Assembly (NCBI RefSeq): GCF_000238255.3
Contig: NZ_CP011039.1
Location: 2,591,001-2,655,000, forward strand
Source of the DNA: Pseudoalteromonas spongiae UST010723-006
GTDB taxonomy: Bacteria; Pseudomonadota; Gammaproteobacteria; Enterobacterales; Alteromonadaceae
Reading direction: 5' to 3'
Length of the DNA: 64,000 nucleotides
Under the pieces are notes generated by a model. The model made no database searches, was not told the DNA's origin, and saw nothing but the letters and a program-made list of their open reading frames with translations. The position numbers and the translations under genes were made by a program. Of this stretch, positions 1-64,000 are shown piece after piece. The stretch's first letter is position 1. Each line of letters opens with the position of its first letter.

Positions 1-1
1 T

Positions 2-1978
2 ACTGTTGCGCTTGATGCGACAGAACAAGAAACACAGCAAGATATTAGCGCACACATTCAAAAGCAAAATAACTTAACATTCTCAAATTACGAAGATCGT
101 ATTGAACAGCTTTCGCTGAAACACAATCAAGACAACCTTGAGATGCTGGCTGCGCTGAATCAGTTTAATGAACAAAATCCAACAAATAATTTAAACGATC
201 TCGCCTACTTATTAAGTTACCGCTGCTATCTGGAACTGGTGAATAACCAACAAGATGCCTACCAACAAACAGAACAAAGTTTACTAGCACTGACTATCAG
301 CTCAGCCTCAGACCCCGCTATTTCTGCAGCAACCAGCTTTTGTAAATCTTGGCGCTATTATTTTGAAAAAGATGCTAAGCAATACGATCTCTACATTGAG
401 CAATCATTTAACTATGCACTGAATGCACAAACACCTGTGCTTAAATACTGGATTGCTATTAGCTTTGCCATGATGGCGCAAGATACAGGCAGGCACTCGG
501 CGGCAATTGAGGCAGCAAAATTGGCAATGACCATTGCTAACGTGAATAAAGACAATTACCGAGAAGCCACCAGTAGAGCCATTATCGCAATCTCAGAAGC
601 AGAACTAGGTTTTTTTGACGACGCACTGATAAATAACCAATGGGCGATTGATTGGTATAAAAGTGTAGACCAACAAAATGCCATTTTAGGTCTGTATCAA
701 AACAGAGGGTTTATTCTGAATAGCCAAGGTAATACAGCTCAAGCAAAAGCCATTTACCTAAATGCTATTGAACAGGCTAAAAAACTTGAAAACCAAGATG
801 CAATTCACGAAATTTACAGCAATTTAGCTGCAATTGCCTTTACTGAAGGCGAACTTGTGCTTTCAAATGACTACGCAAAAAAGACGCTGCAATATGCACA
901 ACAAAGTGACTATCAAACCCTCGCTGCGCACGCCTACTCTATTATGGCGATTAATAATGTTTATTTAAATCAGCTCGATCTAGCTCAAAAGTACTTCGAT
1001 AAAGGCAATAGCTATTTTGAAGAGTATAAAATGATTAGCTTGTTGGCAGATAACTATAAATCTTGGTCGGAAGCGATGGCCAGCATTGAAAATTTTGAAG
1101 CGGCATATAAAGCACAGTTACGCTACAAAGAACTGAGCGATAAGATATTTAACACCGAACGCGAGAGCCGTATGCTACGTATTAAAGAGCTTTACGAGGT
1201 GGCACAAAAAGATCAAGAAATTGAGCAGTTAGCGTTTGATAATCAGCGCAAAAATACTGAAATTGAAAACAAGTCATTGCAAAAACGAATATGGGTATTA
1301 AGTGCTGTTATCACTTTATTGGCCTTTATTATTTTGTCGTTTTTTTATCGCAAGCTAAATACATCCAATAAAAAACTAACCAAACACAATACTAAACTCA
1401 ATGAAGAACGCTTTATCGATCCACTTACCGAAGGTTTAAACCGTCGCTTTTTTGAAGTACAGCAGCGCGAGCGCATGCTGAATGTGCCTGAAGTTAGCTT
1501 TAGCTTATTCGCCCTTGATATTGATCATTTTAAATCGCTCAACGATACCTATGGCCACGCCTGTGGCGACCAGGTACTAAAACAATTTTGCCAGCGCATT
1601 CGGCAATCAATTCGCCAGCAAGATAATCTGATTCGCATGGGTGGCGAAGAGTTTTTACTGGTGATTGAAAATACCAACTTAGAAGCTGATGCTCAACTTA
1701 TCAAAAAATTACTCACTATTACTAATTCAGAACCTATTACATTTGAACTGCATCGCGTGTCAATTTCTGTATCGATTGGCGCTGCTTCCAACGTCAATAT
1801 TTATGATGAGACAACATTAGACTTTGCCCTAGAACTTGCAGATCAAGCGTTATACAAAGCAAAGCAGGCGGGACGAAATCAAGGGGAACTATTAGATTTG
1901 TATCAAATCAACCTAGCAAGTGTGATTAATAACTACGATATGATTGTTAGTAAGACGGTTACCAGTCGCACACAGTAA
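2..1978 (+). CDS. TPR-containing GGDEF diguanylate cyclase (5' end outside window)
   Basis: The frame is open from the first bases of the window, so the true start lies upstream and at least 658 codons are visible. The N-terminal two thirds is helical with TPR-like repeats (alternating A/Y/L pairs, for example around positions 640-1130). A coiled coil follows, then one membrane segment near 1290-1350 and a C-terminal GGDEF domain. The catalytic signature is GGEEF at about 1640-1655, and an RxxD allosteric inhibitory site lies exactly five residues before it, so product inhibition by c-di-GMP is likely. Family knowledge: such proteins make cyclic di-GMP from two GTP, sensing through the periplasmic or cytoplasmic TPR part. 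The signal sensed cannot be read from sequence. The gene ends 200 bases before a bidirectional terminator shared with rpmG. Confidence 0.9.
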   Translation, partial: TVALDATEQETQQDISAHIQKQNNLTFSNYEDRIEQLSLKHNQDNLEMLAALNQFNEQNPTNNLNDLAYLLSYRCYLELVNNQQDAYQQTEQSLLALTISSASDPAISAATSFCKSWRYYFEKDAKQYDLYIEQSFNYALNAQTPVLKYWIAISFAMMAQDTGRHSAAIEAAKLAMTIANVNKDNYREATSRAIIAISEAELGFFDDALINNQWAIDWYKSVDQQNAILGLYQNRGFILNSQGNTAQAKAIYLNAIEQAKKLENQDAIHEIYSNLAAIAFTEGELVLSNDYAKKTLQYAQQSDYQTLAAHAYSIMAINNVYLNQLDLAQKYFDKGNSYFEEYKMISLLADNYKSWSEAMASIENFEAAYKAQLRYKELSDKIFNTERESRMLRIKELYEVAQKDQEIEQLAFDNQRKNTEIENKSLQKRIWVLSAVITLLAFIILSFFYRKLNTSNKKLTKHNTKLNEERFIDPLTEGLNRRFFEVQQRERMLNVPEVSFSLFALDIDHFKSLNDTYGHACGDQVLKQFCQRIRQSIRQQDNLIRMGGEEFLLVIENTNLEADAQLIKKLLTITNSEPITFELHRVSISVSIGAASNVNIYDETTLDFALELADQALYKAKQAGRNQGELLDLYQINLASVINNYDMIVSKTVTSRTQ

Positions 1979-2175
1979 TAAAAAATGAGCTGAAAGCAGT
2001 AATCTTACATCTCAAGCAACATTTAAGTTAAATACTTGATGATGCCAATTCCCAATTAGAACCACTAAACAGCAAAACATTTCCTGTCATCAACACAACT
2101 TTACAACGTTAAAGTAAAACACTTACTTAAGCGAGAGGATATTATTAAATTAAGCTGGCTTAAAATTCAGGCAAT

Positions 2176-2205
2176 AAAAAACCCGAGATAAACTCGGGTT
2201 TTTTT
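2176..2205 (-). terminator. Rho-independent terminator after rpmG (bidirectional)
   Basis: The stem ACCCGAG / CTCGGGT has a four-base loop, with A-runs on one side and T-runs on the other. It can therefore stop transcription of rpmBG on the minus strand and of the GGDEF gene on the plus strand. Confidence 0.85.
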
Positions 2206-2226
2206 AATTCTTTCAGCAAATCACAA

Positions 2227-2382
2227 TTACTTGATTTTTGCTTCTTTGAAAATCACGTGTTTACGTACTTTTGGATCGTACTTTTTGATTTCCATTTTTT
2301 CAGGCATGTTACGCTTGTTTTTGTCGGTAGTGTAGAAATAACCAGTACCAGCAGTAGAAACTAAACGGATCTTATCACGCAT
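2227..2382 (-). CDS. rpmG: 50S ribosomal protein L33
   Basis: This is a 51-codon gene translating to [19 protein letters not shown]... and ending in [10 protein letters not shown]. That is the typical bacterial L33 sequence and length. It contains no cysteines, so it is the zinc-independent (C-minus) form, as in E. coli. It lies 12 bases downstream of rpmB in the same direction, the usual rpmB-rpmG operon, and is followed by a strong terminator. L33 is part of the large ribosomal subunit near the E site. Confidence 0.95.
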
Positions 2383-2394
2383 GACTCAAGCTCC

Positions 2395-2631
2395 TTATAC
2401 TTTTTCGCCGCGAGCACGGATATCAACTAATACCGCGTCGATGCCTTTCTTATCGATAATACGCATACCTTTAGTAGTAGTACGTAATGTAACGAAACGC
2501 TTTTCGCTTTCAACCCAAAAACGGTGAGTTTGTAGGTTAGGTAAAAAACGACGCTTAGTCGCATTGCGAGCGTGTGAACGGTGGTTACCTACCGCTGGAC
2601 GCTTACCTGTAACTTGACAGACTTTAGACAT
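2395..2631 (-). CDS. rpmB: 50S ribosomal protein L28
   Basis: The 78-aa protein starts [20 protein letters not shown] and contains [12 protein letters not shown], both hallmarks of L28. Length matches the family. It is the first gene of rpmB-rpmG. A good promoter-like pair lies about 90 bases upstream on the same strand. L28 is a structural protein of the 50S subunit needed for its assembly. Confidence 0.97.
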
Positions 2632-2722
2632 GTCTATTTATCTCCAATAACTTCGCTCGAGCTAAATCATTTCTTCCGAGGTTTGTGTACGTTTCTGCCC
2701 CGGAATTAATCAAAGGGCGCTC

Positions 2723-2751
2723 TTTATACAGCAAATACAGGCTAAGATCAA
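2723..2751 (-). promoter_or_regulatory. Predicted sigma-70 promoter for rpmBG
   Basis: Read on the minus strand: TTGATC, a 17-base spacer, then TATAAA. This is the best match in the 361-base gap between rpmB and the upstream efflux gene. The rest of the gap is AT-rich, with no other feature I can support apart from a weak hairpin near 2940-2985 that could end the efflux operon. Confidence 0.6.
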
Positions 2752-2992
2752 GAAACCCGATCTTTAGTTCAGCTCATGTGTAAATTTTATAGCGGCTAAT
2801 TATAGTGATCTCTTGCCCCGAGGGAAAGTAAAACTTACTTTTATTTTCACTATTTCCGCGAATTAAGCAAAACAGCCTGTTTTTTCGAGTTTTCTTTTTA
2901 CAAACAGAACTAAATTAGCCTACTAATTTCGTAAGTAAAGGCACAAAGTAACAATAAATTTTCTCACTTTGTGTCAAAATTTTTAATTAAGC

Positions 2993-4051
2993 TTACTCTT
3001 GCACTAACACTTCTTGTCCTGATGTGAGTCTTTCAGCGCCTCTGGTGGCAACTTTATCGCCTAGTTTTAATTGCTCCAATGTTACAGGACGCACTTCAAC
3101 TTTACTGCCTTGTCCTTGGCCAACTTCCACGGCAACTTGTTGTGCTTTATTGTCATCTTGTATTTTTACAACATGAACGCCTGCTTTTCGTAAAATAAGC
3201 GCATCACGTTCAACTAATAAGCTTGGTTGTGTTTTTTCAATATTAAAATCAACATCAACGAGTTGGCCACTGGCCCAACTCATTTTATTGTTTGTGAGCA
3301 GCTTAGCGCGTACTTCAAATGTCTGCGAGCGTGAATCTGTGGCTGGAATAACCGCGCTTACTCTTGCCTTACCGGTTTGCAAATTATCAAAGCTGCCACT
3401 ACTTAAGCTAACGTTTTGACCAACCGCTGCATATGCCAAGTATTTTACCGGCGCATAAAAACGTACTTCTAAATTGTTGATATCAATAAAATGCACCAAC
3501 TTATCGGCACGGCTCGCATCACTGCCCGCTAATAAAAAGCGTTTGCTGATTATGCCGTCAAACGGTGCAACCACAGTTGCTCGCGCCATTCTGTCTTCAA
3601 TTTGTTTCAGCTTCACTTTTGCCAGCTCAATATCGGTGAGAGCTAAGTCATGCTGACTTTGCACTAAATCAACTTGGTTTGCCGCTGCACTGCTGGTCTT
3701 AGCTAATTTTTTAAGCCGTTCAAGCTCTTGGCGTTGATAAGTTAAATTAACTTCAGCACGCTTAATCATAATGCGCTGCTCTGCCGCTTCTAATTCAAGC
3801 GGTAGCATTTCAATTCGTGCTATCACATCACCTTGCTTTATCATGGCGCCTGGCTCTGCAACAAAACTAAGCTTTCCCGCTGTGCCAACGGTTAAATCAA
3901 CATCGCCTTTACCTCTTAAAGTGCCGTTCAAAGCTACGGTTTGAACAAGTGGCGCTTGTTCAACCAATTTAACCGCAACTGTTGGTAATGCATATAAAGG
4001 TGCAACCAACAGCGATGAAGCAACTAACAGCGTATTTAATGGTTTATTCAT
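2993..4051 (-). CDS. RND efflux periplasmic adaptor (HlyD/MFP family)
   Basis: The 352-aa protein has an N-terminal signal peptide (hydrophobic LLVASSLLVAPLYA). A lipoyl-like half follows (GDVIARI), then a long helical hairpin (about residues 85-150), then beta-barrel and membrane-proximal domains including APFDGIISKR. These are standard membrane-fusion-protein features. It would bridge an inner-membrane RND pump to an outer-membrane channel. It sits 11 bases after the pump gene on the same strand, so the operon order is pump then adaptor, the reverse of the commonest arrangement. No outer-membrane factor gene is adjacent; a shared TolC is inferred. Confidence 0.85.
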   Translation of the reverse strand: MNKPLNTLLVASSLLVAPLYALPTVAVKLVEQAPLVQTVALNGTLRGKGDVDLTVGTAGKLSFVAEPGAMIKQGDVIARIEMLPLELEAAEQRIMIKRAEVNLTYQRQELERLKKLAKTSSAAANQVDLVQSQHDLALTDIELAKVKLKQIEDRMARATVVAPFDGIISKRFLLAGSDASRADKLVHFIDINNLEVRFYAPVKYLAYAAVGQNVSLSSGSFDNLQTGKARVSAVIPATDSRSQTFEVRAKLLTNNKMSWASGQLVDVDFNIEKTQPSLLVERDALILRKAGVHVVKIQDDNKAQQVAVEVGQGQGSKVEVRPVTLEQLKLGDKVATRGAERLTSGQEVLVQE

Positions 4052-4062
4052 CTTGGTATCCC

Positions 4063-7000
4063 CTACTTATTAGCAACCAGATCTAATTGTGTTTTATCGT
4101 TTTTAGTATTTGCTTGTGTTAATTGCGGTGGCGTTTGTTTACCTAGTAGCAATAAACTTGGCATTAAAATTAAGGTAAACATGGCACTAATTGCCATACC
4201 GCCGACAATTACAGTCGCCAGTCCACGATAAATTTCCGAGCCAACCCCCGGCATTATCATCAGTGGCAACATGCCAAATAAACTGGTTAAGGTACTTAAA
4301 TAAACCGGTCTTGCACGAATAAGTACTGCATTTTCAACCGCTTCACGGCGTGATAAACCATCGCGTTCGCCTTGGCGAGTTTGATCTACTAATAAAATCG
4401 CATTGTTCACAACCAGCCCGAGTAAAATAATAAAGCCAATCATAGTAAGTAAATCGAGTGACTGAAAACTCACAACGTTAAGTGCCGCTAGCGCCAATAT
4501 GCCGCCCGCTACGGCCAGAGGCATAACTAACAATACCAACAGGCTATCGCGAGCCGATTTAAACAGCGCCGTCATCAATAAAAATAAAATAAATAGCGCA
4601 AGCACAAAATTGTAGGCCATTTCTTCAATCGCTGAATTCATTTTTTGCGCATTACCCGCCAAAATTGCGTTTGCTGAGCGAGGTAAATTTTCACGCACAA
4701 CGGGCATCACTTGTTCAGTAAGTATTTTTTGCGCCTGCTGTAAACTCATATCATTTGGCGGTGTAATTTGAATACTAACAGTACGGTAGCCATTTACACG
4801 GCGTAATTGAGATGGTCCAACGGTTCGCTCAATAGTGGCTAGCTCACCCAGCGTTTGCGCACCTGCCAATGGTGTTGTGATAGGTAAACTCGCTAGCTCT
4901 TCGGGGCTTTGCCATGGATTAGCACGTAAAATCACGTTCATGCGTTCGTTACCGTCAAAGTATTCGCTAATAAACAAACCGCTGGTAAAGGCTTGCACCG
5001 CACTTGCAACGTCACGGCGTGTTAAACCCGCTTGCGTAATGCGTCTATCATTTGGTGTGAGTCGCAATTCAGGCTCTGCCATATTAAGAGAGGGTTGCGG
5101 CTGCGCCATTGCCTCAGGCATAGCTTTTTTTACTTCAGCCAATGCTAGTTGCGCAGTAGACATCAATTGCTCCATATCAGAGCCCTGCAAGTCGATACTT
5201 AAAGTACGACCGTTGCCTCCATTTGCCACTTGGATCATCGAGCCTCTAAATAAAAAGACTTGGGTATCGGGCAGCTCTGCAAATATTTCCTCGCGAGCAA
5301 CTTGCATTAGCTCTTCTACGCGCTGAGCATCGGCAGAGTAAATAAAGCCACCCGCATTTGAACCAAACACATAGAAATTAAAATCTTTGATTGCAGGTGA
5401 TTTCTCACCTAAGTAATAAGGCATTAAGCGTTGTTTTACTTTCTCGGCCAGTTCCTCTTCCATGTAGTCAATATTGGCACCGGCTGGTGTAACTAAACTA
5501 TAAAAGAAGCCATCAGTTGGTGCGCGCGGCATAAAATCAGTTTGCGGCACTAAGGTATATGTCACTATTACTGCGCCACCTAGCAATCCTACCACCCAAG
5601 AAACTTGCTTAGTACGCGTGCTAGTGAGTCGCATAATTAAGTTGGTTAAACGACGCCAGTAGGCATGAAATTGATCGTCGTTATTTTCATTGCTCAATAA
5701 ATATTTACTGGCAATAGGAATAATACTGATAGCACTAATTAATGAGGCAATTACCGCAATAGAAAGCGTTAACGCTAAATCTGAAAAGAGCTGACCTTCA
5801 ATACCCGCCATAAATAAAATCGGTAGGAAAATCGCTACGCTGGTCGCAGTTGAGGCAAATAACGCACCACTTACTTGCACCGCGCCTTTTAACACGGCTT
5901 GCTTTCGTGCCATGCCTGTTTGCATTAATCGCGTGATATTTTCTTGCACAATAATCGCAGCATCAAGCACTAAACCTACAGCAAACGCCAATCCTGCCAA
6001 CGACACCACATTTAAACTACGGTTAAAAATACTTAGCGCTAAAAAAGCCACCATTAACGATACCGGAATTGTCGATGCGATAATTAACGTTGTACGCCAA
6101 CCTCTAAAAAACAACCACAAAATACCACAGGCCAATAGCACACCTAGGCCAAGGTTACTTTTTACCAACTGTAATGCGTTACGAATATGCACGGATGCAT
6201 CGTAACTTAATTCAATCGCTAAGCCTTCTTGAGCTAGTATACCTTCGTTTAATTCTTTAATTGTGGCATTCAGTTCATCAAGTACCGCAACAGTATTAGA
6301 TTCATTGGCACGGGTAAGGGTGATGTAATAAGCAGGTTTACCATTTCGTTGTGACATTGCACGGCGGTCTGTTACGGTATTCTCAATTTTCGCTACATCG
6401 CCTAAGAAAATAGCACGCTCACCTGAATAGCCAATGCGCATCTGCGCCATATTATCTAAATCATATTGTCCAGTGAAACGGACGGTATATTGACGACGTC
6501 CAACATCAGCAATGCCACCTGAAGTGTCAGTTGACGACGCTAAGGTTTGACTAATTTGGCTTAAACTTATACCCAACGCGGCCGCTTTATGGGGGTCAAA
6601 AGTAACACGCAGCTCACGTGGTCTTTCACTCGCTAAGTTAACAAAGGCCACACCAGGGATTTTAGCCAAACGCGGTTGAATTAATTCATCAATTTGTTTT
6701 TGATAACGTGCCATATCAAGCTGGCCACTACTTTCAGTAGGTACCACCAACAACGTTGCTGCGGTTGGCCCACCAGAGCCAGGGCCTGCATTACCACCTG
6801 CCGTAACAATTGGGTCCATTGCATCTAAAGGCAAAGGCGGTGCTTGATTTAAGCTGTTTAGCACATTTAGCATCGCCTCTTGCATATCGCTGCCAACAGC
6901 AAAGGTTAAATTAATAAAACCCTGCCCTTGGTTAATTTGCGTATTTACTTCAAGCGCACCAGGCGTATTTTTTACCGCATTTTCTAACGGCTCAATGATC

Positions 7001-7185
7001 ACTGATTCGATTTCTTCTGGAGCAGCTTGGCGCCAACCTGAAATAATCGTGATTTGTGGTTGCTCGATGTCGGGGGTTAATTGGATAGGTAGTTTAAAGA
7101 TACTAATTGTACCAAACAGCATAATTAGCACTAAAATCACCAGCACGCTGGCTGGGTTTTTTAAGGAACTTCTTGTGATATTCAT
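4063..7185 (-). CDS. RND family efflux pump, inner-membrane permease
   Basis: The 1040-aa length fits the AcrB/HAE family. The N-terminus (NPASVLVILVLIMLFG, then KLPIQLTPDIEQP) and two large periplasmic loops separated by membrane bundles are typical. In the fourth membrane helix the proton-relay region reads GLVLDAAIIVQENI, with one Asp instead of the AcrB DD pair. The matching helix 10 has VVNNAILLVDQ, with Asn where AcrB has its key Lys. This is seen in other RND subgroups, so the pump is likely active but not a close AcrB orthologue. Substrate unknown. Confidence 0.88.
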   Translation of the reverse strand: MNITRSSLKNPASVLVILVLIMLFGTISIFKLPIQLTPDIEQPQITIISGWRQAAPEEIESVIIEPLENAVKNTPGALEVNTQINQGQGFINLTFAVGSDMQEAMLNVLNSLNQAPPLPLDAMDPIVTAGGNAGPGSGGPTAATLLVVPTESSGQLDMARYQKQIDELIQPRLAKIPGVAFVNLASERPRELRVTFDPHKAAALGISLSQISQTLASSTDTSGGIADVGRRQYTVRFTGQYDLDNMAQMRIGYSGERAIFLGDVAKIENTVTDRRAMSQRNGKPAYYITLTRANESNTVAVLDELNATIKELNEGILAQEGLAIELSYDASVHIRNALQLVKSNLGLGVLLACGILWLFFRGWRTTLIIASTIPVSLMVAFLALSIFNRSLNVVSLAGLAFAVGLVLDAAIIVQENITRLMQTGMARKQAVLKGAVQVSGALFASTATSVAIFLPILFMAGIEGQLFSDLALTLSIAVIASLISAISIIPIASKYLLSNENNDDQFHAYWRRLTNLIMRLTSTRTKQVSWVVGLLGGAVIVTYTLVPQTDFMPRAPTDGFFYSLVTPAGANIDYMEEELAEKVKQRLMPYYLGEKSPAIKDFNFYVFGSNAGGFIYSADAQRVEELMQVAREEIFAELPDTQVFLFRGSMIQVANGGNGRTLSIDLQGSDMEQLMSTAQLALAEVKKAMPEAMAQPQPSLNMAEPELRLTPNDRRITQAGLTRRDVASAVQAFTSGLFISEYFDGNERMNVILRANPWQSPEELASLPITTPLAGAQTLGELATIERTVGPSQLRRVNGYRTVSIQITPPNDMSLQQAQKILTEQVMPVVRENLPRSANAILAGNAQKMNSAIEEMAYNFVLALFILFLLMTALFKSARDSLLVLLVMPLAVAGGILALAALNVVSFQSLDLLTMIGFIILLGLVVNNAILLVDQTRQGERDGLSRREAVENAVLIRARPVYLSTLTSLFGMLPLMIMPGVGSEIYRGLATVIVGGMAISAMFTLILMPSLLLLGKQTPPQLTQANTKNDKTQLDLVANK

Positions 7186-7348
7186 AATGATAATACAGGG
7201 GTATAACTAGGTGTAGTCTAGTTGTTTGTATCATCATTGCTAGTTGTAAATTGTGTGTAAATATTTCGAAAAGTTGAACACACAAAGAACCAAGATAAAT
7301 GACATAGAAACAAACTAAATCATCTAAAAGTTCGTATTATTATATGAT

Positions 7349-8206
7349 TTAGTTTGACACAGTATCGATTGGTAACAGCTTATCTTTACCCCATTCGCTC
7401 CAACTGCCATCGTACACTTTCACATTTTCAAACCCCGCAACCTCGGCGGCTAATGCCAAAATACACGCGGTTACACCTGAACCGCAACTAAATATAAATT
7501 CTTTAGGTGCGGGAACAAGTTCGTTAAAAATTTGTTTGAGCGCAGCTTTATCTAACAACTCACCTTGTTCGAGCAAGCTGGCGTAATGTAAGTTAAGCGA
7601 GTTTGGAATATGACCACTGCGCATCCCTTCACGCGGTTCAGCTTCTTGTCCGCTAAAACGTCCATAACCTCTCGCATCAACAATTTGAATATCGTCATTG
7701 TTAATTGCATTCAATACATAGTGCTTATCAACAAATAGTTGCTTATCTTGCTGAACTTTAAAATTACCTTTCAATGCTGGTATCGCGTAACTTTCAACAA
7801 CGTCAAAACCCTGTTGCTGCCATGCAGGTAAGCCGCCACGTAAAATAGCAACATTATCAAAGCCCATGGTTTTAAACATAAACCAAGCGCGCGCTGCAGA
7901 GAACAAACCTTGTTTATCATATACAACTAGATGCGAATCTTGATTAATTCCTAACTGCTGTATTTTATCTTCAAAAACGTGCGCACTTGGCATGGTATTA
8001 GGTGATGCTGCGGCGACATCTACAATATATTTACTAAAGTCGAAACGGATTGCGCCTGGGATCACGCCACAACTTTGATCTTTTAATTTATTTACCGGGT
8101 TATCCATACTGGCATCAAGAACAACTAAGTTAGTGTCATCGAGGTGTTGCTTTAACCAAGTACAATCCACTTGAAAATCCGTTTTATCAAATACTGAATT
8201 AGTCAT
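7349..8206 (-). CDS. sseA: 3-mercaptopyruvate sulfurtransferase
   Basis: The 285-aa protein has two tandem rhodanese domains. The second has the active loop CGSGVTAC, the mercaptopyruvate-sulfurtransferase signature (thiosulfate sulfurtransferases carry a different loop). It transfers sulfur from 3-mercaptopyruvate to thiophilic acceptors in the cytoplasm. Its ATG overlaps the stop of the upstream yggN-like gene by one base (TAATG), suggesting translational coupling. An A/T-rich hairpin of 12-bp arms at 7312-7355 overlaps the stop codon and may act as a weak terminator. Confidence 0.88.
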   Translation of the reverse strand: MTNSVFDKTDFQVDCTWLKQHLDDTNLVVLDASMDNPVNKLKDQSCGVIPGAIRFDFSKYIVDVAAASPNTMPSAHVFEDKIQQLGINQDSHLVVYDKQGLFSAARAWFMFKTMGFDNVAILRGGLPAWQQQGFDVVESYAIPALKGNFKVQQDKQLFVDKHYVLNAINNDDIQIVDARGYGRFSGQEAEPREGMRSGHIPNSLNLHYASLLEQGELLDKAALKQIFNELVPAPKEFIFSCGSGVTACILALAAEVAGFENVKVYDGSWSEWGKDKLLPIDTVSN

Positions 8207-8988
8207 TACAAACTCAACCCTTTTACTTGTACTAAATCAAAATCAGCAAGTTCTGGTACTAGCTGTTGTAGTTTATCTTCAGTCTCATTTAAGGTACGTA
8301 AACAACCGCAATATTGATTCGCTTTTTGTTCTAGCTGCACAACTTTCTTTTGTAATGACTTATCAATTTCGCTGGCGATAATATCAATACGCTCACCCAT
8401 GCCTGTGATTTTCTGCTCGATATTGCCTTCATTTGACTCAAATGCATCACCAAGCGCAACTAAAATAGCGCCGAGAGAACCATGCACAGCAGAGTGAATT
8501 TTTTGACTGATTTCTTTTTCAAAAAAATCATCTAATTTAGAAAGGGATTGCGGTGCGATATAGAAAAAGTCGTCGCCCGCTTTAAACTTATCTTTTAGGG
8601 CAATTTCAACGTACTTTAGTTGGTCTTTTAACACTTCAGGCTCTTTATCAGTAAAGCCTGTAACCACTTGTTCAATTGCTGACAAGCCTAAATTAACACC
8701 GTCGGTAGCAAGTTTAACCAGTTCAGGTACGGTACTGCGCAACCCTTTGCTGTATTCTTTTAAAACTTGCATCTCTTCATCGTTAAGCTCAACCCAACGG
8801 CCGCGAATAAACAACTGAGTGTCGTTATTTATCTGCACATTGGTTTGTCCTTTATCGACAATGCGAATGACATCATCGGTAATAATTAAGCCATGTCCGA
8901 GTTCAACATCACATAATTCATCAGCCAACGATGCATTTGAAAACAGTAAGCTTGTAATCAAAAAGACCCAAAATCGCACCAACTTCAT
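8206..8988 (-). CDS. YggN-like DUF2884 periplasmic protein
   Basis: Taking the ATG at 8988 gives 260 aa starting MKLVRFWVFLITSLLF with a clear signal peptide ending near ASLADE. A longer reading from 9027 exists, but the segment before 8988 looks non-coding and would spoil the signal peptide. The body (DVELGHGLIITDDVIRI, then GRWVELN, LVKLATDGVNLGL) resembles the DUF2884/YggN family of unknown function. The C-terminus has a coiled-coil-like stretch and two cysteines (CGC). It is coupled to sseA. Confidence 0.7.
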   Translation of the reverse strand: MKLVRFWVFLITSLLFSNASLADELCDVELGHGLIITDDVIRIVDKGQTNVQINNDTQLFIRGRWVELNDEEMQVLKEYSKGLRSTVPELVKLATDGVNLGLSAIEQVVTGFTDKEPEVLKDQLKYVEIALKDKFKAGDDFFYIAPQSLSKLDDFFEKEISQKIHSAVHGSLGAILVALGDAFESNEGNIEQKITGMGERIDIIASEIDKSLQKKVVQLEQKANQYCGCLRTLNETEDKLQQLVPELADFDLVQVKGLSL

Positions 8989-9048
8989 AACAATTCTACC
9001 CCAAAGATAACTCAACAAGATTATCAAACTAACGAGGTAGATACCAAA

Positions 9049-9570
9049 TCATTTCGCATAGCGCATTAAACGCAAGTGCACATCTGAGGTTTTGCTTCTT
9101 AAGTTTGTTTTACCGCTATAAAAGGCCACAGCCCATGCTTGAGTAATACTGCCAACACCGCTTGTATTGGTCCAATAGTTTTGCGCCAATGTTGCTGGGA
9201 ATACAACATTATTAATTGCCGCATCAACGCACTGGCGTTCAACAAGCGAACTTAACTCTTTAACATTCGGCAACTGCCAATCGTCAAAGCCAGCGTATTG
9301 ATAATCTGCTGCTACTTGCAAGGCTTGTTGCCAAGTTAATTGCTCAGTGCCACCAGTGCAGGTGCTATTAGTCGCATCCCAAGATTGGCCAATACTACAA
9401 CGCATCCACATCAGGCCAGTTAAATTATCAACCGCGGTGCCATCTGCATTTATCGTAAATTGCGCTGTTGGTGACGTGCTAGGAATATTACCAACACATA
9501 CTTGCGCCTTAGCAGTACATGCAAAAATAGTTGCAGTCACAATAATCGATAATTTACTAAAAATACGCAT
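9049..9570 (-). CDS. Secreted DUF1566 (Lcl-like) domain protein
   Basis: The start at 9570 is preceded by AGAGGG at good spacing and gives a 173-aa protein with a signal peptide (KLSIIVTATIFACTAKA). The mature part has VDNLTGLMWMR, then DDWQLPNVKELSSL, and ends DVHLRLMRYAK, the DUF1566 pattern found in many envelope proteins. It begins 13 bases after the larger upstream gene, which ends with the same domain, so the two probably act together at the cell surface. Precise role unknown. Confidence 0.75.
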   Translation of the reverse strand: MRIFSKLSIIVTATIFACTAKAQVCVGNIPSTSPTAQFTINADGTAVDNLTGLMWMRCSIGQSWDATNSTCTGGTEQLTWQQALQVAADYQYAGFDDWQLPNVKELSSLVERQCVDAAINNVVFPATLAQNYWTNTSGVGSITQAWAVAFYSGKTNLRSKTSDVHLRLMRYAK

Positions 9571-9583
9571 AGTACCCTCTTTA

Positions 9584-11278
9584 TTAATCATCATTACTGG
9601 TGTCTCGCACTAAACGTATGTAACCAAGGTTTTGTTTAGGATAACCAATGTCTTTACCTGAAAACATATCAATCGCCCAAGCAAATGCGCTTTGTCCACC
9701 TTCAGCGCTGGTTTGCATTGTCCAATACGGAAGTACACCATCAATTGCGAGTGTTGCCGAGTGCGGGAAAAAATCAGAGATCAGCACACTGCCCGAGCCC
9801 TGCTGACCAAAATGCAGTAGCGAGCTTAGCTCACTATGGGTTGGCACTCGCCAATTATTACCGCCACAATAATTAATCTCATTAACCTCAGTTACATACT
9901 GATCAAGACCACAATTAACCGTACTTGGGCAAGAAACTTGTGCGGGCGCCTCTACCCCAGCAAAACCACCATTATTAACCGTTGTTAAATACCAACTATA
10001 AGTATTTTGCGCCTCGCGCAGTTGCGTATTAGGCAATGTGCCACTACTAGGCTGCTTAACTTCCCAAATTAACCCTGAAATATTATCTCTTACACAGCTA
10101 AAATTAATGGCATTGTCTGACAGCTCTCCGGCAAACTGATCAAGTTTGGTAAAATCAAATGCCTCGGGGCCGCTACCAACCTTATCAAGTAAGCCAGCAT
10201 GAATATCGCGGCCAAGCGCTGCGTCCTGCCTTGGGAATTCAGTTGAAACGCAGTTAATTAACTCTTTGCTGTTATCAAAGCAGCGATTCATACCACTGTC
10301 ATTAATTAAACCGAGAGCTTTTGGCTCTGCAAGCACCTGTGTTTGTGCACTGTCAGAGCGATTGGCGCTATCCGTTACCGTTAGCTCAAATATAAGGCTT
10401 TCAGGAGCATCAACATCTGGCACTATAAATTGAGTTTGACACACTTCGCTATTATCGAGTGTAACTGTTACACCTGATTGCTGTACCCAATTACAGCGAA
10501 AACTGCCATCAACACTGGTTGAAGCGCTTGCATCTAAGGTAACAGTGGAAAATTCTTGCGCGCTTTGGTTTGCGCCGGCATTGGCAAAAATTAGCTGATT
10601 ACTTTTTTGTAAGGTTAGCGCTAACTCGTTAGATTGCTGACCACCTTCATCGTCAGTGATGGTTAAACTAAACGTTACCTCGTCATTTTGTTCAAGCAAT
10701 GGGTGTGTAAATGTTAAATCAGCAGATGATTTATCGGCAATGGTAATTGCCGTTCCTGCAACTTGTTGCCACAAATAACTGACTAATTGACCATTTTCAT
10801 CAGGATCAAATGAGCTACTGCTAGACAACACAATAGTATCGCCATATTGCGACGGTAAGCTTGTTGGCGCAGTTTGCTTAATTGAAACAACGGGTAATAA
10901 ATTAACTGAGTTAATCGACACCACCAAGTTATCGCTTACCGTACGGTTATCTGGGGCAACATATTCAACCGATAACTCAATTGTTTGATCTTGTTTTACA
11001 TCGGGCGCGACAATTTCTTGCTTGGCTCCCTCAAGTGGAAACCCTTCTATTTGCGGCCCACTTAACTGTCGCCAAGTAAACGTCCCACCTTCTGGGCTTG
11101 CGACCGCGTTAACTGAAAGCGTGAGCTTTTCATCGAGTGCAATATCACTTCCGGCATTAACAGACAAAGGCGCACTGGTATTGTCATCGTTCGATGAACC
11201 TGAGCCGCCACCACACCCCAGTACTAACACTGCACTTAAGCAAGTGAGCAACACGGAACGCTGTTTTCCTATGGTCAT
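9584..11278 (-). CDS. Lipoprotein with Ig/PKD-like repeats and C-terminal DUF1566 domain
   Basis: Started at the ATG at 11278 (AGG seven to eight bases upstream), the protein is 564 aa. It has a lipobox (LVLGC) followed by GGGSGSS, so it is a predicted lipoprotein. Three or so beta-sandwich repeats follow, with the recurring phrase WxQxSGxxI plus a later TFTHPLL or FxVPDVDAPE segment, as in REJ/PKD-like domains. The last ~170 residues form a DUF1566 domain (ISGLIWEVKQ; NNWRVPTHSELSSL; YIRLVRD). Likely an outer-membrane-anchored surface protein paired with the next gene. Confidence 0.75.
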   Translation of the reverse strand: MTIGKQRSVLLTCLSAVLVLGCGGGSGSSNDDNTSAPLSVNAGSDIALDEKLTLSVNAVASPEGGTFTWRQLSGPQIEGFPLEGAKQEIVAPDVKQDQTIELSVEYVAPDNRTVSDNLVVSINSVNLLPVVSIKQTAPTSLPSQYGDTIVLSSSSSFDPDENGQLVSYLWQQVAGTAITIADKSSADLTFTHPLLEQNDEVTFSLTITDDEGGQQSNELALTLQKSNQLIFANAGANQSAQEFSTVTLDASASTSVDGSFRCNWVQQSGVTVTLDNSEVCQTQFIVPDVDAPESLIFELTVTDSANRSDSAQTQVLAEPKALGLINDSGMNRCFDNSKELINCVSTEFPRQDAALGRDIHAGLLDKVGSGPEAFDFTKLDQFAGELSDNAINFSCVRDNISGLIWEVKQPSSGTLPNTQLREAQNTYSWYLTTVNNGGFAGVEAPAQVSCPSTVNCGLDQYVTEVNEINYCGGNNWRVPTHSELSSLLHFGQQGSGSVLISDFFPHSATLAIDGVLPYWTMQTSAEGGQSAFAWAIDMFSGKDIGYPKQNLGYIRLVRDTSNDD

Positions 11279-11328
11279 AAATAACACCTAATCAAAAGTC
11301 GTTTTCTAAAATATAAAAATTTAATGCA

Positions 11329-11368
11329 AAAAAGCAGCCATAATTTTTCAACTATGACTGCTTTTTTA
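11329..11368 (-). terminator. Terminator hairpin after the 111-aa gene
   Basis: The arms AAAAGCAG-CATA and TATG-CTGCTTTT are nearly perfect complements with T/A runs outside. It lies just past the stop of the gene ending at 11391 and before the lipoprotein gene. Confidence 0.7.
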
Positions 11369-11390
11369 GAAATAAAATAATTGTTCTGAG

Positions 11391-11726
11391 CTACATATAA
11401 CTTTCTTGATGAACACGCACAAACAGTTTTGTACCAACTTTTGAGTAATCAACTTTATACTCTCGGCCATCCAGTGCTTGTAAAAAAAGAAGTTGTTTCT
11501 CTTCACCAAATACATCAGGTGAGCCTATTTGCACGACCTCTAAATAGCGCTCTTTGGCTTCTCTGCGGTTGCGCGGCAGGCTTTCTTTAAAAGGCTGTAA
11601 ACCAAAAGCAGTCACTCTAATTTTAGGATGGTTATCCCCATTAACAATCACTAAATCAAACTTTTTTTCTTTATGAATTATGGTGTTGCGACCACTTTTT
11701 ACATATGCTCTTTCAACTGTCATAGT
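11391..11726 (-). CDS. Hypothetical protein, about 111 aa
   Basis: I do not recognise this protein. The ATG at 11726 has GGAAAGG eight bases upstream and is preferred over a TTG at 11774. It is basic, rich in beta-like segments (DLVIVNGDNHPKIRVTAFG; EKQLLFLQALDGREYKV), without signal peptide or membrane helix. A terminator follows. It lies 70 bases downstream of a membrane-protein gene in the same direction and may be co-transcribed with it. Confidence 0.55.
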   Translation of the reverse strand, partial: TMTVERAYVKSGRNTIIHKEKKFDLVIVNGDNHPKIRVTAFGLQPFKESLPRNRREAKERYLEVVQIGSPDVFGEEKQLLFLQALDGREYKVDYSKVGTKLFVRVHQESYM

Positions 11727-11798
11727 CAGCCTTTCCGATTTACGCAACGTGAAACTCTGAGAGTTTTCATTCAAAAATTTGCGCTTATAACTATCTTT

Positions 11799-12491
11799 CT
11801 ACTTGATGTTACTATATTTTTCTATCGTTTTCTCGGGATCTCGCAACCAGTGTTGCAATAAATTCACAAATTCATCTGCTGGGCGATCAAAGTAATTATA
11901 GGATATCAAAAAATGATAGCCATAAAGCTCGTTAAAATGCTCAAGACGATGGCTCATCATGGCGAGTAAACCATTGGATTCAAACTTATCTTGATACTGA
12001 TTAGCCTCAATTAGCCAATCATCCGGCACATTACCTAACGGCCACTTAACTTTAATGCCTGCAATTAACCAGTTGCGCTGCTCCATAATTAGCTTAAGTG
12101 CCAACCTTGGTGGCATACGTTTAATTAATGGCGCAATCGATTTAAGCCGTAATCCCAAGCATGAAAGTTCAATAAACTGGTCATCGTTTGCAATACTTAC
12201 TTGCCCCACTTCCGCGATATTATCGCGAGAAATACGTACTTTGCCGTAGCGATGATAAAACACTAAACCATTGTTGCTCAATACTAAATTATAGCGCGGT
12301 TCTGATAATTTAAAATATCCGATAAACATTGCACCCAAGGCGCCAATCACTACCGCCACATCAAAAATAGAGATGGGTTCGGGCTTTAATTTAACGAACA
12401 ATAATACCAGCACTAAAACAATACTACCGGCCACCAAAAACTCGCCACCGTGCTTATGCGCCGACGCAGCTATTTTTAAACGTTTTGCCAT
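11799..12491 (-). CDS. Two-TM membrane protein, possibly DUF2982
   Basis: About 230 aa. There are two hydrophobic segments near the N-terminus (FLVAGSIVLVLVLLFV and VAVVIGALGAMFIGYF), then a PH-like beta region (YNLVLSNNGLVFYH) and a helical C-terminal half. It resembles the small family DUF2982 known from Vibrio and Alteromonadales, but that is from memory and unchecked. A GTG at 12500 is an alternative start. Function unknown. It is divergent from the RND adaptor gene; the ~220 bases between hold no clear site. Confidence 0.6.
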   Translation of the reverse strand: MAKRLKIAASAHKHGGEFLVAGSIVLVLVLLFVKLKPEPISIFDVAVVIGALGAMFIGYFKLSEPRYNLVLSNNGLVFYHRYGKVRISRDNIAEVGQVSIANDDQFIELSCLGLRLKSIAPLIKRMPPRLALKLIMEQRNWLIAGIKVKWPLGNVPDDWLIEANQYQDKFESNGLLAMMSHRLEHFNELYGYHFLISYNYFDRPADEFVNLLQHWLRDPEKTIEKYSNIK

Positions 12492-12713
12492 TAGCCCCAC
12501 ACACTAAAATATAAACATGCCATTAAAACACCCCAAATTAATGCTGCTCGTAGCTGTTTGCAATATGGGCAATTTTTACTTTTATTTTTCATAAATTCTA
12601 CGTACTCACGGAAAAAAACACGTTTAATTCACAATATTATACGATGCCTAACACGCACAAGTTCTAAACTGTCTAGTAGAATAGTGAGCCCTGAACACTT
12701 ACGAGAAACTTTT

Positions 12714-13775
12714 ATGCACGCAAAACAATCTGGTAAAGCATTATTCCCCCTCATCTGTTTTGTTTTATTCGGTTTATGCATTTATTTGTATTTACCTGAA
12801 TCGCAAGGACAACAAAGCAAGCGAAATGCAAACGCAACACCAGTACAAGCGCATCAAGTTGCAATTAGCCGCCAAGCAAATATTATCGAATCGCTTGGTA
12901 CTGCGCGTGCAAATCAAGCGGTAACGCTCGTTAGCGCACAATCTGACTATATTAAAAATATCTTTTTTGATGATGGCGACACCGTTAAAAAGGGCCAGTT
13001 GCTGATTGAACTTCAAGATGCCGAAGAAAAAACCCGCGTTGAAGAACTTGAAATTCTGTTAAAAGAAGAAAACCGCAAATTAAAGCGTTTACAGCAGTTG
13101 GCAAAAACACAAGCTACTGCGCGCTCTGCACTTGATGAGCAAGAGGCTAGCTATGAGGCAACCAAAACACAACTGGCTAGCGCTAAAATTAAACTTGCTG
13201 AAATGAAGCTATACGCCCCATTTAGCGGCAAACTTGGCTTGCGAGAAGTATCTACAGGTACCTTTGTAAATACCAGTACAGAAATCACCACACTGGATGA
13301 TACCAGCGTGATTAAAACCGATTTTAATGTACCAGAGAAATACCTCGCGCAAATCGCCATTGGTATGACAGTCACCGCAACAAGCCCTGCTTATCCAACA
13401 AAAACCTTCAGCGGTACTGTGTCGCACATTGCCAGCCGTATTGATGCGGCAACACGCAGTGTAAAAATTACCGCTAACTTTGATAATAACGATAACATGC
13501 TGCGCACTGGCATGCTGCTATACACGCAATTAGAACTAAGCGCAGAAAATACCTTGATGGTGCCTGAAAAGTCGCTTATTCCACAGCAAGACAAACACTT
13601 TGTTTATGTCATCAACGATAACGTAATTGAAAAACGCCAAGTCACTATTGGCCTGCGCCGCGGTGGTTGGGTTGCCATTGGCAGCGGTTTAAGCGAAGGC
13701 GAACAGATTGTGACTGAAGGCATTATTAAAGTCAGACCAAATAGCCAAGTAACAATTAAGGAGATGCTGAAATGA
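12714..13775 (+). CDS. RND efflux periplasmic adaptor
   Basis: Started at the ATG at 12714, which opens a signal-anchor sequence (LFPLICFVLFGLCIYLYL), giving 353 aa. An in-frame start at 12558 would add 52 residues that look non-coding. Adaptor features are a lipoyl half (FDDGDTVKKGQLLIEL), an alpha-hairpin (VEELEILLKEENRKLKRL...), the second lipoyl half (APFSGKLGLREVS) and a membrane-proximal domain near the end (VTIGLRRGGWVAIGSGL). The stop overlaps the start of the pump gene (ATGA), so they are translationally coupled. Confidence 0.88.
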   Translation: MHAKQSGKALFPLICFVLFGLCIYLYLPESQGQQSKRNANATPVQAHQVAISRQANIIESLGTARANQAVTLVSAQSDYIKNIFFDDGDTVKKGQLLIELQDAEEKTRVEELEILLKEENRKLKRLQQLAKTQATARSALDEQEASYEATKTQLASAKIKLAEMKLYAPFSGKLGLREVSTGTFVNTSTEITTLDDTSVIKTDFNVPEKYLAQIAIGMTVTATSPAYPTKTFSGTVSHIASRIDAATRSVKITANFDNNDNMLRTGMLLYTQLELSAENTLMVPEKSLIPQQDKHFVYVINDNVIEKRQVTIGLRRGGWVAIGSGLSEGEQIVTEGIIKVRPNSQVTIKEMLK

Positions 13776-16700
13776 TTTTAACCGACATTTCAGTTAAACG
13801 TCCGGTCTTTGCAACCGTAATAAACTTACTGCTACTTACTTTTGGTTTAGTTGCATTTTCAATGCTTCCGCTAAGAGAGTACCCAGATATTGATACGCCA
13901 ATTGTGTCAGTAAGCACTAGCTACACAGGTGCGTCTTCTGAGGTTATCGAAACCAAAATTACCCAAGTATTAGAAAACCGTATTTCAGGTATTGAAGGTG
14001 TTAAAAGCATTAACTCGTCAAGCCGAAATGGTCGCTCAAATATTACCATTGAATTCAATATTGACCGCGATATTGATGCCGCTGCCAACGATGTACGCGA
14101 ACGTGTTTCACGCGCACTTGATAGCTTACCCGAGCAAGTACGCCCGCCAGAAGTGTCAAAATCCGACAGCGATGAAAGCCCAATTGCATGGTTTGTATTA
14201 AACAGTACATCAATGAATTCATTGCAGCTGTCTGATTACGCCCAGCGTTATATTGTTGATAGGCTTGCGGTAGTAGATGGCGTAGCCAATGTGCGTCTAG
14301 GTGGTCAACGCGAATACTCGATGAAAGTATGGTTAAACCGTGATGCAATGGCTGCTAAAGGGGTTACCGCTGATGAAATTGAGCGTGTATTACGTCAAGA
14401 GAACGTTGAATTACCAGCCGGTGAAATTGAATCAGTAGATCGCGATTTCACCGTACGTATTGCGCGCAGCTATAAATCGCAAAGTGATTTTCAAAACTTA
14501 GTCATTAAACGCGGTGACAGTGGTTACTTGGTGCGTTTAAAAGAAGTGGCCGACGTAAGGCTTGAAGCGGTTGATGAAGAAAACCTATTCCGCGGTAACG
14601 GCAAAGACATGATAGGCCTTGGTATTGTTAAGCAAGCCAAAGCTAACACCTTAACCGTAGTTGAAAAAGCACGCGAAGAAATAGAAAAAATTAAGCGTTC
14701 ATTACCTGAAGGCACAACCATTCAAGACAGTTACGATTCATCTATTTTTATCCGTGAATCGATTGCTGAGGTATATCGCACACTCGCTATTGCAATGGCG
14801 TTAGTAGTTGCCGTTATCTTTTTATTCTTAGGCAGCGTGCGCGCAACCCTTATTCCAGCAATTACCGTACCCGTTGCGCTGATTGGTAGCTTTACTTTTC
14901 TTTACGGCATGGGTTACTCAATTAACTTACTCACCTTGCTTGCCTTAGTACTGGCAATTGGTTTAGTGGTAGATGATGCCATTGTAATGCTTGAAAACAT
15001 TCACCGCCGAGTAGAACTTGGCGAACCGCCACTGCTTGCGGCCTATCGCGGTGCACGTGAAGTCGGCTTTGCGATTGTTGCAACAACACTCGTACTGGTG
15101 TCGGTATTTGTGCCGCTAGTCTTTATGGAAGGCCGAATTGGTAGCTTATTTACTGAATTCGCGATGGCCACCAGCGCTGCGGTGATTTTCTCAAGTTTAA
15201 CCGCACTTACATTATCGCCAGCGCTGTGCTCTAAAATTTTAAAACCAAGCGAGAAAGCGTCGAAGTTTAGTCATAAAATTGATGCACTATTTAGCAAAGT
15301 TGAAAACGGCTACGAAAATTTACTGCGTAACAACGTGGCTAGTAGCAAAAGCATGTTGCTACTTCTTATTTTTGCAGGCCTTGCTAGCTACTTGTTATTT
15401 AAACAACTGCCATCGGAACTGACACCAAAAGAAGACCGCGGTACTTTCTTTATAATGATGAATGGCCCTGAAGGCGCAAGCTACGAAAATAACGCACAGA
15501 ACATGGCTCAGATTGAAGAAAAACTGATGCCATATCAGGAAAATGGTGAATTAAGTCGCGTACTTATTCGTGTTCCTGGCTGGGGTGGCCGTGGCGGCGT
15601 TGCAATTGTCGGTATGGCCGATTGGGACGAACGCAAACGTGATACTTGGCAGGTAATGGGCGAAATCAGCGGCAAATTAACCGATGTTACCGATGTGCGT
15701 GCCTTTGCCATTATGCGCTCTGGTGTTGGCGGTCGTGGCAACAGTCGTCCGGTTGAGTTTGTATTGCAAGGCAACAGCTACGAAGAACTGGCCGATTGGC
15801 GTGACCGCATTCTAGCTCGTGCCCGTGAGAACAAAGGGCTAGTACGTCTTGACCACGATTACAAAGAGACCTTTCCGCAGTTTTTAGTCAGTATTGATAA
15901 AAACAAAGCAGCAGATCTGGGGATTAGTATTTCGCAAATTGGCCGCACACTTGAATCTATGCTGGGTCAGCGCCGAGTCACCACGTTTATTGACCGCGGT
16001 GAAGAATACGATGTAATTTTAAAAGGCACCAAAGCTGACTTTTCAGACCCTAAAAATATTTCGTCGATTTACCTAAAATCACGTAACAATGACTTAGTCC
16101 CGCTGGACAGCTTAATCGCCATTGATGAACAAGCGACAGCTGCGCGTTTAAACCGTTATAACCGTATGCGCGCCATTACCATTAGCGCCAACCTTGCAGC
16201 TGATTACTCATTAGCGGAAGCGCTTGATTTCCTAAACCAAGTGGCAATGGAAGAAAACGATATTGAAGGCGCGATTGATTACAAAGGCGAATCGCAAATG
16301 TTCTATGAAGGCGCATCGGCAATGACCTATGTGTTTATTTTAGCGCTCACGGTTACTTTCTTAGTACTTGCAGCGCAATTTGAGAGCTTTGTGCACCCGT
16401 TAGTAATTATGCTTACAGTACCACTTGGCTTAGTCGGTGCGTTAACAGGGCTATTCTTCACAAACTCTAGTCTCAATATTTATAGCCAAATTGGTATTGT
16501 TATGTTGATAGGATTAAGTGCCAAAAATGGTATCTTAATTGTGGAGTTTGCCAACCAGCTGCGCGATAAAGGTGTCGCCTTTACCGAGGCATTAATCAGC
16601 GCTTCGAAACAACGCCTGCGCCCAATTATTATGACCTCTTTAACCACAGTAATGAGTTCGGTACCGCTGGTGTTGGCATCAGGCCCAGGTTCTGAAAGTC

Positions 16701-16861
16701 GTATGGTTATTGGTATTGTTATCTTAACCGGTGTGGTTGTGGCTACCTTGCTAACACTATTTGTTATTCCAAGTGCGTATTACATGCTGGCGCGTAACAC
16801 TCAGTCGCCAGAAACCACTGAAAAAGCAATTAACGATCAAGCCAGCGATCATCCGCTATAA
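13772..16861 (+). CDS. RND multidrug efflux pump permease (HAE1 type)
   Basis: This 1029-aa protein is a canonical HAE1 RND pump. It starts with ISVKRPVFATVINLLLLTFG. Helix 4 has GLVVDDAIVMLENI with the DD proton-relay pair, and helix 10 has LSAKNGILIVEFANQ with the matching Lys. The RBS AAGGAG sits just ahead of the ATG inside the adaptor's 3' end. It works with the adaptor and, by inference, a TolC-like channel elsewhere to expel drugs or bile-like compounds. A perfect 17-bp inverted repeat follows the stop. Confidence 0.92.
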   Translation: MILTDISVKRPVFATVINLLLLTFGLVAFSMLPLREYPDIDTPIVSVSTSYTGASSEVIETKITQVLENRISGIEGVKSINSSSRNGRSNITIEFNIDRDIDAAANDVRERVSRALDSLPEQVRPPEVSKSDSDESPIAWFVLNSTSMNSLQLSDYAQRYIVDRLAVVDGVANVRLGGQREYSMKVWLNRDAMAAKGVTADEIERVLRQENVELPAGEIESVDRDFTVRIARSYKSQSDFQNLVIKRGDSGYLVRLKEVADVRLEAVDEENLFRGNGKDMIGLGIVKQAKANTLTVVEKAREEIEKIKRSLPEGTTIQDSYDSSIFIRESIAEVYRTLAIAMALVVAVIFLFLGSVRATLIPAITVPVALIGSFTFLYGMGYSINLLTLLALVLAIGLVVDDAIVMLENIHRRVELGEPPLLAAYRGAREVGFAIVATTLVLVSVFVPLVFMEGRIGSLFTEFAMATSAAVIFSSLTALTLSPALCSKILKPSEKASKFSHKIDALFSKVENGYENLLRNNVASSKSMLLLLIFAGLASYLLFKQLPSELTPKEDRGTFFIMMNGPEGASYENNAQNMAQIEEKLMPYQENGELSRVLIRVPGWGGRGGVAIVGMADWDERKRDTWQVMGEISGKLTDVTDVRAFAIMRSGVGGRGNSRPVEFVLQGNSYEELADWRDRILARARENKGLVRLDHDYKETFPQFLVSIDKNKAADLGISISQIGRTLESMLGQRRVTTFIDRGEEYDVILKGTKADFSDPKNISSIYLKSRNNDLVPLDSLIAIDEQATAARLNRYNRMRAITISANLAADYSLAEALDFLNQVAMEENDIEGAIDYKGESQMFYEGASAMTYVFILALTVTFLVLAAQFESFVHPLVIMLTVPLGLVGALTGLFFTNSSLNIYSQIGIVMLIGLSAKNGILIVEFANQLRDKGVAFTEALISASKQRLRPIIMTSLTTVMSSVPLVLASGPGSESRMVIGIVILTGVVVATLLTLFVIPSAYYMLARNTQSPETTEKAINDQASDHPL

Positions 16862-16865
16862 AATT

Positions 16866-16899
16866 ATAGAGTGGTAGCTAAGCTTAGCTACCACTCTAT
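16866..16899. terminator. Perfect 17-bp palindromic terminator between convergent genes
   Basis: The arms ATAGAGTGGTAGCTAAG and the exact complement leave no loop spacing. The hairpin begins just after the pump's stop and contains the stop codon of the convergent SDR gene. It can serve both strands. Confidence 0.8.
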
Positions 16900-17589
16900 T
16901 TCTTGCCCATCCCACGCAAAGAATTTTCCACTGTCTTTTTCATTAACCTGAAACATCAAGCGAATTAAACATTCCGCACTAAATTGTACAGTAAACAATT
17001 TATTTTCAGGCACATTACGTTGAAATGGTTTAGACAACTTGGTATCTGTTGTGCCCGGATGAAAGGCTATTACACATACCTTATTGCTACTTCGAGCCAG
17101 TTCCACACTCGCGGTTTTGATTGCCATATTAAGTGCAGCTTTAGCCATACGGTAACTGTACCAACCACCTAAGCGGTTATCGCCTATACTGCCAACTCGC
17201 GCTGATAAAAATGCCAATTTACACTCTTTTGCCAGTAACTTTTGTAAATGCACTAAGTAGGTGAGCGGCGCAAATGCGTTGGCTTGCATTAATGCCATGG
17301 CCGAATCAACACGCCATTGTGATAGATTTTTTTCGGGCTGAATATCCTCTTGGTGCAATAAACCCAAACAACAAAAGACATAATCGAACTTAATTGATAA
17401 TGTTGCTAAACAGCTTGCTACCTGCTGTTCACTGTGGTTTTCGACTAACAACACATTAAAGCGTTTATCACTTAAAAGAGTTGGATTGCTGGTGATAATG
17501 GTAATGTTGTGTTCGTCGTCTTGTTGGGATAACAGCTCAGCAACAGCCAAACCTATGCCGCCCGCCCCAATAATTAAACTTTGTTTCAT
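16888..17589 (-). CDS. Short-chain dehydrogenase/reductase (SDR)
   Basis: The 233-aa protein has an N-terminal Rossmann motif IGAGGIGLAVAELL. The expected GxxxGxG glycine pattern is slightly altered (GAGGIG). The catalytic YxxxK is within YSYRMAKAALN, preceded by a Ser in LSARVGS. It resembles the C-factor/CsgA-type SDR subgroup. Substrate cannot be told from sequence; NAD(P) use is expected. GGGACGG before the ATG is a good RBS. Confidence 0.8.
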   Translation of the reverse strand: MKQSLIIGAGGIGLAVAELLSQQDDEHNITIITSNPTLLSDKRFNVLLVENHSEQQVASCLATLSIKFDYVFCCLGLLHQEDIQPEKNLSQWRVDSAMALMQANAFAPLTYLVHLQKLLAKECKLAFLSARVGSIGDNRLGGWYSYRMAKAALNMAIKTASVELARSSNKVCVIAFHPGTTDTKLSKPFQRNVPENKLFTVQFSAECLIRLMFQVNEKDSGKFFAWDGQEIEW

Positions 17590-17654
17590 CTTGCCGTCCC
17601 TTGTCTAACTGTATTAATCTTTACGCAACTAACAAGAAAATAGATTAAACAATA

Positions 17655-18179
17655 ATGCAAACAGCAATTTTTGGTGGTGGCTGCTTTTGGTGTATTGATG
17701 CGGCATTTCGCCGTTTAAAAGGCGTGCAATCGGTGCTATCAGGTTACAGTGGTGGTCATTTAGATAACCCAACTTATCAAGATATTTGCACCGGCTTATC
17801 CGGTCATGCCGAAGTAGTGAAAATTGAATTTGATGAAAAGGTCATTAGCTACTCAACACTATTACAAATCTTTTTTGAGTTACACGATCCAACACAATTA
17901 AACCGCCAAGGTAATGATGTTGGTACACAATACCGCAGTGTTATTTTTTATCTTGATGATGTTCAAAAGCTAGCGAGCTTAAAAATGCTGGCGAGTCAAC
18001 AAGTACTTTTTGCAGACAAAATTGTCACTGAGCTAAGCCCTGCGACACTTTTTTATAGTGCTGAAACATACCACCAAGACTATTACCGCGATAACCCTAA
18101 TCAACCTTATTGCAGTATTATGATTGGCCCTAAATTAGCTAAGTTCTCTGCTAATTATGCGACATTACTAGCACAATAA
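17655..18179 (+). CDS. msrA: Peptide-methionine (S)-S-oxide reductase MsrA
   Basis: The 174-aa protein has the catalytic motif GGGCFWC near the N-terminus, GYSGG, then GHAEVVKIEFD and the ending region AETYHQDYY. All are diagnostic of MsrA. It reduces methionine-S-sulfoxide in oxidised proteins, recycling through thioredoxin. A strong bidirectional terminator follows directly, shared with btuB on the other strand. Confidence 0.95.
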   Translation: MQTAIFGGGCFWCIDAAFRRLKGVQSVLSGYSGGHLDNPTYQDICTGLSGHAEVVKIEFDEKVISYSTLLQIFFELHDPTQLNRQGNDVGTQYRSVIFYLDDVQKLASLKMLASQQVLFADKIVTELSPATLFYSAETYHQDYYRDNPNQPYCSIMIGPKLAKFSANYATLLAQ

Positions 18180-18207
18180 AAAAAAGCCGCAACTTGCGGC
18201 TTTTTTT
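18178..18207. terminator. Bidirectional terminator between msrA and btuB
   Basis: The stem GCCGCAA / TTGCGGC has a one-base centre, with A-run before and T-run after. It is placed between the convergent msrA and btuB stops. Confidence 0.88.
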
Positions 18208-18236
18208 ACAAAATGATTCGCTGTTAAATCAACCGA

Positions 18237-20144
18237 TTAAAAATCGTACGCGATACCAACAAATAACTGACGACCAATTTCGTTATAGTGATAAAACGCA
18301 TCATTTACCCAATCGCCATCGATATCTACGCCATAACCTTGACTTGGAATGTACTCTTTATCAAATAGATTTTCGATACGAGCACTTACGGTTAATTGCT
18401 GTTGAATTTGGTAGTTTGCAGCTAAGTCCCACACAATGCGTGATGGGATTTTATTAATTAGCGTCGATTTTTGCTCTGATTGATATGCAACACTTAAATT
18501 AATATCTAAATCTTGCCACTGCTTAACGATGCTGTAACGTACATTTTCTTTTGCAACAAATGGTAAGTCACTATATTTTTCAACTGCGGTCGGTGAGTTA
18601 TCCACTTTCTGCGCGTCGATATAACTTACATTAAGCGTGTTATCAAAACCGTAAAATGCAAAATTAGTGGTTAGCTCTACGCCTTCATAACGTGCTTCAG
18701 CAATGTTAAATGGTGACCAACGATATGGGTTATCCGCTGTTGGTGCTGGTGCCCACGCAATTTTATTGGTTAGCTCGTTACGAAATGCCGCAACATCCAC
18801 ACTTAAGCTATCAAAATCAATACGTAAGCCAAGCTCACGGTTAACTGATGTTTCAGCTTCAAGCTCTGGGTTACCTGATCCTGGGTAGTATAAATCGTTG
18901 AATGTAGGTGCTTTGAAGCCAGAGCTTTGACTTACACGCAGTACTGCGTCTTGATGCAGGTTAATACCACCCGCAATGTTATACGTTTGCTCAGATCCAA
19001 CTTCATCATAATCATCATGACGCACAGCCACATTAGCTAAAAAGTTACCGTCATCGTAGTATGCGCCAACAAATGCAGCATAAGCATTGCGACTTTTTTC
19101 GTCATAACTGCTCGTTGTATCAATCTTGTCTTGATGCCAGTTTAAGCCGCCGTTAAAGTCGATTTGTTCAGATAACTGATATGTCGATAAATAATCTAGC
19201 TGTACACGCTCTGTTGCAAAGCGGCTAGTTGGTTTAGTGCCAAACGTATCATCTTGATCTTGGCTAAACGCAACATCTACTTTATGGCTAAAGTCACCTA
19301 ACTGTTTAAACCAATTAGCATTTACATGGTAGTTTTCATATTCGGTTTTATCTAATGAAGACTCTTGATAATCAAAATAATTGTCAAACTCTACTTCGCC
19401 CGTTGAATATTGAGCAATAAAACCTAATCGACCTAACAACGCATTATTATGAGTAAGGTTTAACCCTAGGTTTAAGTTGTCGTAACCATCTTTATCTGGA
19501 TCGGCAAAGTTTGTTGCATCGTTTTCTAATACGTCAAATCCTTCAGTGCGCTCATAACCTGCATTAAGCGCAATATCCACGTATTCAGTAGTAAAACGTG
19601 ACGTGCCTTCTAAGCTCGCATAACTATTAGAGCCTGTTGTTAATGCAATGCTGTGACCTTGTGATTGACGCGTAATAATATTAATAACACCCGCTAACGC
19701 GTCAGAACCATATTGTGCTGCGCGAGAGCCTTTTACTACCTCAATACGCTCGACTGAATTTAATGGCAAAGTTGATAAGCTTTTATAACCTAAGGTTGCT
19801 GAGCCTACGCGCACACCATCAATTAAAATAAGCGAGTAACGAGATTCTAAGCCACGTACAAACAGGCTCGCATTTTGCCCTTGCCCACCATTACGGTTTA
19901 CTTGAATGCCCGCTTGCGTTTCTAACACATTTAACACATCACGCACATTTAATTGCTCAATTTGCGCACGGTCAATAACTTGCACGCTTGCCAGAGTTTG
20001 GTCAATTGATTGCTCAAGCTTATTCGCGGTAACAACAATAGTTTCAATATCATGCTCTGTTTGAGCATCAGTTGTGTTAGCTGCAACGAATGAAGAAGAC
20101 AAGGCAAGGCTAAGCGCCAAACCTAACTTAGATTTGTGATACAT
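18237..20144 (-). CDS. btuB: TonB-dependent vitamin B12 receptor BtuB
   Basis: With the ATG at 20144 (AAGGGGAT just upstream) the protein is 635 aa with a signal peptide ending near SFVAANT. A TonB box (ETIVVTA) follows, then a plug domain (LFVRGLESRYSLILIDGVRV; SRAAQYGSDALAGVINII) and a C-terminal barrel ending in aromatic residues (YDF), as outer-membrane proteins do. The upstream cobalamin riboswitch makes cobalamin the expected ligand. It imports B12 across the outer membrane using TonB energy. Confidence 0.93.
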   Translation of the reverse strand: MYHKSKLGLALSLALSSSFVAANTTDAQTEHDIETIVVTANKLEQSIDQTLASVQVIDRAQIEQLNVRDVLNVLETQAGIQVNRNGGQGQNASLFVRGLESRYSLILIDGVRVGSATLGYKSLSTLPLNSVERIEVVKGSRAAQYGSDALAGVINIITRQSQGHSIALTTGSNSYASLEGTSRFTTEYVDIALNAGYERTEGFDVLENDATNFADPDKDGYDNLNLGLNLTHNNALLGRLGFIAQYSTGEVEFDNYFDYQESSLDKTEYENYHVNANWFKQLGDFSHKVDVAFSQDQDDTFGTKPTSRFATERVQLDYLSTYQLSEQIDFNGGLNWHQDKIDTTSSYDEKSRNAYAAFVGAYYDDGNFLANVAVRHDDYDEVGSEQTYNIAGGINLHQDAVLRVSQSSGFKAPTFNDLYYPGSGNPELEAETSVNRELGLRIDFDSLSVDVAAFRNELTNKIAWAPAPTADNPYRWSPFNIAEARYEGVELTTNFAFYGFDNTLNVSYIDAQKVDNSPTAVEKYSDLPFVAKENVRYSIVKQWQDLDINLSVAYQSEQKSTLINKIPSRIVWDLAANYQIQQQLTVSARIENLFDKEYIPSQGYGVDIDGDWVNDAFYHYNEIGRQLFVGIAYDF

Positions 20145-20195
20145 ATTATCCCCTTGTGCCCACCGCACAATGTTAATCGTTTTAAGAAACCAATT

Positions 20196-20368
20196 GGCCG
20201 GTCTCCGGGCTGAGCATTTTATTTAATACAAAATACATCACCGTTGCGGGGGCAGCGTTGGACTTAATAAGGCAAAGACTTATGCACCAACTTCCCGATT
20301 ATCCGTTGTTATGTTTGACCCACTATTTTTCTGAAGCGAAGAACCAAAAATTTAACGGCACCAATAGG
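20196..20368 (-). promoter_or_regulatory. Cobalamin riboswitch controlling btuB
   Basis: Read on the minus strand, the leader contains GGTGCC near its 5' end, GGGAAG, then GCTGCCCCCGCAACGGT, and closes with AGCCCGGAGACCGGC, the B12 box. Order and spacing match the AdoCbl-type riboswitch. It ends about 50 bases before the btuB ATG, so it probably hides the RBS when cobalamin binds. Confidence 0.93.
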
Positions 20369-20538
20369 CTATAAATTTAGGCGCGTATTGTGGAGGGGAT
20401 AAGTGAAAATGTCAATTTTAGAAGTCTAAACCGCTAAAAACAGCTGGTAAACTGTTCCCTTATTGTTTCTATAAAAGGTCATTTAGGAGTAAACTTTATT
20501 ACTCACACAGTGACAATAGATTTGTAACGGATTCAACT

Positions 20539-23500
20539 ATGAAACAGTTAACTAAGGTACTTCTTGCCTGTAGTGCATTTTTGACTCTACACGTAAGTGC
20601 ATTACAACCGCCCACGCAAGAGCAGCTAAAACGCTATAAAGCCGAAAAAACGTTTAGCCAGCGCGCTTTGCAAGCAAAATCATATGGTAACCACCAGCGT
20701 TTACACCATTTGCCGCAACTGCGAACAATGCAAAATAAAGCAGATGAAGCAAACCCATTTGAAGGGTATTTTCCGAGTTTAGGCACTCCTAAAATGTTGG
20801 TGCTGCTAGTTGAATTTCCCGATTACTTACACAATGAAAGCAACTCTCAAAGCGCAATTAACAGTAAAATATTTGGTGAGGGCAACGCCAGCAGTTTCCC
20901 GTTTGAAAGCCACCGTGCATTTTACCAGCGTTCGTCATATAACAAACTTGATATTCAAGGTAATGTACTTGATTGGTATAAAACCGAGTACAACCGTCCG
21001 CTTGACGATGGTACCAACGCTGCACAGGTAAAGCAGCAAATCATCAAAGAAGCAATTGAACACCACGATGCGCTTGGCCATGACTTTAGCCAATACGATA
21101 ACGACGGCGACGGCGACATCGATTATGTTGCGGTGATTTGGACCGGCCCTCCTGGCGAATGGGCAAGCCTTTGGTGGGGTACTTTCTCAGGTTTTGGCGA
21201 CAATTCATTTACCGTCGATGGTAAAACCATCAGCACAATTTCTTGGCAATGGCTGGCCTATTCGGAAGGGCAAGCATTTTCACCGCTTGTACTTATTCAT
21301 GAAACCGGCCATGCACTTGGCCTGCCTGATTACTACGATTACGATGACAGCATTGGTCCGCGTGGTGGTACAGGCGGCATGGATATGATGGATAATAACA
21401 GTTCAGATCACAGTGCATTTAGTAAATTTGCACTTGGCTGGCTGACGCCGCAGTTTGCATCAACTTCAGATACCAACTATCAACTTTCAGCCACATCAAC
21501 TAACCAAGATGCGCTTATTTTACGCAGCGATACAAGTGCCACCAATAAGTACGACGAGTACTTTATTGTGCAATACCGTGATAGAAGCGGTAACGACTTA
21601 AACTTAAACGCTGAAGGTTTAAATATTTGGCATATAAATTCAGAGCTCAATAGCTGGGGCTACTTTGCCAACGATAATAGCTACTCTGACAACAAACTTA
21701 TTCGCCTCATTCAAGCTGATAATTTAAATGAAATTGAGCTAGTTGCGGCCTACGCTGATGAAAACGATGTATTTACTACGGGTGATAGCTTTTCACCTCA
21801 AACCCTGCCAGCGAGTAAAAACTATGCCGCAAAACATACAGGCGTAGACATTCAAAACCTCAATACCGATGGCAATGCCGCTACATTTAATGCACAAGTA
21901 TACCCTAGCATTGCGACTATTTCAGTCGGTTCTATTAGCGATAAATCACTGATTGCGCACAATGCACAAGCAACCATTAGCAGTGACGACTTATCTCAAG
22001 TTGATCATGTTGAATTGTTAATTAACGGTGAACTTAAAAAAACACTATCCGCACCGTTTGACGTGAATTTTGCAGAGCTTATTACTGAGAATGGCCAACT
22101 AAACTTGCAGATTAATGCCGTTACCGCAGAAGGTTATAAAAGCGCTGAATACTTGAAAGTATTCGCATACAACGGTGAATCTTCAGCAGTGCACTTTCAT
22201 TTAGATCACTCATTAAATGCGGAAACAAAACAAGTTTACGATAGCTTGACCTTGCCTGTTTACTATTCAGACTTTTTATTCCCGCTAACCAGCACCAACT
22301 TTAAATTTGTCTCTGTCGATTTTGGTGAGTCTCGCACGCCTTGGAATAGACTCGACGATGGCACACTGCAAGCATTCGGCCGTGACCGTAAAGCAACCAG
22401 TGAAGAAGTATCATTTATTGATAACTACTCGCGCTTTAACAGCAAGCTTATTATTGCCGGTGAAAATGTCCTTAGCCTATCGCCTGAACTTAGCAATACA
22501 CTCGATTTAACGGTAACCAACACCGATGTTCGTGTAGAGCAAGTGGAAAGTATCGCGCTTAATAATGGGCAAACCGTGAGCCAAACTATCATTGCTGAGG
22601 ATAGCATCTCACCGCCAAGCTCTGAGTTTATTACACAACAAAATGCAACAACCTTTCTTAACGCGAAAGGTGTGTTTTATGATGACATTGAAGGTAAATG
22701 GAAAAATGAGTTTGGCCCGTGTGGCATTCAAGGTGCTATCAATAACAGCAAACTAATTGTGAATACTTGCTCACTAAGTCACTTATCTGCTGGCAGTAAG
22801 TCTGCGCTGATTTCACATTATCTTGATTACCTTGAAGTTGAAGATACGGTAGACAACAACCTACTACCGATTATTCAACTTGAAACCACTCATTATGTTA
22901 CCGAAGGCGAAGCTGTGGCGCTAAGCGCAACTGTAAGCGATGCTGATAACGATCCTATCACGCTAGCTTGGCAGCAAATATCAGGTACTGAAGTGGCAAT
23001 TGCAGATAGCACAAGTGCAAACCTAAGCTTTACCGCACCGCAAGTGCAAGCAGACGAAAGCTTAACATTCTCGCTCACAGCAGATGATGGCAAAGGTAGT
23101 ACAACCGCATACATCACTGTAAACGTTATCAATGTAAATAAGCTTCCAGTTGTCGAAATTGATGCACCTCAATCAGTATTAGCTAATGAGCTAGTGACTA
23201 TTTCCGTCTCCGCGACAGATGAAGACGGCGATGCACTAACCTATGAGTGGCAACAAATCTCAGGCCCTGCAATTGATTTAGCAGGTAATGCCAGCAACAC
23301 TCTCAGTTTTACAGCACCAGATGTAGTAAGTGATACCGCTATTAAGTTATTTGTGTCGGTATCTGACGGTAAGGGCTCTTCAGGTGTTCATATTTCAATT
23401 GATATCAAGCGTTCAAATCAAGCACCGGTAGTTACAATCGGTAATGATTTATCAGTAAATGAAGGTGCAACGGTCACGTTAACCGCAGAATCGAGCGACC

Positions 23501-23793
23501 CAGATGGTGATGAACTTTATTACAACTGGAAACAAACCAGTGGTCCGGCAGTGAATTTAACCAGTACAGATGAGGCAAACTTAGTTTTCACAGCACCTAG
23601 CGTTGATAGCGATCAAGTACTTACATTTGAAGTTACAGTGAGCGACCAATTACTAACGAGCACAGCAAGTGTTCAAGTAACTGTTAAAAACATTGCTCCT
23701 CCAACTACTGAAGCAACATCAAGTTCTTCAAGCGGTAGTTTATTTGCAATGTTAGGGCTTCTCACCCTAATTAGCTTACGCAGACGAAGTTAA
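20539..23793 (+). CDS. Secreted M6-family metalloprotease with C-terminal repeats and sorting tail
   Basis: The 1084-aa protein has a signal peptide (KVLLACSAFLTLHVSA). The catalytic domain has the zinc motif HETGH near residue 254, followed by GLPDYYDYDD as in M6 (InhA-like) peptidases. The C-terminal ~300 residues form three Ig/cadherin-like repeats, each with a phrase like WQQISG or WKQTSG and an FTAPxV strand. The end is a serine-rich linker, a hydrophobic stretch (LFAMLGLLTLISL) and RRRS. That tail resembles GlyGly-CTERM signals processed by rhombosortase after type II secretion, though the GG itself is replaced by SGS. Likely an extracellular protease. Confidence 0.88.
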   Translation: MKQLTKVLLACSAFLTLHVSALQPPTQEQLKRYKAEKTFSQRALQAKSYGNHQRLHHLPQLRTMQNKADEANPFEGYFPSLGTPKMLVLLVEFPDYLHNESNSQSAINSKIFGEGNASSFPFESHRAFYQRSSYNKLDIQGNVLDWYKTEYNRPLDDGTNAAQVKQQIIKEAIEHHDALGHDFSQYDNDGDGDIDYVAVIWTGPPGEWASLWWGTFSGFGDNSFTVDGKTISTISWQWLAYSEGQAFSPLVLIHETGHALGLPDYYDYDDSIGPRGGTGGMDMMDNNSSDHSAFSKFALGWLTPQFASTSDTNYQLSATSTNQDALILRSDTSATNKYDEYFIVQYRDRSGNDLNLNAEGLNIWHINSELNSWGYFANDNSYSDNKLIRLIQADNLNEIELVAAYADENDVFTTGDSFSPQTLPASKNYAAKHTGVDIQNLNTDGNAATFNAQVYPSIATISVGSISDKSLIAHNAQATISSDDLSQVDHVELLINGELKKTLSAPFDVNFAELITENGQLNLQINAVTAEGYKSAEYLKVFAYNGESSAVHFHLDHSLNAETKQVYDSLTLPVYYSDFLFPLTSTNFKFVSVDFGESRTPWNRLDDGTLQAFGRDRKATSEEVSFIDNYSRFNSKLIIAGENVLSLSPELSNTLDLTVTNTDVRVEQVESIALNNGQTVSQTIIAEDSISPPSSEFITQQNATTFLNAKGVFYDDIEGKWKNEFGPCGIQGAINNSKLIVNTCSLSHLSAGSKSALISHYLDYLEVEDTVDNNLLPIIQLETTHYVTEGEAVALSATVSDADNDPITLAWQQISGTEVAIADSTSANLSFTAPQVQADESLTFSLTADDGKGSTTAYITVNVINVNKLPVVEIDAPQSVLANELVTISVSATDEDGDALTYEWQQISGPAIDLAGNASNTLSFTAPDVVSDTAIKLFVSVSDGKGSSGVHISIDIKRSNQAPVVTIGNDLSVNEGATVTLTAESSDPDGDELYYNWKQTSGPAVNLTSTDEANLVFTAPSVDSDQVLTFEVTVSDQLLTSTASVQVTVKNIAPPTTEATSSSSSGSLFAMLGLLTLISLRRRS

Positions 23794-23810
23794 GATTACA
23801 CCATAAAGAA

Positions 23811-23837
23811 AGAGCCACATTTGTGGCTCTTTTTTTA
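23811..23837 (+). terminator. Terminator after the M6 protease gene
   Basis: A nine-base stem AGAGCCACA / TGTGGCTCT with a TT loop is followed by a run of eight T. It lies directly after the stop. Confidence 0.9.
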
Positions 23838-23880
23838 ATTTACATCACCAAAATAATTGGTGATTTTGAAAACCCACCGA

Positions 23881-24015
23881 TTAATCGCGGAAGTTTTTAA
23901 ACTGGAACGGTTGCCCTAATTCAGCTTCGCGAACGAGTTGCATAATAGCTTGTAAGTCATCGCGTTTTTTACCTGTTACGCGCACTTCTTCACCTTGAAT
24001 CGCAGCTTGTACTTT
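23881..24015 (-). pseudogene. yajQ: 3' fragment of the native yajQ, cut off by island insertion
   Basis: Read on the minus strand it encodes [17 protein letters not shown] and ends [10 protein letters not shown] with a stop at 23881, which is the C-terminal 44 residues of YajQ. No start is present: the reading frame meets foreign sequence at about 24015. The matching first 116 codons are at 45507-45856. Joining the two gives the expected 160-residue protein. The site of interruption is in the codons for KDSKV|KVQAA, within a run of four T on the plus strand. Confidence 0.95.
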
Positions 24016-24060
24016 ATATCTTCCTATGAACACTTACTATACTCTTGTTGACATCATTAC
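24016..24060 (+). repeat. Left island end with subterminal inverted motifs
   Basis: Reading inward: ATATCTTCC directly at the junction, then GTTGACATCATTAC at 24047-24060. The right end, read inward, has ATATCTGCC and GTTGACATAATTA in the same order at similar spacing. These are probably recombinase binding sites. A further inverted GTCAAC occurs at about 24086. TTGACA inside the motif could also serve as a -35 for the recombinase operon (17 bases later TGCATT, a weak -10). Confidence 0.7.
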
Positions 24061-24126
24061 TACTAGGGTTTGCATTAAACGCAACGTCAACAAAACAAAA
24101 AGGTAGATATATTCTTTGGGATAATT

Positions 24127-25251
24127 ATGAAATTCAAGTACGGATTTACGGAAGTTTTTTGTGGTGGTCGGAGTTTAATAACAGCAGTGCTATTTACTGA
24201 AAACTTTACCTATCACAAAGCAAGCTGTCACTTCCTCCTAGAAGTTGCTAAAAAGTCAAAATCAGGTAGTAAGTCGACAGTAAAGGGGCGTGCAAGTGAT
24301 TTGACTCGTTACCTAAACGTAATTAGTAAAACTGATTCTTCAGGCCACTTTTTCCCATCTGATTACAGAGAAATCACTGAAAGTCAGATGAACACTTATT
24401 TAATGGATTTAGTAAATAATGGCCTCCAAGATGTATCTATTACTAGGCACATATCTACCCTTTCAGAGTTTTATTGCTTTGCATATAAGCACGGTTACAT
24501 TGATGAGCCAAAAGAGTTTTCATACAGTGTTAGAACCTTGTCGGCTAAATTGCAATTAGCTGATAGAGCCACATCCACCATTCTTTCGCAATATATCCAA
24601 GAAGAAGACTTTAATAATATTCTTGCCCATATACCTACGAAAGATATGTTCAAAAGATCTCGTAATGAGATGGCTCTAAAGATGGGGTATTTTCTTGGTG
24701 TTAGGACACATGAACTTGTTAAATACGGCAATTTTGATATTGAAAACCTCAAAAAACAATTCCCAAATGATAAGGTCGGTTTCTATGAAGAGGCTTTCAT
24801 TAAGATCACCGGTAAAGGTTATAAGCGCCGTTCTGTACCAATATCTATGGAACTAAAAAAAGACCTGTTTCGTTTTCTGTACGGGGATTTAAGTAAATAT
24901 GTGGGAAAAAACCTTTTTGAGAAAAAGAAAGGTACCCCCATGACCAGTGCATCTTATGCTACAAAACTTTTTAGATCCTCTGTAGATGAATATCTGTCGA
25001 AGAATATTACTCCAGCGGAATTAAGGAGCTCTTATAATCGATGGGTTTTTCATTCACTTCGACATACGTGCGCGACTAACTTTGTTACATATTGCGAGGA
25101 TATGGACATGGGTAGGTACGATCCGATGCTCAGCTTGCCTCAATGGATGGGACACGAAGATGACAACACAACTAAGCTTTATATCTGTGCGGAAGCCTTG
25201 TTATTTAAACGATTAGAAGTGATTAAGAAGTTAGATCGTATGAGCATTTAG
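24127..25251 (+). CDS. Tyrosine recombinase (first gene of the island integration module)
   Basis: The 374-aa protein has an N-terminal SAM-like helical core-binding region (about residues 25-130) and a C-terminal catalytic domain. The full active-site set is visible: Arg in GVRTHELV (about residue 193), HSLRHTCATN (about 308), GHEDD (about 341) and Tyr in TKLYI. So it should be catalytically competent for strand exchange at the island ends. It starts 110 bases inside the left end and is followed 21 bases later by the 761-aa gene with its own AAGGA RBS. This is one operon running inward. Confidence 0.9.
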   Translation: MKFKYGFTEVFCGGRSLITAVLFTENFTYHKASCHFLLEVAKKSKSGSKSTVKGRASDLTRYLNVISKTDSSGHFFPSDYREITESQMNTYLMDLVNNGLQDVSITRHISTLSEFYCFAYKHGYIDEPKEFSYSVRTLSAKLQLADRATSTILSQYIQEEDFNNILAHIPTKDMFKRSRNEMALKMGYFLGVRTHELVKYGNFDIENLKKQFPNDKVGFYEEAFIKITGKGYKRRSVPISMELKKDLFRFLYGDLSKYVGKNLFEKKKGTPMTSASYATKLFRSSVDEYLSKNITPAELRSSYNRWVFHSLRHTCATNFVTYCEDMDMGRYDPMLSLPQWMGHEDDNTTKLYICAEALLFKRLEVIKKLDRMSI

Positions 25252-25272
25252 ATTCGACTTTAAAGGAAAGCT

Positions 25273-27558
25273 ATGAGTAGTATTGATACATCGCACGTAA
25301 AGAGCATCTCTACAATAAACTGTAGGTTAGATAAGCTAGAGGTGCCTGCTGAAACCGAGCACCCTATCCTGCAAGCTATATGGTTTAAATTTTATTCTAA
25401 GAAGTTTGCTAAATTAGGAGATGGTTCGGTGAAAATTTGGGTTAGGGGAGCTAACAAGCTTTACCATTTCCTGACAAATAGAGGATATACTGCTATCAAT
25501 ACTACGCCAGTAACAATTTTTAACGAATGGGCAATAACACTGGCGCAAGATAAAGATAGCTCTAAATCCTATTATCAAGTTAGACCTTTTGTCACAGCGG
25601 TTAAAGATTACTTCTTTGCTAAAGGGTCATTGCTGAGCATTGACGAATATGACTTCTTAAATCAAGTGATTCAAGAGTTCGATATTCAACGAAGAAGTAG
25701 TAAAAAGAAACCACCGCTTTCTATGATGTTTTCTAACTGTCCTTATGGTGATGATGAATTATTAGTGTCACTAAGGCTAGTGTGCGCAAATATCATTCTG
25801 TTAGAGCAAAAAGCTAAAGATACAATATTAAACCAAGAATATTGTAGGCATTTTTTAGAGTTTGAATGCGACTCAGTATCCAACCCTTACTATCTTCAAT
25901 CATTTAATAGTGGGAGTAATGAGTGCCGTACAATAATGCTTCCTATTTTCAAGGCTATTTTTGAAGAAAATAACGAGTTTGCTAAAGAGTGTGTACTAAC
26001 AGAAGTTTTCAGCAATTATAATTTCGATTATTGCCTTAACTCCAGTAATGTGAGTGATTTATACGCTGAATTTATTAGCCCCAAGAAAAAACTTATTGAG
26101 TCTCCGCTTTCTGTTGCTGATATTGAGGAAATGAAAAGTAAGTTAAAGCATTCAAAGCCATCTATGAGAGCCTTAGGTGAAAAATATGGTTGTACAGAGT
26201 ATGACGCAAGAAGATCTATTGAGGGGTATTTTCCCGAAAGTATACCTCGTGATGTAGTGATAAATATAAGGAATGAATATAGTAAACCGCACTACACTCA
26301 TTCTGATGCTCAAAAAGAATACGGCATAAAAAAGCACACTTTGGTACGTCTTCTTAAAAATGGTGGGCATTCATATAAAGTTGTGACCTCCCCTTCTAAA
26401 TCAAGGTATATGACATCGCATCTAAATATTGATTCGCTCGGGCTGACTGGAAATTCCTGGACTTGCAGGTATTTTGGGGTTTCAAACCTAACGTCACTTA
26501 ACCCAATTCAAGAGTGGGCGTTGTTTTGCCTATTAGCCACCGAAGGTGTGCAAACCACAGGAGTTCAAAATCTTGTATTTTCTGACATAAAAGAAACTTC
26601 CAGCATATCCGGCAAGCAAACAATTCAGTTCGATTATATAAAAAATCGTTCAACAATATCCTTATCAACAGCTCTACATTCGAATAAAGATACCCCTGAT
26701 GTATTTTATCGAGCATACAATTGCGCAGTTTCTCAAGCGAAAAGAGCAATAAAATATAGAAACACCACTGAAAGTGACAAAGTTTTTGACTCTACTATAT
26801 TTTCCTTAAGTAAATTCTTGAATAGTAAGGGCAGAGGAGCCCACATCCGAGAGCGATTGCTTAATAGTAATTCAGTGTTAAGAAATGCATTAGGAGAACT
26901 AATATCTAATGAACAGTTAGAACCATTTTTATGGTTATTAGAGAGATTAAAAAAATCAGGAAAAGCACTTCCAATTAGTCCTATACATGAATCGTTTGTT
27001 CTTGTATCAAGTGTAAATACGACGATAGGTAGTCACGCAGACGCTGCTGCACGTTTGTCTGGTCATTCAAAGAAAACAGAAGAAGATGTCTACTACAGTA
27101 GATATCCACGTATCGTTAAAGAGAAGATATCTGACACACCGTCACTATCGTACCGAGTGGCAGAAATGATGTCGAACTTTGCTGATGACATAAATGATAT
27201 GCTGTCTAAAACTGAGGTATTAAATAAGTCTGATGTAAAAAGCTTATTAGGTTTAAATCACATCAGTGATGCAGTCGAAGACATTGGCCTGTTAGGTGAA
27301 TTTAAATCAAAGCAAAAGACTGTATATGTAGCCACTGCAAGTACCGCTGCTCTTATATTGAGAAGACTAGATCATTTAAAAGCTGAGATTCCCAGGATAA
27401 TACAGCATCAAAGAAGCAGTAAAAGAATCGTAACGGCTGTACTGAAAGAGTTTATCCAATTGTCTGAAGTATTGGCAAAGTTTCCTAAAAATGTACTTTC
27501 TGAAGGCGAAAAGCATTCGAAGAAGCTTCCAACTTCACTCTTTCCTCCGATAGTGTAA
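25273..27558 (+). CDS. gmtY: Recombinase-like protein, GmtY-type, with degenerate active site
   Basis: The 761-aa protein has the layout of a large Tn554-type recombinase, with an N-terminal core-binding region, a middle helical part and a C-terminal catalytic-like domain. The first catalytic Arg position reads GVQTTGVQNL (Gln instead of Arg, about residue 424). The HxxR box is not recognisable; only ARLSGHSKK and a following YYSRY remain (about 592-607). It may therefore act as an accessory DNA-binding subunit. I recall GmtY as the second gene of gamma-mobile-trio modules; assignment is by order, size and neighbours, not by search. AAGGAAA precedes the ATG. Confidence 0.68.
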   Translation: MSSIDTSHVKSISTINCRLDKLEVPAETEHPILQAIWFKFYSKKFAKLGDGSVKIWVRGANKLYHFLTNRGYTAINTTPVTIFNEWAITLAQDKDSSKSYYQVRPFVTAVKDYFFAKGSLLSIDEYDFLNQVIQEFDIQRRSSKKKPPLSMMFSNCPYGDDELLVSLRLVCANIILLEQKAKDTILNQEYCRHFLEFECDSVSNPYYLQSFNSGSNECRTIMLPIFKAIFEENNEFAKECVLTEVFSNYNFDYCLNSSNVSDLYAEFISPKKKLIESPLSVADIEEMKSKLKHSKPSMRALGEKYGCTEYDARRSIEGYFPESIPRDVVINIRNEYSKPHYTHSDAQKEYGIKKHTLVRLLKNGGHSYKVVTSPSKSRYMTSHLNIDSLGLTGNSWTCRYFGVSNLTSLNPIQEWALFCLLATEGVQTTGVQNLVFSDIKETSSISGKQTIQFDYIKNRSTISLSTALHSNKDTPDVFYRAYNCAVSQAKRAIKYRNTTESDKVFDSTIFSLSKFLNSKGRGAHIRERLLNSNSVLRNALGELISNEQLEPFLWLLERLKKSGKALPISPIHESFVLVSSVNTTIGSHADAAARLSGHSKKTEEDVYYSRYPRIVKEKISDTPSLSYRVAEMMSNFADDINDMLSKTEVLNKSDVKSLLGLNHISDAVEDIGLLGEFKSKQKTVYVATASTAALILRRLDHLKAEIPRIIQHQRSSKRIVTAVLKEFIQLSEVLAKFPKNVLSEGEKHSKKLPTSLFPPIV

Positions 27559-27571
27559 GGAAAAAGAAATA

Positions 27572-29686
27572 GTGCATTCTACCCTGCCGATTAATACCCT
27601 CAATGCAGAGCCGTTATTGCCGCGTAAAGATATTGATGTATTCAAATCAGATGACTGGTTATTTAAAGACCCCGATAATGGTGTGTTTTATCATCGGAAT
27701 ATGAATATAGCGGGACTAAATAAGAGTTGGAAGCAATCTCTTAAGCATTACATCCTGCATAAATTCGGAGGATACAAGGGCGATAAGCGCTTCATTAGTG
27801 CATCTAAGGTTAGTGTTAAATGCGTTGTCGAAAATGCGGCGAACTTTCTAAGGTGGGCCACACTGCACCACCCAGACAAGTATCTAGTTGACTTGAAAGA
27901 AGCGGATATAAATGAGTTTGTTCGACACTTATTTGACGAAAAAATGGCATATGGAACCGTTACGTTGAAAATGCAGATGCTAAGAGACACTTATAAAGCG
28001 TATCGTCATAGACATATCCCTGATGGGTTGATGTTTGAACTTGATTATTTAGGGAGACTTCCTAAGCCTAACTCTATCTTGCAAGTTCTTTGTCAAGAAT
28101 ACGGCCTTGATTTTGCCGAATGGGGTTCTAGAAAGTCACATGGAAGCATACCTGTTTATGTTGCAATGTCTCTTTTAGCCTATGCCATTAGAGACTTACG
28201 TTCCAATAAGACTAAATTTGCAGTTGGCTTTTACGGATTGTTAAGAAAGTATAATGAATCCCAATATGTTACAGCTAACTTTCGATTTCTAATAAACGAT
28301 TGTTTTGACTTTTACACTCAGTTTAAAAAAACAAAGTCACGAGATCTTTATAAATTTCATTTCACTCCCCCAGATCAGCCTGTTTCTAAGTTAAGGGAAT
28401 ACTATTACGCTTGCAAGAAGTCTGGAAAAAACTGTAAAGCTGAAGATTTTTATTATGAAAAAAAATTACACCAAAGCATTACCGCTGTACAGAGGTCTTT
28501 AGACGCAAATGTGGAAAAGTGGGATGTATATTGGGATCTGGGCAACGACTTTATAAGCGTTGCAGAGCAATATTTAACAAATGAAGAGACAACAAAAGAC
28601 GTGTTAGAACACGTAAGGTCAACTTTAAGATATGCCGCATTAACAGTAATGCTCTGCTTAACAGGCTCCCGCTCTTGGAGTGAAATATGCAACATGAGAA
28701 ACAAGGATGTAGTTGCAGACGCTGATGACCCCAAGAGTATTTTTTATACTACGCCGATAAAAAAGACTAATCATGGCATTAAAGAGGTTCGAGTAACGCA
28801 CAACTTACTTAAAGAAGCGGCTGATAATCTCAAATTATGCAGGTTAAATTTGGATGGTAATATCTATCTGTTTAGTAATGATTTTTTAGGGGTACGAGCT
28901 AAAGGGAACCTAAATGATTTATCAAGGGTTACTAGTCATAGAATGTCTCAAGCTTTAAAAAAATACTATCTTTGTTTTACTGAAGCGCATCCTGAGATGG
29001 GCAAGGAACACAAAGAGATAAAAGCGCACCAATTCCGCCATACGTGGGCTGAGTTTGCATTAAGAATGTTTGAAGGCAATGTAGTTGAAGAGATTCGCCG
29101 TCACTTTATGCATAGCTATGGTTCGTACATGACCGATCATTATACATTTAATAAATTAACCAAGGAAGTTGCAGATGACTTGGTTAAGAAATATCTCAAG
29201 GAAGTTTTACGCAGAATAGTTGATGAGGAACTCCAAGCGACTGTTAATAGACTTTTTGTTAAAGACTTACAGGGAATTGCGGTTGATATTTTATCCAAGA
29301 GCGTTGATCATCAAGTCGTTACGTCTGATCGCATCGATGACTTCCTAAATGATTTGGCTGATGAATATGTTCATGTAAAAGCCCATGAATATGGGTATTG
29401 CCTTTCTCGAGCCTCATTGATAAAGCACGCTAATTGTTTTGATAAAGAAACAGGGACACCAGACTATGACGGGGCCTGCTATTCAACTTGCGTAGGTTGT
29501 GTAAATTTTTGTGCTTCTAAGATCAATAATGAAGCTGCTCTTATACGTCAGTCAATTGCTCATCAAGAGTTTGTGAATAATAGAATAAGCATCTTAAATG
29601 TAGGTGAGAGCGACCCGCTAGTGAAGGAGTCATTAAAAGCTGTGAAGGAAGGAAAAGATATGTTGAAGAAATGGAAGGCAGCGTAA
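27572..29686 (+). CDS. gmtZ: Large tyrosine recombinase, GmtZ-type
   Basis: The 704-aa protein starts at a GTG (27572, AAGGAAA upstream), 13 bases after the previous stop. Catalytic residues are present: Arg in TGSRSWSEI (about residue 363), HQFRHTWAEFALR (about 486), then RRHFMHSYGSYMTDHYTF (about 510-526) with the likely His and Tyr nucleophile. After this domain is a cysteine cluster (CYSTCVGCVNFC, about residues 645-656) that looks like a metal site and is unusual for integrases. It presumably works with the two upstream proteins. Product name is inferred from memory of gamma-mobile-trio islands. Confidence 0.72.
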   Translation: MHSTLPINTLNAEPLLPRKDIDVFKSDDWLFKDPDNGVFYHRNMNIAGLNKSWKQSLKHYILHKFGGYKGDKRFISASKVSVKCVVENAANFLRWATLHHPDKYLVDLKEADINEFVRHLFDEKMAYGTVTLKMQMLRDTYKAYRHRHIPDGLMFELDYLGRLPKPNSILQVLCQEYGLDFAEWGSRKSHGSIPVYVAMSLLAYAIRDLRSNKTKFAVGFYGLLRKYNESQYVTANFRFLINDCFDFYTQFKKTKSRDLYKFHFTPPDQPVSKLREYYYACKKSGKNCKAEDFYYEKKLHQSITAVQRSLDANVEKWDVYWDLGNDFISVAEQYLTNEETTKDVLEHVRSTLRYAALTVMLCLTGSRSWSEICNMRNKDVVADADDPKSIFYTTPIKKTNHGIKEVRVTHNLLKEAADNLKLCRLNLDGNIYLFSNDFLGVRAKGNLNDLSRVTSHRMSQALKKYYLCFTEAHPEMGKEHKEIKAHQFRHTWAEFALRMFEGNVVEEIRRHFMHSYGSYMTDHYTFNKLTKEVADDLVKKYLKEVLRRIVDEELQATVNRLFVKDLQGIAVDILSKSVDHQVVTSDRIDDFLNDLADEYVHVKAHEYGYCLSRASLIKHANCFDKETGTPDYDGACYSTCVGCVNFCASKINNEAALIRQSIAHQEFVNNRISILNVGESDPLVKESLKAVKEGKDMLKKWKAA

Positions 29687-30277
29687 ATGAACATTGATGA
29701 TATAACAAATTTTGATATTGATAATTGGCTTGAAGCGAGCGACGATACAATTAAAGCTCCTGAATGGTTAAAGCCTGGTGCGGAGAGTGCATTTTATAGG
29801 GCTTTTGAGGCTTTAGTAGAAGTGTGCAAAGCAAATATCATGGAAGCTCACTCACCAGCCGAATTAACAATTAGCAAGTATCAAGTCAGTAATACAGATG
29901 TATGCAACAACTTAAATAAACAACGGAGCGCGTTGCGTCCTAAAAGGTATCCAAAACTGGTGAATCATATGTATGACACCAACGCTATGCTCAGAGCCCT
30001 CCGGAAGAGGGAAATAGATAAACACTTGCAGACACAAGGTAGTAAGAACAAGCCTGAGCTTGTTATCGAAAACCAACAATTAAAGAATGAAGTAAACAAG
30101 CTAAAAGGCTTACTGCACAGAGAGTTCGTGGATATGATTATAAAGGAAAGCGACAGCTTAAAAATTCAAGACAAAGTACAAAGGATATCTGACCTAGAAG
30201 CACGAAATGAGGAATTAGAGCGCCAAGTGGCAAGAATGTCTCTGCAGTTAAGAAAAAACTTTGGGATGGTTGAATAG
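29687..30277 (+). CDS. gmtX: Coiled-coil accessory protein, GmtX-type
   Basis: The 196-aa protein starts immediately after the stop of the 704-aa gene (TAAATG), so it is coupled to it. The N-terminal half is mixed; the C-terminal half (about residues 115-190) is a continuous heptad coiled coil (ENQQLKNEVNKLKGLL... RISDLEARNEELERQVARM). Small coiled-coil proteins are the third component of Tn554-like transposition modules (TnpC) and of the gamma-mobile trio (GmtX). Function is probably accessory to recombination or target choice. Confidence 0.68.
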   Translation: MNIDDITNFDIDNWLEASDDTIKAPEWLKPGAESAFYRAFEALVEVCKANIMEAHSPAELTISKYQVSNTDVCNNLNKQRSALRPKRYPKLVNHMYDTNAMLRALRKREIDKHLQTQGSKNKPELVIENQQLKNEVNKLKGLLHREFVDMIIKESDSLKIQDKVQRISDLEARNEELERQVARMSLQLRKNFGMVE

Positions 30278-30480
30278 TGACAGCCCCCAAAAACTTAACG
30301 GTCTTGAAAATACTGTATTTAGAAAAGCGTTATATTCCATATCAAAAAAGCATAAAAAGCTAAGTTAGGGTTATCGAGAAGCTTTTCTATAAAACAACAA
30401 CTGTGGGGCATTTTCGCTCTAACTTCCTGAAAGATTGCATTAGTATCGTTGTAGGAGAGGAATAAAGTGTGAATATTTAG

Positions 30481-31459
30481 ACCTTGGCTGACACATTTTT
30501 GTATATTTACTTTGTGTTAGTTGAGGTTTTAGATGAACAGAAAAGAAGAACAAGAAGTTAGACGTAAGCTTAAGATTTTAGATCACGCAAAAGAAACCAG
30601 AAATGTTAGTAAAACCTGTCGCTACTGGGGGGTATCCAGAGATACGTTTTATCGTTGGAAAAAAGATTATGCAGCTAAAGGAGAAGCAGGGTTAATCAAC
30701 TCTAAGCCATGCCCCGAAAATCCAGCTGTTCGAGTTGATCCGGTCATCGAAGAAAAAATCTTATATTTACGTAAGAACTATCATTTTGGGCAAGCTAAAA
30801 TTAGTTGGTATTTAGCTCGTTATCATGGGCTAAAAGTATCCATATCAGGCGTTTATAGCGTGCTTTGTAGGCATGGACTTAATCGTCTCCCCCAGAATCT
30901 TAGAACGCGGCAAGTTAAATCCGTAAAGAGGTATGAGAAACAAGTTCCTAGGCACCATGTTCAAGTTGACGTTAAGTTTTTAACCTTCAAGGACAAGTCA
31001 GGCAGGAAGGTGCGTAGATTCCAATATACAGCTATCGATGATGCTACACGTATCAGAGCATTGAAAGTCTACGAAAAACACAATCAAGCATGTGCCATCG
31101 ACTTTATTGATTACGTTGTTGGCAAGTTTCCGTTCCGCATTAAAATGATACGTACAGATAACGGCCATGAATTTCAATCTAAGTTTCATTGGCACTGCGA
31201 GGATCTGGGAATGCTGCATGTGTATATCAAACCTGCTAGTCCTAACCTCAACGGAAAAGTCGAACGCTCTCATCTAACCGACAAGAGAGAGTTTTATCAG
31301 CTATTAAACTATAAAGGAGACGTAGATTTAGAGGCCAAATTGGCTGAATGGGAGGCGTTTTATAACTACCATAGACCACATGGTGGCTTGAAAGGAAAAA
31401 CGCCTTATGAGATTCTAGTTTCGAAAATGAGAGCCTAGTTATAGTTTGTCAGCCGAGGT
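30481..31459 (+). mobile_element. IS481-family insertion sequence
   Basis: One transposase gene lies between 13-base terminal repeats: ACCTTGGCTGACA at 30481-30493 and, inverted, ACCTCGGCTGACA at 31447-31459 (12 of 13 identical). Length 979 bp fits IS481. No target duplication is clear in the flanks. It sits just after the trio genes and just before the 50-bp repeat that bounds the OLD module. The 200 bases between the gmtX-like stop and this element carry no gene. Confidence 0.78.
30533..31438 (+). CDS. IS481-family transposase
   Basis: The 301-aa protein has an N-terminal helix-turn-helix region (VSKTCRYWGVSRDTFYRWKK) followed by an rve-type DDE catalytic core. The acidic residues are in QVDVKFL, RTDNGHEF and NGKVERSH, and the ending has YNYHRPHGGLKGKTPYEIL. 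Full length for IS481 transposases and intact, so the element may still be mobile. Confidence 0.9.
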   Translation: MNRKEEQEVRRKLKILDHAKETRNVSKTCRYWGVSRDTFYRWKKDYAAKGEAGLINSKPCPENPAVRVDPVIEEKILYLRKNYHFGQAKISWYLARYHGLKVSISGVYSVLCRHGLNRLPQNLRTRQVKSVKRYEKQVPRHHVQVDVKFLTFKDKSGRKVRRFQYTAIDDATRIRALKVYEKHNQACAIDFIDYVVGKFPFRIKMIRTDNGHEFQSKFHWHCEDLGMLHVYIKPASPNLNGKVERSHLTDKREFYQLLNYKGDVDLEAKLAEWEAFYNYHRPHGGLKGKTPYEILVSKMRA

Positions 31460-31472
31460 TTCGAGACCCACA

Positions 31473-31522
31473 AATAAAGTTTTTAACCTTGGGGTGATCG
31501 CTTCGCCCCTTAACCTTGGTGA
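31473..31522 (+). repeat. 50-bp inverted repeat, copy 1 (bounds the OLD module)
   Basis: Contains AACCTTGGGGTGATCGCTTC and continues to CTTGGTGA. The reverse complement recurs at 34597-34646 with only two mismatches. Each copy can fold (GGGG...CCCC arms). The two copies enclose the 245-aa and OLD genes. Confidence 0.85.
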
Positions 31523-31661
31523 AAGTTATTACTTAAAATATGTTTTCTAGCTCTAAGCCTTATTTTAAAAGGAATAGAGCTAGGGTATTTACACGTCATA
31601 CTTTTAGTCATAAAACATAATGAAATATGGGTAAAATTACGACAAATAATTCATACTATTG

Positions 31662-32396
31662 TCATTTCACATCATGTTTGTTTTTCGCTTGTTCTCTGTT
31701 ATTTTCATGATGCTCATTCAGTTCATGCCAAAACTTATCTAAACCCCTTTTAGATTCTAGCGATATGTGAAGCCTATTATTGCCCCAATTATTAGCAGAG
31801 ATAAAACGCTGTAATAGTTGGAGATCATATTCTGCCCAATTATCCGCATGTTGGATATAAGGAATATCTGTAACCCAAAACCTTAAATCTCCGGATGTTA
31901 TTCTAATAATTGATGAAACAACTTCCCCATATTTGGTCCACAACCCCCTGTAACTCCGGCAAATCTCCCCTCTAGAATAGATTTTTTTACTTTTACAGAC
32001 TGTGAATAAATTATCTAGATTGACAATGTTCAAGAAAGTATATGTGTAAGCTGAAAGAATATCATTAGTACCTTCAAATCCCGCTCTTAGCTTTACTAGT
32101 TTTCTATAGTACGCAGGATGAAAATCGGATTTAAGTTTACCAATAAATTGTCTTGCTGATTTCCAAGTACCGTCAGTTTCAATAGACTCATTCGCAAATA
32201 AATCTAACTCTACCTCTAATTCAATAATTAAATCAGATAGCTTTTCATTGAGTGCCCAAGTTTGTTTGTAACGTTCAATTATTAAAGTATTTTTGGTTTT
32301 TATTGCCTCTAGCAGAATCGATAGCTCATGCTGTCCTTTGGTTCCTGAAAATTTTGTAAGGCTATCTAGCCCCCATTTTAAGAGTAATTCGTACAT
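31662..32396 (-). CDS. Unknown partner of the OLD nuclease (244 aa)
   Basis: I do not recognise this protein. The ATG at 32396 directly follows an in-frame GTG; either could be used. It is mostly helical and soluble with no signal peptide, and ends in a charged tail (ELNEHHENNREQAKNKH). There are a few aromatic-rich segments (DLRFWVTDIPYIQHADNWAEY). It begins about 45 bases after the stop of the OLD-like gene on the same strand, so the two form an operon. In a mobile, repeat-bounded setting this pairing suggests a joint defence or toxin-like role; that is inference. Confidence 0.6.
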   Translation of the reverse strand: MYELLLKWGLDSLTKFSGTKGQHELSILLEAIKTKNTLIIERYKQTWALNEKLSDLIIELEVELDLFANESIETDGTWKSARQFIGKLKSDFHPAYYRKLVKLRAGFEGTNDILSAYTYTFLNIVNLDNLFTVCKSKKIYSRGEICRSYRGLWTKYGEVVSSIIRITSGDLRFWVTDIPYIQHADNWAEYDLQLLQRFISANNWGNNRLHISLESKRGLDKFWHELNEHHENNREQAKNKHDVK

Positions 32397-32443
32397 CACA
32401 AATACCTACAAATTAAACTCTATAAGCAGAATTCCCAAAAGCA

Positions 32444-34363
32444 TTAGAATAGCTCATTGATTTTTTTGAACATATCTTCGAATCTGTCCAAGGTTTCTTT
32501 TGAGAAAAAGTCAGAGTCCAGCCCCATAGTGAGTAATTCTTGAGATGGTTTATAGTGATTAAATCTCTTTCTTCCAAGGATAGATTGAATTTGTGTCAGA
32601 ATTGTTGGTTTCTTTTTATCTAAATCTTCTGCTGTAATTCCAGCGTGCTCGGGAAAAGCTTTTGAAAATATATGAAGGTACTCAGAAGTTTCAAATAAAT
32701 CTTCAATATCAGCTTGTGTGTAATCCTCACCTGCAAACTCATCAAAAAAGCGAATATTTTTATCTTTAATTATTTTTGATTTCACTAAGTTATCAATTCT
32801 TTGTGCACCTTTAGAATTATTAAACGAATCAAGTAAGCACGATACTTTTAACTTAGATCCCCTTAACAACGATATGAATGTCGCAACTTTATCCAAACCT
32901 CCGACGGGTACAATAGTGATATCGTCCTTTAAACCCACTAAGTTAAGGCTTTCAAGAAGGTTTGACATATATATCAAATAATTTAGATCAGAAGGCCCCT
33001 CAACTAACAAATTGTTCTTAGAGACAAACAAGTTTTGAGCAATATCATACCCAAGAGCTGCCTGGAGAGGAAACAAAGTGTCTGGATCTTTCTCTTGTGT
33101 GGCATTCGAAATAATACTGCCTTCTTCTGAGTCATAAACAGTCCTAACTCGATGTAAAGCATTGGACTCAACCATGAAAGGTGAGTGAGTCGTATATATA
33201 ACCTGATATTTATCAGATAAATCATTGATGAATCTCAATAGGTCTGCTTGAGCGGACGCATGAAGATTTAATCCTGGCTCATCTAACAGCAAAATAAAGT
33301 TATTGTTTTTATCATCTTGAATCTTACTGAACCAGACTATGAAAGAGAAAAACCAATTGAATCCTTTGCTTCTATTTTTTAATGGCAACGTAATTCTATG
33401 ACGTCTGTTTTTTACCCTAATATCAAGTATTTTCTCGGGGCTTTGATGTGGGTGATGTATCGATTCAATTTTAAATTCGATTTCTAGGTTGTTGTTCGTA
33501 GACCAATACTCAAATATTTGATCTGTTATTTCATTTGATGTTGATTCTAATTCTGCTATGAAAGACTCAAAACTAGACGAGTTAATTAGTTCTTCCACAT
33601 CAATCATAGCTAATTCAAATAATGCCTTGGCCGTATCGAGCTGTTGTTTGGTTAGCTCCTCGCTTGTTGTCTCATTACGAACAGAATTGATATTGACTCT
33701 AGACGGAAGAGAGTGATACTCATCAAAATACCAAAATCTTGGCAACCTTGGGGCTATATATCTTTTGAAAACATAAGCATCAATTAGCTTCCTTTTCCAA
33801 TCGTAAGCCTTGTTTACAATATTATTTTTTATGTGAGCAACGAAATCTTGAAGCTCTTCATTGTTACTGACATCCAGTTCTGTAACTTCTAATATTGTTT
33901 TGAGGTTTTTTAATATATCTTTAGTTTCACTACTTACACTTAGCTCATTTTGAAGGTTATCAATATATTTTTTTTCATTACAATTGATATGGTACCAAGT
34001 TCTTCCCGAACCATACCTGCTAGAGACAGTAAAATAATCTGTTGTAAGAACCCCATTCCCTAAATCTTCATTAATTTCATCAATGGTATTTTTATCCATC
34101 TGAAATTTACAAATAATAGGTTCGCATTGCTCACCGGCTCTCTGGTATTTTTTTAATTCATTACGAGGGTAATCTTTAACTTCGTCAAACTCAAAATCAT
34201 TATCGTTTGTGAAATAGTTTAGCTTGGCGAGAGCCTCTAAAAATGCCGTTTTACCACTTTCATTTTTTCCTACTACTGTGGTGACATCATCTTCTATCTG
34301 AACTATCTGCTCATTACCGTAACTCTTATATCTATTGATCTTAGCTTGTTTCAGAATAAACAC
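32444..34363 (-). CDS. OLD-family ATP-dependent nuclease (ATPase plus TOPRIM)
   Basis: The 639-aa protein starts at a GTG with AAGGAAG upstream. Walker A is GKNESGKT at residues 32-39, and the signature/Walker B region LLLDEPGLNLHA is at about 355. A switch His lies in YTTHSPFM. A TOPRIM domain begins LLVEGPSDLNYL (about residue 452), with an acidic position in SCLLDSFNN (about 508). This is the domain order of overcoming-lysogenization-defect proteins such as GajA of Gabija and the retron Eco8 effector. Those use ATP sensing to control DNA cleavage during phage infection. No UvrD-like helicase is adjacent; instead there is the unknown 244-aa gene. Confidence 0.85.
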   Translation of the reverse strand: MFILKQAKINRYKSYGNEQIVQIEDDVTTVVGKNESGKTAFLEALAKLNYFTNDNDFEFDEVKDYPRNELKKYQRAGEQCEPIICKFQMDKNTIDEINEDLGNGVLTTDYFTVSSRYGSGRTWYHINCNEKKYIDNLQNELSVSSETKDILKNLKTILEVTELDVSNNEELQDFVAHIKNNIVNKAYDWKRKLIDAYVFKRYIAPRLPRFWYFDEYHSLPSRVNINSVRNETTSEELTKQQLDTAKALFELAMIDVEELINSSSFESFIAELESTSNEITDQIFEYWSTNNNLEIEFKIESIHHPHQSPEKILDIRVKNRRHRITLPLKNRSKGFNWFFSFIVWFSKIQDDKNNNFILLLDEPGLNLHASAQADLLRFINDLSDKYQVIYTTHSPFMVESNALHRVRTVYDSEEGSIISNATQEKDPDTLFPLQAALGYDIAQNLFVSKNNLLVEGPSDLNYLIYMSNLLESLNLVGLKDDITIVPVGGLDKVATFISLLRGSKLKVSCLLDSFNNSKGAQRIDNLVKSKIIKDKNIRFFDEFAGEDYTQADIEDLFETSEYLHIFSKAFPEHAGITAEDLDKKKPTILTQIQSILGRKRFNHYKPSQELLTMGLDSDFFSKETLDRFEDMFKKINELF

Positions 34364-34965
34364 TCAGTAACTTCCTTTTAAAATCGAACTTGATAACTTT
34401 TTTTGTTACAAGTAGTTATAACACCTTAACTCTATGGAAGCTATCCCATGAGATTTTATAATGCGTATCTATATTCGGGGTCTCGATAAACTTCAACTTC
34501 TCGAGTATAAAAGTCATTAATAATCATAGTGATTGAAGTATCTCCTAATTAGACCTGCACTATCTTATGCTAAGTCATAATAATTTGAAAATTCAATCAC
34601 CAAGGTTAAGGGGCGAAGCGATCACCCCAAGGTTAGAGACTTTATTACTCTCTCACAATCGACTTCGGTCTCTAAAGTTAATGTAGATTTATGGTATAGA
34701 TTATTAAAACTACTAATTCTGCTTTTTAACTAATTTTTTAAAGGCTTAGGTATATTGCGTACTAATTCTGTAAAAGTTTCTTCAAACTGGTTACTGTTAA
34801 AATTGCTCAAATGTACTCCTGTTAATTATTAAGCGGTTCAGACCTAGGCGTATAGTGCAATACCATTTAAATTCAAGGTATTTAAGTAAACTAAATATTG
34901 GCTTTTTTGTTTTGAATCGCTTTGAGGCGGTCAGAGAATTTAGCCTCATCATCTTTAGTATTTAT
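34364..34965. other. Intergenic stretch with the second 50-bp repeat
   Basis: About 600 bases with no convincing gene. It holds the right 50-bp repeat (34597-34646) and a 23-base sequence GAGACTTTATTACTCTCTCA(CAA) at 34636-34658, which recurs at 39682-39704. It also holds an in-frame 24-codon tail (34891-34965) directly after the stop of the next minus-strand gene. The rest is AT-rich. Confidence 0.6.
34597..34646 (-). repeat. 50-bp inverted repeat, copy 2
   Basis: Reverse complement of 31473-31522 with two mismatches. The core GGGGCGAAGCGATCACCCC can form a hairpin flanked by direct AAGGTTA copies. It lies upstream of the OLD-like gene. Confidence 0.85.
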
Positions 34966-35724
34966 TTAACTAAAACTTGGTTTTGTAATTACTTTCCTAA
35001 GACTTATCACTTCTTTATTAGTCGTTAATTCGTATGCTGCTTCATTTGTAATGAAATATATGATTTTCGAATCACTGAATAACTTGATCCCGTTTAACTC
35101 TTCTCCATTTTTCAGAGTAAGCTTTCGGCAAGATAAGATTCGGTTTTCTTTTTGCTCAGTCCATTCAACAGGTTTGCAAACTGGAGATGATATTAACTTT
35201 TTCCCATCTTGCTCACCTGCAATCGACCCTAATGACATGATTAACCAAAAAAACAACAATATAGAAATAAGCATAACCGTCACGATTATCTGCAAAATAT
35301 AACCACCGCCAAATCCGATCGTTATCGCTAATGTTAGGTTTTTTATGTTTGAAGTTGCTTCGGTAGCTAAGCACTTTTGGCTTGATTGTTTTGGTGAGTC
35401 ATTTTTAAATTTTCGGTAGACATAACCGAATATAAGGGGGATCGTAAAACATACGCCTGGTAAAGCATGTACTAACTTTGGAGTAAGAATTTCGATAGTA
35501 AATGCTTGGTTTAAAGTTGATAGTAAGCCCTTAACCGCATAATAAACAGACTCGTCTGGCGGAAGGGAAAGAGCTACGTATTCAAATCCTGCACCAGCGA
35601 GATAAGATTTTAGGTAACTCAAGCCAAAAAAATGTGTATAAGCAGTTATAAACCCAATGATAGATAAGATGGGGATAACCCCCCAAGAGCTTGGTTTTTG
35701 GCTCGTTATATCTTCTTTTTCCAT
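34966..35724 (-). CDS. Membrane protein of unknown function (252 aa)
   Basis: I do not recognise this protein. Three hydrophobic segments are seen: near the N-terminus (VIPILSIIGFITAYTHFFG), around residue 90 (LPGVCFTIPLIFGYVY), and a long one around 135-165 (GGGYILQIIVTVMLISILLFFWLIM). A hydrophilic C-terminal domain follows (KNGEELNGIKLFSDSKIIYFIT), probably a small beta domain. After the stop, the same frame stays open for 24 more codons. Island cargo, strand as the OLD pair. Confidence 0.6.
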   Translation of the reverse strand: MEKEDITSQKPSSWGVIPILSIIGFITAYTHFFGLSYLKSYLAGAGFEYVALSLPPDESVYYAVKGLLSTLNQAFTIEILTPKLVHALPGVCFTIPLIFGYVYRKFKNDSPKQSSQKCLATEATSNIKNLTLAITIGFGGGYILQIIVTVMLISILLFFWLIMSLGSIAGEQDGKKLISSPVCKPVEWTEQKENRILSCRKLTLKNGEELNGIKLFSDSKIIYFITNEAAYELTTNKEVISLRKVITKPSFS

Positions 35725-35954
35725 GTCAAATTTATTGCTCTAAGTCCTTTTTTTAGTGTGCCACAAACTGTGCCCATAAGGAAATCTTTGTTGACATATG
35801 GTTTTGTAACTCAATGAATTTAATGGTTTTGTGGGAGTCTGCCTATCCAGCTTATAGGCCGCCTTTGGCATAATTAAGTTTATACCAGTTTGATTAGACC
35901 CAACTCATCTAGTAGGGGTTATTGAAACAAAGGTGGCTAATAAAGTTGAACTGA

Positions 35955-36278
35955 CTAATTTGTTACGGACTTTTGTTTGTGCTCCAACTCACATACTAAC
36001 TTGATTTTCTCATCTTCAGGTAGTTGTTCGAATAATAAAACAAATTTGGCCATTTCATCGCTTTCGCAAAAGAAGTAGTTTAGCGGCACATTCAACTCTT
36101 CTGCTATTCGCTTTAATGTTTGCAGATCAGGTGTATGTCTACCTTTTTCGTAATGATTCATTCTACCACTCGCAGAACTGGGCTCCAGACCAATTCTAAC
36201 TCCCAGATCTCTTTGAGATATATTTGATCTTGTCCTAGCTTCTTTAAGCCGAATTGGGAGGGGGTTAATAAAATCCAA
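35955..36278 (-). CDS. XRE-family transcriptional regulator
   Basis: About 107 aa with an N-terminal Cro/C1-type helix-turn-helix (LKEARTRSNISQRDLGVRIG... HYEKGRHTPDLQTLKRIAEEL). The start is a TTG at 36278 and is uncertain. It is divergent from the small OrfA-like gene at 36375. The short space between them has two palindromic operators, so autoregulation and control of the divergent gene are likely. Confidence 0.82.
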   Translation of the reverse strand: MDFINPLPIRLKEARTRSNISQRDLGVRIGLEPSSASGRMNHYEKGRHTPDLQTLKRIAEELNVPLNYFFCESDEMAKFVLLFEQLPEDEKIKLVCELEHKQKSVTN

Positions 36279-36303
36279 AAGTAAATCATAATAAAAAGCT
36301 GGT

Positions 36304-36353
36304 GCTTAGATTCTCTAAGCTTTAATCTACCATGTATACTTAGGAATCCTAAG
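36304..36353. promoter_or_regulatory. Twin palindromic operators between XRE gene and OrfA-like gene
   Basis: GCTTAGATTCTCTAAGC at 36304-36320 and CTTAGGAATCCTAAG at 36339-36353 share the CTTAG-N5-CTAAG layout with centres 34 bases apart. The pair is placed between divergent starts, typical for an XRE repressor. Confidence 0.7.
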
Positions 36354-36374
36354 CTAAAATCGAGGAATAAGAAA

Positions 36375-36632
36375 GTGAGTAAACCTTACTCAAATGAAAT
36401 TAAGTTATCAGCTACAAAAAGAGTACTTATTGGTGGAGAGCGAGTCGCTGAAGTAGCTAAAGACTTGAAAATAGGACAAAGTACATTATATGCATGGCTC
36501 AATGCCGCTAAACAAGATCGCAGCTTAAAGGGTAGCTTAATTATTAAAACACTGGAACGGCGTCTCGAGGAGGTATCAGAAGAACGTAATATCCTTATCA
36601 AGGCTGCATCAATTTTTGCCAAAGAGCTGTAA
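36375..36632 (+). CDS. Orphan OrfA-like (HTH_Tnp_1) protein
   Basis: The 85-aa protein starts at GTG with GAGG upstream. It has the IS3-type OrfA pattern: YSNEIKLSATKRVLIGGERVAEVAKDL, a helix-turn-helix with STLYAWL, then a leucine-zipper-like end (LERRLEEVSEERNILIKAASIFAKEL). No OrfB follows, so this is not a complete insertion sequence. It is either a remnant or a domesticated DNA-binding protein. The divergent XRE gene and twin operators argue for a regulated, retained function. Confidence 0.7.
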   Translation: MSKPYSNEIKLSATKRVLIGGERVAEVAKDLKIGQSTLYAWLNAAKQDRSLKGSLIIKTLERRLEEVSEERNILIKAASIFAKEL

Positions 36633-36807
36633 AAAATATGAAATTCAACTGTAGCTATAAGTGATATTTAGTAACCCATATCTGTTCCTGCCGTCTCAGT
36701 AAATAGCTTTGGACTTAACGTTTTGAGCGAGGAATGGACAGTGGAGTAAACTCGTTTTGGACAGAAATGCGTTAGGACGAATGCGCGCTTTGTGCCAACA
36801 ACTAACA

Positions 36808-36919
36808 TTCGTAACGCGTTGATAATTGGAAAATTTTGCTGGGTTGATTTTTGCCCGCGAAGCGGAATAGCGAAAATCTACACAGTAAAATTTATCAGAT
36901 TAATCAACTTGTTAGAGGC
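36808..36919 (-). repeat. attC-like cassette recombination site A
   Basis: On the minus strand it begins GCCTCTAAC (R''-like, containing the stop of the SEDS-like gene) and ends with CGCGTTACG (R'-like). The arms AAGTTGATTAAT... and ...TTATCAACGCG pair, and the inner arms CTGATAAATTTTACTG / CAGCAAAATTTTCC also pair imperfectly. This is a typical extended integron attC fold. Confidence 0.65.
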
Positions 36920-38177
36920 TGATTTTACTAAATCCAATACCTATTGAAGTCATACAACTAAACAGAGTAATGAAGATTACAACTTTTTTAAAGTATTCTA
37001 TTCCTAACAACACAGGTGGTGGTTTTCGCTCATATAATATTATAATCCTAACAGTACTAGGTTGTTGATTACACAATATTTTATAACCTAAAGCACAAGC
37101 GAAACATACAAAAACAGTGCCTCCCCCAAGAGTGAAAAATCCAACACCGACTATTTGGTGACTTGGTGGAAAAAGGCCAATCGTAGATAAAAAAGATCCA
37201 ATAACTGATTGGAAATAGATAACAAACATACCAAATGCTATCAAGGCAATCTTCTCATTTTTATACTTTTCTATACCATTCCCTACTAAAATGAATTTAA
37301 ACGAAATTAAAATAATAATTACTAATGTTCCTAATTTCCCCCAAAGCTGTGCGGTTGCGGTAAAAGGTAAAGCATTGACCATATCAGGAACTCTTATCTT
37401 AATATTATCCTGAAGCCCGAAACGAAATAAATCAGAATTTGCCCAAACGGTTAAAGATTTATATGTCTGATACCCATGTCCATAAGGGTCTTCATGGTAA
37501 TTTAAATAACCAAAAAGCCTTATTGTTCTGTATGGTTCTAACAAAAATATTGCAACCAAAAGCAATATAACCATAAGGCAAAGTAATTCAAATGACTGTC
37601 TTCTCATTCCCGCTAAAGCAAAATAAAAAAAAGATATTAAAAATATTGATTTTATTTGCATCATATTAGGTTGTAACGTTGTTAAAAATACCAAAACTAC
37701 AAATAGCGTTAAATAACCTAATTTTTGACGTTTATTTAACTTTACTAAATACCTGCCAACTGAAGAATAAAACATGACAATGCAGAAACTTACTACAGGC
37801 GCTGTTTTTAAATTTAATAAAAATACAGTTCTAGTTGCCCCACTAATAGACACGCTAAAAAGACTAGAAGCAGTCACAAAAATAGCGAGAAGCAACCATA
37901 ATACAGGTTTATTCGTAATTTTATTTAAAAAGTAATCTGATTTGTTATGTTGTAAGGTTAAGAACAAAACAATACCAATTAGTATGGAGGAAAAATGTTC
38001 TGTAACTTGCTCACTTGTTGGGCTTGTTAAATAAATCAATTGAATTGAGCCACAAAGCAGCAAAAATGAAGTGATTGCTAAAAATAAATAAGGAGATTTG
38101 CTGTCAATAAAAGGTGAAAAGCGCTTTCCAACGTTTTCAAGTTTCTCTATCTGACCCAAGTAATTTTTAATATCCAT
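36912..38177 (-). CDS. SEDS-family (FtsW/RodA-like) membrane protein in a gene cassette
   Basis: About 421 aa with roughly ten hydrophobic segments. SEDS landmarks are present in order: SGATRTVFLLN (FtsW: GAxRW), LQPNM (FtsW: LEPDxG), HEDPYGHGYQTYKSL (FtsW: xDPxGxGYQxxxSL), LFRFGLQDN (FtsW: LxGxGLGN) and LGGGT (FtsW: SYGGSS). SEDS proteins polymerise glycan from lipid II. Here the catalytic Asp region, normally LPEAHTDF, reads VPDMVNALPF, so the usual Asp is missing. It may be an inactive SEDS homologue that binds lipid II or a partner such as a bPBP. The stop lies inside attC site A. An upstream TTG at 38186 is an alternative start. Confidence 0.72.
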   Translation of the reverse strand: MDIKNYLGQIEKLENVGKRFSPFIDSKSPYLFLAITSFLLLCGSIQLIYLTSPTSEQVTEHFSSILIGIVLFLTLQHNKSDYFLNKITNKPVLWLLLAIFVTASSLFSVSISGATRTVFLLNLKTAPVVSFCIVMFYSSVGRYLVKLNKRQKLGYLTLFVVLVFLTTLQPNMMQIKSIFLISFFYFALAGMRRQSFELLCLMVILLLVAIFLLEPYRTIRLFGYLNYHEDPYGHGYQTYKSLTVWANSDLFRFGLQDNIKIRVPDMVNALPFTATAQLWGKLGTLVIIILISFKFILVGNGIEKYKNEKIALIAFGMFVIYFQSVIGSFLSTIGLFPPSHQIVGVGFFTLGGGTVFVCFACALGYKILCNQQPSTVRIIILYERKPPPVLLGIEYFKKVVIFITLFSCMTSIGIGFSKISL

Positions 38178-38198
38178 ATATAGCAACCATATCGAAAG

Positions 38199-38316
38199 CC
38201 TCTAACGCCCAACTTTGGGACACAAATACATGGGCTAAAATAACGAGCGAAGCGAGGGAGCCCATGTATTTGTGTCCCAGCGAACGCAGTGAGCGCCAAC
38301 AGTTGTTTGTTAGCTG
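38199..38316 (-). repeat. attC-like cassette recombination site B
   Basis: On the minus strand it starts GCAGCTAACAAACAACTG (stop codon of the small membrane protein inside) and ends GTTGGGCGTTAGAGGC, a classic R'. The inner arms of twenty bases (GGGACACAAATACATGGGCT and its exact complement) are perfectly paired around a GCGAAGCGAG-containing loop. This is the clearest attC in the array. Confidence 0.85.
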
Positions 38317-38708
38317 CAAACCTGCTTATGAAAATATGCTCTATTGAGATATGTTAGGCAAGCCGTTACTGGAATTGGAAGAAACATAGCAATAGCCAAA
38401 AGCCAATCCATATAAGCTGCAAAAATAGTTGCAGTTAATGAAGCTATACAGCCTAAAGATAGATAAACAATTAATCGTTTGGGCGGAGTATCTGTTTTAT
38501 ATGGATAAAGCGTTAGATTGTTAAGTGCAAGCATACCCCAAAAACCCAAAAGACCAGCTACTACCATTAGAAATGGAACCAGTGTTGCCATTTGGCTTTC
38601 GAACATACTGTAGAGCCAAGCGGGACTAAATATAACCCCGAGGGTTAACAAAATCGCAGATGGTCCAAAAGATACAATTAAAACAACGAAATAAAGTATG
38701 CTTTTCAT
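38310..38708 (-). CDS. Small four-TM membrane protein in a cassette
   Basis: Started at the ATG at 38708, just inside the cassette; an upstream in-frame start would translate the neighbouring attC. About 132 aa with four hydrophobic segments (ILYFVVLIVSFGPSAILL, ATLVPFLMVVAGLLGFWGML, LIVYLSLGCIASLTATIF, LLAIAMFLPIPVTACL). I do not recognise the family. The stop codon is within attC site B. Confidence 0.6.
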   Translation of the reverse strand: MKSILYFVVLIVSFGPSAILLTLGVIFSPAWLYSMFESQMATLVPFLMVVAGLLGFWGMLALNNLTLYPYKTDTPPKRLIVYLSLGCIASLTATIFAAYMDWLLAIAMFLPIPVTACLTYLNRAYFHKQVCS

Positions 38709-38713
38709 TCTTG

Positions 38714-38818
38714 CAGCTAACGCCCGCATAAGGGGCTGATAATAGCTTGCTAAAATGTGTAGCGAAGCGGAACTGAGCAAGCTGTTAGCAGTCCCTTCAC
38801 TTAATGCGCTTGTTATGA
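38714..38818 (-). repeat. attC-like cassette recombination site C
   Basis: On the minus strand it starts CATAACAAGCGCATTAAGTG and ends CTTATGCGGGCGTTAGC, with inner arms AGCTTGCTCAG... / ...TTTTAGCAAGCT. The stop of the next cassette gene is in the first repeat. Strong match to attC layout (about 105 bp). Confidence 0.82.
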
Positions 38819-39187
38819 GTAAATATTACTCCACTCTTTTACAGAGTCCCAATCAAGTTCTAACTCTACTACTTTACCTTTAGCGTGGTAATTTTTACGA
38901 TAAGAAAAGAGGTTGTTATCTAGCTTGAAGCAATCAACGAAACCTTTCTCAACGGTCTTTAAACGTGACACGAGCTTATTTTCTAAATCAAATATTGCCA
39001 CGCGTGTAATTGGCCCTTTTCTATAATCAGTAGTAAGCCATTCTTCGATTGCTAGATAGCGCCCATTTTGAAGTTCGCTACGAGTAAAGCCATACACAAA
39101 ATTAGGTACTTTCTTACCGTCAATTTCCAATGAGTAATACGCTGGACCAAACCTAATCTCACTCTCATAGTTTAATTGATACTGCAT
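38813..39187 (-). CDS. Hypothetical cassette protein (124 aa)
   Basis: I do not recognise this protein. Started at ATG 39187; an in-frame TTG lies two codons earlier. It is a soluble beta-rich protein (PAYYSLEIDGKKVPNFVYG; GRYLAIEEWLTTDYRKGPITRVAIFDLENK), with no signal peptide. The stop is embedded in attC site C, as typical for integron cassettes. Confidence 0.6.
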   Translation of the reverse strand: MQYQLNYESEIRFGPAYYSLEIDGKKVPNFVYGFTRSELQNGRYLAIEEWLTTDYRKGPITRVAIFDLENKLVSRLKTVEKGFVDCFKLDNNLFSYRKNYHAKGKVVELELDWDSVKEWSNIYS

Positions 39188-39193
39188 ATTCAA

Positions 39194-39774
39194 ATTTACT
39201 CATAACAGCTTATTAATGCGCATTTCGATTTAAGGAAGTTATCCACAACCAAATATTTGCACGCTAATAAATTTTTTATTTAATATTTTCAGTAGATTAC
39301 CAGTAGTTTTTTGCCCTATCAATGCAAAACTGGATTTAGATAAACGAGCCATTACTTAATCGTGCCATTAGAGGACCGTTATGTAATTTTAATTTTCAAT
39401 TTTTAGCATTAAATATCAATCAGTTGTTTTTTTAGGTCTACATAATCGAGCCAAATATGATTTTACATAACGTGCCATATTCATGAACAAAAGTGGATCT
39501 TCGTAATGCAATGTGTGTAATGACGTTAGTTTTAGCAATGACCGCTCTTCGCTCTTTTGAGGCATTGGCCTAAACACGTTTTGGGGCATTTTCGATTTAG
39601 AAATGGCAGCGTATCGACTGCGCTAGCTGCCATTTTAGTATGATACTTTAATACTTAGTATGAATCTTTATTACTTGGTATGAGACTTTATTACTCTCTC
39701 ACAACAGTCGCATATGTGCCGTTCAGGAAATTGGAGTATAATAAAAAGTAAACACTATAAACATAGGTTAAATT
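39194..39774. other. Gene-poor gap: half attC, direct repeat, short tail repeats
   Basis: The first ~30 bases read on the minus strand as GCGCATTAATAAGCTGTTATGAG, the R'-side half of an attC whose other half is gone. The middle holds a 97-bp sequence (39552-39648) repeated at 44504-44598. The end holds the 23-base motif 39682-39704, also at 34636-34658. No gene is supported. Confidence 0.6.
39552..39648 (+). repeat. 97-bp direct repeat, copy 1
   Basis: From CTCTTTTGAGGCATTGGCCT through ACACGTTTTGGGGCATT to AGCTGCCATTTTAGTATGAT. It recurs at 44504-44598 with about a dozen differences. It contains a hairpin AATGGCAGCG / GCTGCCATT. Confidence 0.75.
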
Positions 39775-40002
39775 ATGATTGTTACTGTTGGTAAAAACGG
39801 GGCAATTCCTCTCCCACCTGATGAAGATTTCAATGAAGAAAACAAATTAAAAATTGGTGACATTCTGCTATGTACACTTGTGAAAGATAAACGCTCGATT
39901 AAGCTTGAAAAGTTTTCAGATCAATCTTTAAATGATGAACAAATTAAAGCTCACGGCTATTTATGCCGTGTAGAAGAACTTAACCCCGAAGATTTTGAGT
40001 AA
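39775..40002 (+). CDS. Small hypothetical protein (75 aa), antitoxin-like size
   Basis: The 75-aa acidic protein (VGKNGAIPLPPDEDFNEEN ... VEELNPEDFE) has an RBS-like AGG upstream and a beta-rich N-terminal half reminiscent of small AbrB/MazE-like DNA-binding antitoxins. I cannot assign the family. It is the only plus-strand gene within the cassette region and is followed after 32 bases by a 39-codon frame. Confidence 0.5.
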   Translation: MIVTVGKNGAIPLPPDEDFNEENKLKIGDILLCTLVKDKRSIKLEKFSDQSLNDEQIKAHGYLCRVEELNPEDFE

Positions 40003-40034
40003 TTTAATCTGATCTTTCCAAAGATAGGTATGTT

Positions 40035-40154
40035 ATGACTATCACATTGATAAAATCAATCAACTCAAAACAAGACTTTGAAAATGCGCTCGTCGCTCAT
40101 TTTATTGAATATGGGAGCACAACAACAAAACTATATCTGATAGCTCAAAGCTGA
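40035..40154 (+). CDS. Short ORF, possible truncated partner of the 75-aa protein
   Basis: A 39-codon frame starting MTITLIKSINSKQDFENALV and ending LYLIAQS. It follows the 75-aa gene closely in the same direction, and an RBS (AGGTATGTT) is weak. It could be a remnant of a longer partner gene or a chance frame. No family recognised. Confidence 0.3.
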   Translation: MTITLIKSINSKQDFENALVAHFIEYGSTTTKLYLIAQS

Positions 40155-40157
40155 CCT

Positions 40158-40257
40158 ATAGAGTAATCACGTTTGCTCACTTTGGGGCAGAGGCGAGTTA
40201 TATTTATAACCCGCCTATGGACAGAAACGTATTGAGACAAATGACAGTTATGTGCTA
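40158..40257 (-). repeat. Degenerate attC-like site
   Basis: On the minus strand it starts TAGCACATAACTG with the stop of the next gene inside, and has the inner arms AGGCGGGTTATA / TATAACTCGCCT. The R'-side (AAACGTGATTAC) departs from the consensus, so it may be inactive. Confidence 0.4.
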
Positions 40258-40692
40258 ATTTGTTAGTTTCATAAGTGTTGCAGTTATAACCGCTGTTGCA
40301 CTGATACATGCTACTAGTAATGGGACTATAACCTTCCAGCGCTCAAAGTTTGAAACCTGACGGTCATGAATTTCAATAGCAACTTCAATCAATTTTTGCA
40401 CTAAACTTGGATCTAGCCTCTCACGAATTTTCTTGCCATTTTGAGTTTCACAAGGTGCTACATACCGTGAGACTAAAGAGACTCTATTTACTTTATCTTC
40501 TTCGTCTCTAACACGAAATAGTTCAGGGTGGCATTTTGATAACTCTACCCAAGAACTTGCAGATCTTGGAGCTAGCTTTAGTTCTTCGACTAAACCTTCT
40601 TCACTGCGACTAGTGTTTCTGTGAAATGCTAAAACTTGAATTAAAGCGATCACTTCACCTAGTCTATGCTCCTTAAGGTACTCTTTTGACAT
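40255..40692 (-). CDS. Hypothetical cassette protein with C-terminal membrane anchor (145 aa)
   Basis: I do not recognise this protein. The first ~110 residues are soluble and helical (GEVIALIQVLAFHRNTSRSEEGLVEELKL), possibly a winged-helix fold. One membrane helix ends the protein (VIVPLLVACISATAVITATLM). GAGGG lies upstream of the ATG. It is flanked by attC-like sites on both sides, consistent with a cassette. Confidence 0.58.
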   Translation of the reverse strand: MSKEYLKEHRLGEVIALIQVLAFHRNTSRSEEGLVEELKLAPRSASSWVELSKCHPELFRVRDEEDKVNRVSLVSRYVAPCETQNGKKIRERLDPSLVQKLIEVAIEIHDRQVSNFERWKVIVPLLVACISATAVITATLMKLTN

Positions 40693-40709
40693 AACACTAC
40701 ACCCTCATG

Positions 40710-40803
40710 GCACATAACGCCCTAATAATGGGCAAAAAATTGTTTGCTAAAATGTTGAGGGACGAAAACAGCAAACTGTTTTTTGTCCTTGTTTATTAGC
40801 TTG
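40710..40803 (-). repeat. attC-like cassette recombination site F
   Basis: On the minus strand it runs from AAGCTAATAAACAAGG to TTATTAGGGCGTTATGTG, with inner arms GGACAAAAAACAGTTTGCT and AGCAAACAATTTTTTGCCC. Good attC layout. The cassette gene that should lie next to it on the right has been replaced by an IS110 fragment. Confidence 0.75.
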
Positions 40804-40880
40804 ATACTTATTGAACCTTCTCCCCGAAGTTTAGCGAACAGCTAAACTTCAAGGCGACCAAACCAAAAGGAGAAAGCTCA

Positions 40881-41465
40881 ATGAAATTCTATACTACTTT
40901 TCACAAATATTATTGTGGAATTGACCTACATGCACGCATTTTATACGTTTGCATTCTTGATGAGCGTGGTAATAAAGTTGTTCATCAGAAAATAAAAGCT
41001 GATAAACATGAGTTACTTAAACTGGTTTCGCCCTATCTTGAAGATATCGTAATCGGTGTTGAATGCATGCATTGTTGGTATTGGGTCAGTGATTTATGTG
41101 CTGAGCATGATGTTGATTTTGTGCTTGGTCATGCCCTTTATATGAAAGCCATTCATGGTGGCAAAGCCAAAAATGATAAGATTGATTCTTATAAAATCGC
41201 AAGCCTATTGCGCGGTGGCAATTTTCCGCTAGCTTACAATTACCCAGCTAATATGCGTTCAACACGCGATTTACTTCGCAGAAGAACACGATTGGTTCAG
41301 CATGGCGCACAACTGAAAGCGCATATAGTTAACACAAATAGCCAGTACAACTATCCGCCGCTTGAACTGCATATGAAAAATAAATTTGTTCGCCAAGAAT
41401 TCCAAATGCGCTTTGACGACCAAGCTGTTCAACGTAATGTTAATTTTGATTTAGCCAAACACTAA
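40881..41465 (+). pseudogene. IS110-family transposase, 3'-truncated
   Basis: 194 codons with a good RBS (AAGGAG) encode the N-terminal RuvC-like DEDD domain of IS110 transposases: YYCGIDLHARILYVCIL, IGVECMHCWYWVSDLC, and KNDKIDSYKIASLL. The C-terminal Tnp_20 domain with its catalytic Ser is absent; full proteins are about 330-400 aa. The frame runs out inside attC-like sequence at about 41450-41465. Members of the IS1111-attC group are known to target attC sites, which fits this position. Confidence 0.8.
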
Positions 41466-41526
41466 AGCTAAATCAAACCAAAACCGCCAAGCGTTGTGAA
41501 TCCGTCTTAAAACGTTTGTTAGGTAT
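41450..41526 (-). repeat. Half of a VCR-like attC site, cut by the IS110 fragment
   Basis: On the minus strand: TACCTAACAAACGTTTTAAG, then ACAACGCTTGGCGGTTTTGG and TTTAGTG. This closely resembles the gene-proximal half of Vibrio cholerae repeats. The other half is missing where the IS110 fragment begins. Confidence 0.65.
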
Positions 41527-42181
41527 TTAGTTCACGGATGAGTAAACTACCTAACTGCCTTGTGTTGTAGATGTTACCATTGCTATTTAGTATTGAAACC
41601 CCAAGCGCTTTAGCTACTTGCCTCAAATGTGGTTTAGCTGGCACAAGAGGGGAGCCATTGTCAATAACCTCTATTGAACCATTCTCACGCTCAGCAATAG
41701 TTAAGTTGCCCCAGACAGCTTCTTTAACTTTTGGAATGTCTCGATCGATGCTGTCCGATTTTGTTAGTTTGCTCAAAGCAAGTGTGTACTTTGAGCCAGA
41801 AGTACACATGAGCAACTTGGCTTTTTCAACACTTCCATCGAACAATGTTTCGATTTGCATTTCTTCAACGTTAATCCGTAAGACGATAACTCGGTCAACA
41901 CTATTGAGTGTATTTGGATTAAATGAAACCTGCCCATTATTAGCCAAACGTCCAGTAGTTTTGACTGAGACTCTTTCACCGTCCCCGCTGACTACATCAT
42001 ATCCCGATTGATTTATTTCAGTTGCCATTTGACCGTTGGTAATCAAAGCTGAATAAAGCTCACCAATTCTTCCTGTCAAATGCCTGAGTTCAGTAATAGG
42101 AACGCCCCAATTTAACTCGCGTTCAAGCCAAGACATCGACTCACCTAGTGATTGAATTACCTGGATTTGTGTTAATGCCAC
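41519..42181 (-). CDS. Predicted PD-(D/E)xK-like protein in a cassette (220 aa)
   Basis: The start is GTG at 42181 with a strong GGAGG. Residues about 35-75 have a restriction-endonuclease-like pattern: GRIGELYSALITNG (Glu in the first helix), then GYDVVSGDGERVSVKTT, where Asp and Lys match the PD-(D/E)xK core. The C-terminal half is a separate small domain ending with HLRQVAKALGVSI and a helix-turn-helix-like tail. Probably a nuclease or nuclease-derived DNA-binding protein. The stop is embedded in an attC half-site. Confidence 0.55.
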   Translation of the reverse strand: MALTQIQVIQSLGESMSWLERELNWGVPITELRHLTGRIGELYSALITNGQMATEINQSGYDVVSGDGERVSVKTTGRLANNGQVSFNPNTLNSVDRVIVLRINVEEMQIETLFDGSVEKAKLLMCTSGSKYTLALSKLTKSDSIDRDIPKVKEAVWGNLTIAERENGSIEVIDNGSPLVPAKPHLRQVAKALGVSILNSNGNIYNTRQLGSLLIRELNT

Positions 42182-42196
42182 AGACTTACCTCCTGA

Positions 42197-42295
42197 TGTC
42201 TAACGCCGCTTTGAGGTGTGAGCGGCGCTTGGCTATACTTGAGCGAAGCGAAAATACCAAGCGTTGCGAATGACTCTTAAATGCTATGTTATACC
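42197..42295 (-). repeat. attC-like cassette recombination site H
   Basis: On the minus strand it begins GTATAACATAGCATTTAAG and ends AAAGCGGCGTTAGACATC. The inner arms CAACGCTTGGTA / TAGCCAAGCG fold around a GCTTCGCTC-containing loop. The stop codon of the 658-aa gene lies in the first repeat. Confidence 0.8.
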
Positions 42296-44265
42296 TCTGT
42301 TCCAGAGTGCTCCTCCGCTAATATTACATCTTTCGTGTACTCAGAATATGATTCTTGTAAATATTTAAGCCCATCTGTTTTATCAATATTTATATCAAGC
42401 TGATCTCGAACAAACTCTAAACGATGCTTACACTCTTGTATTAATTCGCCCCACGTTTTCACATAAATAGTTAAGTTATCAATTTCATAAATGATACCTT
42501 TACCGGTTTTATCTTGCTTCAATTCCATTTCTGCAAAAGGTTTCAAATCGTTTGATATAACCCAGAAATTCCACTTGGTTTTTAGATGTTTGAATCGCTC
42601 ATCTGCAATAGATGCAAATGCATATGATTTAATTTGAGAAATTTCATCTTCACCAATATCTACTTTGGGGGCTTTTAATTCAACTACTAAGTGTTCCCTT
42701 TCATCTGAGTGGTTTTTACCGATACTTCTAGTCAACATTAAATCTACAATACCGACCCTACCATCAATTCGTTTTACAGGTTTATCTAGATGAACTGCCG
42801 AACCTTTTTTATCTAAATGTATTTTTAGCACTTCACTAAGAGACTGATCATTCACTGTTAGCGAAAACTCATCCCCAAAAACCCAGGTGTTCTCGGCAAG
42901 TATCTTGTGTAATTGAGTCCTTTCTTTCAATACTTTCTTCTTGTCAGGGTTAAATAGAATTTCTTCTAGTCCTGCAATAAACCTTAACCTGTCGGATATT
43001 ACTTTGGCGGTACTAATTATTGCAGATAAAGAAGCATCTTTAAGGAGCTCGGCTAACTCAGATTGCTTGCCTTTGGATAAGTTTAAAACCTCGGTCAGAA
43101 TAATGTGTAAATCATCAGGATTTGAGCCAACTATTTGTTTAAGTAAACGAAACTGAAACTTTTTAAGTTTAATATCTGTTCTTTCAAATTCAGGGATTTG
43201 CTCACTGATATTCAAAGCTAAAATATCAAAGACTTGTCGCTCAGCTTCTTCTATTGGGCCATTTAGTACATTAGAGTAAGGATAAATGTTTTCAATTTTC
43301 CATTTTTGAATTTTATCTGCTGAAAGTTCAATTCGGCGCAACATGAAGTGGTTCTTTAATGCAGAAATTGCAGCGTCAATTGGCTTAGATAATGATGGCT
43401 CAAGATCTCCAAGACCCAGTGTACCGACTGTATTTAGCTTACTAATATGTTCTGATTTTAAGTAAGCCGTATATGAAAAGTCACCTGTTCCTCGAATAGT
43501 TTTTTCATAAGGTAACAAAGGAAATCCATTGTTATTACAAAGCTGAACCTCATTAGTTGTATTGCAGTTCCATTCTATAATCTGTAATTCATATGGATAA
43601 TCAACATTATCAAAGAGAACATTATCTAAAGGTAGGTTAGTTTTGTGTTTAATTTGACCCTCTGGATCAACTAAGTCGCCATCAACATAAAGCTTAATTG
43701 ACTTATATTGTGATAGGTATATGGCAAAAACCGACGAAAAGTGCTCAAGCAAGCGCTCTTTATTTATAGATGTAAAATCTTTGTGGGGTTCATATATTGA
43801 AACGGTTGTTCCTGCAGACTGATTAGCACTAATTTTTGGTGATGTTGGGTAAAATATACCTTTATTATCTGCTTTACCTTTTATTGTGTATGAAAGTGTA
43901 TTTTCACCATCAAAGAAAGATGTATTCCATTCAACCGCCCTTCCAATTGCAAATGATTTAAATCTACCTTGACCTTCTTTACCATGTAGGAATCTTCCTT
44001 TAGGTGAAGTTCCTTTTTGCCCTTTCCAGGAACCCCCAAGGGAACTAAATAGCTTTTTGGAATCTTTATGGATAATTCCCATTCCATCATCTTTAATATG
44101 GACGGCTTGTAACCCAAAGTCAGTTCGTTCTATCGTAACTTGCACCAAATCCGCGTCAGCATCAAAAGCATTCCAAACTAGCTCAGTCAAAGCACTTAAA
44201 ACTGGTGCCCGAGAAACTTTATCCAAATGATCCTTTTTTACTTCTACTTTAATTGAATCTTCCAT
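42289..44265 (-). CDS. GHKL ATPase fused to a Shedu/DUF4263-like nuclease domain
   Basis: The 658-aa cassette protein has an N-terminal Hsp90/MutL-type ATPase with the N box ELVWNAFDADAD (Glu28, Asn32), the G1 box KDDGMGI and a lid with GKEGQGRFKSFAIG. The middle (about 200-430) is helical and unassigned. The C-terminus has LHKILAENTWVFGDEF (about 450), IDGRVGIVDLMLTRS, then HLVVELKAPKV (about 522-532) with an ExK core. This resembles the DUF4263 domain of Shedu (SduA) defence nucleases. A GHKL-driven switch controlling a C-terminal nuclease is the natural reading. The ATG overlaps an R'-like GTTAAAT and the stop is in attC site H, so it is a single-gene cassette. Confidence 0.75.
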   Translation of the reverse strand: MEDSIKVEVKKDHLDKVSRAPVLSALTELVWNAFDADADLVQVTIERTDFGLQAVHIKDDGMGIIHKDSKKLFSSLGGSWKGQKGTSPKGRFLHGKEGQGRFKSFAIGRAVEWNTSFFDGENTLSYTIKGKADNKGIFYPTSPKISANQSAGTTVSIYEPHKDFTSINKERLLEHFSSVFAIYLSQYKSIKLYVDGDLVDPEGQIKHKTNLPLDNVLFDNVDYPYELQIIEWNCNTTNEVQLCNNNGFPLLPYEKTIRGTGDFSYTAYLKSEHISKLNTVGTLGLGDLEPSLSKPIDAAISALKNHFMLRRIELSADKIQKWKIENIYPYSNVLNGPIEEAERQVFDILALNISEQIPEFERTDIKLKKFQFRLLKQIVGSNPDDLHIILTEVLNLSKGKQSELAELLKDASLSAIISTAKVISDRLRFIAGLEEILFNPDKKKVLKERTQLHKILAENTWVFGDEFSLTVNDQSLSEVLKIHLDKKGSAVHLDKPVKRIDGRVGIVDLMLTRSIGKNHSDEREHLVVELKAPKVDIGEDEISQIKSYAFASIADERFKHLKTKWNFWVISNDLKPFAEMELKQDKTGKGIIYEIDNLTIYVKTWGELIQECKHRLEFVRDQLDINIDKTDGLKYLQESYSEYTKDVILAEEHSGTEV

Positions 44266-44702
44266 TTAACACCTAAATTTGAATAAAACACTAAGAGGTA
44301 TAGCATGTTTATAGCGAGCTAATAGCGCGTCTTTCTGAATGACTCATTTTTAGCAAAATTCTTAACTAATTGCCATTAATACTAAAATACAGGAGTTCTA
44401 GCTTTTGTCTCAGGACAAAAACGAGCGATAGGGCCGCTTTCCTGACTATGCAGGCAATATACTTTGAGGAAATAGAAAAGCAATTTTGAATGGCCGAAGT
44501 TCACTCTTTTGAGTGCATTCGCCTGAACACGTTTTGGGGCATTCTCGATTTAGGAATGGCAGCGCATTGATGATCACTGCCATTTTAGTATGATACTTAT
44601 AAAGTACTCTCTCACAGTGATATTAGACTTAGGCTTTAAAACCTGTAAAAGAATTATCAACGCCATAAGATATTTGGTAGCTGAAAAGTGGATTAGCTTT
44701 CA
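44266..44702. other. Gap at the entry side of the cassette array
   Basis: No gene is supported. It holds an R'-like GTTAAAT overlapping the start of the 658-aa gene, and the second copy of the 97-bp repeat (44504-44598) followed by TACTCTCTCACAG. I looked for an attI or integrase remnant and saw none. Confidence 0.55.
44504..44598 (+). repeat. 95-bp direct repeat, copy 2
   Basis: From CTCTTTTGAGTGCATTCGCC through ACACGTTTTGGGGCATTC to ACTGCCATTTTAGTATGAT. Same order as 39552-39648 and same orientation. Confidence 0.75.
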
Positions 44703-45185
44703 CTAGTCCTTAAAGTTTTTAAATTGAAACGGTTGCCCAAGATCACTCTCGCGAATCAATTGCATTACAGACTGTAAGTCATCACGTTTTTTACCCGTCA
44801 CCCTTAATTCTTCGCCTTGTATTGCTATTTGAACTTTAATTTTTGTGTCTTTTACCATCTTAACGATCTTTTTAGCCACATCTTTTTCGATACCCTCTTT
44901 AATCGTGACTTTTTGATAGCAGAGCTTTCCCGAAAACTCAGGAGAAGATATATCCATAGCATTAGGGTCTATTTTTCTATTAACCAATTGCTTACGTAAG
45001 ATATCAACCATTTGTTTAACTTGGAAATCACTCTCTGCTTTTACCGTAACAGCTGGTGATTTCCACTCAAAACTTGCATCCACGCCTCGAAAGTCAAAAC
45101 GTGTACTAAGCTCTCTACTAGCGTTTTCTGTCGCATTACGCATTTCATCTAAATTAACTTCTGAGACTACATCAAATGAGGGCAT
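44703..45185 (-). CDS. yajQ: Intact island-borne YajQ (nucleotide-binding UPF0234 protein)
   Basis: Started at the ATG at 45185 (AAAGGA eight bases upstream) it is 160 aa, the normal YajQ length. It begins [18 protein letters not shown], keeps [13 protein letters not shown] and ends [10 protein letters not shown]. It aligns along its whole length with the split native YajQ, but at only roughly half of positions, so it came with the island and is not a duplication. YajQ proteins bind nucleotides; in some bacteria they are c-di-GMP effectors. It lies 321 bases inside the right end, in the same direction as the broken native 5' part. Confidence 0.93.
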
Positions 45186-45469
45186 ATCGTTATCCTTTAA
45201 ATTCAATATTAGCGTCGTATTATAACGTATTTGATGCCTTCTTCGAGGCGCAATTAAGGATAATCTCTATGCTATTTAGACTGAATAGAAATAATACTAC
45301 AATAGACAAAGGATACTATAGGTACTTCAACACCGTGAATTTTCTGTTTTTCTATATAAGAGATAAAAATATATGTTAGGATTGTCTACGAAAAAAATGT
45401 AGACATGGCTGGGTTTAAGATAATAAGTTTCAAAAATACCAGTAAAAATATGTAATTACACTCGCTGAC

Positions 45470-45506
45470 TAATTATGTCAACATTATATTTTGGGCAGAT
45501 ATGACA
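45470..45506 (-). repeat. Right island end with subterminal inverted motifs
   Basis: Read inward (minus strand): ATATCTGCC at 45494-45502, then GTTGACATAATTA at 45470-45482. Both match the left end. A further perfect inverted repeat TGTCTAC-N9-GTAGACA lies deeper at 45383-45405. TTGACA here points toward the island yajQ and may act as its -35. Confidence 0.7.
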
Positions 45507-45856
45507 TTTACTTTTGAGTCTTTAATCAGCTTCACAATTTTTTTGGCAATGTCTTTTTCTATGCCCTGCTTGATAAACACTTGCTGAGAATACGTTTTAC
45601 CCGTGTGAACCACATCTTTTACTTCAAAGCTTTTAACATCTAAGCCGCGCTTTACTGCTTTTGCCGCTAAAATATCAAACATCTGATTAAGCTGAAAATC
45701 TGAATCAGCTTTCATCGTGATAATCTCTTTACCAAATTCAAATGAGGCTTCAACACCTCTAAAATCGTAACGCGTATCTAATTCACGATTTGAATTATCA
45801 ACCGCGTTTTTTGCTTCAGTCATTTCCACTTCAGAAACGATATCAAATGAAGGCAT
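45473..45856 (-). pseudogene. yajQ: 5' part of the native yajQ, truncated by the island
   Basis: The frame starts MPSFDIVSEVEMTEAKNA with CGGAG upstream and follows YajQ up to KLIKDSKV (codon 116, near 45507). It then runs into island sequence, adding about eleven foreign residues before a stop at 45473. The missing C-terminal 44 codons are at 23881-24015. It keeps the original promoter, so transcription could continue into the island copy. Confidence 0.95.
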
Positions 45857-45885
45857 AGTTATCTCCGTTATGTGCTAATGGTGCG

Positions 45886-45891
45886 ATTATA
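45886..45891 (-). promoter_or_regulatory. -10 element of native yajQ promoter
   Basis: A perfect TATAAT on the minus strand lies about 30 bases before the yajQ ATG. The -35 region is weak. Confidence 0.5.
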
Positions 45892-46119
45892 CCAATTCTG
45901 TTAAATATGTGATCAGATATAGCGCTGGATAAATGAAATGCTAACAAGGCAGAATTTAATTTATGTAGCCACTCTACACCGATAAATTTAGCTGCAAGCA
46001 TGATTAGCTTTTTAATTGGGTTGGTATTATAAAGCGCATAATTAAACTTACAAATTTTTCATATTTTCACGCAATGCTATTTGTTATACTCGAAATTCGT
46101 GATTTTGAGGAAGTTTTGT

Positions 46120-46482
46120 GTGAGCCGACGTATTTATCAGGCATTGTTTATTGTATTTATTATTGCCTGCAGCCTGCTCTTTTTTAAAGAAGTAAAGTCA
46201 TCGCTAGTTAGCATCTCGCACATCGATAAGATTGCTCACTTCGCTGTGTTTTTTGTGTTAACAGGCTTTTTAAAACGCGCGGTAAAAGCGCCGTTCTGGT
46301 TATATATTGTAATTTTGGCAGCGTATGGTGCTGGTGTGGAATACGTGCAAGGTATGCTTCCTCATCGCCAAGCTTCATTTGCTGACTTTGTTGCTGATGT
46401 TGCAGGTATTCTTAGTTACTTAATCATCAGTGCTATATGGCATAAACGCTATTCAAAAGCGAAAGAAAGTGAACAAGCCTAA
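46120..46482 (+). CDS. VanZ-like membrane protein
   Basis: The GTG at 46120 has GAGGAAG upstream and gives 120 aa. Three to four membrane helices are visible (ALFIVFIIACSLLFF; IAHFAVFFVLTGFL; LYIVILAAYGAGVEYVQGML). HIDKIAHFAVFF and PHRQASFADFVADVAG are VanZ-family hallmarks. Its role is not established; VanZ-like proteins are linked to glycopeptide or lipoglycopeptide tolerance. The stop overlaps the next gene's start region by 14 bases. Confidence 0.78.
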   Translation: MSRRIYQALFIVFIIACSLLFFKEVKSSLVSISHIDKIAHFAVFFVLTGFLKRAVKAPFWLYIVILAAYGAGVEYVQGMLPHRQASFADFVADVAGILSYLIISAIWHKRYSKAKESEQA

Positions 46483-47362
46483 GCTGTATATTGTTGGCCA
46501 CGGCGCCATTGGTTTATTGTTCGCCCGATTGCTGCGCACAGCATTTGATATCAAACTGATTGTACGCAGTAAAACCAAAAACTCAGCGCACATAACGGTT
46601 ACAGCGCTTGACCAGTCGGTTGAAACATTCTCGCTCGAAACCGTAACGATTGATCAAATAGACTCTATCGATAACCTCTTTATTCCAACCAAGTCTTACC
46701 AAGTCGCCAACGTTTTAGCTCAACTGCAAAATAAAATAAGCACCGGCGCCACCGTGATATTGAGCCATAATGGCATGCCCAACTTGACGGAAATTAACCA
46801 AGCGCTCACGACACAGAATCTGTTTTTCTTAACCACCAGCATGGCTGCACTTAAGCATGCAGATTTTGCGATAGCACACACTGGCTTTGGCGCTAGTTTT
46901 ATTGGCGCATTAAACGCTAACACCGAAAAAACACCAACAATCGAGCATCTTTTAACAGCCATACCAAATATCACCATAGAGCAAAACATTAACGCATTAC
47001 TGTGGCAAAAACTGATTATTAATATTGCGATAAACCCTTTAACTGCAGTATATCAAGTTAAAAACGGCGCGCTTATCGCACCACAATATGCCAGCGAAAT
47101 TATCGGTTTGATCAATGAAGCGGTGTTTATTGCTAATAAAGAAGGGGTGGAAATATCACTTAGTAGCGCGCTTGACAGTGCCTACTGGGTAATGCGCGCA
47201 ACTTCGCAAAACTACTCTTCAATGAATCGCGACGTATTTAAACAGCAGCAAAGCGAAATCGACAGTATCTGTGGTTACATCCATAAAAAAGGGGCTGAAT
47301 ATTGCTATTCAACCCCATTTAACTCTCGCTTTTTAGCGCTTATTCAGGACGGTACACCTTAA
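46469..47362 (+). CDS. panE: 2-dehydropantoate 2-reductase-like (PanE/ApbA family)
   Basis: GTG start at 46469, 297 aa. N-terminal Rossmann motif VGHGAIGLLFARLL, and KLIINIAINPLTAVYQVKNG, the PanE substrate-binding segment with the catalytic Lys and Asn. It reduces ketopantoate with NADPH in pantothenate synthesis. It neighbours yajQ and thiI as in enterobacteria, supporting orthology. The 3' end overlaps the convergent thiI by 23 bases. Confidence 0.85.
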   Translation: MNKPKLYIVGHGAIGLLFARLLRTAFDIKLIVRSKTKNSAHITVTALDQSVETFSLETVTIDQIDSIDNLFIPTKSYQVANVLAQLQNKISTGATVILSHNGMPNLTEINQALTTQNLFFLTTSMAALKHADFAIAHTGFGASFIGALNANTEKTPTIEHLLTAIPNITIEQNINALLWQKLIINIAINPLTAVYQVKNGALIAPQYASEIIGLINEAVFIANKEGVEISLSSALDSAYWVMRATSQNYSSMNRDVFKQQQSEIDSICGYIHKKGAEYCYSTPFNSRFLALIQDGTP

Positions 47363-48800
47363 CGTTAGTGTAGCCTTCTTCATGTAAGATCAGCGCTTGT
47401 AATTGGCTCATTACGCCCTTTTTACAATAGAGGTAATAGTCTTCACCTTTTGGTAAATCACCAAACTGTGTTGCTAACTTATAAAACGGTAAGTGTTTAA
47501 CTTCAATACCATCAAGCTCTAACGGATCGTTGTCTTCTTCTTCCGGCGAACGAATATCAATTACGATCGCGCCTTTTGGTAATTCAGCTGCCGATTCAGC
47601 TTCTTTAACTTCTTCTTTAGTTTCCGCTTCAATCTCTTTAATGCACATAATACGCGCATTATTTACAACCGTATCAAGCACATCAAAATCGAAGTTTTCT
47701 TCTTCTGCAATGATCTTATCAAGCTTAGCTTTTACCGTTGGCTTTTTTGAAATAACGCCACAGAACTCAGGCATGGCTTCAGCCATTTCAGAAGTACCTA
47801 TGCTACGAGCAATATCGATGATTTCTTGCTTATCGTGTTGAATAAGCGGGCGTAAAATTAGCGTTTCTGTTACGCGATCAATCACATTTAAGTTTGCTAA
47901 AGTTTGGCTCGATACCTGGCCTAGACTTTCACCTGTAACTAACGCATCAATGCCCAGCTTTTGCGCAATTGCACTACCAGCACGCATCATCATACGTTTA
48001 AGTACCACACCCATTTGGCTGTTTTCGATGTTTTCTAGAATTTCAGCAACAACCGGTTCAAAGTCTACTTTAATAAACTTTACACGGTGCGTTGAGCTAA
48101 ATTGTTTCCACAAATAGTAACTTGCTTGCTTAACGCCAATCTCGTGTGTTGCACCACCAAGATTAAAGAATAAGAAGTGAGTACGTGCGCCTTTACGCAT
48201 CATTAAGTAGCTTGCAACACCCGAGTCAAAACCGCCCGACATTAAGCTTAATACATCTTCTTGAGTCGGAAGCGGAAAGCCACCTAAACCTAAATGCGTT
48301 TCTTTGACGACGTAAGCAAATTCATTTTTAACTTCTACTTTTACCGTAATTTCAGGTTTTTGCAGTTTTACCTGTGCACCTTCAACATTCTGATTTAAAC
48401 CACCACCAACGTAACGCTCTACGTCGCTTGAGGTGAAGTCATGCTTACCTTGACGTTTACAACGTACGCAGAAGGTTTTGCCTTTTAAACGCTCTTTGTT
48501 AAGCTCAAGTGCAACTTGATAAATATCATCTAAAGATTCAAATGTGGTTTCTTGTACTTCAATAAATTGCACAATACCCGGCACGCGCTTTAGGGTATCG
48601 ATTAAACCAAGGCGAATCTCTTCATCTTGGCTTTTACACATCACTACGATGTTGTCCCAGTTTTGAATTACTTTCGCATCTTCATGAACGCGAATAACCA
48701 TGTTTTTAACATTCGATGCTAAAAGCTTGGTAAAACGTTTGCGAACCGATTTACTTTTAATCGATATTTCTGGGTGTAATTTAACAATAAACTTGAACAT
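47340..48800 (-). CDS. thiI: tRNA 4-thiouridine synthase / thiamine biosynthesis protein ThiI
   Basis: The 486-aa protein is the long ThiI form. It has an N-terminal ferredoxin-like and THUMP region, a PP-loop SGGFDSGVAS (about residue 189), PEFCGV with the internal active Cys, and a C-terminal rhodanese domain with CKKGVMSQL carrying the persulfide Cys. It thiolates uridine 8 of tRNAs and, with the rhodanese part, supplies sulfur for thiazole synthesis. Confidence 0.95.
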   Translation of the reverse strand: MFKFIVKLHPEISIKSKSVRKRFTKLLASNVKNMVIRVHEDAKVIQNWDNIVVMCKSQDEEIRLGLIDTLKRVPGIVQFIEVQETTFESLDDIYQVALELNKERLKGKTFCVRCKRQGKHDFTSSDVERYVGGGLNQNVEGAQVKLQKPEITVKVEVKNEFAYVVKETHLGLGGFPLPTQEDVLSLMSGGFDSGVASYLMMRKGARTHFLFFNLGGATHEIGVKQASYYLWKQFSSTHRVKFIKVDFEPVVAEILENIENSQMGVVLKRMMMRAGSAIAQKLGIDALVTGESLGQVSSQTLANLNVIDRVTETLILRPLIQHDKQEIIDIARSIGTSEMAEAMPEFCGVISKKPTVKAKLDKIIAEEENFDFDVLDTVVNNARIMCIKEIEAETKEEVKEAESAAELPKGAIVIDIRSPEEEDNDPLELDGIEVKHLPFYKLATQFGDLPKGEDYYLYCKKGVMSQLQALILHEEGYTNVKVYRPE

Positions 48801-48899
48801 ACATCATTCTCAAAGCGACAGTGAATTTACTATTATACCAAGACTCAGTCCCTTGTTGAAAGTTTAGTTTAAGCACGCTAGTTATATCTGCTGTCTGCT

Positions 48900-49128
48900 C
48901 TATTTTGTTTCCAAGCTGTTTACATCTGTTAAATCATAGCCTTGCAATTCAATTTCGCTTAGTGTTTTATAGCTAAAGGCATATTGACCTAAGTTGTTAC
49001 TGTAGCGTAATGCCGTTGTCTTTAATGGAATAAATCAGGGCGTGATAATTAGTTTTCTTAACAACTAACAGCGCTTGGCGTTTGCTATTAGAGTCCGCAG
49101 CATCAAAAGTAAAATAACTCCACACATC
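48900..49128 (-). pseudogene. Decayed protein-coding remnant
   Basis: On the minus strand one frame reads VWSYFTFDAADSNSKRQALL and on to YSIKDN. A second frame, shifted by one base near 49020, continues TALRYSNNLGQYAFSY, then SEIELQGYDLTDV, with a stop at 48900. Together they look like about 70 residues of a lost gene with a frameshift. No family recognised. Most of the 366-base thiI-M16 gap is this remnant. Confidence 0.35.
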
Positions 49129-49166
49129 TCAGTGCAACGTACTCTAATTTTCTAAGGATAGTATTA

Positions 49167-51944
49167 ATGCAAAAACTCACTTTAACGGCACTTACCGTCG
49201 CTGTATCTTTAGCACTTTCAGGCTGTAACAGTACAAGCTCATCCTCGACTCAAGCGCAATCAACAAGCACTGCAATTAACTTACCGAGTGTTGACGTAAG
49301 TTATGACTCTTTTACACTGGATAATGGCTTAAAAGTTATTGTTCACACAGACCGAAAAGCACCGATTGTCGCTGTAAACGTTTGGTATAACGTTGGCTCA
49401 AAGCATGAAAAATTAGGCAAAACTGGTTTTGCCCATTTATTCGAACACTTAATGTTTAACGGTACTGAAAACTATAACGATGAGTATTTTGGTCCATTCG
49501 AAAAAGCCGGTGCAACTGAACAAAACGGTACTACAAACAACGACCGTACAAACTACTTCCAAAACGTACCAACCACAGCATTAGATATGGCGCTTTGGAT
49601 GGAATCTGATCGCATGGGTCACTTACTTGGCGCCATTACCCAAGAAAAACTCGATGAACAGCGCGGTGTCGTACAAAATGAAAAACGCCAAGGTGAAGCG
49701 CGCCCTTATGGCAAAATGTGGGGAGCGGTAGCGGAAAATACATTCCCGAAAGGTCACCCTTACTCGTGGTCTGTCATCGGCTCAATGGAAGATTTAAATG
49801 CGGCGTCACTTGATGATGTGCACCAGTGGTTTAAAGATTATTATGGCCCTAACAATGCCGTACTAGTGCTTGCTGGTGACATTGACGTGGCAACCGCAAA
49901 AGAAAAAGTTAACAAGTACTTTGGCGACATCAAACCAGGTAAGCCAGTTGCACAAATTGATGCATGGGTGGCTAAGCGTACTGGCACTAAACGTATGACA
50001 ATGCAAGACCGCGTGCCGAGTCCTCGTATTGTTAAAGTATGGAATACCGCTGAAAAAGGTACCGCTGATAGCGAGTATTTATCACTGCTTGCAGATGTAC
50101 TTGCCGGTGGAAAAAACAGTCGCCTTTATAAGCGCCTAGTCTATCAAGAGCAAAAAGCATCAATGGCATTTGCCTTTAACTACACTCGCACTATGGCGGG
50201 TCAAATTATGATTGGTGTTGATACGCTACCGGGTGCAAACTTAAACGAAGTAGAAGCGATTATTGATGAAGAACTTGCGAAACTACTGGATGAAGGCCCT
50301 ACAAACGAAGAACTAAACCGTATTAAATTCTCAAATGCGGCAAGCTGGGTAAAAAATGTTGAAGGCGTTGGTGGTTTTGGTGGCAAGTCAGACATTCTAG
50401 CATCAGGCATGGTTTACCACGGCGACCCTGTTTTCTATAAAAAACAAGAGGCGATTCAAAACGCCGCAACCCCTGCTGATATTCAACAAGCAGGTAAAAA
50501 ATGGTTAACTGATGGTGATTTTGTACTAACAATCGAACCGTTTGAAAAGCTTTCACACAACCAAACAGGCGCAGATAGAAGTAAAGTACCAAGCGTTGAT
50601 TCATTACCTGAACTCAAGCTACCTGAAGTACAAACTGCGCGCTTAAACAATGGTTTAGAAGTTGTATTGGCACAGCGTTCTGACACGCCAAGTATCAATA
50701 TGGAACTTAATTTTGACGGTGGCTTCTCATCAACTACCGACGATAAAGCTGGCCTTGCACTCTTTACAATGAAAATGCTGCGCGAAGGCACCAATGAATT
50801 ATCAAGCTTAGAGCTGGCTGCAGAACTTGAAAAAATTGGCGCGTCACTTTATTCAGGTGCAAGTTTAGATAACGCTGATGTTAGTTTAAGTGCATTAAAA
50901 GTGAATTGGCAGCGCAGTGCTGAGTTATTTTCACAAGCGATACTTAACCCTGCATTTAACGAGCAAGATATTGAGCGTATTCGTAAACTCACGATTGACG
51001 GCATCAAAAAAGAAAAATCAACACCAATGAGCAATGCATTGCGTGAACTGCCACCACGTTTATACGGCGAAAATCACGCATATTCGCAACCTTTAACAGG
51101 CTCGGGTTACGCAGCAACCGTTAACAGTTTCACTCGTGACGACTTAGTTAATTACAAAAACACTTGGTTACGCCCTGATAACGCACGCTTAGTTGTGGTT
51201 GGCGATATTTCAATGGATGAGCTAACCACAACACTAAATACTACGTTGGCTGACTGGAAGGCGCCAAATACTGCAAAACCAGCGGTAAGCCTAACGCAGG
51301 TAACACCGGCACAAACAGCTAAAGTATATGTAATCGACAAGCCAGATACGCCACAATCACTGATTGTTGCCGGTTTACTTGGCCCGGATCGCAATAGTTT
51401 AGCCACTGATCAAGATATTAAGCTGGATATTATGAACACCATTATTGGCGGTTCATTTACGTCACGTATTAATATGAATCTGCGTGAAGATAAAGGTTGG
51501 TCATACGGTGCTCGCTCTGCATTACTTGACTATAAAGGGCAGTCTCCGTTCTTTGTTTATGCGCCAGTGCAAACCGACAAAACCAAAGAGTCGATTCAAG
51601 AGATCTTAAAAGAACTAGAAAACTACACTGGTAAAAAACCAGCCACTGACGAAGAGCTAAATAAAGTTGTCAGTAACAAGGTTGCTAAACTACCAGGTCG
51701 TTACGAGAAAAAGTGGTCGTTACTTGGCTCGCTATCAAGCGCATATAAGCGAGGCAAAGATGTATCTGACCTTGAGCAATATGGTTCAAAAGTAAAAAGC
51801 ACCACACTTAGTGACGTGAAACAACAAGCTAAAGGCCTTATCAAACAAGACCAAATGACATGGGTTATTGTGGGTGATGTGGCAAAAATTAAAGCGGAAC
51901 TTGAATCACTTAACTTAGGTGAAATTGTTTACCTAGAAGATTAA
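49167..51944 (+). CDS. M16-family zinc peptidase, predicted lipoprotein
   Basis: The 925-aa protein starts MQKLTLTALTVAVSLALSGC, a lipobox. It has two M16 halves. The first carries the inverted zinc motif HLFEHLMF (HxxEH) preceded by VWYNVGSKHE, with a distal Glu further on. The second half (from about residue 490) is the inactive-type domain (NGLEVVLAQRSDTPSINMEL). Such insulysin/pitrilysin-like proteins of Alteromonadales degrade oligopeptides in the periplasm or at the outer membrane. An AAGGAT RBS precedes the ATG. Confidence 0.92.
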   Translation: MQKLTLTALTVAVSLALSGCNSTSSSSTQAQSTSTAINLPSVDVSYDSFTLDNGLKVIVHTDRKAPIVAVNVWYNVGSKHEKLGKTGFAHLFEHLMFNGTENYNDEYFGPFEKAGATEQNGTTNNDRTNYFQNVPTTALDMALWMESDRMGHLLGAITQEKLDEQRGVVQNEKRQGEARPYGKMWGAVAENTFPKGHPYSWSVIGSMEDLNAASLDDVHQWFKDYYGPNNAVLVLAGDIDVATAKEKVNKYFGDIKPGKPVAQIDAWVAKRTGTKRMTMQDRVPSPRIVKVWNTAEKGTADSEYLSLLADVLAGGKNSRLYKRLVYQEQKASMAFAFNYTRTMAGQIMIGVDTLPGANLNEVEAIIDEELAKLLDEGPTNEELNRIKFSNAASWVKNVEGVGGFGGKSDILASGMVYHGDPVFYKKQEAIQNAATPADIQQAGKKWLTDGDFVLTIEPFEKLSHNQTGADRSKVPSVDSLPELKLPEVQTARLNNGLEVVLAQRSDTPSINMELNFDGGFSSTTDDKAGLALFTMKMLREGTNELSSLELAAELEKIGASLYSGASLDNADVSLSALKVNWQRSAELFSQAILNPAFNEQDIERIRKLTIDGIKKEKSTPMSNALRELPPRLYGENHAYSQPLTGSGYAATVNSFTRDDLVNYKNTWLRPDNARLVVVGDISMDELTTTLNTTLADWKAPNTAKPAVSLTQVTPAQTAKVYVIDKPDTPQSLIVAGLLGPDRNSLATDQDIKLDIMNTIIGGSFTSRINMNLREDKGWSYGARSALLDYKGQSPFFVYAPVQTDKTKESIQEILKELENYTGKKPATDEELNKVVSNKVAKLPGRYEKKWSLLGSLSSAYKRGKDVSDLEQYGSKVKSTTLSDVKQQAKGLIKQDQMTWVIVGDVAKIKAELESLNLGEIVYLED

Positions 51945-51967
51945 CGAAATAGCTAAGTATTAATTTA

Positions 51968-51992
51968 AAAAGCCGCAATTACGCGGCTTTTT
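51968..51992 (+). terminator. Terminator after the M16 peptidase gene
   Basis: Stem AGCCGC / GCGGCT with a six-base loop, A-run before and T-run after, 24 bases after the stop. Confidence 0.85.
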
Positions 51993-52018
51993 ATTAGTGA
52001 TATGAAAACGTTTCTAGC

Positions 52019-52447
52019 TCAAATTGATTTTGGTTCAAAATCATTCGAAAAAATACGTAATAACTTGATTGCAAGTGGAATTGCTACGCTACCAGATGAA
52101 AAATGTTCCATTTCTCTCTTAAGTTCTGAATATTTACTGTCTTTTTCTACTTCCAAATTAATCATTCCCATGTTCCATTTAGAAAACACGCGTTTATCTG
52201 CAGGCTCGAAGTACATTAAATTACAGTCCTGATGTCTGTCATCCTTCATTATTTTTTCATAAAGTGAACTAAGTTGAGCATGCTCTCCTTCCAACACCTG
52301 TAACAGCCAACCACCGTTGTAAAACAAACAGCCTGTTATATGCTGATTGCCATTATTACGACGAGCAACCACCAGCAAATCCGTAAAATCTTGATTTGTT
52401 AGCTTTCGCGACTCTCTACTTTGATAAATTAATTGGTGCAGTGACAT
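52019..52447 (-). CDS. BLUF-domain blue-light photoreceptor
   Basis: Started at the ATG at 52447 (GGAA upstream) it is 142 aa, essentially one BLUF domain plus a short C-terminal helix pair. Key FAD-pocket residues are visible: Tyr in LIYQS, Asn in RRNNGNQHITG, Gln in WLLQVLEG, and the WNMGM segment matching the Trp/Met switch. Such short BLUF proteins sense blue light and pass the signal to partner proteins, often affecting c-di-GMP or motility. No partner is adjacent. Confidence 0.88.
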   Translation of the reverse strand: MSLHQLIYQSRESRKLTNQDFTDLLVVARRNNGNQHITGCLFYNGGWLLQVLEGEHAQLSSLYEKIMKDDRHQDCNLMYFEPADKRVFSKWNMGMINLEVEKDSKYSELKREMEHFSSGSVAIPLAIKLLRIFSNDFEPKSI

Positions 52448-52522
52448 AAACAGTTCCATGGCTTAAAGTTCAACTTTAAAATATATAGACTGTTATCTTA
52501 AAAAGGTCACTGTTTAATAACA

Positions 52523-52547
52523 AAAAAAGGCCGCTAAGCGACCTTTT
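52523..52547 (-). terminator. Terminator after rlmB
   Basis: Imperfect stem AAGGTCGCT / AGCGGCCTT followed by T-run on the minus strand, about 20 bases past the rlmB stop. Confidence 0.7.
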
Positions 52548-52568
52548 TACCAAGCGAGTAAACTGTAT

Positions 52569-53306
52569 TTACGCGCGTCGTTGGCGCAGTACTTCAAACA
52601 AACAAATACCCGTTGCCACCGATACATTTAAGCTTGAAACTGTACCGACCATTGGAATTTTAACCAGCTCATCGCAGTGCTCACGGGTTAAGCGACGCAT
52701 ACCTGAGCCTTCTGCGCCCATTACAATTGCCATTGGGCCTGTTAGCTTAGCATCAAATACTTCAACATCTGTTTCGCCAGCAGTACCAACAACCCAAACA
52801 CCCATTTCTTTAATATCACGCAGGGTGCGAGCAAGGTTTGTTACCTGCACTAAAGGAACCGTTTCTGCCGCACCACAGGCAACTTTACGCGCGGTACCAT
52901 TCAGTTTGGCTGATTTATCTTTCGGTACAATAATCGCATCTACACCTGCGGCATCAGCATTACGTAAACACGCACCTAAGTTATGCGGGTCAGTTACGCC
53001 ATCAAGTACTAATAAAAATGGCGTATCGCTATTGGCAATGATCTGGTCGAGATCTTTCTCGTTGTACTTTTTACCCTCTTTTACGCGGGCAATAATCCCC
53101 TGATGCTGTTCACCTTTGGCTTTATCATCGAGTGCTTTACGCTGCATAAATTGGATAGACACACCGAATTGACGCGCTAAGTTAATAATTGGATTAAGGC
53201 GTTTATCTTCGCGGCCTTTTAGCGCATAAATTTCGATAAAGCGCTCTGGTTCTTTATTTAAAATTGCTTCCACTGAGTGAAAGCCAAAAATTAATTCGTT
53301 ACTCAT
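52569..53306 (-). CDS. rlmB: 23S rRNA (Gm2251) 2'-O-methyltransferase RlmB
   Basis: The 245-aa protein begins [12 protein letters not shown]. It has the SPOUT signatures [33 protein letters not shown], and [17 protein letters not shown] at the end, forming the trefoil knot that binds SAM. It methylates the ribose of G2251 in 23S rRNA. It is four bases downstream of rnr, the conserved rnr-rlmB operon. Confidence 0.96.
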
Positions 53307-53310
53307 TTAA

Positions 53311-55740
53311 TTAGCTCTTAGCACGTTTTCTTGCATTTTTACCCGGACGCTTTTTAGCAGCCGAAGCTTTTGATTTGGTTTTGCTAGCAGACTTTTTACC
53401 TGCTTTGCTTTTCTTGGTCGGCTTACCTGATGATTTACCCGCAGGTTTTGGTTTGCCCTTACCTTTGCCTTTTTCAGGAATCGCACCTGCACGTAGCTGG
53501 TCGCGCACACTGCTCGCTTCATTTACAGCTTTTTGGGCACGACGACGTGAATAGCGGTCTTGCCCTACTTCTTCACCTAGCGTTAAATTAATGCGGCGAT
53601 CATCAAGGCTAACAGAGGCTACTTGCACATCAATAGCATCACCCATACGGAATACTTTGCGGCTATTTTCACCTATTAAACAATGCTTTTTACCGTCGAA
53701 ATGATAGTAGTCGTTGCCAAGTGACGTAACATGCACCATACCGTCGATATATAAGTCGTTTAAGCGCACAAATAAGCCAAAGTTTGTCACCGATGAAATC
53801 ACACCACTGAATACTTCGCCTACGCGGTCTTGCATAAATTCGCACTTAAGCCAATCAGCCACTTCACGGGTGGCATCGTCTGCGCGGCGTTCAGTCATTG
53901 AGCATTGCTCGCCTAGCTGATCGACCTCATCTTGAATATAGGCATATTCACCCGATGTTTTTTGCCCCTGCTCTTTAATAACGGCTTTAATTGCGCGGTG
54001 CACAACTAAATCAGGGTAACGGCGAATTGGCGAAGTAAAGTGCGCATAGGCTTTTAACGCCAAGCCAAAGTGGCCAATATTATCAGCCTGATACACCGCT
54101 TGCTTCATTGAGCGTAACAACATGGTTTGAATAAGCTCAATTTCAGGGCGCTTTTCTAATCGGTCAAATAACTCGCCCACTTCTTTTGGCGTTGGCTCTT
54201 GCGGCATAGTTACTTCAATACCCAACTCACCTAAAAACTGGCTAAAGTTCATTAGCTTTTCAGGATCAGGCTCATCATGCACACGGTAAAGCGCTGGCGC
54301 TTCGTGTTTTTCTAATAACTTGGCGGCGGCAACGTTCGCTAAAATCATGCACTCTTCGATCAATTTATGTGCATCGTTGCGGCTAAGTGCCACAATTGAT
54401 TCGATTTTACGCTGCGCGTTAAAAATAAATTTCGGCTCTTTGGTTTCAAACTCAATAGCGCCGCGCTCTAAACGCGCTGCTTTCAGCGTTTTATACATTA
54501 AGTGTAATTCGCGAATATGCGGCACAAGCGCTGCATTTTCTTTACCTAATGCATTTTCATCGCCACCCAATAACTCACCCACTTTGGTGTAAGTTAAGCG
54601 TGCGTGCGAATTCATCACGGCTTGGTAAAAACGATAGCCTGACAATTTACCCGTTTGTGATACCGTCATTTCAGCCACCATACACAGGCGGTCTACTTTC
54701 GGATTTAAACTACATAACCCGTTAGACAGCACTTTTGGCAACATTGGAATAACTTCTGACGGGAAGTACACCGAGTTACCACGTTGAATTGCTTCACGAT
54801 CTAATGGGCTGTTTTTGCTAACATAGTGCGATACATCGGCAATCGCGACCCACAAACGCCAACCACCTGACTTTTTCGCTTCGCAGAATACCGCATCATC
54901 AAAGTCACGGGCGTCTTCCCCATCAATAGTCACCAATGGTAAATGACGTAAATCGATGCGCCCTTCTTTGTCTTTTTCAAGCACTTCGTCGGTTAGGCCA
55001 GCAATTTGCTGCTCAAGGTCTTTTGGCCATTGATTTGGAATGTCGTGATTACGTAGCGCAACTTCAATCTCCATACCTGGAGCCATATGTTCACCAAGTA
55101 CATCAATCACTTTACCAAGCGCATTCATACGTTTACTTGGGCGCTGAGTGATTTCGATTTGCACCATTTGATTGTGCTTCGCATCACCTTCAAAGCCCGG
55201 CAAAATCATAATATCTTGGCTAATGCGAGGATCTTCCGCTACCACAACGGCCATGCCGTGCTCACGGAAAAAACGGCCAATAATCGGCGCTCTATCGCCC
55301 TCAAGTACACGCACAATACGCGCATCGCATTTGCCATTTTTACCCATGTTAGCAGGTTTTGCTAAAACACGATCACCATGCAGCACTTGCTCCATTTGGT
55401 GTTTTGGAATAAACCAATCTTTACCGCCTTCATCCAGCTCTAAAAAGCCAAACCCTTCGCGATGACCAATAACCTTACCTTTTACTAAACCGACTTTATC
55501 TGGAATGCAGTAGCATTTTAGCTTATTAAAAAGTAACTGCCCGTCACGCTCCATTGCGCGTAAACGACGTTTTAGCGCAATTTGGCGCTCTTCTTCAAAT
55601 ACATTAAGCTCGCCGCATAAATCGGCAAAATTTGCAGGTTTAGTTCGGTTGCTGATGTGATCAAGAATAAACTCTCGACTCGGTACTGGATTATCGTACT
55701 TTTGTTGTTCGCGGTCTAAATAAGGATCTTTTTTTGGCAT
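53311..55740 (-). CDS. rnr: Ribonuclease R
   Basis: 809 aa with the full RNase R layout: N-terminal helix-turn-helix and cold-shock domains, the RNB catalytic core with DGEDARDFDDAVF (Asp cluster for metal), a C-terminal S1 domain (GEVFSGVISSVTNFGLFVRL), and a Lys/Ala-rich basic tail (about the last 80 residues). It degrades structured RNA 3' to 5' and helps mature and turn over rRNA and tmRNA-tagged messages. First gene of rnr-rlmB. Confidence 0.97.
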   Translation of the reverse strand: MPKKDPYLDREQQKYDNPVPSREFILDHISNRTKPANFADLCGELNVFEEERQIALKRRLRAMERDGQLLFNKLKCYCIPDKVGLVKGKVIGHREGFGFLELDEGGKDWFIPKHQMEQVLHGDRVLAKPANMGKNGKCDARIVRVLEGDRAPIIGRFFREHGMAVVVAEDPRISQDIMILPGFEGDAKHNQMVQIEITQRPSKRMNALGKVIDVLGEHMAPGMEIEVALRNHDIPNQWPKDLEQQIAGLTDEVLEKDKEGRIDLRHLPLVTIDGEDARDFDDAVFCEAKKSGGWRLWVAIADVSHYVSKNSPLDREAIQRGNSVYFPSEVIPMLPKVLSNGLCSLNPKVDRLCMVAEMTVSQTGKLSGYRFYQAVMNSHARLTYTKVGELLGGDENALGKENAALVPHIRELHLMYKTLKAARLERGAIEFETKEPKFIFNAQRKIESIVALSRNDAHKLIEECMILANVAAAKLLEKHEAPALYRVHDEPDPEKLMNFSQFLGELGIEVTMPQEPTPKEVGELFDRLEKRPEIELIQTMLLRSMKQAVYQADNIGHFGLALKAYAHFTSPIRRYPDLVVHRAIKAVIKEQGQKTSGEYAYIQDEVDQLGEQCSMTERRADDATREVADWLKCEFMQDRVGEVFSGVISSVTNFGLFVRLNDLYIDGMVHVTSLGNDYYHFDGKKHCLIGENSRKVFRMGDAIDVQVASVSLDDRRINLTLGEEVGQDRYSRRRAQKAVNEASSVRDQLRAGAIPEKGKGKGKPKPAGKSSGKPTKKSKAGKKSASKTKSKASAAKKRPGKNARKRAKS

Positions 55741-55821
55741 GAATTCGCACTGTCTATGAAAGTGCTTTTATTTTAAACCATTTAGCCATTGGGTGACAGG
55801 TCATTTCTATGACAACTCACT

Positions 55822-56760
55822 TTACGCGTTCTTTTGTTTGTCAATTTCAACGACTAAGCCATCAAAAGCCAATATTAACTCACCAAAGTAGTATCGTTTT
55901 GCCTCATTTTCTAGCGGTTCTAGCATGCCTTCGCCGTGATATCTGCTTGAAAAATGAAACAGCGCAAGACGCGGGATCTGATACAACTCGGCAAATTCAG
56001 CAATGCGTTTGGCATCACTGTGCCCGGTATGCAACCCAACTTTATGTAAATCACTGTGAGTAAATGTCGCTTCGTGAACCAATAAGTCGATATCTTCAAC
56101 GGCATTGGATAACAATGCTGGCTTTTCGTTATCTCCACAAATAATCACCTTGCGCGGCTGCCAGCTAGGAAAGCTATATTCTTCTGTACGTAACAACTTA
56201 CCTTGGTATTCCGCATCGTGCCCTTTTTGCAGCAAGTTATAATGGCTACCCGTGGCAATGCCGTCATTAGCCAACTTATCAAGATGCAGTTTTCGCGGAA
56301 TATTTTGCTCCGTTATTTTAAAGGCAACACTCGGTACGCGGTGCTTTAATGGGTGAATAGACACTTGACAAAAACTAAAATCAAGGCCGTGATCTATCGC
56401 TTCAATTTCACGGCAAATTAACTCAAACCCCGTTTCCATTTGAGTAAATTTAAGCGCGCTTAATACAAAATCAATTACCGCTTTAGGTGCCACTAAATGT
56501 ACAGGCTCTTTTCGCCCCGCCAACGAAATAGAGGCAATTAACCCCGGCAAGCCATAACAATGATCACCATGTAAATGGGTAATTAAAATCACCGATAAGT
56601 GGTAGCTCGCCAGTTCACTTTTTAAAATTTGATGCTGCGTCCCCTCACCACAATCCACCAGCAACCAAGACTTAGTCGAGTCAAAACTCACCGCAGTAGC
56701 ACTAACATTGCGATTAAGTGAAGGGCACGCTGAAGACGTACCTAAAAAGTGAATTTTCAA
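55822..56760 (-). CDS. rnz: Ribonuclease Z
   Basis: The 312-aa protein has the metallo-beta-lactamase motif THLHGDHCYGLPGL, HEATFTHSDL and a downstream ALFHFSSRYHG, as in tRNase Z. It trims the 3' ends of tRNA precursors. The start is a TTG at 56760 giving MKIHFLGTSSACPS, which is the family's N-terminus; no ATG fits better. Confidence 0.93.
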   Translation of the reverse strand: MKIHFLGTSSACPSLNRNVSATAVSFDSTKSWLLVDCGEGTQHQILKSELASYHLSVILITHLHGDHCYGLPGLIASISLAGRKEPVHLVAPKAVIDFVLSALKFTQMETGFELICREIEAIDHGLDFSFCQVSIHPLKHRVPSVAFKITEQNIPRKLHLDKLANDGIATGSHYNLLQKGHDAEYQGKLLRTEEYSFPSWQPRKVIICGDNEKPALLSNAVEDIDLLVHEATFTHSDLHKVGLHTGHSDAKRIAEFAELYQIPRLALFHFSSRYHGEGMLEPLENEAKRYYFGELILAFDGLVVEIDKQKNA

Positions 56761-56889
56761 ATTATGAGCCTATGGGTTTGTGGGTATTGGTTAAATTGTA
56801 GAGGAGATTGAATGGGGATGGAATTGGTAATCGGCATTGGGCATATTGATAGCCTTGTGCAAAGCAGCATTCATCCTTGATTGTTATCT

Positions 56890-57105
56890 CGCATCATCCA
56901 TGATGCGCTCGTTCATTCTTTTTAAACGGCCAAAAAGAACGAACCAAGAAAAAGCCGCCCCAGAAATCAAACTGATTCTTCAAACATAATTTAAATGTGA
57001 ACATAAACGCCATGAATCGGCATCCATGCCTCAGCATGGCTTGCTCGACCGCTACGCTCCCTGTCTCGCATTATTCATTTAAATTTTGCTTTCAGGTTTG
57101 ATTTA
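56890..57105 (+). repeat. Long inverted repeat, left copy, around the second cassette pair
   Basis: The core 56965-57105 (141 bp) is matched by the reverse complement of 59009-59149 with about seven differences. Outside the core the match continues with more divergence to about 56890 and 59220. It contains the internal palindrome GGCATCCATGCC-like and CTGAGGCATGG segments. Confidence 0.85.
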
Positions 57106-57227
57106 AGGGGGAAGTTTTTCTCAGTGGCAGCCTTCAAGGTCGTAATTGAGCGAAAAGCGGTCATTAGAAAATTATTTTTCAATACTGATTTTATCTCCAG
57201 TTGCTATGAGTTTCACCTATATTCAAG

Positions 57228-57375
57228 AAAACGACCCATTTGGTCGCTTTTGTCCTTTTCACAATTTCTATAATGATTAAAAGTTTATCTGTAGCAACAA
57301 GTTAGTTAGTGTGGTAGAACTGGTACAATGATAAAAATACCCCGTGGCGCGTCAGAAAAACGACCCAATTGGTCG
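57228..57375. repeat. Two copies of a palindromic CGACC-N5-GGTCG box
   Basis: Copies at 57228-57246 and 57357-57375, 129 bases apart, differ by one base. The arms CGACC/GGTCG make each a small dyad. Position upstream of the HEPN-like gene suggests an operator or recombinase site; function unknown. Confidence 0.55.
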
Positions 57376-57415
57376 ATATTAAATTGTTATATGCCTTTGT
57401 TAAGCGTGGATTAAT

Positions 57416-57958
57416 ATGGATTTATTTAGCCAACAAATTGGACTTGTGGACGATTGTTTAAGGGCATGTGTATATGCTGACTTCATTTGTAAACAAAAGC
57501 CTCCTCTCGGCAGCGCTTGGGTTCCAATAGCTGATATGTGCTATGCGGATTTAGTTATTTGTTGGAATGGTTTGTTTGGGCAAAATAGCCAAGAAACGCA
57601 CTGGAAAAAGTTTGTCGCTCAAATCACATTAACAAAAGAAGATAATTTAAAGCTCTTTAATAAAGATATGCTTCTTTCTTACCTTGATATTAGTGAGACT
57701 GAGTGGTCTTCATACCATGAAGAAATGAAAAATACTCGTAATGTACGTGTCGCTCATTTGAATACCAATATTGATATAAATCATCTTCCCAACATAACCA
57801 TTGCTATGCACTGCTGTTATTTATATCGTGACTGGTTAATGGAGTTATTATGTGTAATGCAAAAAAGAGGATTGCAGCTTAAAGTGAGCCAACAACGAGC
57901 CAAAGACGCTGTACAAATTTATACTCAGCAAATAGAAAGAGCATATGCAGGCATATAA
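57416..57958 (+). CDS. HEPN-like putative RNase in a cassette (180 aa)
   Basis: The 180-aa helical protein has NTRNVRVAHLN at about residues 106-116, fitting the HEPN ribonuclease motif RN-x4-H. Earlier parts (DLVICWNGLFG; WKKFVAQITL) resemble AbiU2-type HEPN proteins. HEPN toxins cut RNA in abortive-infection and toxin-antitoxin systems. The stop (ATATAAC) is the first repeat of an attC-like site, so the gene is a cassette. No conventional antitoxin gene partners it, except possibly the next cassette. Confidence 0.6.
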   Translation: MDLFSQQIGLVDDCLRACVYADFICKQKPPLGSAWVPIADMCYADLVICWNGLFGQNSQETHWKKFVAQITLTKEDNLKLFNKDMLLSYLDISETEWSSYHEEMKNTRNVRVAHLNTNIDINHLPNITIAMHCCYLYRDWLMELLCVMQKRGLQLKVSQQRAKDAVQIYTQQIERAYAGI

Positions 57959-58020
57959 CAAGTTGCTGAAATTTGTTCTTAAACTCACTGGTTATTGCCC
58001 TTTAGCAAAGCGTTATGTAT
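57950..58020 (+). repeat. Compact attC-like site I
   Basis: Runs from GCATATAACAAGTTGCTG to TTTAGCAAAGCGTTATG, with the two ends complementary (AACAAGTTGCTGAA against TTTAGCAAAGCGTT, imperfect). About 70 bp, a short attC type. Confidence 0.7.
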
Positions 58021-58044
58021 TTTTCAGGTTTTAGAGTTTAGGTT

Positions 58045-58764
58045 ATGGATAACAGAATAGATAAAGAACTGATTGACCCAATGATAGAGCCATCATCAGA
58101 GAAAGCACATAGAATAGCTAGATCAACCCTATCAATGGTGCCTTTAATAGGAGGAGCTTCAGTTGAAGCATTTAATGCCATAATTGAACCTCCTATGCTA
58201 AAGAGAAAAACAGAATGGATGGTACAAGTCACTGAAGTTATAAATAAACTGTTGGATGACGGAGTGATAACAGAAAATACTCTTCAGAATAATGAACGGT
58301 TTATGACGACCCTAATTAATGCTAGCGCTATAGCAATAAAAAATCATGATCAAGAAAAGCTAAAAGCTTTAAGAAATGTCATTTGTAACTCTGCTATGGG
58401 TAAATCACCAGATGATGTTATGCAAAATGTTTACCTACAAGCAATTGATTCCTTTACATCTTGGCATATCAAAATTTTACATTTAATTGATAATCCAATG
58501 AAATGGGCAGAACATAATAATCATGAATTCCCAAAATGGAATGCAGGTTTAATTTCTGGCGCTATCAGAGGTTTATTGGAAAATGCTTTTCCTGAAATGG
58601 TTGGTAATTTCGAAATTTATAATACTGTATGGAAAGAACTATTTACTAAGGGTTTTATTACTCAAGAAGGTTACAACGTAGACAGAAGTAAGCCAGTTCT
58701 TGAAAGTAGAACTACCAAGCTAGGATCAAATTTTATCAAGTTTATAGGCGAACCAAATACATAA
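58045..58764 (+). CDS. Hypothetical cassette protein (239 aa)
   Basis: I do not recognise it with confidence. A hydrophobic stretch near the N-terminus (STLSMVPLIGGASVEAFNAI) is followed by EPPMLKRKTEWM and long helices. This resembles a widespread family of helical proteins seen in defence and mobile regions, whose role I cannot name. The stop (ACATAAC) opens an attC-like site. It could be an antitoxin-like or immunity companion of the HEPN cassette, but each is a separate cassette. Confidence 0.55.
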   Translation: MDNRIDKELIDPMIEPSSEKAHRIARSTLSMVPLIGGASVEAFNAIIEPPMLKRKTEWMVQVTEVINKLLDDGVITENTLQNNERFMTTLINASAIAIKNHDQEKLKALRNVICNSAMGKSPDDVMQNVYLQAIDSFTSWHIKILHLIDNPMKWAEHNNHEFPKWNAGLISGAIRGLLENAFPEMVGNFEIYNTVWKELFTKGFITQEGYNVDRSKPVLESRTTKLGSNFIKFIGEPNT

Positions 58765-58857
58765 CAAACAGTTAAAACCGGACAAAATTCAGTTGGCTGG
58801 TTTCGCTACTCTTCACATTATAGCCAACAAAACTTTCCCTTTTGACTGAGGCGTTAC
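58758..58857 (+). repeat. attC-like site J
   Basis: ACATAACAAACAGTTAAAAC ... AGTTGGCT, a loop, AGCCAACAAAACT ... GACTGAGGCGTTACG. The arms AGTTGGCT/AGCCAACA pair, and the ends pair as in Vibrio/Pseudoalteromonas attC. Confidence 0.8.
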
Positions 58858-59314
58858 GAATTATATTTGTTGGCAATTAATTGCCTTATAACAACAAGTA
58901 ATGTATCGCATTGAGTAAATAATTCATCCATGAAGGTTGGTTCCATCGGTCATCCATGACCTCACTTCCTCAAGCTGCGAAGCGTTGCTTCGGTCTTTCG
59001 TCACCCATTAAATCAAACCTGAAAACATTATTTAAATGAATAATGCGAGACAGGGCGCGAAGCGGTCGAGCAAGCCATGCTGAGGCATGGATGCCGATTC
59101 ATGGCGTTTATGTTCACATTTAAATTATGTTTGAAGAATCAGTTTGATTTTGGGGCACGTTTTTTGGTTCGTTTTTGTCGTGTAACAAAAATGAACAAGA
59201 GAGCGCCATGGATGGCGCTAGATAAAAGTACGGACGCTGTTGTCGCCAGCGCGACAAACATAGTATCAAACTAAACTCTGGCTAAGATTACACTCCAGAG
59301 TTATAGCAAAGTAA
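58858..59314. other. Gap with right inverted repeat
   Basis: Holds the right copy of the long inverted repeat (59009-59220) and a short palindrome-rich segment near 58930-59000. No gene supported; the 65-codon frame at 59077-59274 lies almost wholly inside the repeat. Confidence 0.6.
59009..59220 (-). repeat. Long inverted repeat, right copy
   Basis: Reverse complement of 56890-57105; the best-matching part is 59009-59149. Together they enclose 1.9 kb with two cassette genes. Confidence 0.85.
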
Positions 59315-59854
59315 TCAAAGTTCCCTTTCATAATAAACCGCTGGAATATCCCCTAGCGGATCGCTATGCATATACTCTTTTACAAACGTCATACCGAGCT
59401 TTTCCATTACACCAATGGAGCCAGCATTCTCTTTTAACGCAATTGCACTAATATGCGTGTACTCAGGCATTAACGCAATTTGCTCAACTAGGGCATTAGC
59501 AGCTTCGGTTGCATACCCTTTACCCCATGAGCTTTGCTTAAAACGCCAACCTAGTTCAAGGTTATGCCACTGGGTATCGGTTTCATCATTAAAGAAATGC
59601 ATTGGCCGTACTAAAATCCAACCAATAAATTCACCCGACTCTTTAATGTTAACTTTCCAAAGACCCCAACCTTTTTCTTTATTGGCATACTTTGCCATGC
59701 GCGGTAAAAACACTGTGTGCTTTTCTTCCATCGTGGTTGGCTTGCCACCATTTAAATATTTCATTACCGCAGGGTCTTGGTCGAGTTGATATAAATCATC
59801 GATATCTTTTTCAGTGATAAATGAATAATTAAGGCGTGAAGATGATGGCTGCAT
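59315..59854 (-). CDS. GNAT-family N-acetyltransferase (RimJ/RimL-like)
   Basis: 179 aa with LGWRFKQSSWGKGYATEAANALVE, the acetyl-CoA pyrophosphate-binding region, and NAGSIGVMEKLGM, the usual second GNAT motif. AGGAG lies upstream of the ATG. Family members acetylate protein N-termini or small molecules; this substrate is unknown. Confidence 0.88.
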   Translation of the reverse strand: MQPSSSRLNYSFITEKDIDDLYQLDQDPAVMKYLNGGKPTTMEEKHTVFLPRMAKYANKEKGWGLWKVNIKESGEFIGWILVRPMHFFNDETDTQWHNLELGWRFKQSSWGKGYATEAANALVEQIALMPEYTHISAIALKENAGSIGVMEKLGMTFVKEYMHSDPLGDIPAVYYEREL

Positions 59855-59993
59855 TTTTTATACTCCTGAGCGGTAATTAATGTGATTTATGGGCTGAATT
59901 TTTCTTATTTTTTTCTGATTTGTGATTCTAACACTACTTTTTAAAAGGCCTTTAGTATTAACTGTTACCAAACATTAATAACAGGAAATACCA

Positions 59994-60419
59994 ATGAATT
60001 TAATTAAAGGACTATGCCTAACACTCGCACTTTTTGTATCAAATGCCATTGCCCACCAATATGAAGGTGATTGGCAATTTATTAAAGGTGAATACAAAAC
60101 GCCGTCAGATGAAGTACTAAAAGCAGATAACGCGACACTTGTGGCAATCAAAACCGTGAAAGGCGATAAATTTGCCTTAAACAATATGCAGCAAGGTGAG
60201 TTCTTAGGGTATTTAGCCGGCAAGTTTACCATAGACGGCGATAGCTACAGCGAGCATATTGAAAAAGGCACTTCAAATGAGCACCAAGGTAAAGTGTTTA
60301 CCTTTAAAGGTTGGCTTGAAACCAAACAAGAACACGGCCAAGAAGTTATTTACTGGCATCACAAAGGGTTAGTGAATGGCACAGAAGAAACGGAAGTTTG
60401 GCGTAAACTTGCTCGCTAA
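59994..60419 (+). CDS. Small secreted protein (141 aa)
   Basis: Signal peptide LTLALFVSNAIAHQ, then a beta-rich mature part (YEGDWQFIKGEYKTPSDEVL; TFKGWLETKQEHGQEVIYWH), possibly a small lipocalin-like or calycin fold. I do not recognise the family. Good RBS (CAGGAA) and a terminator follow, so it is a single-gene unit. Confidence 0.65.
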   Translation: MNLIKGLCLTLALFVSNAIAHQYEGDWQFIKGEYKTPSDEVLKADNATLVAIKTVKGDKFALNNMQQGEFLGYLAGKFTIDGDSYSEHIEKGTSNEHQGKVFTFKGWLETKQEHGQEVIYWHHKGLVNGTEETEVWRKLAR

Positions 60420-60464
60420 TTTTTAAAACCAGTCAAACATTCAGAACCCAACCCTTTCTGAATA

Positions 60465-60492
60465 AAAGGAAACCAATACGGTTTCCTTTTTC
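60465..60492 (+). terminator. Terminator after the small secreted protein gene
   Basis: Stem GGAAACC / GGTTTCC with a five-base loop and T-run. Confidence 0.85.
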
Positions 60493-60618
60493 TTTCAGTG
60501 ACAAAGACCACGTTATTATGCAAAATTAGAGACGAGTGCAAGGGTTGCCCAAATTAGTCGTCTCGCGTCAATCCTTTATCTCTTATACGCAACCGTCAGC
60601 AAAATAAGAGTAAACTAC

Positions 60619-62262
60619 ATGACTATTATGCAAAAAACCTATTGGTTAATACTCACCTTAGGAAACGCTACTACATTTTTTTTATGGCAACAGCATCCTG
60701 ATGACCTAACACTATCACTGTTTATTTTTACCCTTCTTTACAGTGCGATTGGCTTTTTCGATATCTTTTTCTCAAAGCGTAATTTAAACCGGTTGTACCC
60801 AGTTGTTGCTTACATTCGCTATTTTTTAGAGTCATTTCGCGTTGAAATACAGCAATATTTTATTGCCAACGACACCGAAGAAAAACCCTTTAACCGCGAG
60901 CAACGTTCGCTTGTTTACCAACGTTCAAAATCGGTGCGCGATACTATTGCCTTTGGTACGCAGCGCGATTTACTGGAAGAAAATTATTTAAGTTTATGGC
61001 ACTCGCTCGCGCCGTGTGACGTAAAAGAAGAATATAAGCGCACGCTAATTGGTGGTCCGGATTGCAAACAACCCTATTCGGCATCTCGCTTAAATATTTC
61101 TGCAATGAGTTTTGGTTCGTTAAGTAAAAACGCCATCGAAGCGCTTAACTTAGGCGCCCATAAAGGTAGTTTTTACCACAATACTGGTGAAGGCGGGCTC
61201 AGCCCTTATCACCTAAAACACGGTGGCGACATTGTTTGGCAAATCGGTTCGGGGTTATTTTCGTGTCGAACACAAGATGGCGACTTTGACCATGAAGTAT
61301 TTCGCACTAAAAGCGCATTACCGCAAGTTAAAATGATTGAAATAAAGCTATCGCAAGGTGCAAAACCAGGGCATGGTGGTGTATTGCCTAAAGCAAAAAT
61401 TACCGACGAAATAGCACGTATTCGATTAGTGGACCAAGATAAAGACTGTATATCGCCAGCGGCGCATCCCAAGTGCAAAACGCCAAAAGAATTACTTAAC
61501 TTTGTTGCTGAATTACGCGAGCTTAGCCAGGGCAAACCTGTTGGCTTTAAACTTTGTTTAGGCAATCCCGCCGAGTTTTTAGCAATCTGTAAAGCCATGT
61601 TAGAACTGGATATTTACCCCGACTTTATTACAGTTGATGGCGCTGAGGGTGGCACAGGCGCTGCGCCCGTTGAATTTTCAAACCGCTTAGGCATGACCTG
61701 CCTTGAAAGTGTTTACCTTATTCATAACGCATTAATTGGCGTTGGTATTCGCGATAGAATTAGCATTATTGCCTCTGGTAAAACCGCATCGGCATTCGAT
61801 CTATTAGCAAAACTTGCAATTGGCGCAGACGCTGTGAACGCAGCGCGAACTATGATGATGGCATTAGGCTGCATTCAATCTCGCAGCTGTAACACTAACG
61901 AATGCCCAACTGGCATTGCCACACAAGATCCTGCGCGCGCAAAAGCAATCGATGTTGAAAGTAAAAGTGAGCGAGTTAAAAACTTTCATAAAAATACCCT
62001 TCACGCCTTTTATGAATTACTCGGTAGCATGGGATTAGACGACCCCGATAAACTATTGCCGCAAATGGTAAAACGCAGAACGCCATACGGCTTGCTAATG
62101 TCGGTTGGCAGCTTAATAAAACCGTTACGCAAAGGTGAAATACTGGAAGATAGGCCACTTGGCAATTGGAGTATCTGGTGGCAGCAAGCCTCAAGCGAGC
62201 ATTTTTACGTATACGACGAGACTATTTTAAAACCACAGGAGTTAGTACGTGACAACACCTAA
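60619..62262 (+). CDS. FMN-binding glutamate synthase-family protein (GltB2 domain)
   Basis: 547 aa. Two hydrophobic segments open the protein ([31 protein letters not shown]), so it is probably membrane-bound. The main domain is glutamate-synthase central type: [55 protein letters not shown] and the Cys cluster [12 protein letters not shown]. It lacks the amidotransferase and GXGXG parts of true GltB, so it is not assimilatory glutamate synthase; the exact reaction is not established. The stop overlaps gabD by 14 bases. Confidence 0.87.
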
Positions 62263-63706
62263 TTTATCGCAGTTAAAAAACCAATCACTGATTAAACAAA
62301 GTAGTTTCGTTAACGGCTCGTGGTTATCATCAAAAAGCTCATTTGATGTTATTAATCCTTTTAACAATGAGTCACTACTGCAGGTTGATAATATTGAAAT
62401 AACGCAAGTTGAAGATGCTGTTTCTGCCGCCAAAAGCGCTCAACAAGCATGGCAAAGTACCACTGCCTACGAACGAGCATCTCAACTTAAAAAGTGGGGC
62501 GAGTTATTAACAGAAAATCTTGACGATTTAGCGCTATTACTCACCTTAGAGCAAGGTAAGCCACTGGCGGAAGCGCGCGGTGAAATTAAATATGGCATTA
62601 GTTATATTGAGTGGTTTTGCGAAGAAGCCAAGCGAGTTTACGGCGATACCATTCCTGCACTAAGCAATTCTCAGCAAGTGATTGTAACAAAACACCCTGT
62701 TGGTGTTGTTGCGGCGATTACACCTTGGAATTTTCCTAATGCGATGATCACCCGAAAAGCCGCAGCTGCACTTGCTGCAGGCTGCTGTTTTATTGTGAAA
62801 CCATCAGAGTTAACGCCTTTAAGTGCGCTGGCAATGGCTGAATTAAGCCTACAGGCAGGCATACCAAAAGGTGTTTTTAATGTGGTTGCAGGTACTAATG
62901 CTAAAGCCATTGGCGAGGTGTTAACCACCCATCCAGATATTGCCAAGTTTAGTTTTACCGGTTCCACAGCTGTGGGTAAATTACTCACCCAACAAGCCGC
63001 ATCAACGGTAAAACGCGTTTCGATGGAGCTTGGCGGTAATGCACCGTTTATTGTTTTTGACGATGCTGATTTAGAAGCTGCAGCCACAGGGTTAATTGCA
63101 GCAAAATTTCGAAACGCTGGGCAAACCTGCGTGTGCGCCAATCGTATTTATCTTGCCGAATCCATTAAACAGCCATTTTTATCCATCTTCACAGAAAAGT
63201 TAAAGCAGTTAATACAAGGCAATGGCCTGAACGATGTGCAACTTGGTCCGCTTATTAACCAAGCCGCAATCGATAAAGTCACACAATTAGTTGATACAGC
63301 GCTAAGTGAAGGCGCACATATTCACTACCAAGGTGAAGCAAGTGCAACAGGCTACCCAGCAACTATTTTAACCAACTGCAACAACACTATGGAGATTGCA
63401 CAAAACGAGATTTTTGGCCCAGTAGCCACTATTTTTAGCTTTGATGATGAGCAAAGTGCTATCAATCTCGCTAACGATACTGAGTATGGCCTTGCCGCTT
63501 ACTTTTATAGCCAAAACATTAATCGCATTATGCGCGCAGCCAATCAATTAAAGTTTGGCATGCTTGGCATTAATGAAGGCATTATTTCAAATGCCGCCGC
63601 CCCATTTGGTGGCGTAAAACAGTCCGGTTACGGCCGCGAAGGATCCGCTTATGGATTAGATGATTATTTAGAAATCAAATACTTATGTTTCGGCAATCTA
63701 GACTAG
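62249..63706 (+). CDS. gabD: NAD(P)-dependent succinate-semialdehyde dehydrogenase
   Basis: 485 aa starting at GTG 62249 (AGGAG seven bases upstream). ALDH hallmarks: [37 protein letters not shown] (catalytic Glu), [13 protein letters not shown] (catalytic Cys). The double-Cys CVCANR and the ending [19 protein letters not shown] match GabD. It oxidises succinate semialdehyde to succinate, the last step of GABA use. It overlaps the GltB2-domain gene, so the two are an operon. Confidence 0.9.
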
Positions 63707-63723
63707 CGATCACCTTTTAAACT

Positions 63724-63754
63724 GAGTACTATGAGCACCATATTCATAGTACTC
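63724..63754 (+). promoter_or_regulatory. Perfect 11-bp hairpin directly upstream of an RBS
   Basis: GAGTACTATGA and its exact complement TCATAGTACTC enclose nine bases. AAAGGA (RBS) follows at once. There is no T-run, so it is unlikely to be a simple terminator; it could be a leader hairpin or an operator. Confidence 0.5.
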
Positions 63755-63766
63755 AAAGGATGATAT

Positions 63767-64000
63767 ATGCCATATTTTGTGAAAAAGGGACAGTTCGCAG
63801 TCTCTGTATGTGCCTTATCAATCGCTACCTCATTACACGCAAGCAACACAAACTTTTCACTTTCAAATAATCTAAATTTGAATGAACGTCAAACTAGTGT
63901 CACAAAACACACACGCGTTGTTCTGAATGAAAATGGTAAGCCTTTAGAGCAAAAGTCATACTACACGAGTGCTAAACCTCGTTATATCGTTCAGCTTAAA
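63767..64000 (+). CDS. Secreted protein, 3' end beyond window (likely protease precursor)
   Basis: An open frame of 78 codons to the window end, starting MPYFVKKGQFAVSVCALSIA with AAAGGA upstream. Signal peptide ends near SLHASN. The last visible residues (KSYYTSAKPRYIVQLK) resemble the start of an inhibitor-I9 propeptide as in secreted subtilisins, but too little is seen to be sure. Confidence 0.7.
   Translation, partial: MPYFVKKGQFAVSVCALSIATSLHASNTNFSLSNNLNLNERQTSVTKHTRVVLNENGKPLEQKSYYTSAKPRYIVQLK

Follow-up and report, generated by a model that had tools for sequence, protein, structure and literature searches.

Genomic islands often limit the harm they do to their hosts by integrating at the ends of tRNA genes or in intergenic sites, and gamma-mobile-trio islands carry a recombinase beside further conserved genes, together with defence cargo. 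Strand-biased circularizing elements (SEs) are described as encoding IntA, the non-catalytic Tfp, the large IntB and the small Srap at their left end (PMC10214605; PMC5991714); after insertion, the 6 bp in attL are those of the new host, and those in attR were brought along from the previous site (PMC10214605). In GInt islands, as reported, the first two recombinases are catalytic and the third is without the first catalytic Arg (PMC5385486). The recA mobile element (RME) of Vibrio cholerae S24 splits recA and carries a divergent recA (PMC4405046), and an island in V. parahaemolyticus 090-96 is described as likewise combining a split recA with a divergent one (PMC4334540). Tn6283, known from a plasmid, has bcp as its insertion site and codes for a Bcp-like peroxidase, for which its authors suggested a role in compensation (PMC5991714). 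Because of the recA islands and the suggestion made for Tn6283, breaking a gene and replacing it is not new in principle.

Insertion site, ends and gene content of the element

The window (the whole stretch of DNA analysed, 64,000 nucleotides of Pseudoalteromonas spongiae UST010723-006) belongs to a complete genome of two contigs and 4.75 Mb. It contains an element of 21.5 kb with a G+C content of ~0.36, as compared to ~0.41 outside (Table 1). The initial annotation had an island at 24016..45506 splitting native yajQ exactly in two. The split is borne out: the flanks joined in silico form a reading frame of exactly 483 nt that encodes a 160-aa YajQ without interruption. The start of the island stands as first placed, and its end was 2 bp off, host sequence resuming at 45509. 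The attachment site originally proposed, KDSKV/KVQAA of yajQ, is supported as the site-specific target of a tyrosine-recombinase island.

Empty yajQ sites of related genomes agree with this. Both island flanks lie together in a single yajQ locus, without the island, in all 29 loci fetched from 107 same-genus relatives searched, and the island interior has no match in any of these 29 loci. The two flank alignments abut at most 18 bp from the junction in 28 of them; for the 29th, L006, the right-hand side was reported only as a piece further out. L006 is the closest relative found, and compared with it the joined native yajQ has a pN of 0.003 and a pS of 0.081, so the native halves are undecayed. 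With 29/29 relatives without the island and native halves almost unchanged, the insertion is derived and probably recent.

The plus-strand sequence at the left junction is host GCAGCTTG-TACTTT followed by ATATCTTCC; at the right junction, read inward, host GACTCAAAAGTA-AATGTC is followed by ATATCTGCC. Comparison of both with the empty site, GACTCAAAAGTA-AAAGTA-CAAGCTGC, identifies the left 6 bp as the host's and the right 6 bp as foreign. Only 9 bp, 8 of them identical, make up the strictly terminal repeat, and a second repeat of 14 bp lies further inside. This inner inverted repeat, TGTTGACATMATTA, has two exact copies, one near each element end. When two mismatches are allowed the pattern occurs once more, and since 1.9 chance matches are expected, its weight lies in the position of the two exact copies.

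The foreign 6 bp would read NV at the YajQ core, where KV stands in 120/120 homologues among the matches listed of 232. The core spacers of yajQ are all AARGTN and none is AATGTC in 49 loci, those read in register out of 58 fetched (9 were left out). A yajQ as donor of the footprint is therefore unsupported, and to judge from these residues the previous site of the element was probably not a yajQ.

Table 1. Features of the element and its insertion site (positions in the window)
Feature	Position	Strand	Basis
Native yajQ, last 44 codons and stop	23881..24015	-	Sequence match to yajQ, joined-flank test
Left spacer TACTTT, host-derived (AAAGTA in yajQ, codons 117-118)	24010..24015	+	Junction comparison, joined empty site
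Whole element, motif C to motif C'	24016..45502	+	Both junctions compared with joined empty site
Left terminal repeat C, ATATCTTCC	24016..24024	+	Junction sequence
Left inner repeat TGTTGACATCATTA	24046..24059	+	Repeat search
IntA-like tyrosine recombinase, 374 aa	24127..25251	+	PF00589, PF02899; alignment of 10
Tfp-like protein, 761 aa, predicted non-catalytic	25273..27558	+	Gln at first catalytic Arg position
IntB-like large tyrosine recombinase, 704 aa	27572..29686	+	R, HxxR, H, Y invariant in 9/9 aligned
Srap-like small protein, 196 aa	29687..30277	+	Position; alignment of 9
IS481-family transposase gene	30533..31438	+	NF033577
245-aa gene adjoining OLD-type nuclease, no family assigned	31662..32399	-	ORF, family scans
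OLD-type ATPase-TOPRIM nuclease, defence-like	32444..34363	-	PF13175, PF20469; AriA/Old/GajA-type matches
DUF6998 protein	41519..42181	-	PF22522
HATPase and HSDR_N-like protein, restriction-like	42289..44265	-	PF13589, weak PF13588; NF050001 partial, below cut-off
Complete carried yajQ, 160 aa, diverged	44703..45185	-	NF003819; genome-wide search
Right inner repeat TGTTGACATAATTA, inverted	45470..45483	-	Repeat search
Right terminal repeat C', ATATCTGCC	45494..45502	-	Junction sequence
Foreign 6-bp footprint GACATT	45503..45508	+	Junction comparison; missing from joined empty site
Native yajQ, codons 1-116	45509..45856	-	Sequence match to yajQ, joined-flank test

The tyrosine recombinase and the 761-, 704- and 196-aa genes noted at the outset are all present and run in one direction. 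By residue pattern the module encodes a catalytic, a non-catalytic and a catalytic tyrosine recombinase followed by a small protein; all 8 aligned 761-aa proteins have Gln in place of the first catalytic residue and lack HxxRH. The predicted structure of the 761-aa protein has a mean pLDDT of 57.6 from a shallow alignment and was set aside, and the family of this protein has no match in genome_contigs or viral_contigs. The 196-aa protein has no match among the families searched (Pfam and NCBIfam models).

Defence genes had been expected in the island, and defence-like cargo was found in the form of an OLD-type nuclease and a restriction-like protein. Further cargo includes an FtsW/RodA-type gene, an HTH regulator and an IS110-type transposase gene; no relaxase is present among the island proteins scanned, a set that leaves out some small ORFs. 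The OLD-type nuclease module is flanked by 50-nt inverted repeats, 96% complementary (31473-31522 and 34597-34646). A 113-bp intergenic repeat occurs twice with 83% identity (39537-39648 and 44489-44598), the second copy a short distance downstream of the carried yajQ. Short repeats surround small genes at 38204-42300; some are loosely like integron attC sites, and a simple pattern test was unconvincing.

The carried yajQ and the related elements

Just inside the right end of the element lies a complete yajQ that is absent from the initial annotation. It is the only intact yajQ in the host genome. Its DNA is 61.7% identical to that of native yajQ, with no common run longer than 11 nt. A single full-length yajQ match is present in 106 of the 107 further genus members searched. 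The yajQ of G079 is found as two adjacent partial pieces (G079:C26:196257-196735), suggesting a frame break or a sequencing error. In the order survey (394 genomes, host included), 370 have a yajQ match, and only the host genome and G454 have more than one (G454: two, best E 1e-18).

The carried YajQ protein shares 54-62% identity with yajQ products from the same genus. The matches listed include a Catenovulum entry (86%), a Paraferrimonas entry (83%), others up to 93% and one near-identical entry (99%). Divergence from the yajQ of G341 is 78% at synonymous sites and 15% at nonsynonymous sites, so the carried yajQ has, judged by its substitutions, evolved as a working gene, and we infer that it replaces the broken native copy.

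Profile searches covered 108 genus, 394 order and 395 family genomes, in samples that overlap. The 704-aa profile has matches in 61 of the 395 family genomes, most of them partial and of other recombinase classes. Nine further four-gene elements have a readable left flank (G615, G521, G753a, G753b, G629, G070, G311, G806 and G657), and a TTGAC motif is near nine of the ten left ends compared, G657 being the exception.

In G615, on one contig, an ion-channel gene (PF00520) is split after FEDWTD into a 5' part (3119376-3119921) and a 3' remnant (3096521-3096784); between them lies a complete channel gene that is ~61% identical in amino acids to the native 5' part over 181 residues. In G521, which is spread over several contigs, the 5' part of the channel gene is beside intA on one contig, and another contig has the 3' remnant with a complete channel gene ~170 bp further in; these contigs would together make up one element. 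The carried channel genes of G615 and G521 are 78% identical and of common ancestry, so the two are not fully independent cases. Both have the spacer GACCGA on both sides, as expected if the previous site was also an ion-channel gene. G753a occupies the same ion-channel site, and a complete copy that may belong to the element is on another contig and 95% identical to that of G521. In G070 a complete dinB directly follows the fourth core gene, and a truncated dinB on the same contig is bordered by an element-type end. This element is irregular: intA lies 12.8 kb from the left-end motif, and an N-terminal remnant of dinB was not found in G070. The element probably breaks dinB and carries a complete dinB.

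For G311, which targets a DUF4442 gene, and G806, whose target is presumably ppnN (from PF14793 and general knowledge), the remaining gene part gave one match only when the whole assembly was searched. For G657, in what we take to be an SDR-type gene, no target homologue was found in the ~45 kb examined. G629 and G753b target a dinB paralogue; the 37 kb and 9 kb examined, respectively, contain no carried homologue, and a complete dinB lies elsewhere. G311, G806, G753a and G753b are interrupted by contig ends.

We compared the ten elements with six target families. A homologue of the target was found inside the element in 4/10 matching pairs and in 0/50 mismatched pairs (tblastn, E 1e-4). Four of the elements have a target homologue, five are without one (G311, G806, G657, G629 and G753b), and for G753a the possible copy is on a separate contig. 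The Fisher p value for the ten elements (4e-4) is a guide only, as the elements are of common ancestry, some are incomplete and G070 is irregular; an eight-element count of 3/8 as compared to 0/40 (p = 0.003) is likewise a guide for elements of common ancestry, some of them incomplete.

The core of the carried yajQ is AAAGTT, and three complete ion-channel copies have GACTGA where the native core is GACCGA (GACAGA in the native gene of G753). We do not claim that carried copies are recoded against self-insertion, because AAAGTT is also the core of 8/49 natural yajQ loci.

Several other loci were encountered in these searches. The 704-aa family has three loci in genome_contigs and none in viral_contigs. 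In one of the three, L160, the left end is inside a different ion-channel gene, and the 20 kb examined, up to the contig end, contain no second one; L160 was left out of the ten-element count. Proteins of ~880-960 aa (G718, G012, G599 and others; L131-L152) form a separate class whose C-terminal catalytic domain is shared with the 704-aa recombinase; that of G718, the only one scanned, is without an NCBIfam name. A helicase-like gene (start MKLR-WQ-ECIN) with a 170-175-aa neighbour is recurrent cargo of several of these elements, at a distance from the core genes (L087, the L086 region, L117, L153-L155 and L160). In L157, from the same genus (G090:C1:312000-325000, 5207-12059), thyA is truncated after ~189 residues and directly followed by a complete thymidylate synthase gene (31% identical), then a 977-aa gene and a gene for a 699-aa protein with weak similarity to the large recombinase. 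This is possibly a case of break-and-replace in another element family.

Proposed mechanism and alternatives

We consider it likely that an SE-type element recently inserted at the 6-bp core of yajQ and that the foreign yajQ took over from the native gene. This best explains the exact split and restored frame, the 29/29 loci, the host and foreign 6 bp at the two ends, the catalytic order of the recombinases, the sole intact yajQ and the count of 4/10 as compared to 0/50. The element would move as a circle, and the 6-bp joint of that circle would become the footprint. The recombinases would bring this joint to the core AAAGTA (Lys-Val, codons 117-118), so that the host 6 bp end up on the left, the 6 bp of the earlier site end up on the right, and yajQ is cut. 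The carried gene, if expressed and functional, would then supply YajQ. As the footprint is unlike the yajQ core, the element probably came from some other site, such as one on a plasmid. Carrying a homologue may make insertion into protein-coding genes cheap for an element, an advantage that would be greatest if circle formation leaves the empty site unrestored, as reported for SEs; the substitute would then be useful while the element stays. Against this explanation stand the five of ten elements without a homologue in the DNA examined and the irregular G070. As far as is known, YajQ is non-essential in E. coli, so a substitute may not be needed.

More tentatively, break-and-replace may be a recurring strategy, in which a lineage of four-gene recombinase elements targets a conserved protein gene and carries a foreign homologue of it, exchanged as targets change, and the carried gene acts as a mild addiction device. 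The native gene would then be unrestored on copy-out and the host dependent on the copy of the element. Such an arrangement would resemble designed home-and-rescue drives.

The homologue may instead displace the native protein, by a changed function or by avoiding a mixture of variants, with no rescue involved. The carried copies are strongly diverged (yajQ 62% in nucleotides, the G615 channel ~61% in amino acids over 181 residues) and interference avoidance was proposed for recA (PMC4405046), but a gene transferred between genera would be diverged in any case, and we regard displacement as unlikely. Somewhat less probable still is that yajQ is chance cargo unrelated to the target: islands bear many host-type genes and five of ten related elements have no target homologue, but the contrast between 4/10 matching and 0/50 mismatched pairs argues against it, G615 and G521 being not fully independent cases.

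Comparison with known systems

The initial annotation assigned the island to the gamma-mobile-trio class. A recombinase next to further conserved genes and defence-like cargo is a likeness to those islands. The profile check, in contrast, found no Gmt-named NCBIfam match at E 0.01, in a test that lacks a positive control since NF040692 ('recomb_assoc'), which we take to be the GmtX model, matched none of 14 control genomes. At that threshold the 761- and 196-aa proteins have no NCBIfam family, and the matches of the 374- and 704-aa proteins are to generic Xer/integrase-type models only and fall below the cut-offs. The names of 38 relatives of the 704-aa protein include no Gmt name, most relatives being nameless. 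That the 761-, 704- and 196-aa genes encode Gmt proteins is thus very improbable: a tyrosine recombinase with three genes at one end and defence-like cargo speak for it, and the family and name searches, uncontrolled as they are, speak against it.

The layout fits an SE better. Like SE-6283/Tn6283 and SE-6945 as described, the element has the order intA-tfp-intB-srap at its left end, with IntA and IntB catalytic and Tfp not, by residues. As in SEs, its inverted terminal repeats are imperfect and its 6-bp footprint differs from the host spacer. It differs from SE-6283/Tn6283 and SE-6945 in target and cargo. We compared its proteins with one reference, the SE of pAQU1, whose genes were assigned by order. 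Tfp is 33% identical over 76 aa by BLASTP (E 1.7e-4), Srap has no BLASTP match and phmmer finds no match to this reference; hhalign gives a probability of 0.4 for Tfp and of 54 for IntB over 59 catalytic-core columns. By its layout the element may work like an SE, with similarity to the pAQU1 SE, the sole reference compared, that is marginal. GInt islands likewise have at one end a four-gene module of three recombinase-like proteins and a small protein (PMC5385486). They were set aside because the second protein here is non-catalytic and the third catalytic by residue pattern, whereas the protein reported without the first catalytic Arg is the third in GInts and the second here (PMC5385486).

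In the portions consulted, the accounts of GInts (PMC5385486) and SEs (PMC10214605) mention no carried copy of the broken gene, and yajQ does not occur among the literature matches listed, from which we claim no wider absence. To our knowledge, and as far as the literature searched extends, the targets yajQ, ion channel and probably dinB are new, as are the recurrence in one recombinase family and the matched-versus-mismatched test. The island and some of its relatives break conserved protein genes and bring a complete foreign copy as a probable substitute. The cost of insertion, the dependence of the host and the transfer of core genes between genera become testable, and where a genome has just one intact version of a core gene, that version may be foreign and reside on a mobile element.

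In its arrangement the locus has what defines an RME: yajQ is split at one site and a complete divergent copy is carried, at the end opposite the integrase. Short inverted repeats at the ends are a further likeness to the RME as described. The target there is recA and here yajQ, and the likeness is one of arrangement. The element resembles Tn6283 in carrying a homologue of its insertion target, bcp in that case and yajQ in this one. The recA case, until now a one-off, and the side remark on bcp may now look like instances of a repeated strategy.
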